From NCBI RefSeq assembly GCF_000699445.3, contig NC_067198.1, forward strand, positions 2,237,301 to 2,301,300: a stretch of DNA of 64,000 bases, in the 5' to 3' direction. This document shows, piece after piece, positions 1 through 64,000 of the stretch. Both the position numbers and the translations under genes were made by a program. How positions within the stretch are numbered: position 1 is the first letter of the stretch; each line of letters starts with the position of its first letter. The DNA is from Schistosoma haematobium. Taxonomy: Eukaryota; Platyhelminthes; Trematoda; Strigeidida; Schistosomatidae. Below the pieces are notes generated by a model. The model had not been told where the DNA came from. It searched no databases and saw nothing but the letters and a program-made list of their open reading frames with translations.

Positions 1-302
1 CAATACGATCGTTGGACTCTGTAGTAGAAAAAAATTGTTGTTTGTTGAATATTGAACAAGTATAAAGGATATTATTCATAAAGATATCTGACCAAACATC
101 TTTGTGATAACATATGTTCAAAGGAACACGACATCATAAATGAACTGCGCTTTTGTCAAACAATTCAGATCATAGAGTATATATGATCCCAGAAGATACA
201 CGTTTTTTTAAAGTAGTCTTCACAAAAAAAGCTATTAGTGGACCCAAACACATCTGTATTAATTTGTGGCACAAATTCAAAGCAAAATATAATGTTATTT
301 TT

Positions 303-600
303 TGATTGAGATCATGGATCGATTGATGTTATACCACCACCTTTGGAAACATTAAAGCAATGGGTGGCTGTTTCGTTCTATCGTGGAACTCCTCAGCAGT
401 GCGCATCCACGATCCCGCTCGCGGGACTCGAACCCAGGGCCTTCGGTCCCGCGCGCGAACTCTTAACTTACTGAACCACTGAGCCGGCATCCAATGGTGA
501 TAGCGTCTAACATCAACCAACCCACGAAATTGCGCGACAACCTTCTATTGTACTGAGGTAGATACCTGTCTCTGCCCGACATGGATTAGCTGTTATTTGC
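303..600 (-). mobile_element. tRNA-derived SINE (SM-alpha-like) with hammerhead core
   Basis: On the minus strand it shows the tRNA-like B box (GGGTTCGAGTCCCG), the A-box region GGCTCAGTGGTTCAG, then CTGAGGAG and GAACGAAAC of a hammerhead fold. The core is intact, but the cleavage triplet seen as GTC in better copies is ACC here. Confidence 0.75.
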
Positions 601-1964
601 TTATTTCCCATGCAAATACCTCCTTTTTTTTGAAAAAGAATATCATAGCTATCTATAAAGGTTCATGCGTAATAGATATATAATTCACTGTAGTCTTTGT
701 AAAACGTGCTACATCTTCTTTCGCTCTCGTACAATTAAAAGGTATTTGACAAAAAGAATATAATTATATACTACTTAAAACTAACCAGCTATAACATATG
801 CCTAAATGACTTTCTCTGAGAAATAATATAAGATCATTCCATGATCGTTTATATGAGTACATATTCTTGCAATTTAATGGTTTCGTGCAGTGATAAGTAG
901 TGGACAAGGGAATAGTAAGTAAGTTAGGAAACGGTTCGTCCATTTAACAGAATGGCTTGCATTGAATGTCGTTCCTCCTTACTGTTCACTTAACAGTTTA
1001 TGTTAGTTGAATAGGGAATCACTCATGTGGATATTGAAGTAATCATTACTGACATATTCTGTCTTGCAATGTTAAAGCACTATCACAACTGCTGTTTTGA
1101 ATCGAACTCTTCATCTCCTGTATTCTTACTTGAGAGCCGTTCTATCCTTGTTTGACCAATATTTTTTCACTATACATTAAGGTTAATGTATAAGACAACG
1201 AATAATGTTTTCCGATTCCTAGTTGTTGATCATTTAAGTTATATCTCCAGTTTACTGAATATAAATCCATAGTTTATACGGATAAAAATATGTGCTATAC
1301 TCTATAATCTTAGATACATAAACTCTCCTGTTACTTGACTTCCACAGTTTTATCTAAGATGAATTTGTGGAGATCATCAGAAGGAACGTTATTTACTCCC
1401 TCTCTCTCTCTCACTATTCAACTGCAACTGTATATCAAGCATTTGTTGTAAGATAGACGACAAATCCTTTGAAATTTTCTCATAACCTTGTGTAGTGATA
1501 CGATTCATCGTTCTTGATCAGCTTTCACATGTTAACTGCGTTTAAACGATTTAAAAAAAACACACTTCTTTTTGATGCTAATGAGCCGTCATAGTAATTT
1601 AGACGTTCACGTTGAGAACTTTACTACTGGATTCAGAATTTTTTCAGATTGATTATTCTATTGTCATAATTAACTCAAGTCAACCTCTACTCTTAACAAG
1701 AAGTAGATCACAATTTTCAAGGATACTAACTAAACTATATAATGATATTAAGTGTCTTACAATGATTAACTTTTGATATAACGAAACAGTAGTTTTCAAC
1801 AAATTGACCAACTCGATGAAGAAAAATTCACCCTACAAATAAGTAGTTTACTTATAATTGCTTATGTTGAACGGTTTTGAACTGATCAATGTTAGACCAC
1901 GATTTAAAGCCTAAAATTTTCGTCGTAGTATACGACTTCTCGGCATTGAGCAGAACCTTCACTC
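601..1964. other. Intergenic AT-rich DNA, nothing recognised
   Basis: No frame longer than about 60 codons, no tRNA-like boxes and no clear repeat family. Short CT run near 1397-1412. Confidence 0.5.
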
Positions 1965-2052
1965 CTACTCACGAACTCTTAAACTCTAAACCACTGTGTC
2001 AGCATCCAGCGGTGTTGATGTCTAGATTCAATCAACCCACAACATTATGTGG
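1965..2052 (-). mobile_element. SINE fragment (minus), head to head with the next
   Basis: Contains the reverse complement of the SINE 5' half (GTCAGCATCCAGCGGTGTTGATGTC). It abuts a plus-strand fragment at about 2053. Confidence 0.55.
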
Positions 2053-2230
2053 TCATCTTCATGCGTGAACAAAGCTCCAGGGTTCGAATCTCGGATACGA
2101 GAACATGGATGAACGCTGTTAAGAAGTCTTATGCCAGTAGGAAACACCTGTTCAATGCTTCTAAGTTTTCAATCATGGTTCATGATTTAAATCAAATTCG
2201 ACAATCTCCACGACCTTATACTGAAAATTA
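2053..2230 (+). mobile_element. SINE fragment (plus), decayed
   Basis: B-box GGGTTCGAATCTCG at about 2082-2095, then decayed hammerhead and 3' parts (CATGGTTCATGATTTAAATC). Confidence 0.55.
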
Positions 2231-2317
2231 TCTTTATCTATGATTGCAGTTTTGTATTCATTCACTTCTCTGGAATCATTACCCTTTTTCGTATTTCAAT
2301 TATAAAAAAAACAACTG

Positions 2318-2545
2318 TTGGATGCCGGCTCAGTGGTCTAATGGTTAAGTGCTAGCGCGCGAAACCAGTAGGTCCTGGGTTCGGATCTCGCGGAGTGCAG
2401 GATCGTGGATGCGCACTACTGGAGAGTCCCATACTAGGACGAAACGATCGTCCAGTGCTTTCAGGTTTTCCATGGTGGTTTAGCTTCAATCGACTCATGA
2501 TTTCAATATGTGAAATTTCTAAAATCTCCACAAAACCCCCATTCT
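2318..2545 (+). mobile_element. tRNA-derived SINE with hammerhead remnant
   Basis: GATGCCGGCTCAGTGGTC, then GGGTTCGGATCTCG (B box), then CUGGAGAG (core altered), AGGACGAAAC and GTCCAGTGCTTTC. It lies directly downstream of the candidate poly(A) signals of the giant gene. Confidence 0.75.
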
Positions 2546-2559
2546 GATAAAAACACACA

Positions 2560-3844
2560 ATATATCCAGAAGATATTTATTTATTTATTTACTGAATCTG
2601 AACGAATGAAATGAATAATGAAAATGAAATGATGATGATGATGGTGACAAGAATAAGTAACAACAATAATAATGATGACAAATGTTTATATTCACAGCCT
2701 AAAACTGTTACATAACAATGATCTGATGTCAATGTTTAACTAATGAGAAAACAAAAACAGATCAAGATCTCTCTCTCACACACACACGGATACACACACA
2801 CAGATACACAATATTGATCTAAGCATTAAACCAAAAAAACGACATAGCTACACGCTTTAACACCGTAAAACATTGAAAGTAACATTGATCATAAGTATAA
2901 AGAAGAAACAATGTAATTTCTAATCGTTATGCCTATGAACATTATTTAAACAATAAAATAAAATATATATTCGTGAAATATTATGAAAATGGATGAATAA
3001 ATGAAGAAAAAAGAAAGAAGATTAAAGTAATATAGATATATAATTGAAAGCAAAAGCTGTGAAATATAGAACACTTCCCTAGCACACACACCCCCCTTCT
3101 TCATACAATCAATCAATCAATTATGAAATGATAGAAATGGCGCTATCAAGAGTTTTGGCAATTTAGTTATACACACACACACACAATAAACTGAACAAAA
3201 TGAGATTGTCACAGTAACTATGTAATAACTATATCTCATAGTAACCATGACGATTGAGTTGGATAGAAAAGAAAAAAAAACTCAAAAATGCATGAATTCA
3301 CATGATACTCATCTATATAGAAGCATTTAAAATAAATAACTGTTCATATACCCCAGCAACAACAACAGCAACAAAAAATAAAAGCAAAAAAATAGAACCA
3401 TCTAATTAATAATGAAATCATTGAATTTGTATTTTTTTTTATCATATATCTGTAATCTATTACATAATACAATGTTTACAGTTTTCAAAAATGATGATAA
3501 GCAGATCGAAATTGTATCAGATCAAGTACACAATAAGTCATAGCAACAACAACAAACGATAATGATAATCGATAAATCCAGTTTCATATGAGAAACAAAG
3601 AAGAAAACTGTACACATCTAAGCAAACCACCCCCTCTTCCGATGGATCAATGTATATATTATAGCAGAAAAATAAGATAATAATAATCATAATAAGAGTA
3701 AATCAATAATGTAATAAACTATGTGTAAAACAGTATGACATCAACTGAGTAAATGAATGGTTGAATAATTAAGTATTAAACTAGCACACATTACAAAAAA
3801 AATCAATTCAATCAAGGAACATCACAGGTACTTGTATGGCAATT

Positions 3845-3875
<31 letters not shown>

Positions 3876-4065
3876 TGACACACATACACACACACACACA
3901 TAGTTTATCATGAATTAAACACAATGAAACTAGTTGTTTATACTATGCTTCTTTTGCTTTTTTTCTCTCTTAGTTGAGTCATGGCAACAATAATGGTAAC
4001 GACGACGACGACGACAACGATGATAATCGCAACAAAATAATAAGACTAAACAATTAAAAAATCGA
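2560..4065 (-). other. Probable 3' UTR of the giant gene
   Basis: About 1.5 kb between the TGA at 4066 and the first AATAAA signals on the minus strand. It has no coding potential and no SINE. It is packed with simple sequence: CA/TG tracts near 2777-2805, 3171-3184 and 3885-3901, ATG/ATC triplets near 2629-2645, and A-rich runs. The extent is inferred only from the polyadenylation signals. Confidence 0.4.
2576..2589 (-). terminator. Candidate polyadenylation signals (overlapping AATAAA)
   Basis: TTTATT occurs three times in overlap on the plus strand, giving AATAAA three times on the minus strand. It is the first such hexamer I find downstream of the stop codon at 4066. A SINE begins just beyond it at 2545. 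Cleavage near 2560 is inferred. Confidence 0.4.
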
Positions 4066-4298
4066 TCATTTTTTAAAATTAGATTTAAATAAATTAAGAA
4101 AACGTGAATGAAATTTCATTTTTCTTGATTTTATAGGAATTCTTTCATTAGAATAAGGATGTGAATGAAAACTTGTAAATGAAAAAGATGATGATGTTGA
4201 GGATGATGAACGACTTCTTGTTGTTGTTATGGTGGTGGTGACGGCGGCGGCGGGGGTAGTGGTTCTTGTTGTTGTGGAACTCTGTGGTAATTGATGAA

Positions 4299-4336
<38 letters not shown>

Positions 4337-4785
4337 TCATGTAATAATGATTGTTTTTCATTACATATTATATCATTTTCATTATTCATTGTTGAAGAAA
4401 CTGATAGAGATGAAGATTTATTTGGATAATGTTCATAATCTTTTATCATAGACATTGATATATTATGTAATTTATGTTGACTTGTCTCTAATTCATTCCA
4501 ATTTGATATCAGTATATTTGGATTATTCTTAATATCTAATGGTTTAGATGAATTTGTTAATGTTGTTGTTAATAATGGTGTTGATGTTATTGTTCTACCA
4601 ATAATTTCAATGGATTTATCATTAATATCATGACTGCATGGTTTAGATAATGATTGATATGTATCATCAATAGATGAAGTATGATGATGTTTATGGGAAC
4701 GTTTTAAAATTGGACCACAACTAAAAGTGTTCCGTGGAAGACAAGATACTTTTTTGTGTTTTACCGTTTGTGATGAAATAGATTG
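4066..4785 (-). CDS. Giant coiled-coil protein gene, terminal coding exon with stop
   Basis: Last coding exon, 720 bp including TGA at 4066-4068, entered in phase 0 after TTTGTTAG. It begins Q-S-I-S-S-Q-T-V-K-H-K-K and codes for 239 residues. The first half is Ser/Thr/Leu-rich. The second half carries an 11-Asn run from an AAT microsatellite (about 4300-4333), then Thr, Ala and Ser runs, and ends in a basic tail rich in Arg, Lys and Phe (FKSNFKK). The in-frame ATG at 4455 is an internal Met, not a start. The tail looks intrinsically disordered; no domain is recognised. Confidence 0.78.
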
Positions 4786-4854
4786 CTAACAAACAAACAA
4801 ATATAAACAATAATGACAATTATGAAAAGTCAATAACTGATATTATGAGTCAAT

Positions 4855-5075
4855 TGAAGCTAGATCAGCATGAAAAATCTGGAAGCACTGGAAAGCCGTT
4901 CCGTCACATTGTGAGACTCCTCAGTAGTGCACATCCACCAACTTACCTTGCTAGATCGCGAACCCAGGACCTATCAGTCTCTCGCATGACCGCTTAACCA
5001 CTAAAACACCGGACTTTCTGGTATCCAATAGTGTTAATGTCTAACTTCAACTAATCCATCAAATTGAGTGATATA
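4855..5075 (-). mobile_element. tRNA-derived SINE with hammerhead remnant
   Basis: Minus strand shows CTACTGAGGAGTCTC and GTGACGGAAC: the CUGAGGAG box is intact and GAAA has become GGAA. Intronic to the giant gene, between its last two coding exons, in the same orientation as the gene. Confidence 0.7.
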
Positions 5076-5456
5076 TCCACCATTGTCTTCAGTGAGTTAC
5101 TATCTCATAACTGACCCGTTTGAACTCCCCTGGTCAGTTTCTCACTAGAACTCCATGAAATACCTCTTAAAGCCAGTCACTAGTGAGCATATGTTGGTTA
5201 ATATCAGAAGGAGTTTTTGTGGATATTATAGTGATTCCAATAGTTCAAATGATATTAAAAACAATACGTAAACGAAACATATCAACTTGCAATCTTCAAG
5301 TTAATTAAAATCCAAATTAAGTAAGAATTCATTTTATTGATTCAATCATCAGTCACCATTAGATCGTACTTAAAAGTTTCTTCAGATTATACATATTAAT
5401 TATAAATAAGAAAAACCAGTTAACGTGATCTCGATTCCTAAAGATATGAAAGATAC

Positions 5457-5630
5457 GATGCCGGCTCAATGGTCTAGAGGTTAAGCGTTCGCACGCGAAA
5501 CTGAAGGTTGTGGATATGAGTCACGCCTGTGAGGTCGCGGATGAGGAGTCTCATACTAGGATGAAAGGGCGTTTCAGAGCATCCAGGTTTTCGATAGTGG
5601 CCTAGCTTAAATTGAATCATGAATTCAACT
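5457..5630 (+). mobile_element. tRNA-derived SINE, decayed
   Basis: GATGCCGGCTCAATGGTCTAG at its start, with GATGAGGAGTCTCATAC and AGGATGAAAGGG as hammerhead remnants. Intronic, antisense to the gene. Confidence 0.65.
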
Positions 5631-6227
5631 ATGAAACAATACATGGGAATCACTTGTTATTATAATGATCAATAAATCATTGCTAACATTATGATAAGAT
5701 TATATTCATATGTATGTATGTATTTAGGTATACAATGAAAGCTCCACTTTAATCGATTCAAGTCAGAGAATTTAGCCGGATCAATACATATGTAGATATT
5801 CTTAATGTCATTATTTATTGCTAATTGACTTGAAGACAAATTCTATTCCTAAGACTGACAACACATCAGATCCGAATGTTGGATGTTGTATGAGTTTGTT
5901 CGAGTGTATAACACCTTTTAGCATTTCGATCAATGTCAAAAGTTAAATAGTCAGTTACTTAGTAACAACGTAGGATGTAGTACAGTTTTTTTAAAAATTC
6001 TCAATACGAATGCACAGAGATAATTGTCGTGTTCAGATTAAGTGAAGCGGAATCTAAAGCAAAGAGAAGCTGCAGGGTCTAATGGATCTACCCTTTGAAA
6101 ACTTTAAAGTTAGTAATCCGACTTGAGCTGTAAGACTGACTGAGATCTTAGCAAGTTTGGTAACTAAACACAATTCCATATGACTGGTTTTAATCACAGA
6201 GGAATCAGTTTAATTAATATAGTGTCT

Positions 6228-6345
6228 AAAATATCAGACACTCCACCTGGAGTCCCTCCGGGGGCTACTGCCGGTTCCAAACCCGGACAAAGGAGGAGGG
6301 TTGGGCATGGGGTTAGCGACCCCATCTCGTAGAAAACTAACTCGC
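6228..6345 (+). mobile_element. LINE 5'-end fragment
   Basis: A short GC-rich block (GTCCCTCCGGGGGCTACTGC, GGAGGAGGGTTGGGCATGGG, GCGACCCC) of a kind I associate with the 5' ends of schistosome RTE-type elements. Truncated. Recalled similarity, not searched. Confidence 0.45.
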
Positions 6346-6619
6346 TAAAAAACGCTAAAATATCAGACTTAATAATACTTCGATGTAAAAATAAAGCACG
6401 TGAACGGCGAATTCGAGAAAACCAGATTTGTTTCAAACATGAACGTGGATGTTTAGACCAAATATGTTAGATAATAAATTCAAATTTTAGATAAGCCTGC
6501 TTAGAGAACAAACTGTTGGATCTAGAAATGAATGTCTTGTTTTGCACTACCAGAAAGATAATAATAAGCATGAATTAACGATCGAATTCAAAGCAATTGA
6601 CTTGGATTCTAATCAGAAT

Positions 6620-6990
6620 TGAACAAATTTTGCTAGTAGCTGTATTACTAATACTGCAAGGTTGAGAATTTTATACTACATCGGACAAAGTGGACTCTCC
6701 CTTAATCTTTGCATGCATGAACATGAATTAGCGGTCAAACTCTATAACATGTCTTCACTTATATCAATACATGCGAACAACTTTGAACACACATTCGACT
6801 AAAAAAATGCTGAAACAGTGGATAGAGGGAATGCTAAAAACACCAGTGAATATTCAGAAGCTTGGGGCTCAGATCAATTAGCAATCAACAAACACATTGA
6901 AATCGATCAAATCTATCAACCAATTCGAACAATCATGGACAAATGTAGGACCAAAAATCAAATCGAAGGCAGATACAATCACAATAAAGA
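6620..6990 (+). pseudogene. Penelope-like element, GIY-YIG endonuclease remnant
   Basis: The plus-strand translation, with one stop, shows Y-Y-I-G-Q-S-G, then M-H-E-H-E-L-A-V, then E-A-W-G-S-D, A-I-N-K-H-I-E-I-D and Y-Q-P-I-R. This is the typical order for the C-terminal GIY-YIG endonuclease of Penelope-like retroelements. It is broken by an in-frame stop, and the upstream reverse transcriptase is absent. Intronic. Confidence 0.7.
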
Positions 6991-7311
6991 GATAAACAAT
7001 GACAGATGATTAACAGTCAACAATAAGCAATCAAGATCGGGGTCTACAGGACAAGCTGTGAGTCATATGTGAAGAAGTTTGAACATTTCATTTCTGCCTG
7101 AAGTTTGTGCTGATGATATTGTTCAGAAGAACAACGAAAGCTCTATGACCAAACCATCCAGCTCAGAGAATAAAACTCCATTTAAATCATCCAATTAGCC
7201 TACAAATCTCCACCATTTCAGAATTATATAGAGTTTGAAATGAGTTTTAATCGGCAGAATATTTAATTCAAAGTTTCAGAGTCTTTGAACTGACTGTGAG
7301 ATGAGTAATTA

Positions 7312-7826
7312 TGTTATGTCCCGATAAGCATAATGAATGGTAACTTTTGAGATCCATTTCTGGACTAATACTACATATATTTTTACCGTATAATTGTTAA
7401 ATAACTAAACTATTCATAACCATGTCTCTCTTATTATGAGCTTTGTTTTGACCTATAGACTACTATTATACGACTTACCATTCTTGAGCTATGTCTGGTC
7501 TATCAATTACTACCTCTAACATTCACAGTAACATTTGGCAAAATCTTGTACAAATATTGTTTCCTATTTTATTGGTACGATATGGTCTGTCTGGTTGGTA
7601 TATAAACCCAGTATGTTTGAAATAAATGATTCATAGCACAGAGGCTGAGATTGGTGTTCTGGACATAACTGGCTGGACTAGGCACGAAGCACGACAGATA
7701 AGTTCTCTAGACTGTTGCTCGTACGGGTTTTACGTGTCATTGGTTCGATTGATAATTCACTGTACTCTAATTAGCGGTATCATTACGTTATACATTAACA
7801 GGGTACACAGGTCACAAGTTATAATA
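7312..7826 (+). mobile_element. Solo LTR (gypsy-like) with 5-bp target duplication
   Basis: Begins TGTTATG and ends TATAATA (from TATAACA), flanked by AATTA at 7307-7311 and 7827-7831. It contains TATATAAA followed by AATAAA, as expected for LTR promoter and poly(A) signals. It matches the copy at 56910-57387. No internal retroelement sequence adjoins it. Confidence 0.8.
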
Positions 7827-7971
7827 AATTAGAAGTGTTTACTGTTGTTAAGTTCAAGATGGAAAATGAAAAAAAAAACAAAACAAAACAACAACAGAAC
7901 TTACTAATACTTCATTAGTTTTTATTAAGATTTTGATAAATTTCACATAAAAATAAACAACAACTACTTAC

Positions 7972-8130
7972 CATTATTCTCATTGGAATAAACATTCCAT
8001 GCGTTATAAAATAATCAGGATCACTAATTCTTGATGTCATTGATGATATTTCAGATTTGGATTTAGATTTAGATTTTAATATTGATTTATTTCCTATTGT
8101 TTGAATAGATGATGAATAACTAGATCTAAT
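7972..8130 (-). CDS. Giant coiled-coil protein gene, small 3' exon (159 bp, Lys-Ser repeats)
   Basis: Exon of 53 codons, phase 0 on both sides. The acceptor is AATATTAG before 8130 and the donor is ATG|GTAAGT after 7972. The peptide is Ser-rich with a run of alternating Lys and Ser (KSKSKSKSE) and ends F-I-P-M-R-I-M. It looks like a disordered basic linker. The open frame, the borders and the phase match to both neighbours support it, but no homologue is recognised. Confidence 0.72.
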
Positions 8131-8374
8131 CTAATATTAAAAGATTTATGGAAGAGAAATTAGTCTTAAAGTACAGAGATATCTTTTTTTTTTCGAAAAA
8201 ACAAATCACTCAAAGATTAAACTATAACAATAAATCATTCTTTCATATCTATGAATTTGAACAATCAATAATAATAAGTTTATTTGAAGAAGTGTAAAAC
8301 TCCTGGATGAATAAAATATGTGATGCTAAGTGATTTAAAGTAGTTAGCAGGACAAATCTGACATTGATTACTGC

Positions 8375-8925
8375 TCAATGATCACCCGAACGTAGTTGCT
8401 ACCTTGACGTGGTGGTTGGGCTTGCCTATCGTGATGATCCAACCGAGCTATATTGGCTGGAATATATGTTCCTGTAGGTTCTACCATGACAGGCAGGTCG
8501 ATTGGAGAACGGTAAGACTAAAAGCAGCAACTCAAGGTCTGAAGGCGAAGTTGTACTACTGATTGTAAAGGGGTGCGACAGCAGTAAGAACAACCAGCAT
8601 CTGCAGCGATGCTGCCTTCTCACAAGGAAAGATGGGGTTAGGAAAGGTCGACCCTAAAAATGTCACGCCTCACATTATTTCGCGAATTTCCGTCCCCGGG
8701 GGTAAGGCCCTTTGGAGAACGAAGCTAACACGTTAGAAACCTCCCACAAAAAGGCCGTGTGCAACCGGCCCCAAGCAGTTGTCCCCTGGGCTCTGCGATC
8801 ACGCTCTCAGGTCGCTAAGACCAACATTAATCTAACCTCCTCTTCAGGTTACTCAAGAAATACCCTTCCACGGTGTGGGCAGCCGGGAAGTGATACCAGC
8901 CATAATACACGTAACAGCACATGAA
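8375..8925 (+). mobile_element. Probable LINE 5' region fragment
   Basis: GC-richer block with CGTGTGCAACCGGCCCCAAG, GTCCCCTGGGCTCTGCGATC and GGCAGCCGGGAAGTGATACC, unlike the surrounding intron. It resembles 5' regions of schistosome non-LTR elements from memory. The short frames in it are not genes. Confidence 0.4.
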
Positions 8926-8930
8926 ACTGC

Positions 8931-9706
8931 TCAATGATCAATCAACGTAGACATGTCAGACTTATAGGAGGTCAAATGAGGTATGAATAGTTCAATTATA
9001 GCATTTCAAAATGTCAAACTGGGTGATGTGGATTTGAGTTCGATAAGGAATATCAGTTTCCTTAAGGTTGGAATTATGCTTTGTACTTATAAAGAGGGTT
9101 TCTTGCTGACTATCCCCAGCCACCTTACACTAAAAATAGTGTACACGATACTGGGTAACATAAAGTAGTGGCCAGATTATAACGCAATATATAACATCTG
9201 ATTAGTACGAAGGATTCTATAATCATAAAAAATTGTTGGTATTGACTGATCGATCAATGTAAAACGTGTACTATCCAAGATCTTCTAAATGTTTATCATT
9301 TATGTCAGTCAGTAATCCCTGAAAGTTTTGATAAAGACTTAATTTAGCAAGAAAGAAAGATTTTGTAACTAAGTGATTACCTATTAAATTACAATCAAGA
9401 AAACAGTGTTTCTGTTAGTAGATTATAACTACTTGTACTGTAAATCATTTTAAAGGTTTATTTTTGGCTCATATAACGTGACATTGAATGATATAGTGTT
9501 TTACTAAGGCTATTATTAAACAAATCGTGCATACCCGAAAAATGGCTATATCTTAAAATTTATTGTTAGCTAATTGATGCATGTGAAATTGTTTTATGCC
9601 TGTAGGCCTAAAAATGAATGATTACAACAATAATCAACAATGTCTGGTAGACCTAGCTGTTATAGATAGTTGTTTTAGGTTGAAACAAATATCTATGAAC
9701 AGTATC
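8931..9706. other. Intron sequence, nothing recognised
   Basis: AT-rich sequence between the LINE-like block and a dispersed-repeat fragment. The 61-codon frame at 8983-9168 has no features of a gene. Confidence 0.5.
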
Positions 9707-9860
9707 AACCAAATGCCATGGTACGGTTAATGGTAAGGAAAATCCGCTCTCCTCAAAATGTTCTCGTATGGCTATCCGTATATAGCTACAGACCAGGAAG
9801 TTCTACTCACTGCCTTCTTGTAGCGTGGGTTTTGTTTACGAAATTGAGAGAATTTTAGCA
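9707..9860 (+). repeat. Dispersed repeat (CCCCCAAATG family), 5' fragment
   Basis: Matches only the first 150 bp of the family (CCAAATGCCATGGTACGG through TTTACGAAATTGAGAG). Confidence 0.6.
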
Positions 9861-9954
9861 TTTTAGTTGATATAAGTTTGTGATGAAAACCATAAATCTA
9901 ATTCCTAACTCTAACCTTCAACTGTAAACTATAATCGTGACCAGTGGAGTTAAT

Positions 9955-10270
9955 CCGTTTCGGGTAGAAACAGGTGTCTAACTCAGTACAATGGAAGATG
10001 GTCGCGTGATTTCGTGGATTGGTTGAGGTTAGACATTAACACCATTGGATGCCGGCCGGCTCAGTGGTCCAGTAGGTTAAGCGTTCGCACGCGAGACTGA
10101 AGGCCTAGGTGTGCGAATCCCGCGAGCAGGATCGTGGATGAGCACTGCTGAGCAGTCCCACAATAGGACGAAACGGCCGTCCAGTGCTTTCAGGTTTCCA
10201 AAGGTGGTGGTCTAACATCAATTGATTCATGATCTCAATCAAAAACTTACCAATCTCCACAACTCCTATA
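9955..10270 (+). mobile_element. tRNA-derived SINE, most complete copy
   Basis: The longest copy, including the 5' part with TCGTGGATTGGTTGAGG. It has perfect hammerhead stem I (GCACTG with CAGTGC), stem II GTCC/GGAC, GAAAC and the GGCCGTC cleavage side. The catalytic box reads CUGAGCAG, with the G after the variable base changed to C. Confidence 0.8.
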
Positions 10271-10718
10271 CTTATAATCCTTATTCTTCAAACTGCTTTA
10301 TAACCCTCATTTAACTCTAGTAAGAAGGTGTACATTCTGAAGATCATTACGGCGTCGATCAAATATTGTCCATCAATTATAGTCTCATCAAAACCATTCA
10401 CACATAACTAACAAGTAATATTCACCTAAATATCATTGATCGATTATCTCTAACCAAAAATTAGAACGAAATAATGAATTGATAGAAGTACTTTATCTAG
10501 TAACTATTCATTGAAAACAAACAAACTGTTTACAAACAAACATGTCAATAACTTATCACATGAAACATAATCATCTTTTACAAATATGAACACATGATGT
10601 ATTTGATTCGTGTAAAATGTAATCATAACAACATAAGTAATGATTAGTTACTATGTGTTTTCCTTTTTTTGGAAAGTGTAACTTTCACAAATGATTATAA
10701 TTATTGAAAACAACTTAC

Positions 10719-10831
10719 CAATTGTTCATCAGAAGAAGGAATGAAATTTAAACGTCGACCACTAGTATTCTTTTCTTGTAAATTATTTAAAGTTGGTTGA
10801 AGTGATTTATGACGTATTCCATCATAATGTT
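10719..10831 (-). CDS. Giant coiled-coil protein gene, small 3' exon (113 bp)
   Basis: Exon bounded by CTTGTTAG before 10831 and TTG|GTAAGT after 10719. Two bases complete a split codon, then 37 codons follow, ending in phase 0. Only this frame is open; the other two stop early. The peptide begins H-Y-D-G-I-R-H-K-S-L-Q-P and is basic and hydrophilic. Its requirement for an incoming single base is what exposes the indel in the preceding exon. Confidence 0.72.
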
Positions 10832-11054
10832 CTAACAAGAGAGATGTATTACAAAGAAAAGGAAAATTAGATTAAAACTTTAGTAATGAATTGAAATAGA
10901 TTAGGAATTGAATGTAGTTCAATCACGTACACATTGTCATAGTGACATTGAGTTATGTTGGTGTACAAAGTAACATCTTAATCAAAACTTAACAGTTTTA
11001 AAGATTATAATTAAGAACACCTGAAAAAATCTCGATGAATTGACGACTAATTAA

Positions 11055-11290
11055 CACCGTTGAATGCCAGTCAGCTCAGTGGTCTAGTGGTTAAGCGCTC
11101 ACGCGAGAGACCAATAGGTCCTGGGTTCGAATCCCACGTGCCAGGGTTGTAGATGCGCACTACTGAGAAGTCCCACAATAGGACGAAACGGTAGTCCAGT
11201 GCTTCCGGGTTATCCATGGTAGTCTAGCTTCAATTGACTCATGATCTCAACTATTAAAATTACTACAATCTCCACAAAACCCCTTCTGAT
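11055..11290 (+). mobile_element. tRNA-derived SINE with hammerhead remnant
   Basis: B box GGGTTCGAATCCCACG, then CTGAGAAGTCCC and AGGACGAAACGG with cleavage side GTCCAGTGC. One core G is changed to A. Intronic, antisense to the gene. Confidence 0.75.
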
Positions 11291-11833
11291 ACTAATGAAA
11301 CAAAAAAGATTTAACATATTAGTTCATTCGTCATCATTGACAATACGGAAGTACTACTGTTGGATGTGGATAAATATTTGAATTCTAAAATGTATAGACG
11401 CACATCAATTACAGATGCAATGGTAAAAATTAAAGCTGGTTGCGTTTAATGAAATATTGTGCACATTTCTAATGTGGTGTATACTACTTTTGTTGGTAGA
11501 TATAAGTAGTATGTAACACCAATCAGAAGTAAAATGCCTAGGCATCAGAAGATTGAAAAGATCGAGTTGAAGTGAACAAGAATATAAACACAGAGTAATG
11601 GTAATAAAAACAGGAATGAAGGAACGATAAAGTTTTTAAGAGACAAATGGTAAAAGATGTGCAGATTAAGTATTTAATGTACGGTTATACAAAAGAACTC
11701 TATAATTTTACATCAATCAATCAATTGGTTATCTAAAACAAGTCTTCGTTCACTACACTAGCAATTTCTAGCAGTTTCTTTTTCTCAATCCGCCTTCAAA
11801 TATGATATAATACAAATAACCCTTAGACAAATG

Positions 11834-12260
11834 TGTTATATCCGGACAAAGAATAAATGAATGGTAACCGTTCGGAATTATTTATGGACAAATCTTATAC
11901 GTATATTCTTATTGTATGACTGTGAAGTGGCTCCGTTATATGTATATTCATATTCCTTTTATTATAAGCTTCCATTTGATCTATTGACTACTACTGTACG
12001 ATTTACTATTCATAAGTTATTCCCAATTTATTAGTTTCAATCTCCCACATTCACAACCCCTTTTTGGCTTGATCTTGTACAAATGTTATTTTCTATTTTA
12101 TGATACGATGTGGTCTGTATGGTTTGTATGTAAACCAAGTACATATCACTGCTGCTAAGATTGCGGTTTTGGACTTAATAGACAGGGCTCAACGTAAAAG
12201 GGCTAATCGGAACTCTAGGCTTCATGTTCTGGTGTATGCGTCATTAGTTTGGTCTTATAA
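11834..12260 (+). mobile_element. Solo LTR (same family), diverged, 3' end uncertain
   Basis: TGTTATATCCGGACAAAGAA at its start, with the shared ATGAATGGTAAC and TGTACAAATGTTATTTTC blocks and ATGTAAACC in place of the TATA region. Its last part differs from the other two copies. Confidence 0.6.
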
Positions 12261-12469
12261 GTCGGCGGATCTTAATTTGACAGTCGTATTTCATGATGAT
12301 CGTATAAGCTAAGGACAAAACAAAATAAGTAACAGTTGTGATATGGACAACATAATGATATAAGAACAATTATGCATTGTCACATGTACCGTATATATTA
12401 AAAAGACCAAATTTAACATTTACAAAGTTGAATATACACTGTTATACTTTAGTATACAACATAGTGCCT

Positions 12470-12900
12470 CCAAATGCCCTGATACGATCGAAGGTGGGAA
12501 GAGTCCGTTCCCCCTATCGAAATGCTCTCACATGGCCACGTGCATACAACCACTGACAGTGAAGTTCTATTCACTGCCCTCTCGTGGCAGGGATATTGTT
12601 TACGAAATTGAAAGGACGAAAAGCGAATGTCCGGCGCTTTAATCGGGTTGGTGGATATGGATAATCCAACTAGGGGAGTTGGAAAATCCTAATTTCAAAC
12701 CAATGGTCCACAAGGACATAAGGATCCTGAGGGAACAAATGGCGTATTGGACATCGGATACCATGAGACTACATCTTCCGACGTTACTCTATTGCCCTGT
12801 GGATCAGACCTTCAGGTCAAAGGATCCGGGTGTGGTCTCTTAAGCAAATCACCTGCTTTATTTTGAGCACCGGGACAGTATACCAACCCTCACACAAAAC
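12470..12900 (+). repeat. Dispersed repeat (CCCCCAAATG family)
   Basis: Begins TGCCTCCAAATGCCCTGATACG and contains CGAATGTCCGGCGCTTTAATCGG, as in the copies at 18863 and 52893. It ends near GACAGTATACCAACCCTCAC. Intronic. Confidence 0.65.
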
Positions 12901-13362
12901 TATGATAGTTTTATTTTCTCATTAGTTAACATAAATTCAAAATGTATTATATGAAGCTATAAACAATGGGAAAGTAAAAAAACATTGTCAGGAAAACAAG
13001 AATGTATACATTGCAAATACAATTCAGCTGATTTATAGTACATATGTATCATACAATGGAATAGTAGATAAGATATTCGTCTTCTGAACTTTCAATGAAA
13101 ATTCATTCGCAGATTTATTGCTTGTCATTGTTGCTATGTTTTGGACTCATGGATGGTTGTTGAAATTTTAGAAGTAACATTTGTTGATTCAAAAAGTTTA
13201 AGAGTGACATGTTATCTTATTATCAACATTATTATCACTCTATGAGTCTGTAGGGGCTGGTACTATGTCAAGCCCATATGTATTGGTCTTTTACCCTCTG
13301 GATAGGCCAATCTATTCATTATTCTCAAGTCATATTTTCACCATGTTACTTATTAGCTTGTA

Positions 13363-13730
13363 GTGACCTACTTTTATCAAGAGAACGTGATTGGTTTAAT
13401 GGAAACAATCATTATTATAACCAATTGTGCCAGTGATTGTTTTACTGTACTTGTTTGTTTGACTGTACCAAAACACATACATTCTTCCATTGATTGTGAC
13501 CTTGCACGGATTCGGTTAAGCTCAGTAACGACACTTGTACTCCTTTGGCACGATCTCGGTATTCTTTCAATACCACGAGATCGCCAACAAATACATTTCG
13601 ACTACAGCCATCGACTGCCTCCTGATATTTTGGCTTACGGGGGATCTTATCGGTTAACTGGCACGTAGTCTTCCTGTAGTGGTGATCATAGTCAACAACG
13701 ACTCGACGCCTCACTACAAGCTAACCAACT
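13363..13730. other. Unassigned intron block with a short minus-strand frame
   Basis: A less AT-rich stretch. The minus-strand frame 13714-13442 contains N-V-F-V-G-D-L-V-V-L, which faintly recalls the C-terminal part of retroelement integrases. The evidence is weak and no element boundary is visible. Confidence 0.2.
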
Positions 13731-13773
13731 TTGACTGTTTTTATATGTGAGTGTATGTGCGTTAATTACTTAC

Positions 13774-13865
13774 CCCATTCATCATATTTCTGTAACTTAT
13801 TTTTCTTTGACTATAATTATCGATTAATGCTTGATTAAATGGAATTGGCTCACTCGCTTTCTGCA
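13774..13865 (-). CDS. Giant coiled-coil protein gene, small 3' exon with an apparent 1-base deletion
   Basis: A 92-bp exon bounded by CTTAG before 13865 and GGG|GTAAGT after 13774. The incoming split codon gives V-Q-K-A-S-E-P-I-P-F-N-Q-A-L-I-D-N-Y-S-Q-R-K. The outgoing phase demanded by the next exon instead reads N-K-L-Q-K-Y-D-E-W. The two frames meet at a run of five A (13800-13804 on the plus strand as T). One extra A would join both halves and make the exon 93 bp. Either the assembly lost a homopolymer base, the gene is broken here, or splicing differs. The frame immediately past the indel resembles the neighbouring exons better than the uncorrected frame does. Confidence 0.65.
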
Positions 13866-14224
13866 CTAAGCATCATTTTGTTTTGCTTAGCTCTTTCCTT
13901 TTCACTTTGTTTCTCTGATTGTCTGTCCAAATCAACGATTGTACGAAATATACGTATTCGAAATTCATTCTCATATTTGATTTATTTAATTCCATTATTC
14001 AACAACGGCTATTTAAGTCAGTGATTACATATGACGGTAGCTGGGATATATATTTCAGTAACAATCAGAAACGATCAAACTAAAGTCAGATAAAGGGCCA
14101 CTAAAAGACGATTAGAACTACAAAAATTCCACATCAATGGCCTAAATCGGTAATATTACATTAAAAAGAATGTTAATTATAAATAATTGATCAATAAAAT
14201 ATTAAATAACGTATTAATCAGTAC

Positions 14225-14387
14225 CTGAACGTAATGAAGTTTTGTCCGTTCCTAAGCTTAAATCTTCTTCAATTGATGACAATCCTTGACTGCTTTTATT
14301 TAACAAGCCTGTTAACCGATTTAATTGACTGTTTGCATTTGTCAATCTCTGTCTTAAACACCAATTAGTATCAGACTGAAGGTCTAG
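14225..14387 (-). CDS. Giant coiled-coil protein gene, small 3' exon (163 bp)
   Basis: A short exon recognised from an open frame bounded by TATTTAG before 14387 and TTCAG|GTACTG after 14225. It enters in phase 0 and leaves one base of a split codon. The encoded 54 residues begin L-D-L-Q-S-D-T-N-W-C-L-R-Q-R-L and are helical and Leu/Asn-rich. A second AG four bases downstream of the chosen acceptor would give an early stop, which fixes the acceptor. The donor is weaker than the others (GTACTG). Frame and phase agree with the exon upstream. Confidence 0.75.
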
Positions 14388-14479
14388 CTAAATACGAATA
14401 AGCATACAAATGAATAGAAAAAACAAACAAGATGTTATATGAAGTTTAATAAACAATGAAAACTAGGTATCATAGCATT

Positions 14480-14850
14480 TATAATTTATGCGTTAGTCGT
14501 AATCAGTCATCTGCAACATAGGACCAGGCATATAAATGAATCAGTTCAAATTGACATACCTGATTAGTACAAGACGAACGCTAAATTCATAGAAACAGTT
14601 ACTTCAATGGAAGTGTTAGTTCGTAGAAAGAAAGGTATAAAGTAGTTTTAATCTCACAGACAAAGAGTGTTTACACCGACGTCATTGTGATCGATCCTGA
14701 GCCATATCACCCAAATTATCTAACCATTGGCTATTATAGTTGGGTGCACCTCAACCAGGTAGTTTGCATCTTCCAACATGGCATAGACTAGAAGTTATTG
14801 ACTTTATGAACTGATGCTACGTTTTGGTTTGGCCGCCACTAACTTTTTTC
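14480..14850 (-). pseudogene. RTE-type LINE 3' end, decayed (minus)
   Basis: The minus-strand translation with stops gives C-H-V-G-R-C-K-L-P-G and L-D-N-L-G-D-M-A-Q, the conserved C-terminus seen again at 15020-15340 and 60240-60640. Intronic, just upstream of the 14225-14387 exon. Confidence 0.65.
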
Positions 14851-15019
14851 AATCCGTTGTAGATAGATATAGAAGTAGTCAGTTAGGAGTATGTTTATTT
14901 TTCATTTACAAGTAAAACAGTTTCTAGCTTTTGAAAATTAACTATTGTTTAGTTGTATAAAATATTCTCTTAAGTATATTGACGGCTTAGTTATCTTTAA
15001 ATGTTATAATATGCGTAGC

Positions 15020-15570
15020 AAGTTAAGTCATAGAAACTTCATCAGTTGAGAATGGCTGGGACACGTGTTACGTATGCCCAACCACCGACTGCCTCGACGT
15101 GCGATGTCCAGTGGTATAGGAGTAGGTTGGAAGAATGTTAGGGGCGGCCAGAGCAAAACATGGCAAAAGTCCATGAAGTCACTGACAAGTGGACTGAGTC
15201 ATGTTGGTAGGTGTAGACTACCTGGTTGGGGACCGCGAGATGATAGAAACCGATGGTTAGAGACCCTGAATGACATGACTCAAAATCCTTTGCGATGGCG
15301 TAGGTGCATCTACTCTTTGTGTTCTTCCATATTCTAATCTTCTGATTCCTCCTTGTCCCTTTTTTCTCTTTCCGAATTTACTTCACTGGATTATGCTCTT
15401 TCAATAACATCTTCAAACCCTAATCTTTCCGATTACTGCTTATACTCTTACTACCTCTACCACTATGGGAGTTGAATCGACAACTGCATACCTGTTCTAA
15501 TGTGGTATGGCAACTCGAACTGATGTACGTACGTACGAAGTTCTACGTTGTTACTGACTGACTGACTGAA
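15020..15570 (+). pseudogene. RTE-type LINE 3' end (plus)
   Basis: Open frame of 90 residues at 15065-15337 with L-R-M-P-N-H-R-L-P-R-R-A-M, S-H-V-G-R-C-R-L-P-G-W-G-P-R-D-D and W-R-R-C-I-Y-S-L: the C-terminal region downstream of the RT domain in RTE-like elements. The 3' tail reaches the TGACTGACTGACTGA repeat near 15562. 5' truncated, so not autonomous. Confidence 0.75.
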
Positions 15571-16154
15571 GTCATAGAAACGAAGTTTCATGTTCCTATA
15601 TGTTAAGCGTTTATTGAAAAACTGTTTCTCAACTGTTGTTTTTCAAAAGGAAAGAATTTTCTTCATTAATTCATCCTATATTACAGACATCATGTGTATC
15701 CGAATTCATATAGAGTGAATAAAACCGTTATTTCCGTAAAATAGCACCCAGATGTAAAGAAGTTGGTTAGTTGCCAGTTTCATCTTTATTTTGTAGAGAT
15801 GGATCATCCTGTATTTTCAGAATTACACCATGAAAGGAGATGGATGGATTTACTTCATTTTTAGGGTTGAATGAACAATTTTGGAAGAAGGTAAAACGTC
15901 AGCTGTGTAAACATTCTCATCACAAATGACCAATGTGTCGTTTATATTACGTAAACAAGTTGAGGCATTTAATAACTTATTCGAATAGATGATTTTCAAG
16001 TTTCAACATGCGATAATACACTAAGAATGGGGGGGGGCACAGCAGATCTTATGGCAATCATATCCTTTTGGTCTATAAAACCACATTATGTTAACATTGA
16101 GATTGAAGCGTTAAGATTGTCACATAACAATATACACAATCAGTTAAATGCATA

Positions 16155-16372
16155 AAATGTTTTTATTGAGATCATGAATCGATTGATGTTAAACCACCGT
16201 TGGAAACCTGAAAATACTGGACAACCATTTCGTCCTATCATAGGACTCCTCAGGAGGGTGAATCCACAAACCCAGGACCTTCGGTCTCGCGCGTGAACAT
16301 TCAAACCTCTAAACTAATGAGCCGGCATCTAGTGGTGTTAATGTCTAACTTTAACCAATCCACGGAAATTCA
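16155..16372 (-). mobile_element. tRNA-derived SINE next to a splice donor, hammerhead core intact
   Basis: Minus strand reads CTGAGGAGTCC, AGGACGAAAT and GTCCAG, so core and cleavage triplet are present; stem I is decayed. Its 5' end (TTTCCGTGGATTGG) lies within about 10 bp of the GTAAGT donor at 16382. Confidence 0.75.
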
Positions 16373-16382
16373 TTTCACTTAC

Positions 16383-16961
16383 TTCAGATGTAACAATATG
16401 ATATTGATCTAAAAGATATTTGGCTAAACTGCGTAATTCATGCAAATTTCTCAAATGATCCACAGAACTAATTAATTCATTTATTGATGTTTTTTCTGAA
16501 CGTCTTGGATAAGTTAAATTTCCTGTAAAACTTAAATTAGATGAATCAGATATTTCAGAGATCCGTTTAGATTGTGAAAACGATGTAGTAGTTGTAGTGG
16601 TATTAGTAGGTGTAATAGATGAAAGAGTTTGAATAAAACAATTAACTCCTGAAGTTGTCGTTGTAGTGATACTTGTAACAGTTGTACTACATACTGGATG
16701 TTCTTCTAATAATGATGATGTTAAACATGGAGAAAATGAAAGAGATGATTGAAGGCTTTTTTGAACACTTTTTTCCTGAGTTTGTTGTTGTATACTATTG
16801 TTTATTGGGATAGTTGTTAATAGTTCCGTCAAGATATTGATTAACTCTTCTTGTCTGCGTTCAGATAATAGTGGTTTTTTTGATTCAAGAAAATGTTGAT
16901 TCATTTGATTTAATGCATTCAATGCATTTTGAACTAACGTATACAAATGTTGTTCATACCA
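16383..16961 (-). CDS. Giant coiled-coil protein gene, exon 3' of the giant exon
   Basis: Exon of 579 bp (193 codons), phase 0 at both ends. The acceptor is CTTTTTTTTAG before 16961, and the exon begins W-Y-E-Q-H-L-Y-T-L-V. The donor is GAA|GTAAGT after 16383; the reading frame past it runs into a SINE and is intronic. Residues about 5-50 form an amphipathic Leu/Asn-rich helix (LVQNALNALNQMNQHFLE). A Ser/Thr/Gln low-complexity stretch follows, then a second helical part ending LRSLAKYLLDQYHIVTSE. The phase matches the giant exon, and the 2.4-kb intron between them holds only repeats. Function unknown. Confidence 0.85.
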
Positions 16962-17014
16962 CTAAAAAAAAGAAGTATAGAATCTTAGTTATTTGTGTAT
17001 TATATATGAATCTA

Positions 17015-17345
17015 TTACTTAGTAGAGCGGATTACCTAGTGGGACGGATGACTCACGAACTAACGTGAGCGGTAACCTGGGTGGTAGAGATCTGGCTAAT
17101 CACCTACTTGACCGATACCCTCAAACCGATTACGAACTCCACAAAGAAACACAGCACAATTACTCTTGGATGGAAAAAAGATTTAAAAAATTGACAAAAG
17201 TGGTGCATGTAATGTACGGGGTTGCTCCTTACGGGGCAACTCCAACTGGTTGCAAAAACAACTATTCTAGCACCAGTAGTTGTGCTGTGCTACGATGTGG
17301 CCTGTTTCCCTCCAGAAGGGCCTACTAAGCTTCACCAACTTATTT
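17015..17345 (+). repeat. Unassigned GC-richer repeat-like block
   Basis: Contains ATGTACGGGGTTGCTCCTTA, CGGGGCAACTCC and TGGCCTGTTTCCCTCCAG, and differs sharply from the AT-rich intron around it. Probably a fragment of a non-LTR element; no domain recognised. Confidence 0.35.
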
Positions 17346-18114
17346 GGCTGGAAGGGGGGGCACTTAGTAACTGTGAGAAAGAAACGTGATAAAACAACTG
17401 ATTGATAATCGTAAAATGATCCAAGCGAGTTGGCAAAATAGTTATTCTTTTTTCTTGAACCTAAGCTTCAAATTTCAGTTGAGTTCTGTCACAACAATGA
17501 AGTACTGATCAGAGTTTATTTAAAATCTACAAAAAGTTGAAAAATGTTTCTGTTCCACATCACTGATATTTATCATATTGTCAATTACATCCAATTATCA
17601 TGAAGAATATCTTTCCAATCAAGCAATAAGTTAGAATAGGTGGTAAATGTTAATAAACTTTAGTTGTTTGCCAACATTCGAATACAATTAGAGGAAGTTA
17701 GTGTGGTAAACCCGCCTGATTTAGTGTAAGTTTAGATAATGCATATGAAATTCCGATTTAACGAATATTCAGTGTCATTCACCTTCAACTAACGATTGGG
17801 TGTACGATCAATAAATGGTTGGTCTTTCTGGGGAAAAAAAGAAGCACGTTAAATTCATATAATTCATTCTTGTTTATAAAGCATTGGGAGAATTGGAAAA
17901 GTAAACAACATCGAATTTGTTCCACAGTTTATGAATAAGGTGGGGATATTTAGCTGCTTAGGTCTTATGAGTAACATTCAGCTAGGAACTACTCATGCAG
18001 TTGATTTACAGTAAAGCAATAAATTGAGATGTCTTCTGACTTTAAATGACTTATTTTTATTCCACTTATTCCCCTTGAAATAACGACAGTCAGTGGAACT
18101 ATAGTATCATTATT
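17346..18114. other. Intron sequence, nothing recognised
   Basis: AT-rich intron 3' of the giant exon with no frame, repeat boundary or structured RNA that I can support. Confidence 0.5.
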
Positions 18115-18470
18115 TTGAACCCAATGCATGCACAAATGTTTTCTAGGTTGGCGGTTCGTATCTGCCTCGTCAATCTCTAGTGCTTAAATCAAGTTGGTGA
18201 GTATGAAGCATCCATCTAAGGAAGTTAGAAAACTGATTCCGAAACAATGGTGAACATAAACTCTAGAATCCTGAGAGATCGAATGGATTAGGAACCTATT
18301 GTTGGTAACCAGATATTGTAGGATTGTATCTCCTAACATTGCCCTATTGCCTCGTGGACCATAGGCTCAGATGTGGTCCCCTGCTTTGGCTTGAGTACCA
18401 AGATGGTATTACGGCTCACAAACAAATCCAATGATTTGTTTGGTGCCCTTTTGTAACAATATTTATGTAT
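18115..18470 (+). repeat. Dispersed repeat (CCCCCAAATG family), decayed copy
   Basis: Diverged relative of the copy at 18863-19330: it shares the middle (guanine-rich ATCAAGTTGGTGAGTATG part, CTGAGAGATCGAATGG) and the 3' end GGTGCCCTTTTGTAACAATAT. The 5' part is weak. Confidence 0.5.
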
Positions 18471-18862
18471 TTACATAAATAGATAGACAGACAGAAATCC
18501 TATCGAAAATCAAATCAACAGTCAGATTTTCATTGTTCCGATGCTGTTTATCGGTTGTAAGTTAAATGATAACCGTCAGCCACAAAAAAGTGATACCAAG
18601 CACATATGAGTAACAGTAGAAGCTGCCACATCACGTTAAGATGACAACAGGAAGTTAAGAGAAAAGAATCCCATGTAGTTTTCAAATACTCATCTAATGA
18701 TCATAGATCCTTTTTTTAGGTATAGAGATGGCGACTTTCTTTGTAGAACGCTTGCATAGGTAAACACATTCAGCACAAATTAGCCTCCTGTAGTTATCCT
18801 CATGAAAGTGATCATTAATAATGAGAAGATTATAGGGGATTCAACATTGTTTACTACTATAA

Positions 18863-19330
18863 CCCCCAAATGTCGTGGTACGGCCGAGAGTGGGGAGAGT
18901 CCGCTCTCCCTCTCAAAATGCTCTCACATGGCCACGCGTATATAGCCTCTGCCAGGGAAGTCCTATTCATTGCCTTTTCGTGGCGGGGGTGTTGTTTACG
19001 AAAATGAGAGGACGAAAAGCGAATGTCCGGCGCTTTAACCGGATTCAAAACCAAACCAATGGTGCACATGGGCTCAAGTATCCTGCTGGAACAAATGGCG
19101 TATGAACCAATTGTTGGTCACCGGCTACCATGAGACTGCATCTCCTTATGATGCTCCACTGCCTTATGGATCAGACCTTCAGGTCGAAGGCTCCGGGTGT
19201 GGTCCCCCAAGGAAACCACGTGCTTCAGTTTGAGCACTCAGGCAGTATCACAGCCATCAGACATATCGAATGAGATTTGTATGGCGCATATGTATTTGGT
19301 GCCTCCTTGTACCAATATGAATGTGTTAAA
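18863..19330 (+). repeat. Dispersed repeat, family with CCCCCAAATG start, near full length
   Basis: Starts CCCCCAAATG and contains a pyrimidine-rich box, CTCTCACATGGCCACG and CGGCGCTTTAACCGG. It ends in an AT-rich tail with AATAAATTAATAAATAA. It is related to 12470-12900, 9707-9860, 18115-18470, 63225-63480 and the foldback at 52893-53655. No long coding frame, so it is probably a non-autonomous element. It lies in the intron 3' of the giant exon. Confidence 0.7.
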
Positions 19331-19389
19331 ATAAATTAATAAATAATCATAAATAATTATTAGAAAATTAATAACAAAATATCACTTAC

Positions 19390-22300
19390 ATCCATATCTT
19401 CATGATAAGATATTTGATCAGTAGATTGATCTGTCATTTCTATTGTTTCAACATTTATAAATAATTGATTCTTAGAAGTGGATGATATTGTATCGATTTG
19501 TTGTTCAATGGATTCTTTTGATTTGAACATATTGATATTAATACGATGAATTGGTATACTATTTATATCGATTGGATCTATATTTTCCCAATATAAAAAT
19601 TTATTAAGTTTCTTTATGAGAACTTGATTGTTTAATATAGATGAAGATAGATTATATTTATTATGATTTATTGATTCTTCGTCAGATTTATTATTTGTTG
19701 AGATGATGTATAATAGTTCCGTATCACGTAAATGTAATAAACGCAGAACAAATTCTAGTGAATATTGGTCAGTATTGTTAGTAGAAGTTTTATAATTGTT
19801 TGAAATAATAGTCTGAGATTGTTCTTTATCATGAATTCTATTAACATTAGAAGAATCATGTGATTGTTTCTCGTCACTTATAAAATCTACATCAGGTAAA
19901 ATAGGTACTTTAGTTGAAAATGATATCACTTCATCTGTAGAACCAATAACAGAAGTATCTTTCAATTCATTAGTAGAATAATCTCTTCTTATATCCAGTA
20001 AGCTTTGTTCTGTGTCATTCACATTGAAATCTTCTTCAACTATTCTACTAACATCAAAAGAACTATGTGATTGTTTCTCATCACTTATCAAATGTACATC
20101 AGGTGGAATAGATACTTTATTTAATAGTGATATCACTTCATCTGTAGAATCGATAACAGGAATATCTTTGAATTCATTACAATAATCTGTTCTTATATCC
20201 AATAAACTTTGTTCTGTGACATTGACATTGAAATCTTCTTCAACTATTCTACGGACATCAGAAGAACCGTGTAATTGTTTCTCGTCAATCATAAAACGTA
20301 CATCATTTGTAATAGGCACTCTAGTTAAAAGTGACATCACTTCATCTGTAGAATCAATAACAGAAGTATCTTTCAATTCATTAGTAGAATAATCTCTTCT
20401 TAAATCCAGTGCACTTGTTTCTGTCACATTGACATTGAAACCTTCTTCAACTATTCCACTCATATCAAAAGAACTATGTGATTGTTTCTCATCACTTAAC
20501 AAATGTACATAAGGTGGATTAGGTACTTTGTTTAACAGTGATATCACTTCATCTGTAGAATCAATAACAGGAGAATCTTTCAATTCATTAGAATAATCTT
20601 TTCTTACATCCAGTAAAGTTTGTTCTTCAAATATTCTACTAACATCAGAAGAACCATGTGATTGTTTCTGATCAATTTTAATCGGTACTTTAATTAAAAG
20701 TGACATCACTTCATCTGTAGAATCAATAACAGGAGAATCTTTCGATTCATTAGTAGAATAATCTCTTCTTATATCCAGTACACTTGTTTCTGTCACATTG
20801 ATATTGACATTTTCGTCAACTATTCTACTCACATCAAAAGAACTAGGTGATTGTTTCTCGTCACTTATCAAATGTACATCAGGTGGAATAGGTACTTCAG
20901 TTAAAAGTGATACCACTTCATCTGTAGAATCAATAATAGGAGTATCTTTCTGATGTTTATTATCAATACATTCAATAGTTTTACTTTTCTCGTTCAAAAA
21001 TATTTCTTTATCAAGTATATATTGATGTGATACGTAAATATCTTCTTTTACTTTATTTTCTACATTAGTATTATCTTCATCATCATCATCTAATGTTTTG
21101 ATTTGTTCAATATTCTTTTGTTCTATTTGTTGTATCATCTGTTTTCTAATAGAATTTAATTGATTTGTATATAGTTTAATTTTTTCCATGATATTTTCAA
21201 TATCTATATTGATAGAAAGATTCTCTATATCATTATCATTACTTACGTTGATTGATTCAGTTGACATGGTAACTAAATTATTAGTTACTATGTTATCTAT
21301 GATAATTGTTTGATTATTAAATAATGATTGTAATTGAATCATTTCAATATGAAGTTTATTACATTCATTAGTTAATTGATTTAATTTATCATTCAATAAA
21401 TTATATTGATTTTCTATAATACTTATTCTATTGATATAAGTTTGGAAATCTTTAATCAATATATTAAATATTGGCATAATTTCATTTGGATTTAATATAT
21501 TTATAGAATAATTATCATGATGATTTAATTCATCATTCAAATGATTACAAGTCATTGAAAGGATATCTCTTGGTGCTGTTGTTGTAGTTATGGTTGCTAT
21601 ATCATGATCATTATTGATTTTATTTCGTAAAATCAATAAATCATTCAAGATTATATTCATATTGATTTTCCATTGATTATTGATTTTTTTCAAATCAATC
21701 AATTGTTGTTGAATATATTTTGAATTATTTAGATCCATTTCAATCTTTTCAATTTTTGTTATGATTTTATTCATTTTATTCAGTAAACAATGACCAGTTT
21801 GTAATAGAGAATTATTGAATTCGTATAGTTGTTTTTCTTGTTGTTGTTGTTGTGGTGGTGGTGGAGGTGGTGATGATGATGATGGTGGTGGTGGAACAAG
21901 TACATTGGATTCATTTTCTATAGAACTAGATCTTGATATTAAATCATTATTAGAATGAATAATATTTTCTACTTTCTTCCAATAACAATATTGATTTGTA
22001 GTTTGTTTTAATTGATTTATTTTATTTAAGTATAAACCTTCAATTAATAATTGATAAATGATATTATAATTATTTTTATAATCAATAATTTCTTTGATTA
22101 ATTCTTTTCTATTATTTAATAAATAATCAATAAATTTGAAGTATTGATTACATTCAATTGATTCTTCATTGGATATTGATTTATTATTATTATTGATTAA
22201 TGATTGGAATATGTTTAATTCTTTTGTAATTTCATTCAATATTTTACGATATAATTGATTATTGATTATTATTAATTGATTATTTTGTTTAGTTAAATAT

Positions 22301-25300
22301 AAATTTTCAAAATAAAGTTTTTCAATTTCTAATTGTGTATCATTATTGAATTTCTTTTGTATTTGTTTTTCTTCTTTTTCTTCTTTTTCTTTGACTTCTT
22401 CTTGTTCATGATGTCTATTTAGTCTTATATTATATAATAGATGAGATAATCGATTTATTTCTGATTTAGCAATAAGAAGTTGATGTTCAAGATCAATTTG
22501 TTGAGTTTTATTAGATATTGATTGTTGTGATATAAATTGTGGATAAATTCTATCAGAATGATGATCAGATAACAAATCACCAGAAGCGCTCACATCATGA
22601 TCATGATCATTATCATCGGTACCATTCATTTGATTAATGTGAGGATATTGTGCTTTTAACATGTAATTGTAAACATCAGGATGTTGGATAGAAGAAATAC
22701 AACGAACACATAAATTACATATAAAACAACGATGACAAACGTCTTGGATTTTACATAAACTACAGGAAGATAGACAACCGGATAACAGTAATTCATGTAG
22801 ATTACTGAAATATGTCAAATTATTAGAATAATCACCAAAAATATCAACAAAATTAGAAGATTTTGAAAAAGAAACAATATCTGACAAAAGATCTATAAAA
22901 TCAGCACACAATATACGATCAAAATTGGTATTTGAAAATCTAGATAAATCCAAAAGTAAATTCACAAAACCTGAAAGCAACCTCATACATAAATTAACAA
23001 AATCCGTAGCAAATGCTAAAGACATTGAAATTCTTGAAAATTTCTGCTTAAGATCAGAAAGCTCATCATGTAAAAATATACAATGAACACCGTCAACACC
23101 AGAATTATCACAAAAACCAGGATAATCTGACAAAATAACACGACGAGAACGTAAATCAGACACCTCTTTCTTCCTCTCCAACACATCCATATTTGCACGC
23201 ATTATGTCCAAATCACGTCGTTCTGCCTCTACAGTCTCCCTCAACTCATTCACTTCGTCTCGTAAATGACGCTTCTCCTCTCTCAGATCCGCCACTTCAC
23301 TCTCCTTCACAGTCAACAAACGCCGGACATCCATCAACGAAGCATCACTCTCCTCCACCGATCTAGACAGCTTCACTATCTGTTCATAACAAGACGTCAA
23401 CTCTTCGCGCAGTTGACCAACCACATTCGACTCATCTTCACACAAACTTGAACTCACTAGCTTCTCTCTCGTCATCTCCACTGGACTCCTGGTCGACTGA
23501 TCTACGGTCGACTGATCGGTAAATCCTGAAGTTGACAATGTGTCAGTAGCCAACCAAGACACGCTGTCTGTCGCTTGAGTCTCCACACTCACAAGTCTAG
23601 TCGGAGAACCAACCGACACACTAGGCTTGTGCTCGTCGTGTATGCATTCTGAGGAGTAGTCGCTCCAACCGTCAACAACCATGCAATTCGACTCGTCGTC
23701 CTCTGCATCTTTACCAACGCCCACGCTCACAGTCTCTCTCGTATCACTAGTGAACCCTGATGACAAAGCTATATCACGTTCAATCATACGATCTAGCACG
23801 TCAGTTCCCATGTCACTTCTGCACACTGTTTTTGCCAACCTGGCGTCCACATCGTCTGCCATATCCAACCTACTACGCAGTTCCAACAACTCTTTCATGG
23901 CTGTGTCGCGTTCTCTCACAATTTCGTTTACGCGCGACTCCCAGTCTCGACTGGCTATCGCCAACACTGTGTTGCAATGCTCTTCCATCGATGTCTCAAG
24001 CCGACACAATTGATCCCGTAGTGCAGAACACTCGTCACGAGAAGCAGACAGTTGACTCTCCAGATCTGACATTGCGCAAACCTTCTCATGTCTATAGGCC
24101 TCCAGTTCCTCTCGGGCAGTTGACGCCTGTTCGACTGCCTGACGAAGAGCTGTTTGCATCAACACCATCTCAAATGCCTGCTTATCACACAGGTCTCGAC
24201 ACTTGCAGAGCTCCTCAGACAGCTCACGGTTCCGGTCGCACAGTCTGCTCATCTCACTTACCGAATCCCAATCTTGTCCTCTCTGCATCGACGTCACTTC
24301 ATGAGACTCTTGTAGTCGCACAAAGCTATCAAGCATAACAGTAGACTCCAAGTGTTCTGGCCATGTCATTGTCTCACACTCACGGTCCACGTGTTCAACC
24401 ACACCATGGGACAACCCTGTTGTGACGGCATCTAAACACTCCTGCACTCGTTGTTCGTGCTCTCTGCACCAATCTCCATAGTCGGAACGCAGACCTCTTA
24501 TATGGTCAACCACAAACGCCAACAGTGCTTTCGTCTTGGTCACATCATTCTCCAAGTCAGTAATCACAGTCATATAACTCTCTAGACGACGCTTCAGCGA
24601 CTCACACTCACAGATCAGGGCATTGTTCATTGACTCACATTCTTTCAGTTTCTCAGTGACTGCCTCCAGCTCGAACGATTGTGTATCCAGTGCACGCTGC
24701 AAATCCTCTCGCAACCCGTCTGATGTGCAACGGTCAGTCGACGAGCCTTCGTGTGCATAGTCGATGTCTTGCACTGGTGACGTGGATCGACCAACTGTTT
24801 CGCACAGGCGATGTGAAACCCGTTCGTACTCACTCATTCTGTTCGCCATTTCGGCGCGGTCAGCATTCGCCTCAGCATGTGCTGCACGCAATTCTCTCAC
24901 CTGCTTCAACAAGAAACCCAGTGATCCTCTGACCTCATCCATCTCCATGCACACATCGTCCAACAGTGTCACGCGCTCTGAAATCTTACTTCGTAACAAG
25001 TCTACCTCTGTCATCAGCTCTTTGTTGTGCTTCGACAGTGCATCAGCTTCGTCCGTCACTTTCATCGACCGGTCAGGCACACGAGAACTAAGAGGCATCA
25101 CATCCATTGGCTTATCTTCACACATCATAACGCCTTCCAGCTCACGCAGACGCACACTCAACTCTGTCTTGGCATTCTCAAGTTCGCAGATTCTGCTCAT
25201 GGCCTCCTTCAATCGCGCTCTTAGGCTGTCTGTATTTAACAGGGCAAGTTCGGGATCGTCATTGTCTTGTTCACTCGGCGGTTTCGTCCAACTCTGAGTG

Positions 25301-28300
25301 GCGTGAATGGGCAAGACCACTTCCTCGTTCGAAACGCCCTCAACACACAAGTCCGTAGTTTGTCTGTCCATTCGATCAGGCACAATGCCTGACACTGAGT
25401 CGCTTGCAACAGTCTCCACCAGCTGCATGTCAGGAACTCCGGCAAACACGTCTGCCTCCACTCTGTCTGTGTCATCAACCTCTGCCAACTCACGGACAAC
25501 CACATCGGGCGCCTTTCTCACAGTCTCACAAGGAATCCACCAAGTTGTCTCGTTCACCATCATACGTGACTCCGGTTCCTGCACTTCGGTCTGTTTCATG
25601 CTCAACTCGAGCTGTGAACGCTCCAGAGCCGCCAACGTCGCCGCATTTTCCTCACGCAGATGGGCAACCTCGAGCTGCAACGTCGACACCAGGTCAAAAA
25701 CTTCGTCGTCAATCTCCGTCTGCACACACTCCTCCTCCACAGCAGCAGCAGCAGCAGCAGCAACGTTCGGTCCACGACACTCCACGCACATCGTCGACAC
25801 CTCTTCCTTGCTCTCCAACACATCCATATTTGCACGCATTATGTCCAAATCACGTCGTTCTGCCTCTACAGTCTCCCTCAACTCATTCACTTCGTCTCGT
25901 AAATGACGCTTCTCCTCTCTCAGATCCGCCACTTCACTCTCCTTCACAGTCAACAAACGCCGGACATCCATCAACGAAGCATCACTCTCCTCCACCGATC
26001 TAGACAGCTTCACTATCTGTTCATAACAAGACGTCAACTCTTCGCGCAGTTGACCAACCACATTCGACTCATCTTCACACAAACTTGAACTCACTAGCTT
26101 CTCTCTCGTCATCTCCACTGGACTCCTGGTCGACTGATCTACGGTCGACTGATCGGTAAATCCTGAAGTTGACAATGTGTCAGTTGCCAACCAAGACACG
26201 CTGTCTGTCGCTTGAGTCTCCACACTCACAAGTCTAGTCGGAGAACCAACCGACACACTGGGCTTGTGCTCGTCGTGTATGCATTCTGAGGAGTAGTCGC
26301 TCCAACCGTCAACAACCATGCAATTCGACTCGTCGTCCTCTGCATCTTTACCAACGCCCACGCTCACAGTCTCTCTCGTATCACTAGTGAACCCTGATGA
26401 CAAAGCTATATCACGTTCAATCATACGATCTAGCACGTCAGTTCCCATGTCACTTCTGCACACTGTTTTTGCCAACCTGGCGTCCACATCGTCTGCCATA
26501 TCCAACCTACTACGCAGTTCCAACAACTCTTTCATGGCTGTGTCGCGTTCTCTCACAATTTCGTTTACGCGCGACTCCCAGTCTCGACTGGCTATCGCCA
26601 ACACTGTGTTGCAATGCTCTTCCATCGATGTCTCAAGCCGACACAATTGATCCCGTAGTGCAGAACACTCGTCACGAGAAGCAGACAGTTGACTCTCCAG
26701 ATCTGACATTGCGCAAACCTTCTCATGTCTATAGGCCTCCAGTTCCTCTCGGGCAGTTGACGCCTGTTCGACTGCCTGACGAAGAGCTGTTTGCATCAAC
26801 ACCATCTCAAATGCCTGCTTATCACACAGGTCTCGACACTTGCAGAGCTCCTCAGACAGCTCACGGTTCCGGTCGCACAGTCTGCTCATCTCACTTACCG
26901 AATCCCAATCTTGTCCTCTCTGCATCGACGTCACTTCATGAGACTCTTGTAGTCGCACAAAGCTATCAAGCATAACAGTAGACTCCAAGTGTTCTGGCCA
27001 TGTCATTGTCTCACACTCACGGTCCACGTGTTCAACCACACCATGGGACAACCCTGTTGTGACGGCATCTAAACACTCCTGCACTCGTTGTTCGTGCTCT
27101 CTGCACCAATCTCCATAGTCGGAACGCAGACCTCTTATATGGTCAACCACAAACGCCAACAGTGCTTTCGTCTTGGTCACATCATTCTCCAAGTCAGTAA
27201 TCACAGTCATATAACTCTCTAGACGACGCTTCAGCGACTCACACTCACAGATCAGGGCATTGTTCATTGACTCACATTCTTTCAGTTTCTCAGTGACTGC
27301 CTCCAGCTCGAACGATTGTGTATCCAGTGCACGCTGCAAATCCTCTCGCAACCCGTCTGATGTGCAACGGTCAGTCGACGAGCCTTCGTGTGCATAGTCG
27401 ATGTCTTGCACTGGTGACGTGGATCGACCAACTGTTTCGCACAGGCGATGTGAAACCCGTTCGTACTCACTCATTCTGTTCGCCATTTCGGCGCGGTCAG
27501 CATTCGCCTCAGCATGTGCTGCACGCAATTCTCTCACCTGCTTCAACAAGAAACCCAGTGATCCTCTGACCTCATCCATCTCCATGCACACATCGTCCAA
27601 CAGTGTCACGCGCTCTGAAATCTTACTTCGTAACAAGTCTACCTCTGTCATCAGCTCTTTGTTGTGCTTCGACAGTGCATCAGCTTCGTCCGTCACTTTC
27701 ATCGACCGGTCAGGCACACGAGAACTAAGAGGCATCACATCCATTGGCTTATCTTCACACATCATAACGCCTTCCAGCTCACGCAGACGCACACTCAACT
27801 CTGTCTTGGCATTCTCAAGTTCGCAGATTCTGCTCATGGCCTCCTTCAATCGCGCTCTTAGGCTGTCTGTATTTAACAGGGCAAGTTCGGGATCGTCATT
27901 GTCTTGTTCACTCGGCGGTTTCGTCCAACTCTGAGTGGCGTGAATGGGCAAGACCACTTCCTCGTTCGAAACGCCCTCAACACACAAGTCCGTAGTTTGT
28001 CTGTCCATTCGATCAGGCACAATGCCTGACACTGAGTCGCTTGCAACAGTCTCCACCAGCTGCATGTCAGGAACTCCGGCAAACACGTCTGCCTCCACTC
28101 TGTCTGTGTCATCAACCTCTGCCAACTCACGGACAACCACATCGGGCGCCTTTCTCACAGTCTCACAAGGAATCCACCAAGTTGTCTCGTTCACCATCAT
28201 ACGTGACTCCGGTTCCTGCACTTCGGTCTGTTTCATGCTCAACTCGAGCTGTGAACGCTCCAGAGCCGCCAACGTCGCCGCATTTTCCTCACGCAGATGG

Positions 28301-31300
28301 GCAACCTCGAGCTGCAACGTCGACACCAGGTCAAAAACTTCGTCGTCAATCTCCGTCTGCACACACTCCTCCTCCACAGCAGCAGCAGCAGCAGCAGCAA
28401 CGTTCGGTCCACGACACTCCACGCACATCGTCGACACCTCTTCCTTGCTCTCCAACACATCCATATTTGCACGCATTATGTCCAAATCACGTCGTTCTGC
28501 CTCTACAGTCTCCCTCAACTCATTCACTTCGTCTCGTAAATGACGCTTCTCCTCTCTCAGATCCGCCACTTCACTCTCCTTCACAGTCAACAAACGCCGG
28601 ACATCCATCAACGAAGCATCACTCTCCTCCACCGATCTAGACAGCTTCACTATCTGTTCATAACAAGACGTCAACTCTTCGCGCAGTTGACCAACCACAT
28701 TCGACTCATCTTCACACAAACTTGAACTCACTAGCTTCTCTCTCGTCATCTCCACTGGACTCCTGGTCGACTGATCTACGGTCGACTGATCGGTAAATCC
28801 TGAAGTTGACAATGTGTCAGTTGCCAACCAAGACACGCTGTCTGTCGCTTGAGTCTCCACACTCACAAGTCTAGTCGGAGAACCAACCGACACACTGGGC
28901 TTGTGCTCGTCGTGTATGCATTCTGAGGAGTAGTCGCTCCAACCGTCAACAACCATGCAATTCGACTCGTCGTCCTCTGCATCTTTACCAACGCCCACGC
29001 TCACAGTCTCTCTCGTATCACTAGTGAACCCTGATGACAAAGCTATATCACGTTCAATCATACGATCTAGCACGTCAGTTCCCATGTCACTTCTGCACAC
29101 TGTTTTTGCCAACCTGGCGTCCACATCGTCTGCCATATCCAACCTACTACGCAGTTCCAACAACTCTTTCATGGCTGTGTCGCGTTCTCTCACAATTTCG
29201 TTTACGCGCGACTCCCAGTCTCGACTGGCTATCGCCAACACTGTGTTGCAATGCTCTTCCATCGATGTCTCAAGCCGACACAATTGATCCCGTAGTGCAG
29301 AACACTCGTCACGAGAAGCAGACAGTTGACTCTCCAGATCTGACATTGCGCAAACCTTCTCATGTCTATAGGCCTCCAGTTCCTCTCGGGCAGTTGACGC
29401 CTGTTCGACTGCCTGACGAAGAGCTGTTTGCATCAACACCATCTCAAATGCCTGCTTATCACACAGGTCTCGACACTTGCAGAGCTCCTCAGACAGCTCA
29501 CGGTTCCGGTCGCACAGTCTGCTCATCTCACTTACCGAATCCCAATCTTGTCCTCTCTGCATCGACGTCACTTCATGAGACTCTTGTAGTCGCACAAAGC
29601 TATCAAGCATAACAGTAGACTCCAAGTGTTCTGGCCATGTCATTGTCTCACACTCACGGTCCACGTGTTCAACCACACCATGGGACAACCCTGTTGTGAC
29701 GGCATCTAAACACTCCTGCACTCGTTGTTCGTGCTCTCTGCACCAATCTCCATAGTCGGAACGCAGACCTCTTATATGGTCAACCACAAACGCCAACAGT
29801 GCTTTCGTCTTGGTCACATCATTCTCCAAGTCAGTAATCACAGTCATATAACTCTCTAGACGACGCTTCAGCGACTCACACTCACAGATCAGGGCATTGT
29901 TCATTGACTCACATTCTTTCAGTTTCTCAGTGACTGCCTCCAGCTCGAACGATTGTGTATCCAGTGCACGCTGCAAATCCTCTCGCAACCCGTCTGATGT
30001 GCAACGGTCAGTCGACGAGCCTTCGTGTGCATAGTCGATGTCTTGCACTGGTGACGTGGATCGACCAACTGTTTCGCACAGGCGATGTGAAACCCGTTCG
30101 TACTCACTCATTCTGTTCGCCATTTCGGCGCGGTCAGCATTCGCCTCAGCATGTGCTGCACGCAATTCTCTCACCTGCTTCAACAAGAAACCCAGTGATC
30201 CTCTGACCTCATCCATCTCCATGCACACATCGTCCAACAGTGTCACGCGCTCTGAAATCTTACTTCGTAACAAGTCTACCTCTGTCATCAGCTCTTTGTT
30301 GTGCTTCGACAGTGCATCAGCTTCGTCCGTCACTTTCATCGACCGGTCAGGCACACGAGAACTAAGAGGCATCACATCCATTGGCTTATCTTCACACATC
30401 ATAACGCCTTCCAGCTCACGCAGACGCACACTCAACTCTGTCTTGGCATTCTCAAGTTCGCAGATTCTGCTCATGGCCTCCTTCAATCGCGCTCTTAGGC
30501 TGTCTGTATTTAACAGGGCAAGTTCGGGATCGTCATTGTCTTGTTCACTCGGCGGTTTCGTCCAACTCTGAGTGGCGTGAATGGGCAAGACCACTTCCTC
30601 GTTCGAAACGCCCTCAACACACAAGTCCGTAGTTTGTCTGTCCATTCGATCAGGCACAATGCCTGACACTGAGTCGCTTGCAACAGTCTCCACCAGCTGC
30701 ATGTCAGGAACTCCGGCAAACACGTCTGCCTCCACTCTGTCTGTGTCATCAACCTCTACCAACTCACGGACAACCACATCGGGCGCCTTTCTCACAGTCT
30801 CACAAGGAATCCACCAAGTTGTCTCGTTCACCATCATACGTGACTCCGGTTCCTGCACTTCGGTCTGTTTCATGCTCAACTCGAGCTGTGAACGCTCCAG
30901 AGCCGCCAACGTCGCCGCATTTTCCTCACGCAGATGGGCAACCTCGAGCTGCAACGTCGACACCAGGTCAAAAACTTCGTCGTCAATCTCCGTCTGCACA
31001 CACTCCTCCTCCACAGCAGCAGCAGCAGCAGCAGCAACGTTCGGTCCACGACACTCCACGCACATCGTCGACACCTCTTCCTTGCTCTCCAACACATCCA
31101 TATTTGCACGCATTATGTCCAAATCACGTCGTTCTGCCTCTACAGTCTCCCTCAACTCATTCACTTCGTCTCGTAAATGACGCTTCTCCTCTCTCAGATC
31201 CGCCACTTCACTCTCCTTCACAGTCAACAAACGCCGGACATCCATCAACGAAGCATCACTCTCCTCCACCGATCTAGACAGCTTCACTATCTGTTCATAA

Positions 31301-34300
31301 CAAGACGTCAACTCTTCGCGCAGTTGACCAACCACATTCGACTCATCTTCACACAAACTTGAACTCACTAGCTTCTCTCTCGTCATCTCCACTGGACTCC
31401 TGGTCGACTGATCTACGGTCGACTGATCGGTAAATCCTGAAGTTGACAATGTGTCAGTTGCCAACCAAGACACGCTGTCTGTCGCTTGAGTCTCCACACT
31501 CACAAGTCTAGTCGGAGAACCAACCGACACACTGGGCTTGTGCTCGTCGTGTATGCATTCTGAGGAGTAGTCGCTCCAACCGTCAACAACCATGCAATTC
31601 GACTCGTCGTCCTCTGCATCTTTACCAACGCCCACGCTCACAGTCTCTCTCGTATCACTAGTGAACCCTGATGACAAAGCTATATCACGTTCAATCATAC
31701 GATCTAGCACGTCAGTTCCCATGTCACTTCTGCACACTGTTTTTGCCAACCTGGCGTCCACATCGTCTGCCATATCCAACCTACTACGCAGTTCCAACAA
31801 CTCTTTCATGGCTGTGTCGTGTTCTCTCACAATTTCGTTTACGCGCGACTCCCAGTCTCGACTGGCTATCGCCAACACTGTGTTGCAATGCTCTTCCATC
31901 GATGTCTCAAGCCGACACAATTGATCCCGTAGTGCAGAACACTCGTCACGAGAAGCAGACAGTTGACTCTCCAGATCTGACATTGCGCAAACCTTCTCAT
32001 GTCTATAGGCCTCCAGTTCCTCTCGGGCAGTTGACGCCTGTTCGACTGCCTGACGAAGAGCTGTTTGCATCAACACCATCTCAAATGCCTGCTTATCACA
32101 CAGGTCTCGACACTTGCAGAGCTCCTCAGACAGCTCACGGTTCCGGTCGCACAGTCTGCTCATCTCACTTACCGAATCCCAATCTTGTCCTCTCTGCATC
32201 GACGTCACTTCATGAGACTCTTGTAGTCGCACAAAGCTATCAAGCATAACAGTAGACTCCAAGTGTTCTGGCCATGTCATTGTCTCACACTCACGGTCCA
32301 CGTGTTCAACCACACCATGGGACAACCCTGTTGTGACGGCATCTAAACACTCCTGCACTCGTTGTTCGTGCTCTCTGCACCAATCTCCATAGTCGGAACG
32401 CAGACCTCTTATATGGTCAACCACAAACGCCAACAGTGCTTTCGTCTTGGTCACATCATTCTCCAAGTCAGTAATCACAGTCATATAACTCTCTAGACGA
32501 CGCTTCAGCGACTCACACTCACAGATCAGGGCATTGTTCATTGACTCACATTCTTTCAGTTTCTCAGTGACTGCCTCCAGCTCGAACGATTGTGTATCCA
32601 GTGCACGCTGCAAATCCTCTCGCAACCCGTCTGATGTGCAACGGTCAGTCGACGAGCCTTCGTGTGCATAGTCGATGTCTTGCACTGGTGACGTGGATCG
32701 ACCAACTGTTTCGCACAGGCGATGTGAAACCCGTTCGTACTCACTCATTCTGTTCGCCATTTCGGCGCGGTCAGCATTCGCCTCAGCATGTGCTGCACGC
32801 AATTCTCTCACCTGCTTCAACAAGAAACCCAGTGATCCTCTGACCTCATCCATCTCCATGCACACATCGTCCAACAGTGTCACGCGCTCTGAAATCTTAC
32901 TTCGTAACAAGTCTACCTCTGTCATCAGCTCTTTGTTGTGCTTCGACAGTGCATCAGCTTCGTCCGTCACTTTCATCGACCGGTCAGGCACACGAGAACT
33001 AAGAGGCATCACATCCATTGGCTTATCTTCACACATCATAACGCCTTCCAGCTCACGCAGACGCACACTCAACTCTGTCTTGGCATTCTCAAGTTCGCAG
33101 ATTCTGCTCATGGCCTCCTTCAATCGCGCTCTTAGGCTGTCTGTATTTAACAGGGCAAGTTCGGGATCGTCATTGTCTTGTTCACTCGGCGGTTTCGTCC
33201 AACTCTGAGTGGCGTGAATGGGCAAGACCACTTCCTCGTTCGAAACGCCCTCAACACACAAGTCCGTAGTTTGTCTGTCCATTCGATCAGGCACAATGCC
33301 TGACACTGAGTCGCTTGCAACAGTCTCCACCAGCTGCATGTCAGGAACTCCGGCAAACACGTCTGCCTCCACTCTGTCTGTGTCATCAACCTCTACCAAC
33401 TCACGGACAACCACATCGGGCGCCTTTCTCACAGTCTCACAAGGAATCCACCAAGTTGTCTCGTTCACCATCATACGTGACTCCGGTTCCTGCACTTCGG
33501 TCTGTTTCATGCTCAACTCGAGCTGTGAACGCTCCAGAGCCGCCAACGTCGCCGCATTTTCCTCACGCAGATGGGCAACCTCGAGCTGCAACGTCGACAC
33601 CAGGTCAAAAACTTCGTCGTCAATCTCCGTCTGCACACACTCCTCCTCCACAGCAGCAGCAGCAGCAGCAGCAACGTTCGGTCCACGACACTCCACGCAC
33701 ATCGTCGACACCTCTTCCTTGCTCTCCAACACATCCATATTTGCACGCATTATGTCCAAATCACGTCGTTCTGCCTCTACAGTCTCCCTCAACTCATTCA
33801 CTTCGTCTCGTAAATGACGCTTCTCCTCTCTCAGATCCGCCACTTCACTCTCCTTCACAGTCAACAAACGCCGGACATCCATCAACGAAGCATCACTCTC
33901 CTCCACCGATCTAGACAGCTTCACTATCTGTTCATAACAAGACGTCAACTCTTCGCGCAGTTGACCAACCACATTCGACTCATCTTCACACAAACTTGAA
34001 CTCACTAGCTTCTCTCTCGTCATCTCCACTGGACTCCTGGTCGACTGATCTACGGTCGACTGATCGGTAAATCCTGAAGTTGACAATGTGTCAGTTGCCA
34101 ACCAAGACACGCTGTCTGTCGCTTGAGTCTCCACACTCACAAGTCTAGTCGGAGAACCAACCGACACACTGGGCTTGTGCTCGTCGTGTATGCATTCTGA
34201 GGAGTAGTCGCTCCAACCGTCAACAACCATGCAATTCGACTCGTCGTCCTCTGCATCTTTACCAACGCCCACGCTCACAGTCTCTCTCGTATCACTAGTG

Positions 34301-37300
34301 AACCCTGATGACAAAGCTATATCACGTTCAATCATACGATCTAGCACGTCAGTTCCCATGTCACTTCTGCACACTGTTTTTGCCAACCTGGCGTCCACAT
34401 CGTCTGCCATATCCAACCTACTACGCAGTTCCAACAACTCTTTCATGGCTGTGTCGCGTTCTCTCACAATTTCGTTTACGCGCGACTCCCAGTCTCGACT
34501 GGCTATCGCCAACACTGTGTTGCAATGCTCTTCCATCGATGTCTCAAGCCGACACAATTGATCCCGTAGTGCAGAACACTCGTCACGAGAAGCAGACAGT
34601 TGACTCTCCAGATCTGACATTGCGCAAACCTTCTCATGTCTATAGGCCTCCAGTTCCTCTCGGGCAGTTGACGCCTGTTCGACTGCCTGACGAAGAGCTG
34701 TTTGCATCAACACCATCTCAAATGCCTGCTTATCACACAGGTCTCGACACTTGCAGAGCTCCTCAGACAGCTCACGGTTCCGGTCGCACAGTCTGCTCAT
34801 CTCACTTACCGAATCCCAATCTTGTCCTCTCTGCATCGACGTCACTTCATGAGACTCTTGTAGTCGCACAAAGCTATCAAGCATAACAGTAGACTCCAAG
34901 TGTTCTGGCCATGTCATTGTCTCACACTCACGGTCCACGTGTTCAACCACACCATGGGACAACCCTGTTGTGACGGCATCTAAACACTCCTGCACTCGTT
35001 GTTCGTGCTCTCTGCACCAATCTCCATAGTCGGAACGCAGACCTCTTATATGGTCAACCACAAACGCCAACAGTGCTTTCGTCTTGGTCACATCATTCTC
35101 CAAGTCAGTAATCACAGTCATATAACTCTCTAGACGACGCTTCAGCGACTCACACTCACAGATCAGGGCATTGTTCATTGACTCACATTCTTTCAGTTTC
35201 TCAGTGACTGCCTCCAGCTCGAACGATTGTGTATCCAGTGCACGCTGCAAATCCTCTCGCAACCCGTCTGATGTGCAACGGTCAGTCGACGAGCCTTCGT
35301 GTGCATAGTCGATGTCTTGCACTGGTGACGTGGATCGACCAACTGTTTCGCACAGGCGATGTGAAACCCGTTCGTACTCACTCATTCTGTTCGCCATTTC
35401 GGCGCGGTCAGCATTCGCCTCAGCATGTGCTGCACGCAATTCTCTCACCTGCTTCAACAAGAAACCCAGTGATCCTCTGACCTCATCCATCTCCATGCAC
35501 ACATCGTCCAACAGTGTCACGCGCTCTGAAATCTTACTTCGTAACAAGTCTACCTCTGTCATCAGCTCTTTGTTGTGCTTCGACAGTGCATCAGCTTCGT
35601 CCGTCACTTTCATCGACCGGTCAGGCACACGAGAACTAAGAGGCATCACATCCATTGGCTTATCTTCACACATCATAACGCCTTCCAGCTCACGCAGACG
35701 CACACTCAACTCTGTCTTGGCATTCTCAAGTTCGCAGATTCTGCTCATGGCCTCCTTCAATCGCGCTCTTAGGCTGTCTGTATTTAACAGGGCAAGTTCG
35801 GGATCGTCATTGTCTTGTTCACTCGGCGGTTTCGTCCAACTCTGAGTGGCGTGAATGGGCAAGACCACTTCCTCGTTCGAAACGCCCTCAACACACAAGT
35901 CCGTAGTTTGTCTGTCCATTCGATCAGGCACAATGCCTGACACTGAGTCGCTTGCAACAGTCTCCACCAGCTGCATGTCAGGAACTCCGGCAAACACGTC
36001 TGCCTCCACTCTGTCTGTGTCATCAACCTCTACCAACTCACGGACAACCACATCGGGCGCCTTTCTCACAGTCTCACAAGGAATCCACCAAGTTGTCTCG
36101 TTCACCATCATACGTGACTCCGGTTCCTGCACTTCGGTCTGTTTCATGCTCAACTCGAGCTGTGAACGCTCCAGAGCCGCCAACGTCGCCGCATTTTCCT
36201 CACGCAGATGGGCAACCTCGAGCTGCAACGTCGACACCAGGTCAAAAACTTCGTCGTCAATCTCCGTCTGCACACACTCCTCCTCCACAGCAGCAGCAGC
36301 AGCAACGTTCGGTCCACGACACTCCACGCACATCGTCGACACCTCTTCCTTGCTCTCCAACACATCCATATTTGCACGCATTATGTCCAAATCACGTCGT
36401 TCTGCCTCTACAGTCTCCCTCAACTCATTCACTTCGTCTCGTAAATGACGCTTCTCCTCTCTCAGATCCGCCACTTCACTCTCCTTCACAGTCAACAAAC
36501 GCCGGACATCCATCAACGAAGCATCACTCTCCTCCACCGATCTAGACAGCTTCACTATCTGTTCATAACAAGACGTCAACTCTTCGCGCAGTTGACCAAC
36601 CACATTCGACTCATCTTCACACAAACTTGAACTCACTAGCTTCTCTCTCGTCATCTCCACTGGACTCCTGGTCGACTGATCTACGGTCGACTGATCGGTA
36701 AATCCTGAAGTTGACAATGTGTCAGTTGCCAACCAAGACACGCTGTCTGTCGCTTGAGTCTCCACACTCACAAGTCTAGTCGGAGAACCAACCGACACAC
36801 TGGGCTTGTGCTCGTCGTGTATGCATTCTGAGGAGTAGTCGCTCCAACCGTCAACAACCATGCAATTCGACTCGTCGTCCTCTGCATCTTTACCAACGCC
36901 CACGCTCACAGTCTCTCTCGTATCACTAGTGAACCCTGATGACAAAGCTATATCACGTTCAATCATACGATCTAGCACGTCAGTTCCCATGTCACTTCTG
37001 CACACTGTTTTTGCCAACCTGGCGTCCACATCGTCTGCCATATCCAACCTACTACGCAGTTCCAACAACTCTTTCATGGCTGTGTCGCGTTCTCTCACAA
37101 TTTCGTTTACGCGCGACTCCCAGTCTCGACTGGCTATCGCCAACACTGTGTTGCAATGCTCTTCCATCGATGTCTCAAGCCGACACACTTGATCCCGTAG
37201 TGCAGAACACTCGTCACGAGAAGCAGACAGTTGACTCTCCAGATCTGACATTGCGCAAACCTTCTCATGTCTATAGGCCTCCAGTTCCTCTCGGGCAGTT

Positions 37301-40300
37301 GACGCCTGTTCGACTGCCTGACGAAGAGCTGTTTGCATCAACACCATCTCAAATGCCTGCTTATCACACAGGTCTCGACACTTGCAGAGCTCCTCAGACA
37401 GCTCACGGTTCCGGTCGCACAGTCTGCTCATCTCACTTACCGAATCCCAATCTTGTCCTCTCTGCATCGACGTCACTTCATGAGACTCTTGTAGTCGCAC
37501 AAAGCTATCAAGCATAACAGTAGACTCCAAGTGTTCTGGCCATGTCATTGTCTCACACTCACGGTCCACGTGTTCAACCACACCATGGGACAACCCTGTT
37601 GTGACGGCATCTAAACACTCCTGCACTCGTTGTTCGTGCTCTCTGCACCAATCTCCATAGTCGGAACGCAGACCTCTTATATGGTCAACCACAAACGCCA
37701 ACAGTGCTTTCGTCTTGGTCACATCATTCTCCAAGTCAGTAATCACAGTCATATAACTCTCTAGACGACGCTTCAGCGACTCACACTCACAGATCAGGGC
37801 ATTGTTCATTGACTCACATTCTTTCAGTTTCTCAGTGACTGCCTCCAGCTCGAACGATTGTGTATCCAGTGCACGCTGCAAATCCTCTCGCAACCCGTCT
37901 GATGTGCAACGGTCAGTCGACGAGCCTTCGTGTGCATAGTCGATGTCTTGCACTGGTGACGTGGATCGACCAACTGTTTCGCACAGGCGATGTGAAACCC
38001 GTTCGTACTCACTCATTCTGTTCGCCATTTCGGCGCGGTCAGCATTCGCCTCAGCATGTGCTGCACGCAATTCTCTCACCTGCTTCAACAAGAAACCCAG
38101 TGATCCTCTGACCTCATCCATCTCCATGCACACATCGTCCAACAGTGTCACGCGCTCTGAAATCTTACTTCGTAACAAGTCTACCTCTGTCATCAGCTCT
38201 TTGTTGTGCTTCGACAGTGCATCAGCTTCGTCCGTCACTTTCATCGACCGGTCAGGCACACGAGAACTAAGAGGCATCACATCCACTGGCTTATCTTCAC
38301 ACATCATAACGCCTTCCAGCTCACGCAGACGCACACTCAACTCTGTCTTGGCATTCTCAAGTTCGCAGATTCTGCTCATGGCCTCCTTCAATCGCGCTCT
38401 TAGGCTGTCTGTATTTAACAGGGCAAGTTCGGGATCGTCATTGTCTTGTTCACTCGGCGGTTTCGTCCAACTCTGAGTGGCGTGAATGGGCAAGACCACT
38501 TCCTCGTTCGAAACGCCCTCAACACACAAGTCCGTAGTTTGTCTGTCCATTCGATCAGGCACAATGCCTGACACTGAGTCGCTTGCAACAGTCTCCACCA
38601 GCTGCATGTCAGGAACTCCGGCAAACACGTCTGCCTCCACTCTGTCTGTGTCATCAACCTCTGCCAACTCACGGACAACCACATCGGGCGCCTTTCTCAC
38701 AGTCTCACAAGGAATCCACCAAGTTGTCTCGTTCACCATCATACGTGACTCCGGTTCCTGCACTTCGGTCTGTTTCATGCTCAACTCGAGCTGTGAACGC
38801 TCCAGAGCCGCCAACGTCGCCGCATTTTCCTCACGCAGATGGGCAACCTCGAGCTGCAACGTCGACACCAGGTCAAAAACTTCGTCGTCAATCTCCGTCT
38901 GCACACACTCCTCCTCCACAGCAGCAGCAGCAGCAACGTTCGGTCCACGACACTCCACGCACATCGTCGACACCTCTTCCTTGCTCTCCAACACATCCAT
39001 ATTTGCACGCATTATGTCCAAATCACGTCGTTCTGCCTCTACAGTCTCCCTCAACTCATTCACTTCGTCTCGTAAATGACGCTTCTCCTCTCTCAGATCC
39101 GCCACTTCACTCTCCTTCACAGTCAACAAACGCCGGACATCCATCAACGAAGCATCACTCTCCTCCACCGATCTAGACAGCTTCACTATCTGTTCATAAC
39201 AAGACGTCAACTCTTCGCGCAGTTGACCAACCACATTCGACTCATCTTCACACAAACTTGAACTCACTAGCTTCTCTCTCGTCATCTCCACTGGACTCCT
39301 GGTCGACTGATCTACGGTCGACTGATCGGTAAATCCTGAAGTTGACAATGTGTCAGTTGCCAACCAAGACACGCTGTCTGTCGCTTGAGTCTCCACACTC
39401 ACAAGTCTAGTCGGAGAACCAACCGACACACTGGGCTTGTGCTCGTCGTGTATGCATTCTGAGGAGTAGTCGCTCCAACCGTCAACAACCATGCAATTCG
39501 ACTCGTCGTCCTCTGCATCTTTACCAACGCCCACGCTCACAGTCTCTCTCGTATCACTAGTGAACCCTGATGACAAAGCTATATCACGTTCAATCATACG
39601 ATCTAGCACGTCAGTTCCCATGTCACTTCTGCACACTGTTTTTGCCAACCTGGCGTCCACATCGTCTGCCATATCCAACCTACTACGCAGTTCCAACAAC
39701 TCTTTCATGGCTGTGTCGCGTTCTCTCACAATTTCGTTTACGCGCGACTCCCAGTCTCGACTGGCTATCGCCAACACTGTGTTGCAATGCTCTTCCATCG
39801 ATGTCTCAAGCCGACACACTTGATCCCGTAGTGCAGAACACTCGTCACGAGAAGCAGACAGTTGACTCTCCAGATCTGACATTGCGCAAACCTTCTCATG
39901 TCTATAGGCCTCCAGTTCCTCTCGGGCAGTTGACGCCTGTTCGACTGCCTGACGAAGAGCTGTTTGCATCAACACCATCTCAAATGCCTGCTTATCACAC
40001 AGGTCTCGACACTTGCAGAGCTCCTCAGACAGCTCACGGTTCCGGTCGCACAGTCTGCTCATCTCACTTACCGAATCCCAATCTTGTCCTCTCTGCATCG
40101 ACGTCACTTCATGAGACTCTTGTAGTCGCACAAAGCTATCAAGCATAACAGTAGACTCCAAGTGTTCTGGCCATGTCATTGTCTCACACTCACGGTCCAC
40201 GTGTTCAACCACACCATGGGACAACCCTGTTGTGACGGCATCTAAACACTCCTGCACTCGTTGTTCGTGCTCTCTGCACCAATCTCCATAGTCGGAACGC

Positions 40301-43300
40301 AGACCTCTTATATGGTCAACCACAAACGCCAACAGTGCTTTCGTCTTGGTCACATCATTCTCCAAGTCAGTAATCACAGTCATATAACTCTCTAGACGAC
40401 GCTTCAGCGACTCACACTCACAGATCAGGGCATTGTTCATTGACTCACATTCTTTCAGTTTCTCAGTGACTGCCTCCAGCTCGAACGATTGTGTATCCAG
40501 TGCACGCTGCAAATCCTCTCGCAACCCGTCTGATGTGCAACGGTCAGTCGACGAGCCTTCGTGTGCATAGTCGATGTCTTGCACTGGTGACGTGGATCGA
40601 CCAACTGTTTCGCACAGGCGATGTGAAACCCGTTCGTACTCACTCATTCTGTTCGCCATTTCGGCGCGGTCAGCATTCGCCTCAGCATGTGCTGCACGCA
40701 ATTCTCTCACCTGCTTCAACAAGAAACCCAGTGATCCTCTGACCTCATCCATCTCCATGCACACATCGTCCAACAGTGTCACGCGCTCTGAAATCTTACT
40801 TCGTAACAAGTCTACCTCTGTCATCAGCTCTTTGTTGTGCTTCGACAGTGCATCAGCTTCGTCCGTCACTTTCATCGACCGGTCAGGCACACGAGAACTA
40901 AGAGGCATCACATCCACTGGCTTATCTTCACACATCATAACGCCTTCCAGCTCACGCAGACGCACACTCAACTCTGTCTTGGCATTCTCAAGTTCGCAGA
41001 TTCTGCTCATGGCCTCCTTCAATCGCGCTCTTAGGCTGTCTGTATTTAACAGGGCAAGTTCGGGATCGTCATTGTCTTGTTCACTCGGCGGTTTCGTCCA
41101 ACTCTGAGTGGCGTGAATGGGCAAGACCACTTCCTCGTTCGAAACGCCCTCAACACACAAGTCCGTAGTTTGTCTGTCCATTCGATCAGGCACAATGCCT
41201 GACACTGAGTCGCTTGCAACAGTCTCCACCAGCTGCATGTCAGGAACTCCGGCAAACACGTCTGCCTCCACTCTGTCTGTGTCATCAACCTCTGCCAACT
41301 CACGGACAACCACATCGGGCGCCTTTCTCACAGTCTCACAAGGAATCCACCAAGTTGTCTCGTTCACCATCATACGTGACTCCGGTTCCTGCACTTCGGT
41401 CTGTTTCATGCTCAACTCGAGCTGTGAACGCTCCAGAGCCGCCAACGTCGCCGCATTTTCCTCACGCAGATGGGCAACCTCGAGCTGCAACGTCGACACC
41501 AGGTCAAAAACTTCGTCGTCAATCTCCGTCTGCACACACTCCTCCTCCACAGCAGCAGCAGCAGCAACGTTCGGTCCACGACACTCCACGCACATCGTCG
41601 ACACCTCTTCCTTGCTCTCCAACACATCCATATTTGCACGCATTATGTCCAAATCACGTCGTTCTGCCTCTACAGTCTCCCTCAACTCATTCACTTCGTC
41701 TCGTAAATGACGCTTCTCCTCTCTCAGATCCGCCACTTCACTCTCCTTCACAGTCAACAAACGCCGGACATCCATCAACGAAGCATCACTCTCCTCCACC
41801 GATCTAGACAGCTTCACTATCTGTTCATAACAAGACGTCAACTCTTCGCGCAGTTGACCAACCACATTCGACTCATCTTCACACAAACTTGAACTCACTA
41901 GCTTCTCTCTCGTCATCTCCACTGGACTCCTGGTCGACTGATCTACGGTCGACTGATCGGTAAATCCTGAAGTTGACAATGTGTCAGTTGCCAACCAAGA
42001 CACGCTGTCTGTCGCTTGAGTCTCCACACTCACAAGTCTAGTCGGAGAACCAACCGACACACTGGGCTTGTGCTCGTCGTGTATGCATTCTGAGGAGTAG
42101 TCGCTCCAACCGTCAACAACCATGCAATTCGACTCGTCGTCCTCTGCATCTTTACCAACGCCCACGCTCACAGTCTCTCTCGTATCACTAGTGAACCCTG
42201 ATGACAAAGCTATATCACGTTCAATCATACGATCTAGCACGTCAGTTCCCATGTCACTTCTGCACACTGTTTTTGCCAACCTGGCGTCCACATCGTCTGC
42301 CATATCCAACCTACTACGCAGTTCCAACAACTCTTTCATGGCTGTGTCGCGTTCTCTCACAATTTCGTTTACGCGCGACTCCCAGTCTCGACTGGCTATC
42401 GCCAACACTGTGTTGCAATGCTCTTCCATCGATGTCTCAAGCCGACACACTTGATCCCGTAGTGCAGAACACTCGTCACGAGAAGCAGACAGTTGACTCT
42501 CCAGATCTGACATTGCGCAAACCTTCTCATGTCTATAGGCCTCCAGTTCCTCTCGGGCAGTTGACGCCTGTTCGACTGCCTGACGAAGAGCTGTTTGCAT
42601 CAACACCATCTCAAATGCCTGCTTATCACACAGGTCTCGACACTTGCAGAGCTCCTCAGACAGCTCACGGTTCCGGTCGCACAGTCTGCTCATCTCACTT
42701 ACCGAATCCCAATCTTGTCCTCTCTGCATCGACGTCACTTCATGAGACTCTTGTAGTCGCACAAAGCTATCAAGCATAACAGTAGACTCCAAGTGTTCTG
42801 GCCATGTCATTGTCTCACACTCACGGTCCACGTGTTCAACCACACCATGGGACAACCCTGTTGTGACGGCATCTAAACACTCCTGCACTCGTTGTTCGTG
42901 CTCTCTGCACCAATCTCCATAGTCGGAACGCAGACCTCTTATATGGTCAACCACAAACGCCAACAGTGCTTTCGTCTTGGTCACATCATTCTCCAAGTCA
43001 GTAATCACAGTCATATAACTCTCTAGACGACGCTTCAGCGACTCACACTCACAGATCAGGGCATTGTTCATTGACTCACATTCTTTCAGTTTCTCAGTGA
43101 CTGCCTCCAGCTCGAACGATTGTGTATCCAGTGCACGCTGCAAATCCTCTCGCAACCCGTCTGATGTGCAACGGTCAGTCGACGAGCCTTCGTGTGCATA
43201 GTCGATGTCTTGCACTGGTGACGTGGATCGACCAACTGTTTCGCACAGGCGATGTGAAACCCGTTCGTACTCACTCATTCTGTTCGCCATTTCGGCGCGG

Positions 43301-46300
43301 TCAGCATTCGCCTCAGCATGTGCTGCACGCAATTCTCTCACCTGCTTCAACAAGAAACCCAGTGATCCTCTGACCTCATCCATCTCCATGCACACATCGT
43401 CCAACAGTGTCACGTGCTCTGAAATCTTACTTCGTAACAAGTCTACCTCTGTCATCAGCTCTTTGTTGTGCTTCGACAGTGCATCAGCTTCGTCCGTCAC
43501 TTTCATCGACCGGTCAGGCACACGAGAACTAAGAGGCATCACATCCACTGGCTTATCTTCACACATCATAACGCCTTCCAGCTCACGCAGACGCACACTC
43601 AACTCTGTCTTGGCATTCTCAAGTTCGCAGATTCTGCTCATGGCCTCCTTCAATCGCGCTCTTAGGCTGTCTGTATTTAACAGGGCAAGTTCGGGATCGT
43701 CATTGTCTTGTTCACTCGGCGGTTTCGTCCAACTCTGAGTGGCGTGAATGGGCAAGACCACTTCCTCGTTCGAAACGCCCTCAACACACAAGTCCGTAGT
43801 TTGTCTGTCCATTCGATCAGGCACAATGCCTGACACTGAGTCGCTTGCAACAGTCTCCACCAGCTGCATGTCAGGAACTCCGGCAAACACGTCTGCCTCC
43901 ACTCTGTCTGTGTCATCAACCTCTGCCAACTCACGGACAACCACATCGGGCGCCTTTCTCACAGTCTCACAAGGAATCCACCAAGTTGTCTCGTTCACCA
44001 TCATACGTGACTCCGGTTCCTGCACTTCGGTCTGTTTCATGCTCAACTCGAGCTGTGAACGCTCCAGAGCCGCCAACGTCGCCGCATTTTCCTCACGCAG
44101 ATGGGCAACCTCGAGCTGCAACGTCGACACCAGGTCAAAAACTTCGTCGTCAATCTCCGTCTGCACACACTCCTCCTCCACAGCAGCAGCAGCAGCAACG
44201 TTCGGTCCACGACACTCCACGCACATCGTCGACACCTCTTCCTTGCTCTCCAACACATCCATATTTGCACGCATTATGTCCAAATCACGTCGTTCTGCCT
44301 CTACAGTCTCCCTCAACTCATTCACTTCGTCTCGTAAATGACGCTTCTCCTCTCTCAGATCCGCCACTTCACTCTCCTTCACAGTCAACAAACGCCGGAC
44401 ATCCATCAACGAAGCATCACTCTCCTCCACCGATCTAGACAGCTTCACTATCTGTTCATAACAAGACGTCAACTCTTCGCGCAGTTGACCAACCACATTC
44501 GACTCATCTTCACACAAACTTGAACTCACTAGCTTCTCTCTCGTCATCTCCACTGGACTCCTGGTCGACTGATCTACGGTCGACTGATCGGTAAATCCTG
44601 AAGTTGACAATGTGTCAGTTGCCAACCAAGACACGCTGTCTGTCGCTTGAGTCTCCACACTCACAAGTCTAGTCGGAGAACCAACCGACACACTGGGCTT
44701 GTGCTCGTCGTGTATGCATTCTGAGGAGTAGTCGCTCCAACCGTCAACAACCATGCAATTCGACTCGTCGTCCTCTGCATCTTTACCAACGCCCACGCTC
44801 ACAGTCTCTCTCGTATCACTAGTGAACCCTGATGACAAAGCTATATCACGTTCAATCATACGATCTAGCACGTCAGTTCCCATGTCACTTCTGCACACTG
44901 TTTTTGCCAACCTGGCGTCCACATCGTCTGCCATATCCAACCTACTACGCAGTTCCAACAACTCTTTCATGGCTGTGTCGCGTTCTCTCACAATTTCGTT
45001 TACGCGCGACTCCCAGTCTCGACTGGCTATCGCCAACACTGTGTTGCAATGCTCTTCCATCGATGTCTCAAGCCGACACACTTGATCCCGTAGTGCAGAA
45101 CACTCGTCACGAGAAGCAGACAGTTGACTCTCCAGATCTGACATTGCGCAAACCTTCTCATGTCTATAGGCCTCCAGTTCCTCTCGGGCAGTTGACGCCT
45201 GTTCGACTGCCTGACGAAGAGCTGTTTGCATCAACACCATCTCAAATGCCTGCTTATCACACAGGTCTCGACACTTGCAGAGCTCCTCAGACAGCTCACG
45301 GTTCCGGTCGCACAGTCTGCTCATCTCACTTACCGAATCCCAATCTTGTCCTCTCTGCATCGACGTCACTTCATGAGACTCTTGTAGTCGCACAAAGCTA
45401 TCAAGCATAACAGTAGACTCCAAGTGTTCTGGCCATGTCATTGTCTCACACTCACGGTCCACGTGTTCAACCACACCATGGGACAACCCTGTTGTGACGG
45501 CATCTAAACACTCCTGCACTCGTTGTTCGTGCTCTCTGCACCAATCTCCATAGTCGGAACGCAGACCTCTTATATGGTCAACCACAAACGCCAACAGTGC
45601 TTTCGTCTTGGTCACATCATTCTCCAAGTCAGTAATCACAGTCATATAACTCTCTAGACGACGCTTCAGCGACTCACACTCACAGATCAGGGCATTGTTC
45701 ATTGACTCACATTCTTTCAGTTTCTCAGTGACTGCCTCCAGCTCGAACGATTGTGTATCCAGTGCACGCTGCAAATCCTCTCGCAACCCGTCTGATGTGC
45801 AACGGTCAGTCGACGAGCCTTCGTGTGCATAGTCGATGTCTTGCACTGGTGACGTGGATCGACCAACTGTTTCGCACAGGCGATGTGAAACCCGTTCGTA
45901 CTCACTCATTCTGTTCGCCATTTCGGCGCGGTCAGCATTCGCCTCAGCATGTGCTGCACGCAATTCTCTCACCTGCTTCAACAAGAAACCCAGTGATCCT
46001 CTGACCTCATCCATCTCCATGCACACATCGTCCAACAGTGTCACGCGCTCTGAAATCTTACTTCGTAACAAGTCTACCTCTGTCATCAGCTCTTTGTTGT
46101 GCTTCGACAGTGCATCAGCTTCGTCCGTCACTTTCATCGACCGGTCAGGCACACGAGAACTAAGAGGCATCACATCCATTGGCTTATCTTCACACATCAT
46201 AACGCCTTCCAGCTCACGCAGACGCACACTCAACTCTGTCTTGGCATTCTCAAGTTCGCAGATTCTGCTCATGGCCTCCTTCAATCGCGCTCTTAGGCTG

Positions 46301-49300
46301 TCTGTATTTAACAGGGCAAGTTCGGGATCGTCATTGTCTTGTTCACTCGGCGGTTTCGTCCAACTCTGAGTGGCGTGAATGGGCAAGACCACTTCCTCGT
46401 TCGAAACGCCCTCAACACACAAGTCCGTAGTTTGTCTGTCCATTCGATCAGGCACAATGCCTGACACTGAGTCGCTTGCAACAGTCTCCACCAGCTGCAT
46501 GTCAGGAACTCCGGCAAACACGTCTGCCTCCACTCTGTCTGTGTCATCAACCTCTGCCAACTCACGGACAACCACATCGGGCGCCTTTCTCACAGTCTCA
46601 CAAGGAATCCACCAAGTTGTCTCGTTCACCATCATACGTGACTCCGGTTCCTGCACTTCGGTCTGTTTCATGCTCAACTCGAGCTGTGAACGCTCCAGAG
46701 CCGCCAACGTCGCCGCATTTTCCTCACGCAGATGGGCAACCTCGAGCTGCAACGTCGACACCAGGTCAAAAACTTCGTCGTCAATCTCCGTCTGCACACA
46801 TTCCTCCTCCACAGCAGCAGCAGCAGCAGCAGCAACGTTCGGTCCACGACACTCCACGCACATCGTCGACACCTCTTCCTTGCTCTCCAACACATCCATA
46901 TTTGCACGCATTATGTCCAAATCACGTCGTTCTGCCTCTACAGTCTCCCTCAACTCATTCACTTCGTCTCGTAAATGACGCTTCTCCTCTCTCAGATCCG
47001 CCACTTCACTCTCCTTCACAGTCAACAAACGCCGGACATCCATCAACGAAGCATCACTCTCCTCCACCGATCTAGACAGCTTCACTATCTGTTCATAACA
47101 AGACGTCAACTCTTCGCGCAGTTGACCAACCACATTCGACTCATCTTCACACAAACTTGAACTCACTAGCTTCTCTCTCGTCATCTCCACTGGACTCCTG
47201 GTCGACTGATCTACGGTCGACTGATCGGTAAATCCTGAAGTTGACAATGTGTCAGTTGCCAACCAAGACACGCTGTCTGTCGCTTGAGTCTCCACACTCA
47301 CAAGTCTAGTCGGAGAACCAACCGACACACTAGGCTTGTGCTCGTCGTGTATGCATTCTGAGGAGTAGTCGCTCCAACCGTCAACAACCATGCAATTCGA
47401 CTCGTCGTCCTCTGCATCTTTACCAACGCCCACGCTCACAGTCTCTCTCGTATCACTAGTGAACCCTGATGACAAAGCTATATCACGTTCAATCATACGA
47501 TCTAGCACGTCAGTTCCCATGTCACTTCTGCACACTGTTTTTGCCAACCTGGCGTCCACATCGTCTGCCATATCCAACCTACTACGCAGTTCCAACAACT
47601 CTTTCATGGCTGTGTCGCGTTCTCTCACAATTTCGTTTACGCGCGACTCCCAGTCTCGACTGGCTATCGCCAACACTGTGTTGCAATGCTCTTCCATCGA
47701 TGTCTCAAGCCGACACACTTGATCCCGTAGTGCAGAACACTCGTCACGAGAAGCAGACAGTTGACTCTCCAGATCTGACATTGCGCAAACCTTCTCATGT
47801 CTATAGGCCTCCAGTTCCTCTCGGGCAGGTGACGCCTGTTCGACTGCCTGACGAAGAGCTGTTTGCATCAACACCATCTCAAATGCCTGCTTATCACACA
47901 GGTCTCGACACTTGCAGAGCTCCTCAGACAGCTCACGGTTCCGGTCGCACAGTCTGCTCATCTCACTTACCGAATCCCAATCTTGTCCTCTCTGCATCGA
48001 CGTCACTTCATGAGACTCTTGTAGTCGCACAAAGCTATCAAGCATAACAGTAGACTCCAAGTGTTCTGGCCATGTCATTGTCTCACACTCACGGTCCACG
48101 TGTTCAACCACACCATGGGACAACCCTGTTGTGACGGCATCTAAACACTCCTGCACTCGTTGTTCGTGCTCTCTGCACCAATCTCCATAGTCGGAACGCA
48201 GACCTCTTATATGGTCAACCACAAACGCCAACAGTGCTTTCGTCTTGGTCACATCATTCTCCAAGTCAGTAATCACAGTCATATAACTCTCTAGACGACG
48301 CTTCAGCGACTCACACTCACAGATCAGGGCATTGTTCATTGACTCACATTCTTTCAGTTTCTCAGTGACTGCCTCCAGCTCGAACGATTGTGTATCCAGT
48401 GCACGCTGCAAATCCTCTCGCAACCCGTCTGATGTGCAACGGTCAGTCGACGAGCCTTCGTGTGCATAGTCGATGTCTTGCACTGGTGACGTGGATCGAC
48501 CAACTGTTTCGCACAGGCGATGTGAAACCCGTTCGTACTCACTCATTCTGTTCGCCATTTCGGCGCGGTCAGCATTCGCCTCAGCATGTGCTGCACGCAA
48601 TTCTCTCACCTGCTTCAACAGGAGGCTAAGCGATCGTGTGTCGTCATTAGTGTGTGTGTTATTATTTCTTGAAATTATTCTGAATTGTGTATTTGTACTT
48701 TTTGTTGATTTTTTTATAGTTTTTTCATTGGCGTTATCCCGTTTTGACGCATCGGTCGGTTGATATTGCTGTTGTGAAAATTCGTTTTCTAATTTTTGAT
48801 CGCACTCTATAATAATATCGTTTTGGTTTCTTTTAATGATGATTTCATCTTCTTTCTTGCTTTTCAGATTTTCTCCTTGGAATTTTTCCAGATGATTTCT
48901 CGTTTCTTCGTTAATTGTTATACTTGTTTCTTCTGAGTACCCTGTAACACTATATGCTTTTGTGTTCGAAGACCACTCCATATGCTTGTCTGTGTTGTTT
49001 ACGCAGTCTTTCACAAGCCTTTCTGATTTTATACTATATGGTTCGACGGTTTCTAGTTCTTTACTTGATAAACTGCGCGACATTACGGGAATATCTGATG
49101 CTGATTCAGCGTATGTCATACTGCAGGGTTGTCTAGGTGGTGGTAGTATCAAAGAACTGATGAACATTTTTTCGTCTTTAATATCCGGAGGCATTCTCCA
49201 AATGTGCGAAATTTTATCTTGTGAGAAGTCATCATACGAAACTATGGTAACTTCTTCACAGTGACAAGCATGTGATTCACTGGCATCAATCCGGTTTTGT

Positions 49301-52300
49301 TGAAGTGACTTATCCATTTTTGAAGATGAATATGTGGCAAATGTAAACTTAGATTCATTTGCATTAGAATCAACCATCATCGGGTCGACAACGGATGGAC
49401 TTAGCATCTTGAAACACGAAGCATCTAAAACTATCGACGATATGTATGACTTATTTCCATGAGCGAAGTTATCATTGAGTTTATTGCCTACCTCACTATC
49501 ACTGGCTACAAGAAATTGGCCTGAATTAAGATCACTTTCGCAAGTCCCTTGGATTTCAGAGACCAGCGTACCACTTGAATAATTACGATCACTTTCTCTA
49601 AAATTAGAAAGATTACCAGAAGTTTCCACCAACATACTATTGACTTCTAAACGAGAATTGAAATGTCTAACAGGTGGAGGCAAATTAAAGCTCAAACGTT
49701 TCTTTGATGAATCACTCTCACAGATCAGGGCATTGTTCATTGACTCACATTCTTTCAGTTTCTCAGTGACTGCCTCCAGCTCGAACGATTGTGTATCCAG
49801 TGCACGCTGCAAATCCTCTCGCAACCCGTCTGATGTGCAACGGTCAGTCGACGAGCCTTCGTGTGCATAGTCGATGTCTTGCACTGGTGACGTGGATCGA
49901 CCAACTGTTTCGCACAGGCGATGTGAAACCCGTTCGTACTCACTCATTCTGTTCGCCATTTCGGCGCGGTCAGCATTCGCCTCAGCATGTGCTGCACGCA
50001 ATTCTCTCACCTGCTTCAACAAGAAACCCAGTGATCCTCTGACCTCATCCATCTCCATGCACACATCGTCCAACAGTGTCACGCGCTCTGAAATCTTACT
50101 TCGTAACAAGTCTACCTCTGTCATCAGCTCTTTGTTGTGCTTCGACAGTGCATCAGCTTCGTCCGTCACTTTCATCGACCGGTCAGGCACACGAGAACTA
50201 AGAGGCATCACATCCATTGGCTTATCTTCACACATCATAACGCCTTCCAGCTCACGCAGACGCACACTCAACTCTGTCTTGGCATTCTCAAGTTCGCAGA
50301 TTCTGCTCATGGCCTCCTTCAATCGCGCTCTTAGGCTGTCTGTATTTAACAGGGCAAGTTCGGGATCGTCATTGTCTTGTTCACTCGGCGGTTTCGTCCA
50401 ACTCTGAGTGGCGTGAATGGGCAAGACCACTTCCTCGTTCGAAACGCCCTCAACACACAAGTCCGTAGTTTGTCTGTCCATTCGATCAGGCACAATGCCT
50501 GACACTGAGTCGCTTGCAACAGTCTCCACCAGCTGCATGTCAGGAACTCCGGCAAACACGTCTGCCTCCACTCTGTCTGTGTCATCAACCTCTGCCAACT
50601 CACGGACAACCACATCGGGCGCCTTTCTCACAGTCTCACAGGGAATCCACCAAGTTGTCTCGTTCACCATCATACGTGACTCCGGTTCCTGCACTTCGGT
50701 CTGTTTCATGATCAACTCGAGCTGTGAACGCTCCAGAGCCGCCAACGTCGCCGCATTTTCCTCACGCAGATGGGCAACCTCGAGCTGCAACGTCGACACC
50801 AGGTCAAAAACTTCGTCGTCAATCTCCGTCTGCACACACTCCTCCTCCACAGCAGCAGCAGCAGCAGCAACGTTCGGTCCACGACACTCCACGCACATCG
50901 TCGACACCTCTTCCTTGCTCTCCAACACATCCATATTTGCACGCATTATGTCCAAATCACGTCGTTCTGCCTCTACAGTCTCCCTCAACTCATTCACTTC
51001 GTCTCGTAAATGACGCTTCTCCTCTCTCAGATCCGCCACTTCACTCTCCTTCACAGTCAACAAACGCCGGACATCCATCAACGAAGCATCACTCTCCTCC
51101 ACCGATCTAGACAGCTTCACTATCTGTTCATAACAAGACGTCAACTCTTCGCGCAGTTGACCAACCACATTCGACTCATCTTCACACAAACTTGAACTCA
51201 CTAGCTTCTCTCTCGTCATCTCCACGGTAAATTCTGAAGTTGTTAGTGTGTCTTTATCTAATGTGGATTTTGTTTCTTCAATTTTGGCTATTGTTAGATA
51301 TTCTTTCTCTTCTTTTGACATTATAGTTGTTTGTTCAGTCTCTGTCTGATTAGTTAATTTTAGTTCGTTTATTATGTTTTTATTTGGATTTGTAGATGAA
51401 TCAATAAGTGAATTTGGATATTGATTATGGTGATATATATAACATTCACTTTTTACCTTTTCATCATTTCTCTCGTAGCATTTATTTTCATACGTCTCGT
51501 CGCTATTATGTGGGACAATGTTATGTCCTGTTGAAATAGCTTTTAATTTATAGTCATAATCTCTTAATTCTTTGTTCAAATCTTCTATTTGTGATGCCTG
51601 CATAGCTATAAGTTTGCAGTGTTTTGTTTTTTCACTCAAGAGTTTATCTACTAGATGCTGACACAAAGATAGCTCTTCGTATATAACATGTAGAGCAGAC
51701 TGAAGCTTTTCTGTCAAGTTCAAATCCGTGATTTCAGGTTTGTCATCTAATAATCTGTCAATTTCTTGGTTGAATGAATAATTATCCTGTTCAATTTGTT
51801 CAACAAAAGTATCTTGCTTTCTAATGATTTGTTGTTGTAGAATTTCCTGTAATTCAGTTAGGCGAATAAGAGATTGTTCAGCTGAATAAAGTGGATATTT
51901 CTGATCATATTCCTCTGTATTTACTAGTAAACGTTTTGCACTATGAATCGGAAAACTCTTATCATCAGTGAGGTAGTGATCAGGTGATTCATATTCAATT
52001 TGATTATCTTGATCAGGTATATATTGATTTAAATTTGATATAATTGTACTGACTTGATTTAAAAATGCTTTAGTCAAAGACTGTACATTGGATAATCCTC
52101 CATTATCTAGAATACATTGTAAACTAGTAAAATGATTATTAGATATAGCTAATTTAATATGATTTTCAATATCTAATAAATTGTTATGCAACATTTCTAC
52201 TTCTCTTTCAGATTTCTGTAACTTTGATTGTAAAATTTCATAATCTTGTTTTAACTGAGATAATTCAAATGAACAGTTATCTGTTGTTAATTCAGTATTT

Positions 52301-52701
52301 AACATAGATTGATTATAAATTATGGTTTCATTTGATATCACTTCATTTGTTGGCCATAAACTATGACAGTATTCAACTTCATATAAATTTCTATAATCTA
52401 ATGGTATTTGTCTATATGATGGATCAGTCAATCTAGGCAAATGATTAAAAGAATCAGTTTGTATAGATGAATCACAGACATTTTTATACTTATGAGAAAT
52501 GTAAACAGATATATTAGATTTATATTCATCAAATGTTAAATTAACATATTTTAATTGTTTACATAATGTTTGATTAAAAGTTTGATATTGACTAACTAAA
52601 TGATTATAAGAATCTTTTAAGTAATTAAACTTCCTTTGTAACTCACGTAAAGCTTCTTTTTCCAATGATGATGTTTGAATAAGATCATCTGTTGATATTA
52701 T
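19390..52701 (-). CDS. Giant coiled-coil protein gene, 33.3-kb exon with 2.6-kb in-frame tandem repeats
   Basis: One open exon of 33,312 bp (11,104 codons), phase 0 in and out. The apparent ATG at 52731 lies in the intron: a pyrimidine tract ending TTTTATCAG precedes 52701, so the exon starts I-I-S-T-D-D-L. The donor is GAT|GTAAGT after 19390. Layout in exon residues: 1-492, AT-rich unique coiled coil; 493-9848, the array of 877-879-residue units; about 9849-10040, a non-coiled part with a Cys cluster at 9976-10001; about 10050-10580, Asn/Gln/Ile-rich coiled coil with a Pro/Ser/Gln tract; about 10580-10960, six degenerate 69-residue repeats; then a short tail. Units contain strong heptad segments such as LREEKRHLRDEVNELRETVE. 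No enzyme domain or membrane span is seen. A structural scaffold (cytoskeletal, centrosomal or Golgi tether) is inferred from architecture alone. The exon is exceptional in length and in its repeat identity. Confidence 0.9.
19830..20960 (-). repeat. Six degenerate 207-bp (69-residue) coding repeats
   Basis: The motif V-I-D-S-T-D-E-V recurs at plus-strand anchors 19927, 20134, 20338, 20545, 20707 and 20914, spaced 207, 204, 207, 162 and 207 bp. Each copy continues with S-L-L, V-P-I-P-P-D-V, D-E-K-Q-S, S-R-I-V-E-E and L-L-D-I-R-R-D-Y. Copies have diverged in both DNA and protein and one is 45 bp short, so this array is much older than the 2.6-kb one. Confidence 0.92.
22699..22776 (-). other. 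Cysteine cluster in the giant protein
   Basis: Eight Cys in 26 residues (exon residues 9976-10001), spaced C-x3-C-x2-C-x5-C-x2-C-x2-C-x2-C-x2-C, just downstream of the repeat array. The spacing could bind zinc, but it fits no zinc-finger family I can name. It sits in a part without coiled-coil character. Confidence 0.6.
23158..23481 (-). repeat. Array unit 11, truncated 3' copy
   Basis: Only the first 108 or so codons of a unit, from V-E-M-T-R-E-K to M-D-V-L-E. The last codons drift (ERKKEVS instead of ESKEEVS) and then pass into unique sequence, still in frame. Confidence 0.93.
23482..26118 (-). repeat. Array unit 10
   Basis: 2637 bp, Ala tract of 7, RELA, LRDQL, DKPM. At its 3' end it shares a silent variant (cactagg near 23620) with unit 1 (near 47330), where the internal units I compared have cactggg. 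Confidence 0.95.
26119..28755 (-). repeat. Array unit 9
   Basis: 2637 bp, Ala tract of 7, RELA, LRDQL, DKPM. Identical at protein level to unit 10 as far as I can read. Confidence 0.95.
28756..31392 (-). repeat. Array unit 8
   Basis: 2637 bp, Ala tract of 7, RELV, LRDQL, DKPM. Confidence 0.95.
31393..34029 (-). repeat. Array unit 7
   Basis: 2637 bp, Ala tract of 7, RELV, LRDQL, DKPM. It alone has His for Arg in I-V-R-E-H-D-T-A-M (base change near 31820). Confidence 0.95.
34030..36660 (-). repeat. Array unit 6
   Basis: 2631 bp. It combines the 5-Ala tract of units 3-5 with the RELV allele of units 7-8 and the LRDQL allele of units 7-10, so it looks like a recombinant junction unit. Confidence 0.95.
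36661..39291 (-). repeat. Array unit 5
   Basis: 2631 bp, Ala tract of 5, DKPV and LRDQV alleles, RELA. It is the last unit carrying the LRDQV allele. Confidence 0.95.
39292..41922 (-). repeat. Array unit 4
   Basis: 2631 bp, Ala tract of 5, DKPV and LRDQV alleles, RELA. I see no protein difference from unit 5. Confidence 0.95.
41923..44553 (-). repeat. Array unit 3
   Basis: 2631 bp, Ala tract of 5, DKPV allele, LRDQV allele. It alone has His for Arg in K-I-S-E-H-V-T-L-L (base change near 43414). Confidence 0.95.
44554..47190 (-). repeat. Array unit 2
   Basis: 2637 bp, Ala tract of 7, DKPM allele, LRDQV allele, RELA allele. A private silent change lies near 46801 (cacattcc instead of cacactcc). 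Confidence 0.95.
47191..51225 (-). repeat. Array unit 1 (5'-most), interrupted by a unique segment
   Basis: 4035 bp: one unit with a 6-Ala tract (about 50849-50869), split by a 1.1-kb unique segment (48622-49716) that is flanked on both sides by the same 310-bp piece of unit. Private differences include Ile for Ser in L-E-L-I-M-K-Q and Pro for Thr in Q-A-S-P-A-R-E-E. It is the most divergent unit. Confidence 0.93.
48622..49716 (-). other. Unique 365-residue coding segment inside array unit 1
   Basis: About 1095 bp with no copy elsewhere in the window, in frame in the giant exon (exon residues about 996-1360). It is Ser/Asn/Asp-rich, contains short Pro runs (NLPPPVR, LILPPPRQP), and is not obviously coiled coil. 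Base use is more AT-rich than in the units. Its edges still resemble the unit (SDSSKKRLSF versus CESLKRRLES, DDTRSLSLLLKQ versus DEVRGSLGFLLKQ), so it may be older gene sequence rather than an insertion. Confidence 0.85.
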
Positions 52702-52892
52702 CTGATAAAAGAGAAGGAGAAAAAAAAACAATGTTATGATTACTATTCATGACAAGAGTATCCATAACTAGTTGTATATAAACTTAAGAACGTCATTCAT
52801 TTTACAACAAGGAACAATTTCACACATTTAGTTACTGTGATCATTTCGAATCAATCAATAATTGGATATGTTAATGAATTATTTTTATAGTT

Positions 52893-53655
52893 GCCCCCAA
52901 ATGCCCTGGTACGGCCGAGAGTGGGGTGAGTCCGCTCTCCCTCTCCAAATGCTCTCACATGGCCACGTGCATACAACCACTGACAGGGAATTCCTACTCA
53001 CTACCTTCTCGTGGCATTACTGTTGTTTAGGAAATTGAGAGGACGAAAATTGAATGTCAGGCGCTTTAACCGGGTTGACGGATACGGAGGATTCACCTAA
53101 GGGAGTTGGAAAACCCTCATTCCAAACCAATGGTGCACACGGGCTGGCTCCAGGATCCTGAGGGAACAAATGGCGTATGAACCAATCATTGGTCGTCGGC
53201 TACCATGGGACTGCATCTCATTACGATGCTCCACTGTCTTGTGGATCAAACCTTTAGGTTGAAGGCTCCGGGTGTGGCACCCTCAGAAAACCACCTGTTT
53301 CGGTTTGGGCACTCGGGCAGCAACATAAGGAGATGCAGCCGCATGGCAGCCAGTCACCAACAATAGGTTCATACGCCATTTGTTCCCTCACGATCCTGGA
53401 GCCAGCCCGTGTGCACCATTGGTTTGGAATGAGGGTTTTCCAACTCCCTTAGGTGAATCCTCCGTATCCGTCAACCCGGTTAAAGCGCCTGACATTCAAT
53501 TTTCGTCCTCTCAATTTCCTAAACAACAGTAATGCCACGAGAAGGTAGTGAGTAGGAATTCCCTGTCAGTGGTTGTATGCACGTGGCCATGTGAGAGCAT
53601 TTGGAGAGGGAGAGCGGACTCACCCCACTCTCGGCCGTACCAGGGCATTTGGGGC
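52893..53655. repeat. Intronic inverted repeat (foldback), arms about 265 bp
   Basis: Left arm 52893-53157 and right arm 53392-53655 are reverse complements with essentially no differences apart from one base in a C run. Homology continues inward at lower identity to about 53229 and 53330. Both arms are copies of the dispersed repeat that also occurs at 18863-19330. The foldback lies in the intron immediately 5' of the giant exon, so the pre-mRNA could form a long hairpin. Confidence 0.93.
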
Positions 53656-54270
53656 AATACAAGAAACTTTTTAAAATAATTCGTGTTAGAAATTTATGAA
53701 ACTGAATTACTCCATTGTTACGATTAGGAACGTGGAATCATGCAGTGAACCGTTCTTTGATTAGTTATTAATCTATGTTATGTTCGATTAGTGGAATTAT
53801 TGATTACTTTTATAGCATAATTAGACTTGAATATACGTTTAATAATCACATAAGAAAACAGAAAGTATAAAATGTTAACTATAAAAAACAAAACAAACAA
53901 ACATAAGGAGAAGTACTAATGGATTTATTTATTGTATAGGATAAATATATACAGTAATTCAGTTAAACTGAAATGTTTGTTTACTCTGAATCATTATTTA
54001 ATATTACTAGACATTTCAAACAAAAAAATTATATGGTTAAGACAATCAAAATTGTATTTTACGATAGTCCTTTCTAGTGGATTGATATCATTTGGGAAAC
54101 AACGAAACCTTGAATTGCTGACATGTTTCTACATATAGAGCTCTCGTTCAATAGATGTTCATGATGTAAAAAGCTAGTTCTTATTGACAGGAAATTATGC
54201 TAATTGTTCATGTTGAAACTAGAGATAATAAGTGTTTTTTGAATTAAAGTTAGATGGAGACTAACAATGA

Positions 54271-54325
54271 GATCCACAACACTCATTTCGTCGTATTTGA
54301 GACTAGTCAGCTGGATGTACTTGCG
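54271..54325 (-). ncRNA. Hammerhead ribozyme remnant, Penelope/satellite type (mutated)
   Basis: Minus strand: CCAGCTGACTAGTCTCAAAT then ACGACGAAATG. Compared with the schistosome hammerhead (CUGAUGAG, stem II, GAAA), the G of the GA dinucleotide is U, so it is unlikely to cleave. Confidence 0.6.
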
Positions 54326-54986
54326 CCCTAGTCTAAATACTTACATTAAGACTCGAACTCAGTACATTTCGTTTCAAATTCCAAGGCATTTTATCCACTG
54401 GAATAAATTTGCATTCATCTGATGAGACCGGAACGCGAAGAGACGAGTATCCTGGATTTCAGTGTCAGCCACTATCCAACATCAATTTAAGCTTGAACCT
54501 AACTGGTATCAAGACCATCCGCACACGATGTACACATCCCTAAAGAGGCTAACTAGTCTCAGTGCTTAACAACTTCAAAATAACAGCAGTGGTTAAGTAG
54601 CGGCTAAACAAGTGATACACTAAAACCTAAAGGTTGATTAAAGTAAAGGAATATGGTTATTCATTTAGGATGGAACTCCCCAATTGACTCTAGACCTACA
54701 CTTAGTGATAGCTAGCATTCTAGACTCCTCCGATGACTCAATTATAACCAGATAGTTGTGTCAATATTTTTAGCTGCGACTAAGTACTCTTTCTCTGTAT
54801 CTTGAATTACAAGTATGCACAGTTGGAATGTAAAACTCAGATTTCATCCTGATTGAAAACATCGAAAAACAGTAAACAAACAGTTAACGTATTCTAAATT
54901 TGAAACCGTTATATATGCATCTTGTGAGGATCATCTCGATATAGTCATTATGGCACAAATTAATTTAGTAGTTTATGTATAACAGT

Positions 54987-55040
54987 GAAATCCAAGACGT
55001 ACGTTTTGTCCTATTTGGTACTCATCAGCTAGATGCGTCT
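54987..55040 (-). ncRNA. Hammerhead ribozyme remnant, Penelope/satellite type (mutated)
   Basis: Minus strand: CTAGCTGATGAGTACCAAAT then AGGACAAAACGTACGTC. The CUGAUGAG box, self-complementary stem III and GUC site are present, but GAAA reads AAAA. It is in the same orientation as the copy 716 bp away at 54271, as in the repeated ends of Penelope-like elements. Confidence 0.65.
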
Positions 55041-55204
55041 GTATCTAAGAGATAGTGTTCACTCTACTCAATAAAACAAAAAGTTTACATTTCCTTAACG
55101 ATTTCTTTTGAAGTTTTATTGATTAAGATACAGGTTTGTGTACTAAACATAGTTTATCCTTTATAAATAACGATAATATAATAAAGGAAAAGAAACAAAC
55201 TTAC

Positions 55205-56809
55205 CTGATCATTCATTTGCTTAACCTGTTGTATATTCAACTGATGATTTTGATCTTTATTAATAAACAATGTTAACAGATCACTTGTAGATGTACACAT
55301 ATCTGTTAAGTAAATTGATTTTGTTGCATAATTTGTACAAGAAGATAACTCTTTCATTTTGAATGATTCCAAATTTACCTCTTCAATATCTTTTATTTTA
55401 TGTTGATTAGAAGTTAAAGCAGTAATAGTCGACTGATCTGTAAGGCTAGTTATTGATGAAACTTCAACAGGTATAGACTTATCAGTTGCGGTTGTTCTAT
55501 TGATTTCATTAGCAACTAATTCTGGTGCAAAATATGTTGCTGTTGTTGACAGTGAAGATTGTGACTCAACTAAACTAGATGATTTAAATGATGAAAGTTT
55601 ATTATTTTGTATATACCATTGAAATTGTTCAATAATATTATATGCTTCATATAATGTATCATAATCCTCTTTATTACTAATCCATAATTTAGATTTATGT
55701 ACATCTGTACTAAATAACTTTGATTCTTTCGATAACATTCCCCATAAACGTTGAAGTAAATTATTAATCGAATTATCAACCGGTATTGTTGTTGTTGTTG
55801 TTGTGGTGGTGGTGGTTGTTGAAATATCGATTGGCATTATTGTCGATTTTAATGGGAATATAGTTTGATCGTCTATTGATTTTATTTTTGGTATAGATTC
55901 ATAAGTTTGAGAACTTGATCCTGGATCTAATAATAATAATGATGATGATGATGGTGATGATAATATACATTGAGTTTGATCTGTATCAGACAAATAAGTA
56001 ATTATATTATTATTATTAGATGAAGAATTTGTTGATGATAAAAAATAATCACTAATCAATAAATGATGATTTGTTTCTTCTAATTGATTTTTTTGTAATT
56101 TTTCATTTAATTGATTTAATTGATATTGATATTGTTTGATTTCATTTGATAAATCAATAATTTGTTGTTCAGCATGATCTGCTTTCATTTGTAAATCTTT
56201 AATATTTGGATCAATAAATTGATTATTTAATTGATAAGAATTCATTGAAATAATACAAAAATTAAGTAATGCATTAAAAAATTGTTGACATACAATGGGA
56301 TAATTCATTTGATGATTTTTTATTTCCCAATAATTTAATAAATTCTGTGTAGCTAAATTAAGATCTTGTAATTCAGATATGAATGATTGTTCTATTCTTT
56401 GAACTGGATTCATAGTAACTATGACATCGTTATCATTATTATTATTATTATTTATACCGGGATTTATGATTTTATCATTGATTTCTTTAGCAAAATGATG
56501 TAAAATAGAATCTGTGATATTAATATGAATATCTTGAGATATGGATTGAGTAATATGTGTTATGTAATCAGTATGAATAGAATTAGTATTATTAGTAGTA
56601 TTATTATGAGTAGTATATTGTTGATTTAAATTAGAATTTGTTTCAGTTAAACGTGATCTTAATGAATGTAAATATTTAGTTAAATTAGCTTCTTGTAATT
56701 CATATTCAGCAAATATTCTATCATTATCTTGATATAATTTAAATAATTGTTCAGATAAATATTTGATCAATGTATCACGATGTGATAATTCAGCTTCTAA
56801 ACAAGCAAT
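55205..56809 (-). CDS. Giant coiled-coil protein gene, upstream exon (most 5' exon recognised)
   Basis: Internal coding exon of 1605 bp (535 codons), open throughout and phase 0 at both ends. The acceptor is TTTATTTAG just before 56809, so the exon opens with I-A-C-L-E-A-E-L. The donor is CAG|GTAAGT after 55205; the codons past it are intron. The protein is rich in Leu, Asn, Gln, Ser and Ile. Residues 1-75 and roughly 185-260 have heptad-like Leu/Ile spacing and are probably coiled coil; between and after them lie Asn, Ser and Thr homopolymer runs. No signal peptide, membrane segment or catalytic motif is visible. Its AT-rich codons resemble the unique parts of the next exon. It is assigned to the same gene because strand, phase and coiled-coil character all fit. 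There is no convincing initiator ATG, so at least one exon must lie further upstream. I do not recognise the family. Confidence 0.85.
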
Positions 56810-56909
56810 CTAAATAAAGAGATTTGAGTGGATAGAATGATATAAATTCAGAAAAAAAAAGGATAGATGGACTATTTATTAGCTATAATAAAAAACGACT
56901 ATATTCAGT

Positions 56910-57387
56910 TGTTATGTTCCGACAAGAATAATGAATGGTAACTTTTGGGATCCATTTCTGGACTAATACTACATATATTTTTATCATATAATTGTTATGT
57001 AACTAAACTATTCATATTCATATTCCTCTTATCACAAGCTTTATTTTGACCTATGAACTATTATGATACGATTTACTATTCTTGAGTTATACCCAGTATA
57101 TTAATTACTACCTCCGACATTCACAGCCACATATGGCTAATTCTTGTACAAATGTTGTTTCATATTTTATTGGTACGTTGTGGTCTGTTTGATTGGTATA
57201 TAAACTCAGTATGTTTGAAATATGAGGATTCATATTGTAGAGGCCCGGATTGGTGTTCTGGACTCAAGTGGCTGGGCTAGGTGGAAAGTAAGACTAATCA
57301 AGAATCTACGCTGCTCATACGGGTTTACGCGTCATTGATCCGATCGTTAATTTACTGCTTTCTAATCGGCGGTCACAAAATATAACA
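56910..57387 (+). mobile_element. Solo LTR (gypsy-like) with 5-bp target duplication
   Basis: 478 bp with perfect TGTTAT...ATAACA termini, flanked by TCAGT at 56905-56909 and 57388-57392. Same family as 7312-7826. It inserted about 100 bp upstream of the acceptor of the 55205-56809 exon. Confidence 0.88.
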
Positions 57388-57392
57388 TCAGT

Positions 57393-59044
57393 GTTCAACC
57401 CGAGGAAATAATGTATAGTGACTTAAGCTGAAAAGTAATTTAACAAGATGATGAAGGAATAAATGAAGTGTAAAGCTAACCATAGGAAAAGTCGTTTAAA
57501 AGAAATAAATGAGATTTAAAAAAAGGAAAATCAAAATTATGAAATGATATTAAATCGAAGATTTCAAGGAACATAACTATGCTACTTTGATCGATTTGGT
57601 TCACACTGATAAAGAGTGACCCCAAAGACTGATTTCATATCATGGTCAGAGTGTTCTTAGCCTTATTCAAATTATCTATCACGTTAGGTAGCATTGAGCA
57701 ACAGATTAGCTAGTGGTTAAGTATACGTAACACAAATTACAAATATCTCTGTCGATAAAGATTGATGATATATTTAATCAGTTTTGCATTTTTACTCCTT
57801 CCGTGATGGTATCACATGTGATGAATGGTTCGGAGATACTGGATACATCTAGAAATTAGTTTCAATATTACAAATATACTAACTGAATATTTCCCTCTAA
57901 ATCTTCAGGATAATTTTATCTTATAATTTGAACCTAATTATTTCATTTACTGTTTTTCAACTATATTTTTACCATTTAGCTTTCCATTAATACCGATACT
58001 TATTTGTTTTATGCTTTGTTAACTTCCGCTGTTGATTGAGAGCAGTAACAACTTAAATAAACATGCTTGTCCGCCAAATATTTCGTAAATCCTGAATTAG
58101 TAATCATCAGTCATGTAAGGAATAGTAGACATGTCAAGACATAAACAGTGTAATGTCACGATAAAGAAGGTTGATCAGACGACGATTATGTTTCAGCGTG
58201 AATGACTAGTTTATCAATTTAGGTTTTTACACTATTGAGAAAAAGGATATCAAGAAGACTGAAAAATTGAAATGAATTTCAAATGAGAAAATCAGAGAGA
58301 TCCAAATATACAAGAACTAATTAGTGTTTGAATAATAATAATAACAGCTGAGACAATAGATACAAACCATAAGGTCAATTGTGGCAAGTGTTTACTAACT
58401 CGGAACAGATTAGATATGGTTTTGAAATGACGTACAACAAGATTATTTTCCGATGTAACAGTCACATAAGCAGAATAAAAGTAAAGATTTATATAGGTAT
58501 CAGTATCAAGATTGGGACTTGATAGTTTCAAATAAATTGAGTATTGAGTAGAAAGTTAATAATAAATATATTTTTTGTGATATCTGCGAATTGCAGAGGT
58601 TCCTTCTTTCCAGTCTAAATGATAAGTGTTTTCAATATAACAATCAGCAACAACCAAAAATAACAAGTAGCGTTCATTACACAAGACATATCAGTGGCAA
58701 CGGGGATTTCGGAAGAAATCGAAAAGACAAATCAATATCCTAATGAGTAGAAAAGTTATATTTCTAATGTTTCGTTACAATCTAAGCTGCTTTTTCAGAG
58801 CAAATAAATAACCAGACTAAATTGACACAAGTTTAAATATTACAATGAATTTATAGTGAATATCCACATAGAAACATGTGGTTTTGATTCACCATAACAT
58901 ATCATTGCTTTATTTATGAAAAAAAAAACAGGGTTCATTATTTTGAGAATCTTTATGATTAGCAACTAAATTTGATAACAAACCTAGCAACATTTGAATT
59001 TGAAAATTGAATCTAATCCAAAATACTAATTGTACACTTTAAAG
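57393..59044. other. Intron or 5' flank, nothing recognised
   Basis: AT-rich, without coding frames that look real. I searched for an upstream exon of the giant gene and found no convincing acceptor, open frame and donor combination. Confidence 0.45.
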
Positions 59045-59800
59045 ATAACCAGTTAGTGATTAGAAAACTTATGAATGATGACATAAACCCGGTGCTTCAA
59101 CTAGACAAAGGTTCTGGTATAATCCTTAAGAATATATACATAAAGTAAATCCGATTTCAGATAATTTTCAAAAATTTATTATTGGTAGATCTCATAAGGA
59201 TATAACCAAGTTGATATACAGACAAATTATAAAGATGTTAAACGAAATTTTGAGAAACAGATGAATTTATAATTTCATTTATGATGAAATGGAATTAAAA
59301 GGATCCCCGTTAATTTTATTAATATCGCTGATTTGAGATACAGAAAATTAATGTTCCGATTAGATCGATATTATTATTCATGGTTGGCTCACTAGATGGT
59401 TAATAAAATATTTGAAACCCATTATTCATGGGAAACTAGGAATCTACAGCCTACAGGATTATCGTGAATTTACAATAAAGCTAGAAAGTTCGGATATTTT
59501 CGATATATTTACAGTATTATTTGATATGCCTTGACATTTGGCAAAGATTTCCTCCCACAAAGAGGAAACTTTTGATACTATAGATTAACATTATAATCTA
59601 CCATTAAAAACTATGGGATTTAAATAGGTTCTGTTTAAATGTATTAAAGATGTAAAAATTCTGTTCCATAAAATTATGTGTCATTATACTTATGAGATCG
59701 TTATCAGTAGCCTGTTTAGCTAGATTTCAGCTGACATCTTTATGGAATACCTGCAACATAAAGCACATAATCGATGAGACAATATTTCTAATGTAGGCAG
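59045..59800 (+). pseudogene. Penelope-like reverse transcriptase, heavily decayed
   Basis: The plus-strand translation across stops and shifts yields V-L-Q-L-D-K-G-S-G-I-I-L, later K-C-I-K-D-V-K-I-L-F and A-D-I-F-M-E-Y-L-Q. These fall in the order of the DKG, KDV and ADIFM blocks of Penelope-like RTs. The YADD catalytic block is not recognisable. Confidence 0.5.
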
Positions 59801-60219
59801 GTTGATAAAAAATACTTATACGCGTTACACCTAAAGTTACATTATGAGACATTTTATATGGGAAAATCAGAGCACACGAAATAAAATTAATTTAATTCTT
59901 CCCACGAAAGTTGGTATTCTTTCTTTGCAGAAGTTGATCAAAGAAAATAATTGAAGATGTGTTTTAACTATTTTAGATATCTACTTCATTTTTTTCAGCT
60001 AAGCCCATTATGTCATCAAAATTACTATGGAAAATTAATCTCGGAATTCAATGGACTCCAGATGGAAAATCACAATGATAACTTCATCACAAAACATTAG
60101 AAGTCGGTTTTATCTGAACTATCACAGTTAAGAATGCTTGTTTCCTATTGCCTGAATTTAAAAGTGATGATATCACTGACAAAAACCCTTAAACTAAACA
60201 TTCATCCATTCAAGAAGTA

Positions 60220-61460
60220 CGTATAAATATATCAGTCAGTCAGTTACAAAGTAGGATCGGGGACATATATGCATCGGTCCAAGTTGCCATACATCATTAA
60301 TACAAGAGATGAACACCAAATTCATAGAAGCAGATACTTCAATGGCAATAAAAAAATTGCATACAATAGTATGAGACAAAGAGAAGGAATTAGTTTGTAG
60401 GAAGAATGGTATAAAGTAGTTTTAATCTCACAGTTTAAGGGGAAGACAGAGAGTGTATACACCTACGCCATTGCGATCGATTCTGAGTGATATCACACGA
60501 AATATGCAACGATTCGTTTCGATAGTCATGCGGACCCAAACCAGGTAGTCTACATCGGCCAACACGGCTCAGATCAGAGGTCAGTGACTTCAAGGACTGA
60601 TGCCACGATTTGTTTGGCCCCTAACTTTCTTCCATTTGTCTCCGACACTAATCAGCATGGCGTTTCGTGGTAATTGGTGCTTGGGCATGCGTAACACATA
60701 GCCCAACCATCTCAGTCGATGAAGATTTACATCATCAACTGAGTTACCATTATTCCCTAATACCCTGCGTCCAACCACACTAAGACATCTGTCATCAATT
60801 ACTAGTGACTTACGAGTACCTTCTACTATTAATGATTACGGTTCGCAGCCTTAAAGTAAAACAGAACAAACTGCAGCGCAGTATACTTGTTCCTTAGTTG
60901 ATAGACGGATATTTCGCCTTCGCCATGGGTGACGTAAGTTGGCAAAAGCCCAACGAGCTTTTTGAATCCATGATGAGATTTCGGCAGACACCGACCCATT
61001 AGGGCTGGTCAGACTTCCAGGAAAAGTGAAGTTGTCGACGCGTTCGACTACTTTACTGCCTATCCTTAGTTCAGGTATTGAGGCAGACCAGTGCTGAAAC
61101 AACAACTTGCATTCAAAGGGGAGAAACGCATCCCAAATATCCTGGTATTGATGCCCAGTGCTACCAAAAAACTGCATTTTATCAGCGTCTTCACTAATCA
61201 GGACTATGTCATATGCTTATTCTAAGCCACCAAGTGGTTCTCCTGATCGATCCCGTAAAATTCAGACGACGAGAACGTTGTTTCCATCAGTAGGTCGTCT
61301 ATGATGGAATTGAACAAAAGTGGAGATAGTGAACAGTTTTGCCGGACACCACTTGAGGTCGCAAAATCAGATGAAAGTATGCCATAAGCTCTGACTCAAC
61401 TGGCAGTGTTCGAGTAAAGAGCCCTTACAAGGCTTATGTACTTCTCAGGTACGCTCCCAC
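60220..61460 (-). pseudogene. RTE-type LINE fragment, reverse transcriptase to 3' end (minus)
   Basis: Reading down the minus strand from 61460: Y-I-S-L-V-R-A-L-Y, S-G-V-R-Q, S-P-L-L-F-N (RT motifs), a decayed copy of the catalytic block, then I-P-E-L-R-I-G-S-K-V-V-E-R-V and R-W-A-F-A-N-L-R-H, then H-R-L-R-W-L-G-Y-V-L-R-M-P. Several stops and frameshifts. It ends at a TCAGTCAGTCAG repeat near 60233. Confidence 0.8.
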
Positions 61461-63224
61461 AATAAATTGATATTTTTGATTGCTTCTCCAATAAGTAACA
61501 TCAAGTTGTGCAACCTTCACTTGGTTATTTCATTGGCTATAACAAAACGCTTTTCCACTAAATATGTGATGAATGCTTGACCAATTTTTTTAGATTTATC
61601 TAGATTCTTACATTATTGTTACACGACTAAACGGACTTTTAAATTCTAGATAATCACTTCCATATTTCATGATATTTTCTAAATCTACACTTAATGACCT
61701 TAAGTATGGATTTTTATAACACCGATAATCTTTGTCACCTCATTTACTCAGTCGACGAATGTTCATTATCAAGTGTTATGTTATATTTCAGCACGAATGG
61801 TATTGTAAGACACCGATGAGAATATAAGGAAGATAGATTCAGATTACTTTTCTTCAGCTGTAACAGTTTGTTCGGGCTAATAAAGAGAAATAATTACGTG
61901 AAACACGTAAAAAGGTTTGAAAATATCCCTTTTAAACTTCACTTATTAAAACCAACTAAAACTGAGGGATAATTAATGTACAAATGACTTGAACGAATAC
62001 ACCTAAGCTGCACAAAACCATAAGTTTTGACTAAACTACTCTAAAGTAAGTGAAGGATGATAGATTTCTTCGATGAGGTTGGAACCGTTTCCAGTAGTGC
62101 TGAAGACAGTTAATGGGTCTACACTGGCTCTTTTTGGTGTAGAACCGCAAGAACAAATAATTAAATGAAAGCCGGCAAAAGTTAACCGTACCGATGAACA
62201 TGTGTTACTCATCAAGTCCTCTTGATAAATGTTAAACCTCACTCATCCATTCAGAAAAAAAACAAAAAAACATCATTGAGTGGTTTATAACACAAAATAA
62301 GAATTTACAACGAATGTATTTTCATGGTACCGATAACAAACATTTTTCTGTTGCTTAGAAGTTCTTCATTCATCAATTTCATGTTGTTCGTACGCTGGAA
62401 CTGGTTGTAAAATGTTATAATGATCAGTTTATGACAAGATAATGTGGTATAAAAGAAAGCTAAGTGGGACTGGGATCCATCAGTCTATTATGACTCCTTG
62501 GTTTGGGTATGAAAGATTGTTTTTGAGACGTAATTAAACGTAGCTTAAAATAGAAACCCAAGGCGATGCTGTTGTAATTTTCTTCTTCTTTTTTTAGAAA
62601 TATGATAGAAAAGTTTTCTGGATGGAAGAATTTCGAATTTTTTTCGTTTGTATTGTTAACTGGACCGTCTCTACTATCATACGGTTTTCCTATTAATTAT
62701 TTTTTTGTTAATTCTCTTCAAATGTGCTCTATTTTGCTCACAATGTCATCTATATTTTGTGTGGCGTACTCTGTTCTGCCGTGTTACGCCAAATTTTGTC
62801 CATGAATAAATGAATAATAGTTGCAAATAATTTGGAGCATATTGCATCTCCTAGAGGAATGAGAACTTTCTAGGAGATTTAATTTTCGACCAGTAGAATA
62901 TAGGTTCGAACCACAATATATCAGTTTTGACAAGTAGTTGAGAAGTCTCACTGACCATTACAAGGTGTGTGTCATAATATTACCCGTATTAGCAACTGAC
63001 AAGTAAAAACCACACGCTCATTAAACCGACTTCTAAGGAAATTCGCTGATATTTGGTTTAACCTTTCAGATGTCATATAAACTAAAAGTTTAAGAACTGA
63101 ACCTATTATCTCAGGTAAACTTCCGTAATTCTGCTTCTTACGAATCTTCAACAAAAAGCCTTAAAAACCTGATATTACACAATCAAATATAAAAGTATTT
63201 ATTTAAAGACACTGACAAAGTTAC
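61461..63224. other. Intron or 5' flank, nothing recognised
   Basis: Short frames at 62036-62242 (minus) and 62602-62805 (plus) lack supporting splice sites or recognisable domains. No exon of the giant gene identified. Confidence 0.45.
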
Positions 63225-63480
63225 TCCCAAATATCCTATTACTGTGAAAACTAGGTAGAATCCATTCTATGTGCTCTCATACGACCACATGATTATAGTC
63301 ACTTCTATGGACTTCTTACTAACTGCTTTACGATAGAGATATGGTAGAAATGAGAGTCTTATGAATCAACAAAGTTGATGGATGAGGAGGGTCCACAGAA
63401 AAACATTAACTCAAAATCGATTATGCATATAGCCTTTAGGATCATACGGATCCAAATAGCACACAAAACTAATCTGCTCA
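63225..63480 (+). repeat. Dispersed repeat (CCCCCAAATG family), strongly decayed
   Basis: CTCCCAAATATCCTATTACTG, then ATGTGCTCTCATACGACCAC, parallels the family start, but identity is low. Confidence 0.4.
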
Positions 63481-64000
63481 CTGATTAACTTGAGGGCATA
63501 ACCCTTTAATGAGCTGAACTACCTCCTTGATTAGACTTTACGGTTAAAAACTTAACAAAACAACCTAACTATTTTTAAAGGCTCGTTGTGTACTAGTTTA
63601 CACGAATAATGATGATTTACAAAGCGAACAAAGATTATGGTTCACCCACCGCAAAAATCTTCAAGAACTAAACACAAAGTTGACGATTTTCATCCCAAAA
63701 AGGTTGATCTCACTTTAATTGAGAAGCAATAGGAAACTACAGCAGGTTTTCAAATCTCTTCTATTTTGAAATATGTCTAATAACGTCTCCAACCTCAAAC
63801 TTGCAGAATTTTTAAGACCGCAACCAGTGATCAGTGTTGGACTGACGAACTGTCGTCCTACATATTTTTCATATAGCACCACTATATCACAAACTAACGA
63901 CTTCTCCGTTTTCCCCAGCTTCTATCAGTGTCCGTAAATGATGTACTGTATGGGAGCTTCTGTGATGACATTCATACAACATGTTCAAGTTACTGAGGCA
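63481..64000. other. Window end, nothing recognised
   Basis: AT-rich sequence without a supported exon or a named repeat. Confidence 0.4.

Follow-up and report, generated by a model that had tools for sequence, protein, structure and literature searches.

Coding tandem arrays that are kept uniform by exchange are already known. The SmPoMuc mucins of Schistosoma mansoni carry coding tandem repeats whose concerted evolution was ascribed to gene conversion; there a short exon and its introns (about 1 kb) make up the repeat, the genes form a multigene family, and conversion is reported to be restricted to intronic sequence (PMC2576457). Where gene conversion has persisted in pairs of mammalian genes, homogenised stretches are described as raised in GC relative to diverging stretches, third codon positions included (PMC2720389). 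Filaggrin (FLG) consists of tandem coding units in one exon with copy number variable between and within species; its repeats were judged by the authors to follow birth-and-death evolution, with high diversity between repeats (PMC5225520). In epiplakin (EPPK1), the repeat-built coding sequence lies wholly in a single exon, and the number of repeats varies from species to species and probably within species too (PMC8782857).

In this study, a window of 64,000 nucleotides from Schistosoma haematobium (contig NC_067198.1) was analyzed. Its minus strand contains a stop-free frame of 11,128 codons, from window position 52746 to 19360, which holds a giant exon whose borders match the spliced orthologue models P0007 and P0012. 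The layout of the gene, including third-position GC (GC3) where given, is as follows:

55205..56809, minus strand: upstream exon of the same gene, 99.6-99.8% identical to S. haematobium record P0007
19390..52701, minus strand: giant exon, 33,312 bp, 11,104 codons, with AG acceptor and GT donor
51226..52701, minus strand: unique N-side flank of the giant exon, AT-rich, GC3 0.17
49717..51225, minus strand: split unit 1, first part, unit codons 1-504
48619..49716, minus strand: insert in split unit 1, 366 codons, GC3 about 0.30
47191..48618, minus strand: split unit 1, second part, unit codons 404-879
44554..47190, minus strand: full unit 2, 879 codons
41923..44553, minus strand: full unit 3, 877 codons
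39292..41922, minus strand: full unit 4, 877 codons
36661..39291, minus strand: full unit 5, 877 codons
34030..36660, minus strand: full unit 6, 877 codons
31393..34029, minus strand: full unit 7, 879 codons
28756..31392, minus strand: full unit 8, 879 codons
26119..28755, minus strand: full unit 9, 879 codons
23482..26118, minus strand: full unit 10, 879 codons
23176..23481, minus strand: partial unit 11, codons 1-102, identical to unit 10, then ends
19390..23175, minus strand: unique C-side flank of the giant exon, AT-rich, GC3 0.14
19835..20950, minus strand: second tandem repeat within the giant exon, short period (207 bp), GC3 0.15
16380..16961, minus strand: next downstream exon, extent by protein match
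14226..14387, minus strand: downstream exon, extent by protein match
10716..10847, minus strand: downstream exon, extent by protein match
7966..8130, minus strand: downstream exon, extent by protein match
4069..4785, minus strand: last recognised exon, extent by protein match

We consider it likely that a giant gene of the schistosome family, prone to coiled coils, carries here an intragenic tandem array of ancestral origin, subject to turnover and biased conversion. No earlier description of the array gene was found among the matches listed in the open-licence literature. As in epiplakin, the repeats occupy a single exon, although the schistosome gene has further exons; the schistosome unit also differs in having 879 residues, which the model folds largely into long helices, and no plakin repeat domain was detected in Pfam scans of the unit, the flanks and five orthologues. 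Filaggrin and other fused-type S100 proteins carry an N-terminal S100 EF-hand domain; no match to this domain was obtained when P0007, a record that includes an N terminus, was scanned with Pfam. The locus also departs from FLG in that its copies are nearly uniform within species, from SmPoMuc in that the 2.6-kb unit lies wholly within one exon of one gene, and from the mammalian pairs in that about ten copies within one exon take the place of two genes. The SmPoMuc-type arrangement of short exons with introns behind a signal peptide was not seen (the signal peptide was judged by eye). The array here combines 2.6-kb units in a 33-kb exon, an age apparently greater than that of the split of two genera and a three- to fourfold step in GC3 inside one exon.

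Unit copies in the window

A sequence-only reading of the window had proposed near-identical in-frame coding units in tandem, and this description was borne out. The 2.6-kb periodicity, at about 99.9% identity, is not a chance feature; nine full units, one split and one partial unit all lie within one minus-strand exon, at spacings that are without exception multiples of three. Differences among the nine full units are confined, as described, to single bases (eight sites) and whole triplets (one 6-base alanine indel). Unit length is 879 codons in five of the nine and 877 codons in the other four. Between zero and five substitutions in 2,631 bases separate any two full units, and identity of the full copies to unit 10 is 99.4-100%; with the alanine indel taken as one difference, the window copies show a spread of 0.12% per site. 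Since units 4 and 5 do not differ, the nine comprise eight distinct sequences when the alanine indel is counted, and seven by substitutions alone. The comparison of synonymous and nonsynonymous differences that the same reading had called for could be made, but the three synonymous and five nonsynonymous changes (on 584 and 2,053 sites, respectively) were too few for a verdict.

Difference between copies was correlated with distance along the array (Mantel r 0.55, p 0.007). Neighbouring copies are thus the most alike, which points to unequal exchange. It is very improbable that one or two real units were duplicated by the assembler: with eight of nine units distinct, repeated pasting of a single unit is hard to sustain, the differences have a neighbour structure, and records of S. 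guineensis, S. rodhaini and Trichobilharzia szidati, on other contigs, each contain three full tandem units. A search of the 400-Mb genome assembly itself (13 candidates scored) gave 12 matches, every one in the array, corresponding to the nine full units, the two parts of the split copy and the partial unit.

The split copy agrees with unit 10 up to codon 504, is followed by the 366-codon insert and resumes at codon 404; about 100 codons are therefore present twice. Counterparts of the insert were found in S. haematobium (98-100%) and S. margrebowiei (80%), and a 48-residue stretch matched S. rodhaini P0011 at 50%. The possibility that the flanks or the insert are old, decayed unit copies was examined and found no support, profile comparisons being no better than column-shuffled controls (10 each for the N flank, C flank and insert). 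The C-terminal exons matched the unit profile equally weakly, in a comparison made without shuffled control. Ten of the 13 gene records found start, by reading, within the array or its insert, and gene models at this locus are unreliable.

Arrays in related species

Colinear arrays of like period were identified in S. guineensis, S. rodhaini, S. bovis and the bird fluke T. szidati, with a period of 866-882 residues across the five species including the window. The three full copies are 99.66-99.77% alike in S. guineensis, 99.66-99.77% in S. rodhaini and 99.65-100% in T. szidati, and the S. bovis copies differ by one substitution in 832 residues. Mean unit identities between the same five species range from 53 to 98%. 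In all five, which are those with enough sequence, copies are closer within than between species, as expected of concerted evolution; S. margrebowiei was left out of the within-species comparison, two slices overlapping in its record. Incomplete copies at the ends of arrays show lower identity (99.1% in S. guineensis, 97% in S. rodhaini, and 94.5% in S. spindalis, the last value being judged by eye to derive from the array edge, beyond a stretch of identity). In a maximum-likelihood tree of 18 units (15 of them different), the window, S. guineensis and S. rodhaini units formed one group each and the two T. szidati rows were identical. Four changes of species label were needed, the minimum possible, and none of 200 shuffles was as low; support for the window group was only 89/88.

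The period and cyclic order common to both genera suggest that the tandem state is older than the split between Schistosoma and Trichobilharzia, and an array in their common ancestor is strongly indicated by these sequence comparisons. The BLAST alignment of the window unit to T. szidati ends at unit residue 852 and resumes at residue 15. Because conservation is lowest in the 34-41 residues around the junction, it is colinearity that supports a junction shared with T. szidati. For S. rodhaini and S. turkestanicum, the aligned part of the window unit extends to within 1-2 residues of the junction on either side. Had a single-copy unit been amplified recently and separately in each species, giving young arrays without long-term homogenisation, near identity within species and the low spread in the window (0.12% per site) would also be expected; the T. 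szidati junction does align poorly, and repeated renewal by unequal exchange comes close to such a history. We nevertheless regard such separate amplification as unlikely. The cyclic order and near-equal period shared by T. szidati, S. rodhaini, S. guineensis, S. bovis and the window would require an ancestor with at least two tandem copies, the S. rodhaini and S. turkestanicum alignments run almost up to the junction, and separate bursts would be expected to pick different borders. The sequence-only reading had offered a choice between an array that is very young and one that is continuously homogenised. The second is favoured, given the period and cyclic order shared with Trichobilharzia and the near uniformity of copies within five species.

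The unit position at which the array ends is not the same from species to species. This and the greater likeness of neighbours suggest that copies may be renewed by unequal crossing-over within the array. Copy number would set protein length, and it is plausible, as had been proposed, that copy number varies between individuals.

Between most species the unit changes more slowly than its flanks, so that purifying selection probably acts on it. Identity of the window to S. rodhaini is 88% in the unit versus 63% in the N flank and 61% in the C flank (254 aligned residues); corresponding unit and flank values are 98 and 89.6% for S. guineensis, 98.3 and 86.6% for S. bovis, 92 and 61% for S. spindalis, and 68 and 43% for S. 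turkestanicum. The relation is reversed against the S. haematobium record P0007 (unit 93% with a 21-residue gap, flanks 98.6-99.8%, the N-side flank being at 98.6%), and in T. szidati one C-terminal exon stretch (57%) exceeds the unit (53%).

Base composition of the giant exon

GC3 is 0.54 in the units versus 0.14-0.17 in both flanks of the giant exon and 0.12-0.14 in three other exons of the gene. G or C occupies 187 of 392 four-fold sites in unit 10, compared with 57 of 480 in the flanks (p 2e-32). At two-fold NNY sites the frequency of C is 0.47 in the unit versus 0.10-0.18 outside, and at NNR sites that of G is 0.65 versus 0.13-0.21. The last 240 or so codons of the N flank already have a GC3 of 0.22-0.27, so that the transition is more gradual at the N edge of the array than at the C edge. 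No rise in GC is seen in the 207-bp repeat, whose copies are less uniform (55 of 372 third positions). The step in GC3 was measured on the window DNA; in other species an amino-acid proxy for GC was used, and units were above flanks in all eight species compared.

Elevated GC3 in homogenised sequence relative to linked, non-homogenised sequence is the pattern expected of GC-biased gene conversion, and the rise from about 0.14-0.17 to 0.54 may stem from conversion biased towards G and C. If the flanks are taken as the mutational baseline, a simple equilibrium model gives a scaled conversion bias of about 1.9. Differences among copies, polarised by hand in a small sample, comprise seven GC-to-AT, three AT-to-GC and one neutral change, a direction that fits AT-biased mutation. 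G and C are both raised at two-fold sites; at four-fold sites of the unit G (140) exceeds C (47), and this failure of strand symmetry leaves the G excess unexplained by biased gene conversion alone. Codon preference could give such an excess, and actins, which are single-copy-type genes, attain a GC3 of up to 0.49. Selection on codon use or on coiled-coil amino acids is still a rather less probable source of the GC step, since the flanks remain at 0.14-0.17 on the same exon and mRNA, where expression is identical to that of the units; furthermore, the shift is present inside the two-fold and four-fold synonymous classes, and the 207-bp repeat of the same exon lacks it. With transcript and chromosomal place identical across its edge, the array is an unusually clean setting, which would allow biased gene conversion to be measured in a flatworm.

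Predicted protein

Heptads cover 0.39 of the unit, a value above 0.23 being reached in none of 100 shuffles. In an AlphaFold model of poor quality (pLDDT 54, pTM 0.24), each unit has about six long helical segments (537 residues) with low-confidence linkers between them; the six segments would measure roughly 80 nm if extended. Judging from this model, the helix-rich, coiled-coil-prone chain probably serves as a fibrous rod or scaffold. Pfam scans of the unit, the flanks and five orthologues gave, for unit and flanks, only matches below the curated cut-off. In P0012 the whole-protein score of DUF6678 was above cut-off with no single stretch passing, and by reading the match corresponds to the C-flank minisatellite. 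Precomputed Pfam accessions exist for several records, apart from the scans made here. No PDB sequence match was found for P0012 or P0007.

Helical blocks separated by low-confidence linkers, with 17 of 18 prolines outside the six long helices, could also belong to a polyprotein cleaved, like profilaggrin, into 100-kDa monomers. This is improbable: no processing domain was found in the Pfam scans made, and the N terminus of P0007 is hydrophilic by eye, without a signal peptide. The array predicts a very large protein whose length would vary between individuals in steps of about 100 kDa. More tentatively, and with somewhat less than even confidence, we suggest that strong GC-biased conversion in a flatworm has rewritten the base composition and part of the amino-acid composition of one exon block for as long as the two genera have existed, with copy number acting as a ruler for a micrometre-scale rod.

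Multiple TQT-type motifs characterise hub proteins of LC8 (dynein light chain). Four core motifs of this type are present per unit, not clearly more than the 1.9 +- 1.3 expected from shuffles, and the core pattern is kept in T. szidati at three of the four sites; a role as an LC8 scaffold would be a lead.

Organization of the giant exon

The assembly searched comprises 400 Mb in 163 contigs, with the window on contig C4 (2,237,301-2,301,300). A single open frame of 11,128 codons was found on the minus strand, and the giant exon (52701-19390) has AG and GT borders that match the spliced models from relatives. The window also contains an upstream exon and five downstream exons of the array gene. 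The upstream exon shares 99.6-99.8% identity with the Schistosoma haematobium protein record P0007; residues 1-264 of that record had no match anywhere in the window (E 1e-3). Protein matches place the window in Schistosoma. The intron adjoining the giant exon contains an inverted repeat (52895-53230 and 53319-53654; arms of 336 nt, 96% complementary, spacer of 88 nt), the second arm of which is 83% complementary to 12470-12715.

From the N side, the exon starts with a unique flank of 492 codons, followed by unit 1 of the 879-residue coding repeat to codon 504, an insert of 366 codons, the resumption of unit 1 at codon 404, nine full units (877 or 879 codons), and 102 codons of another unit. 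It ends on the C side in a unique flank with a coding repeat of its own (207-bp period, 19835-20950); read by eye, P0012 of S. guineensis and P0008 of S. spindalis carry much longer versions of this repeat. The insert is 98.4-100% identical to two S. haematobium records, which, with the match of the upstream exon, makes S. haematobium the best-fitting species. Compared with unit 10, used as the reference copy, the first half of the split unit differs at two codons and has one alanine fewer, the second half differs at three codons, and the partial unit at none. Variation among the nine full units is limited to eight sites and the length of one alanine tract, and eight of the nine are distinct. 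The substitutions (five nonsynonymous on 2,053 sites, three synonymous on 584 sites) are too few to be informative about selection. Neighboring units show on average 1.75 differences and units at least four steps apart 4.0-4.25 (Mantel r 0.55, p 0.007), a pattern expected from local unequal exchange. All 12 unit matches found in the S. haematobium genome fall inside the window array. A strand asymmetry runs across the array (23176-51225), with coding-strand G well over C, 4-fold sites included.

Age and probable renewal of the array

Three protein searches gave 13 records, from S. haematobium, S. guineensis, S. bovis, S. margrebowiei, S. spindalis, S. rodhaini, S. turkestanicum, and T. szidati; because records were grouped at 90% identity, they may also stand for further species. 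Copy numbers in these records are lower bounds because most of them start within the array. Within-species identity, which leaves out S. margrebowiei, is 99.4-100% for full copies (window, S. guineensis, S. rodhaini, T. szidati), and S. bovis copies show one difference in 832 residues. Means between these species are 53-98%, and every listed pair, including partial copies, falls at 49-98%. Lower identities were obtained for partial copies at the array ends: 99.1% in S. guineensis, 97% in S. rodhaini, and 94.5% in S. spindalis, the last stemming wholly from the array edge as judged by eye. In a tree, the units group by species with the minimum possible number of changes.

Units are 866-882 residues long in five species, and unit alignments among Schistosoma reach the junction from both sides. 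The alignment of the window unit with T. szidati ends at residue 852 and restarts at 15; 34-41 weakly conserved residues span the junction, and the 40-residue blocks on each side show 21-33% identity. Because these residues are poorly conserved, a shared junction with T. szidati rests on colinearity and equal period. The unit position at which the array stops varies: it is ~110 in the S. haematobium group, ~642 in both S. spindalis and S. rodhaini (P0004), ~315 in S. turkestanicum, and ~757 in T. szidati. Taken together, these observations make it most likely that the tandem state is ancestral and that copies have been renewed within each lineage.

At the sequence level, the flanks are less conserved than the unit between the window and five species: unit identity was 98% vs. 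89.6% for flanks in S. guineensis, 98.3% vs. 86.6% in S. bovis, 92% vs. 61% in S. spindalis, 88% vs. 61-63% in S. rodhaini, and 68% vs. 43% in S. turkestanicum, where C-flank identities come from the best local alignment, 229-700 residues long. However, two comparisons run the other way. The unit is 53% identical between S. guineensis and T. szidati, compared with 57% for one C-terminal exon stretch, and the split unit of P0007 (93%, plus a 21-residue gap) differs more than its flanks. Compared with window 49717-51225, P0007 has window-like flanks, but its unit positions 93, 193, and 301 hold residues like those of S. bovis and it has the 21-residue gap; this combination could reflect introgression, or an old polymorphism that turnover of the array has carried along.

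Base composition

GC at third codon positions (GC3) reaches 0.54-0.55 across the nine full units, compared with 0.17 in the N flank, 0.14 in the C flank, 0.30 in the insert, and 0.12-0.14 in three further exons of the gene. The transition spans about 100 codons on the C side; on the N side, GC3 has already risen to 0.22-0.27 in the final ~240 codons of the flank. The insert (48619-49716) and the array-side N flank are intermediate between the array and the outer flanks, and the raised GC3 in the N flank near the array could be conversion spill-over or have another cause. At 4-fold sites, GC was 187/392 in the unit vs. 57/480 in the flanks; the step is also present at 2-fold sites. The 207-bp repeat shows no GC3 rise (55/372 third positions). 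As genomic background, kinase frames (usable in 22 of the 30 loci fetched, out of 139 matches) had a median GC3 of 0.31 (0.12-0.43), eight full-length actin frames 0.15-0.49, and six identical actin-half frames 0.39; the array exceeds every one of these values, and the flanks lie near the bottom of them. The GC-rich state appears old, because the ratio of GC-coded to AT-coded amino acids, a proxy for composition, is higher in units (1.3-2.4) than in flanks (0.22-0.55) in all eight species.

A GC rise in converting sequence, including third codon positions, is an accepted sign of conversion (PMC2720389). Scaled conversion bias, as an equilibrium estimate, would be ~1.9 with the flanks as baseline and ~1.0 with the kinase median (calculated manually with the same formula). 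At coding-strand 4-fold sites G outnumbers C (140 vs. 47), which counts against a purely biased-conversion view.

Epiplakin and filaggrin are coding arrays in a single exon with copy-number variation (PMC8782857, PMC5225520), and SmPoMuc is a schistosome gene family already known for concerted evolution of its repeats (PMC2576457). The window array differs from all three in unit size, in array age alongside uniform copies, and in the composition step within one exon. No earlier description of the array gene was found in open-licence papers, partly among the matches listed only.

Predicted product and other repeats

The unit is enriched in E, L, V, S, D, and R, and its heptad cover is above that of 100/100 shuffles. 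AlphaFold, with nine input sequences, predicted long helices at 17-113, 138-192, 296-330, 351-444, 467-572, and 618-767, joined by low-confidence linkers (mean pLDDT 54). An alpha helix rises 0.15 nm per residue; the predicted helix would extend about 80 nm per unit and about 0.8 micrometre over the array. Because of the heptad cover and the long predicted helices, the product is likely a rod or scaffold. TQT-like motifs (LC8-bound type) are partly retained between species, and their enrichment is not clear.

Five type I hammerhead ribozymes, two of them in the intron preceding the giant exon, scored above the Rfam gathering score:

2413-2458, plus strand, type I hammerhead ribozyme
10142-10187, plus strand, type I hammerhead ribozyme
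11157-11202, plus strand, type I hammerhead ribozyme
54272-54316, minus strand, type I hammerhead ribozyme
54990-55034, minus strand, type I hammerhead ribozyme

Such ribozymes fit schistosome DNA, where they occur in SM-alpha-like repeats. Elsewhere in the genome, the N-half of actin (Pfam positions 3-190) occurs in six tandem copies ~3,985 bp apart (C1:22018547-22039049), in 432-residue frames, and at no fewer than nine other sites, where the frames reach 1,046 residues; the scattered copies look as if borne by a mobile element. Kinase-domain pieces were observed as six in tandem ~2,736 bp apart (C3:38380317-38394226) and three in tandem ~16.5 kb apart (C6:16890265-16923774).
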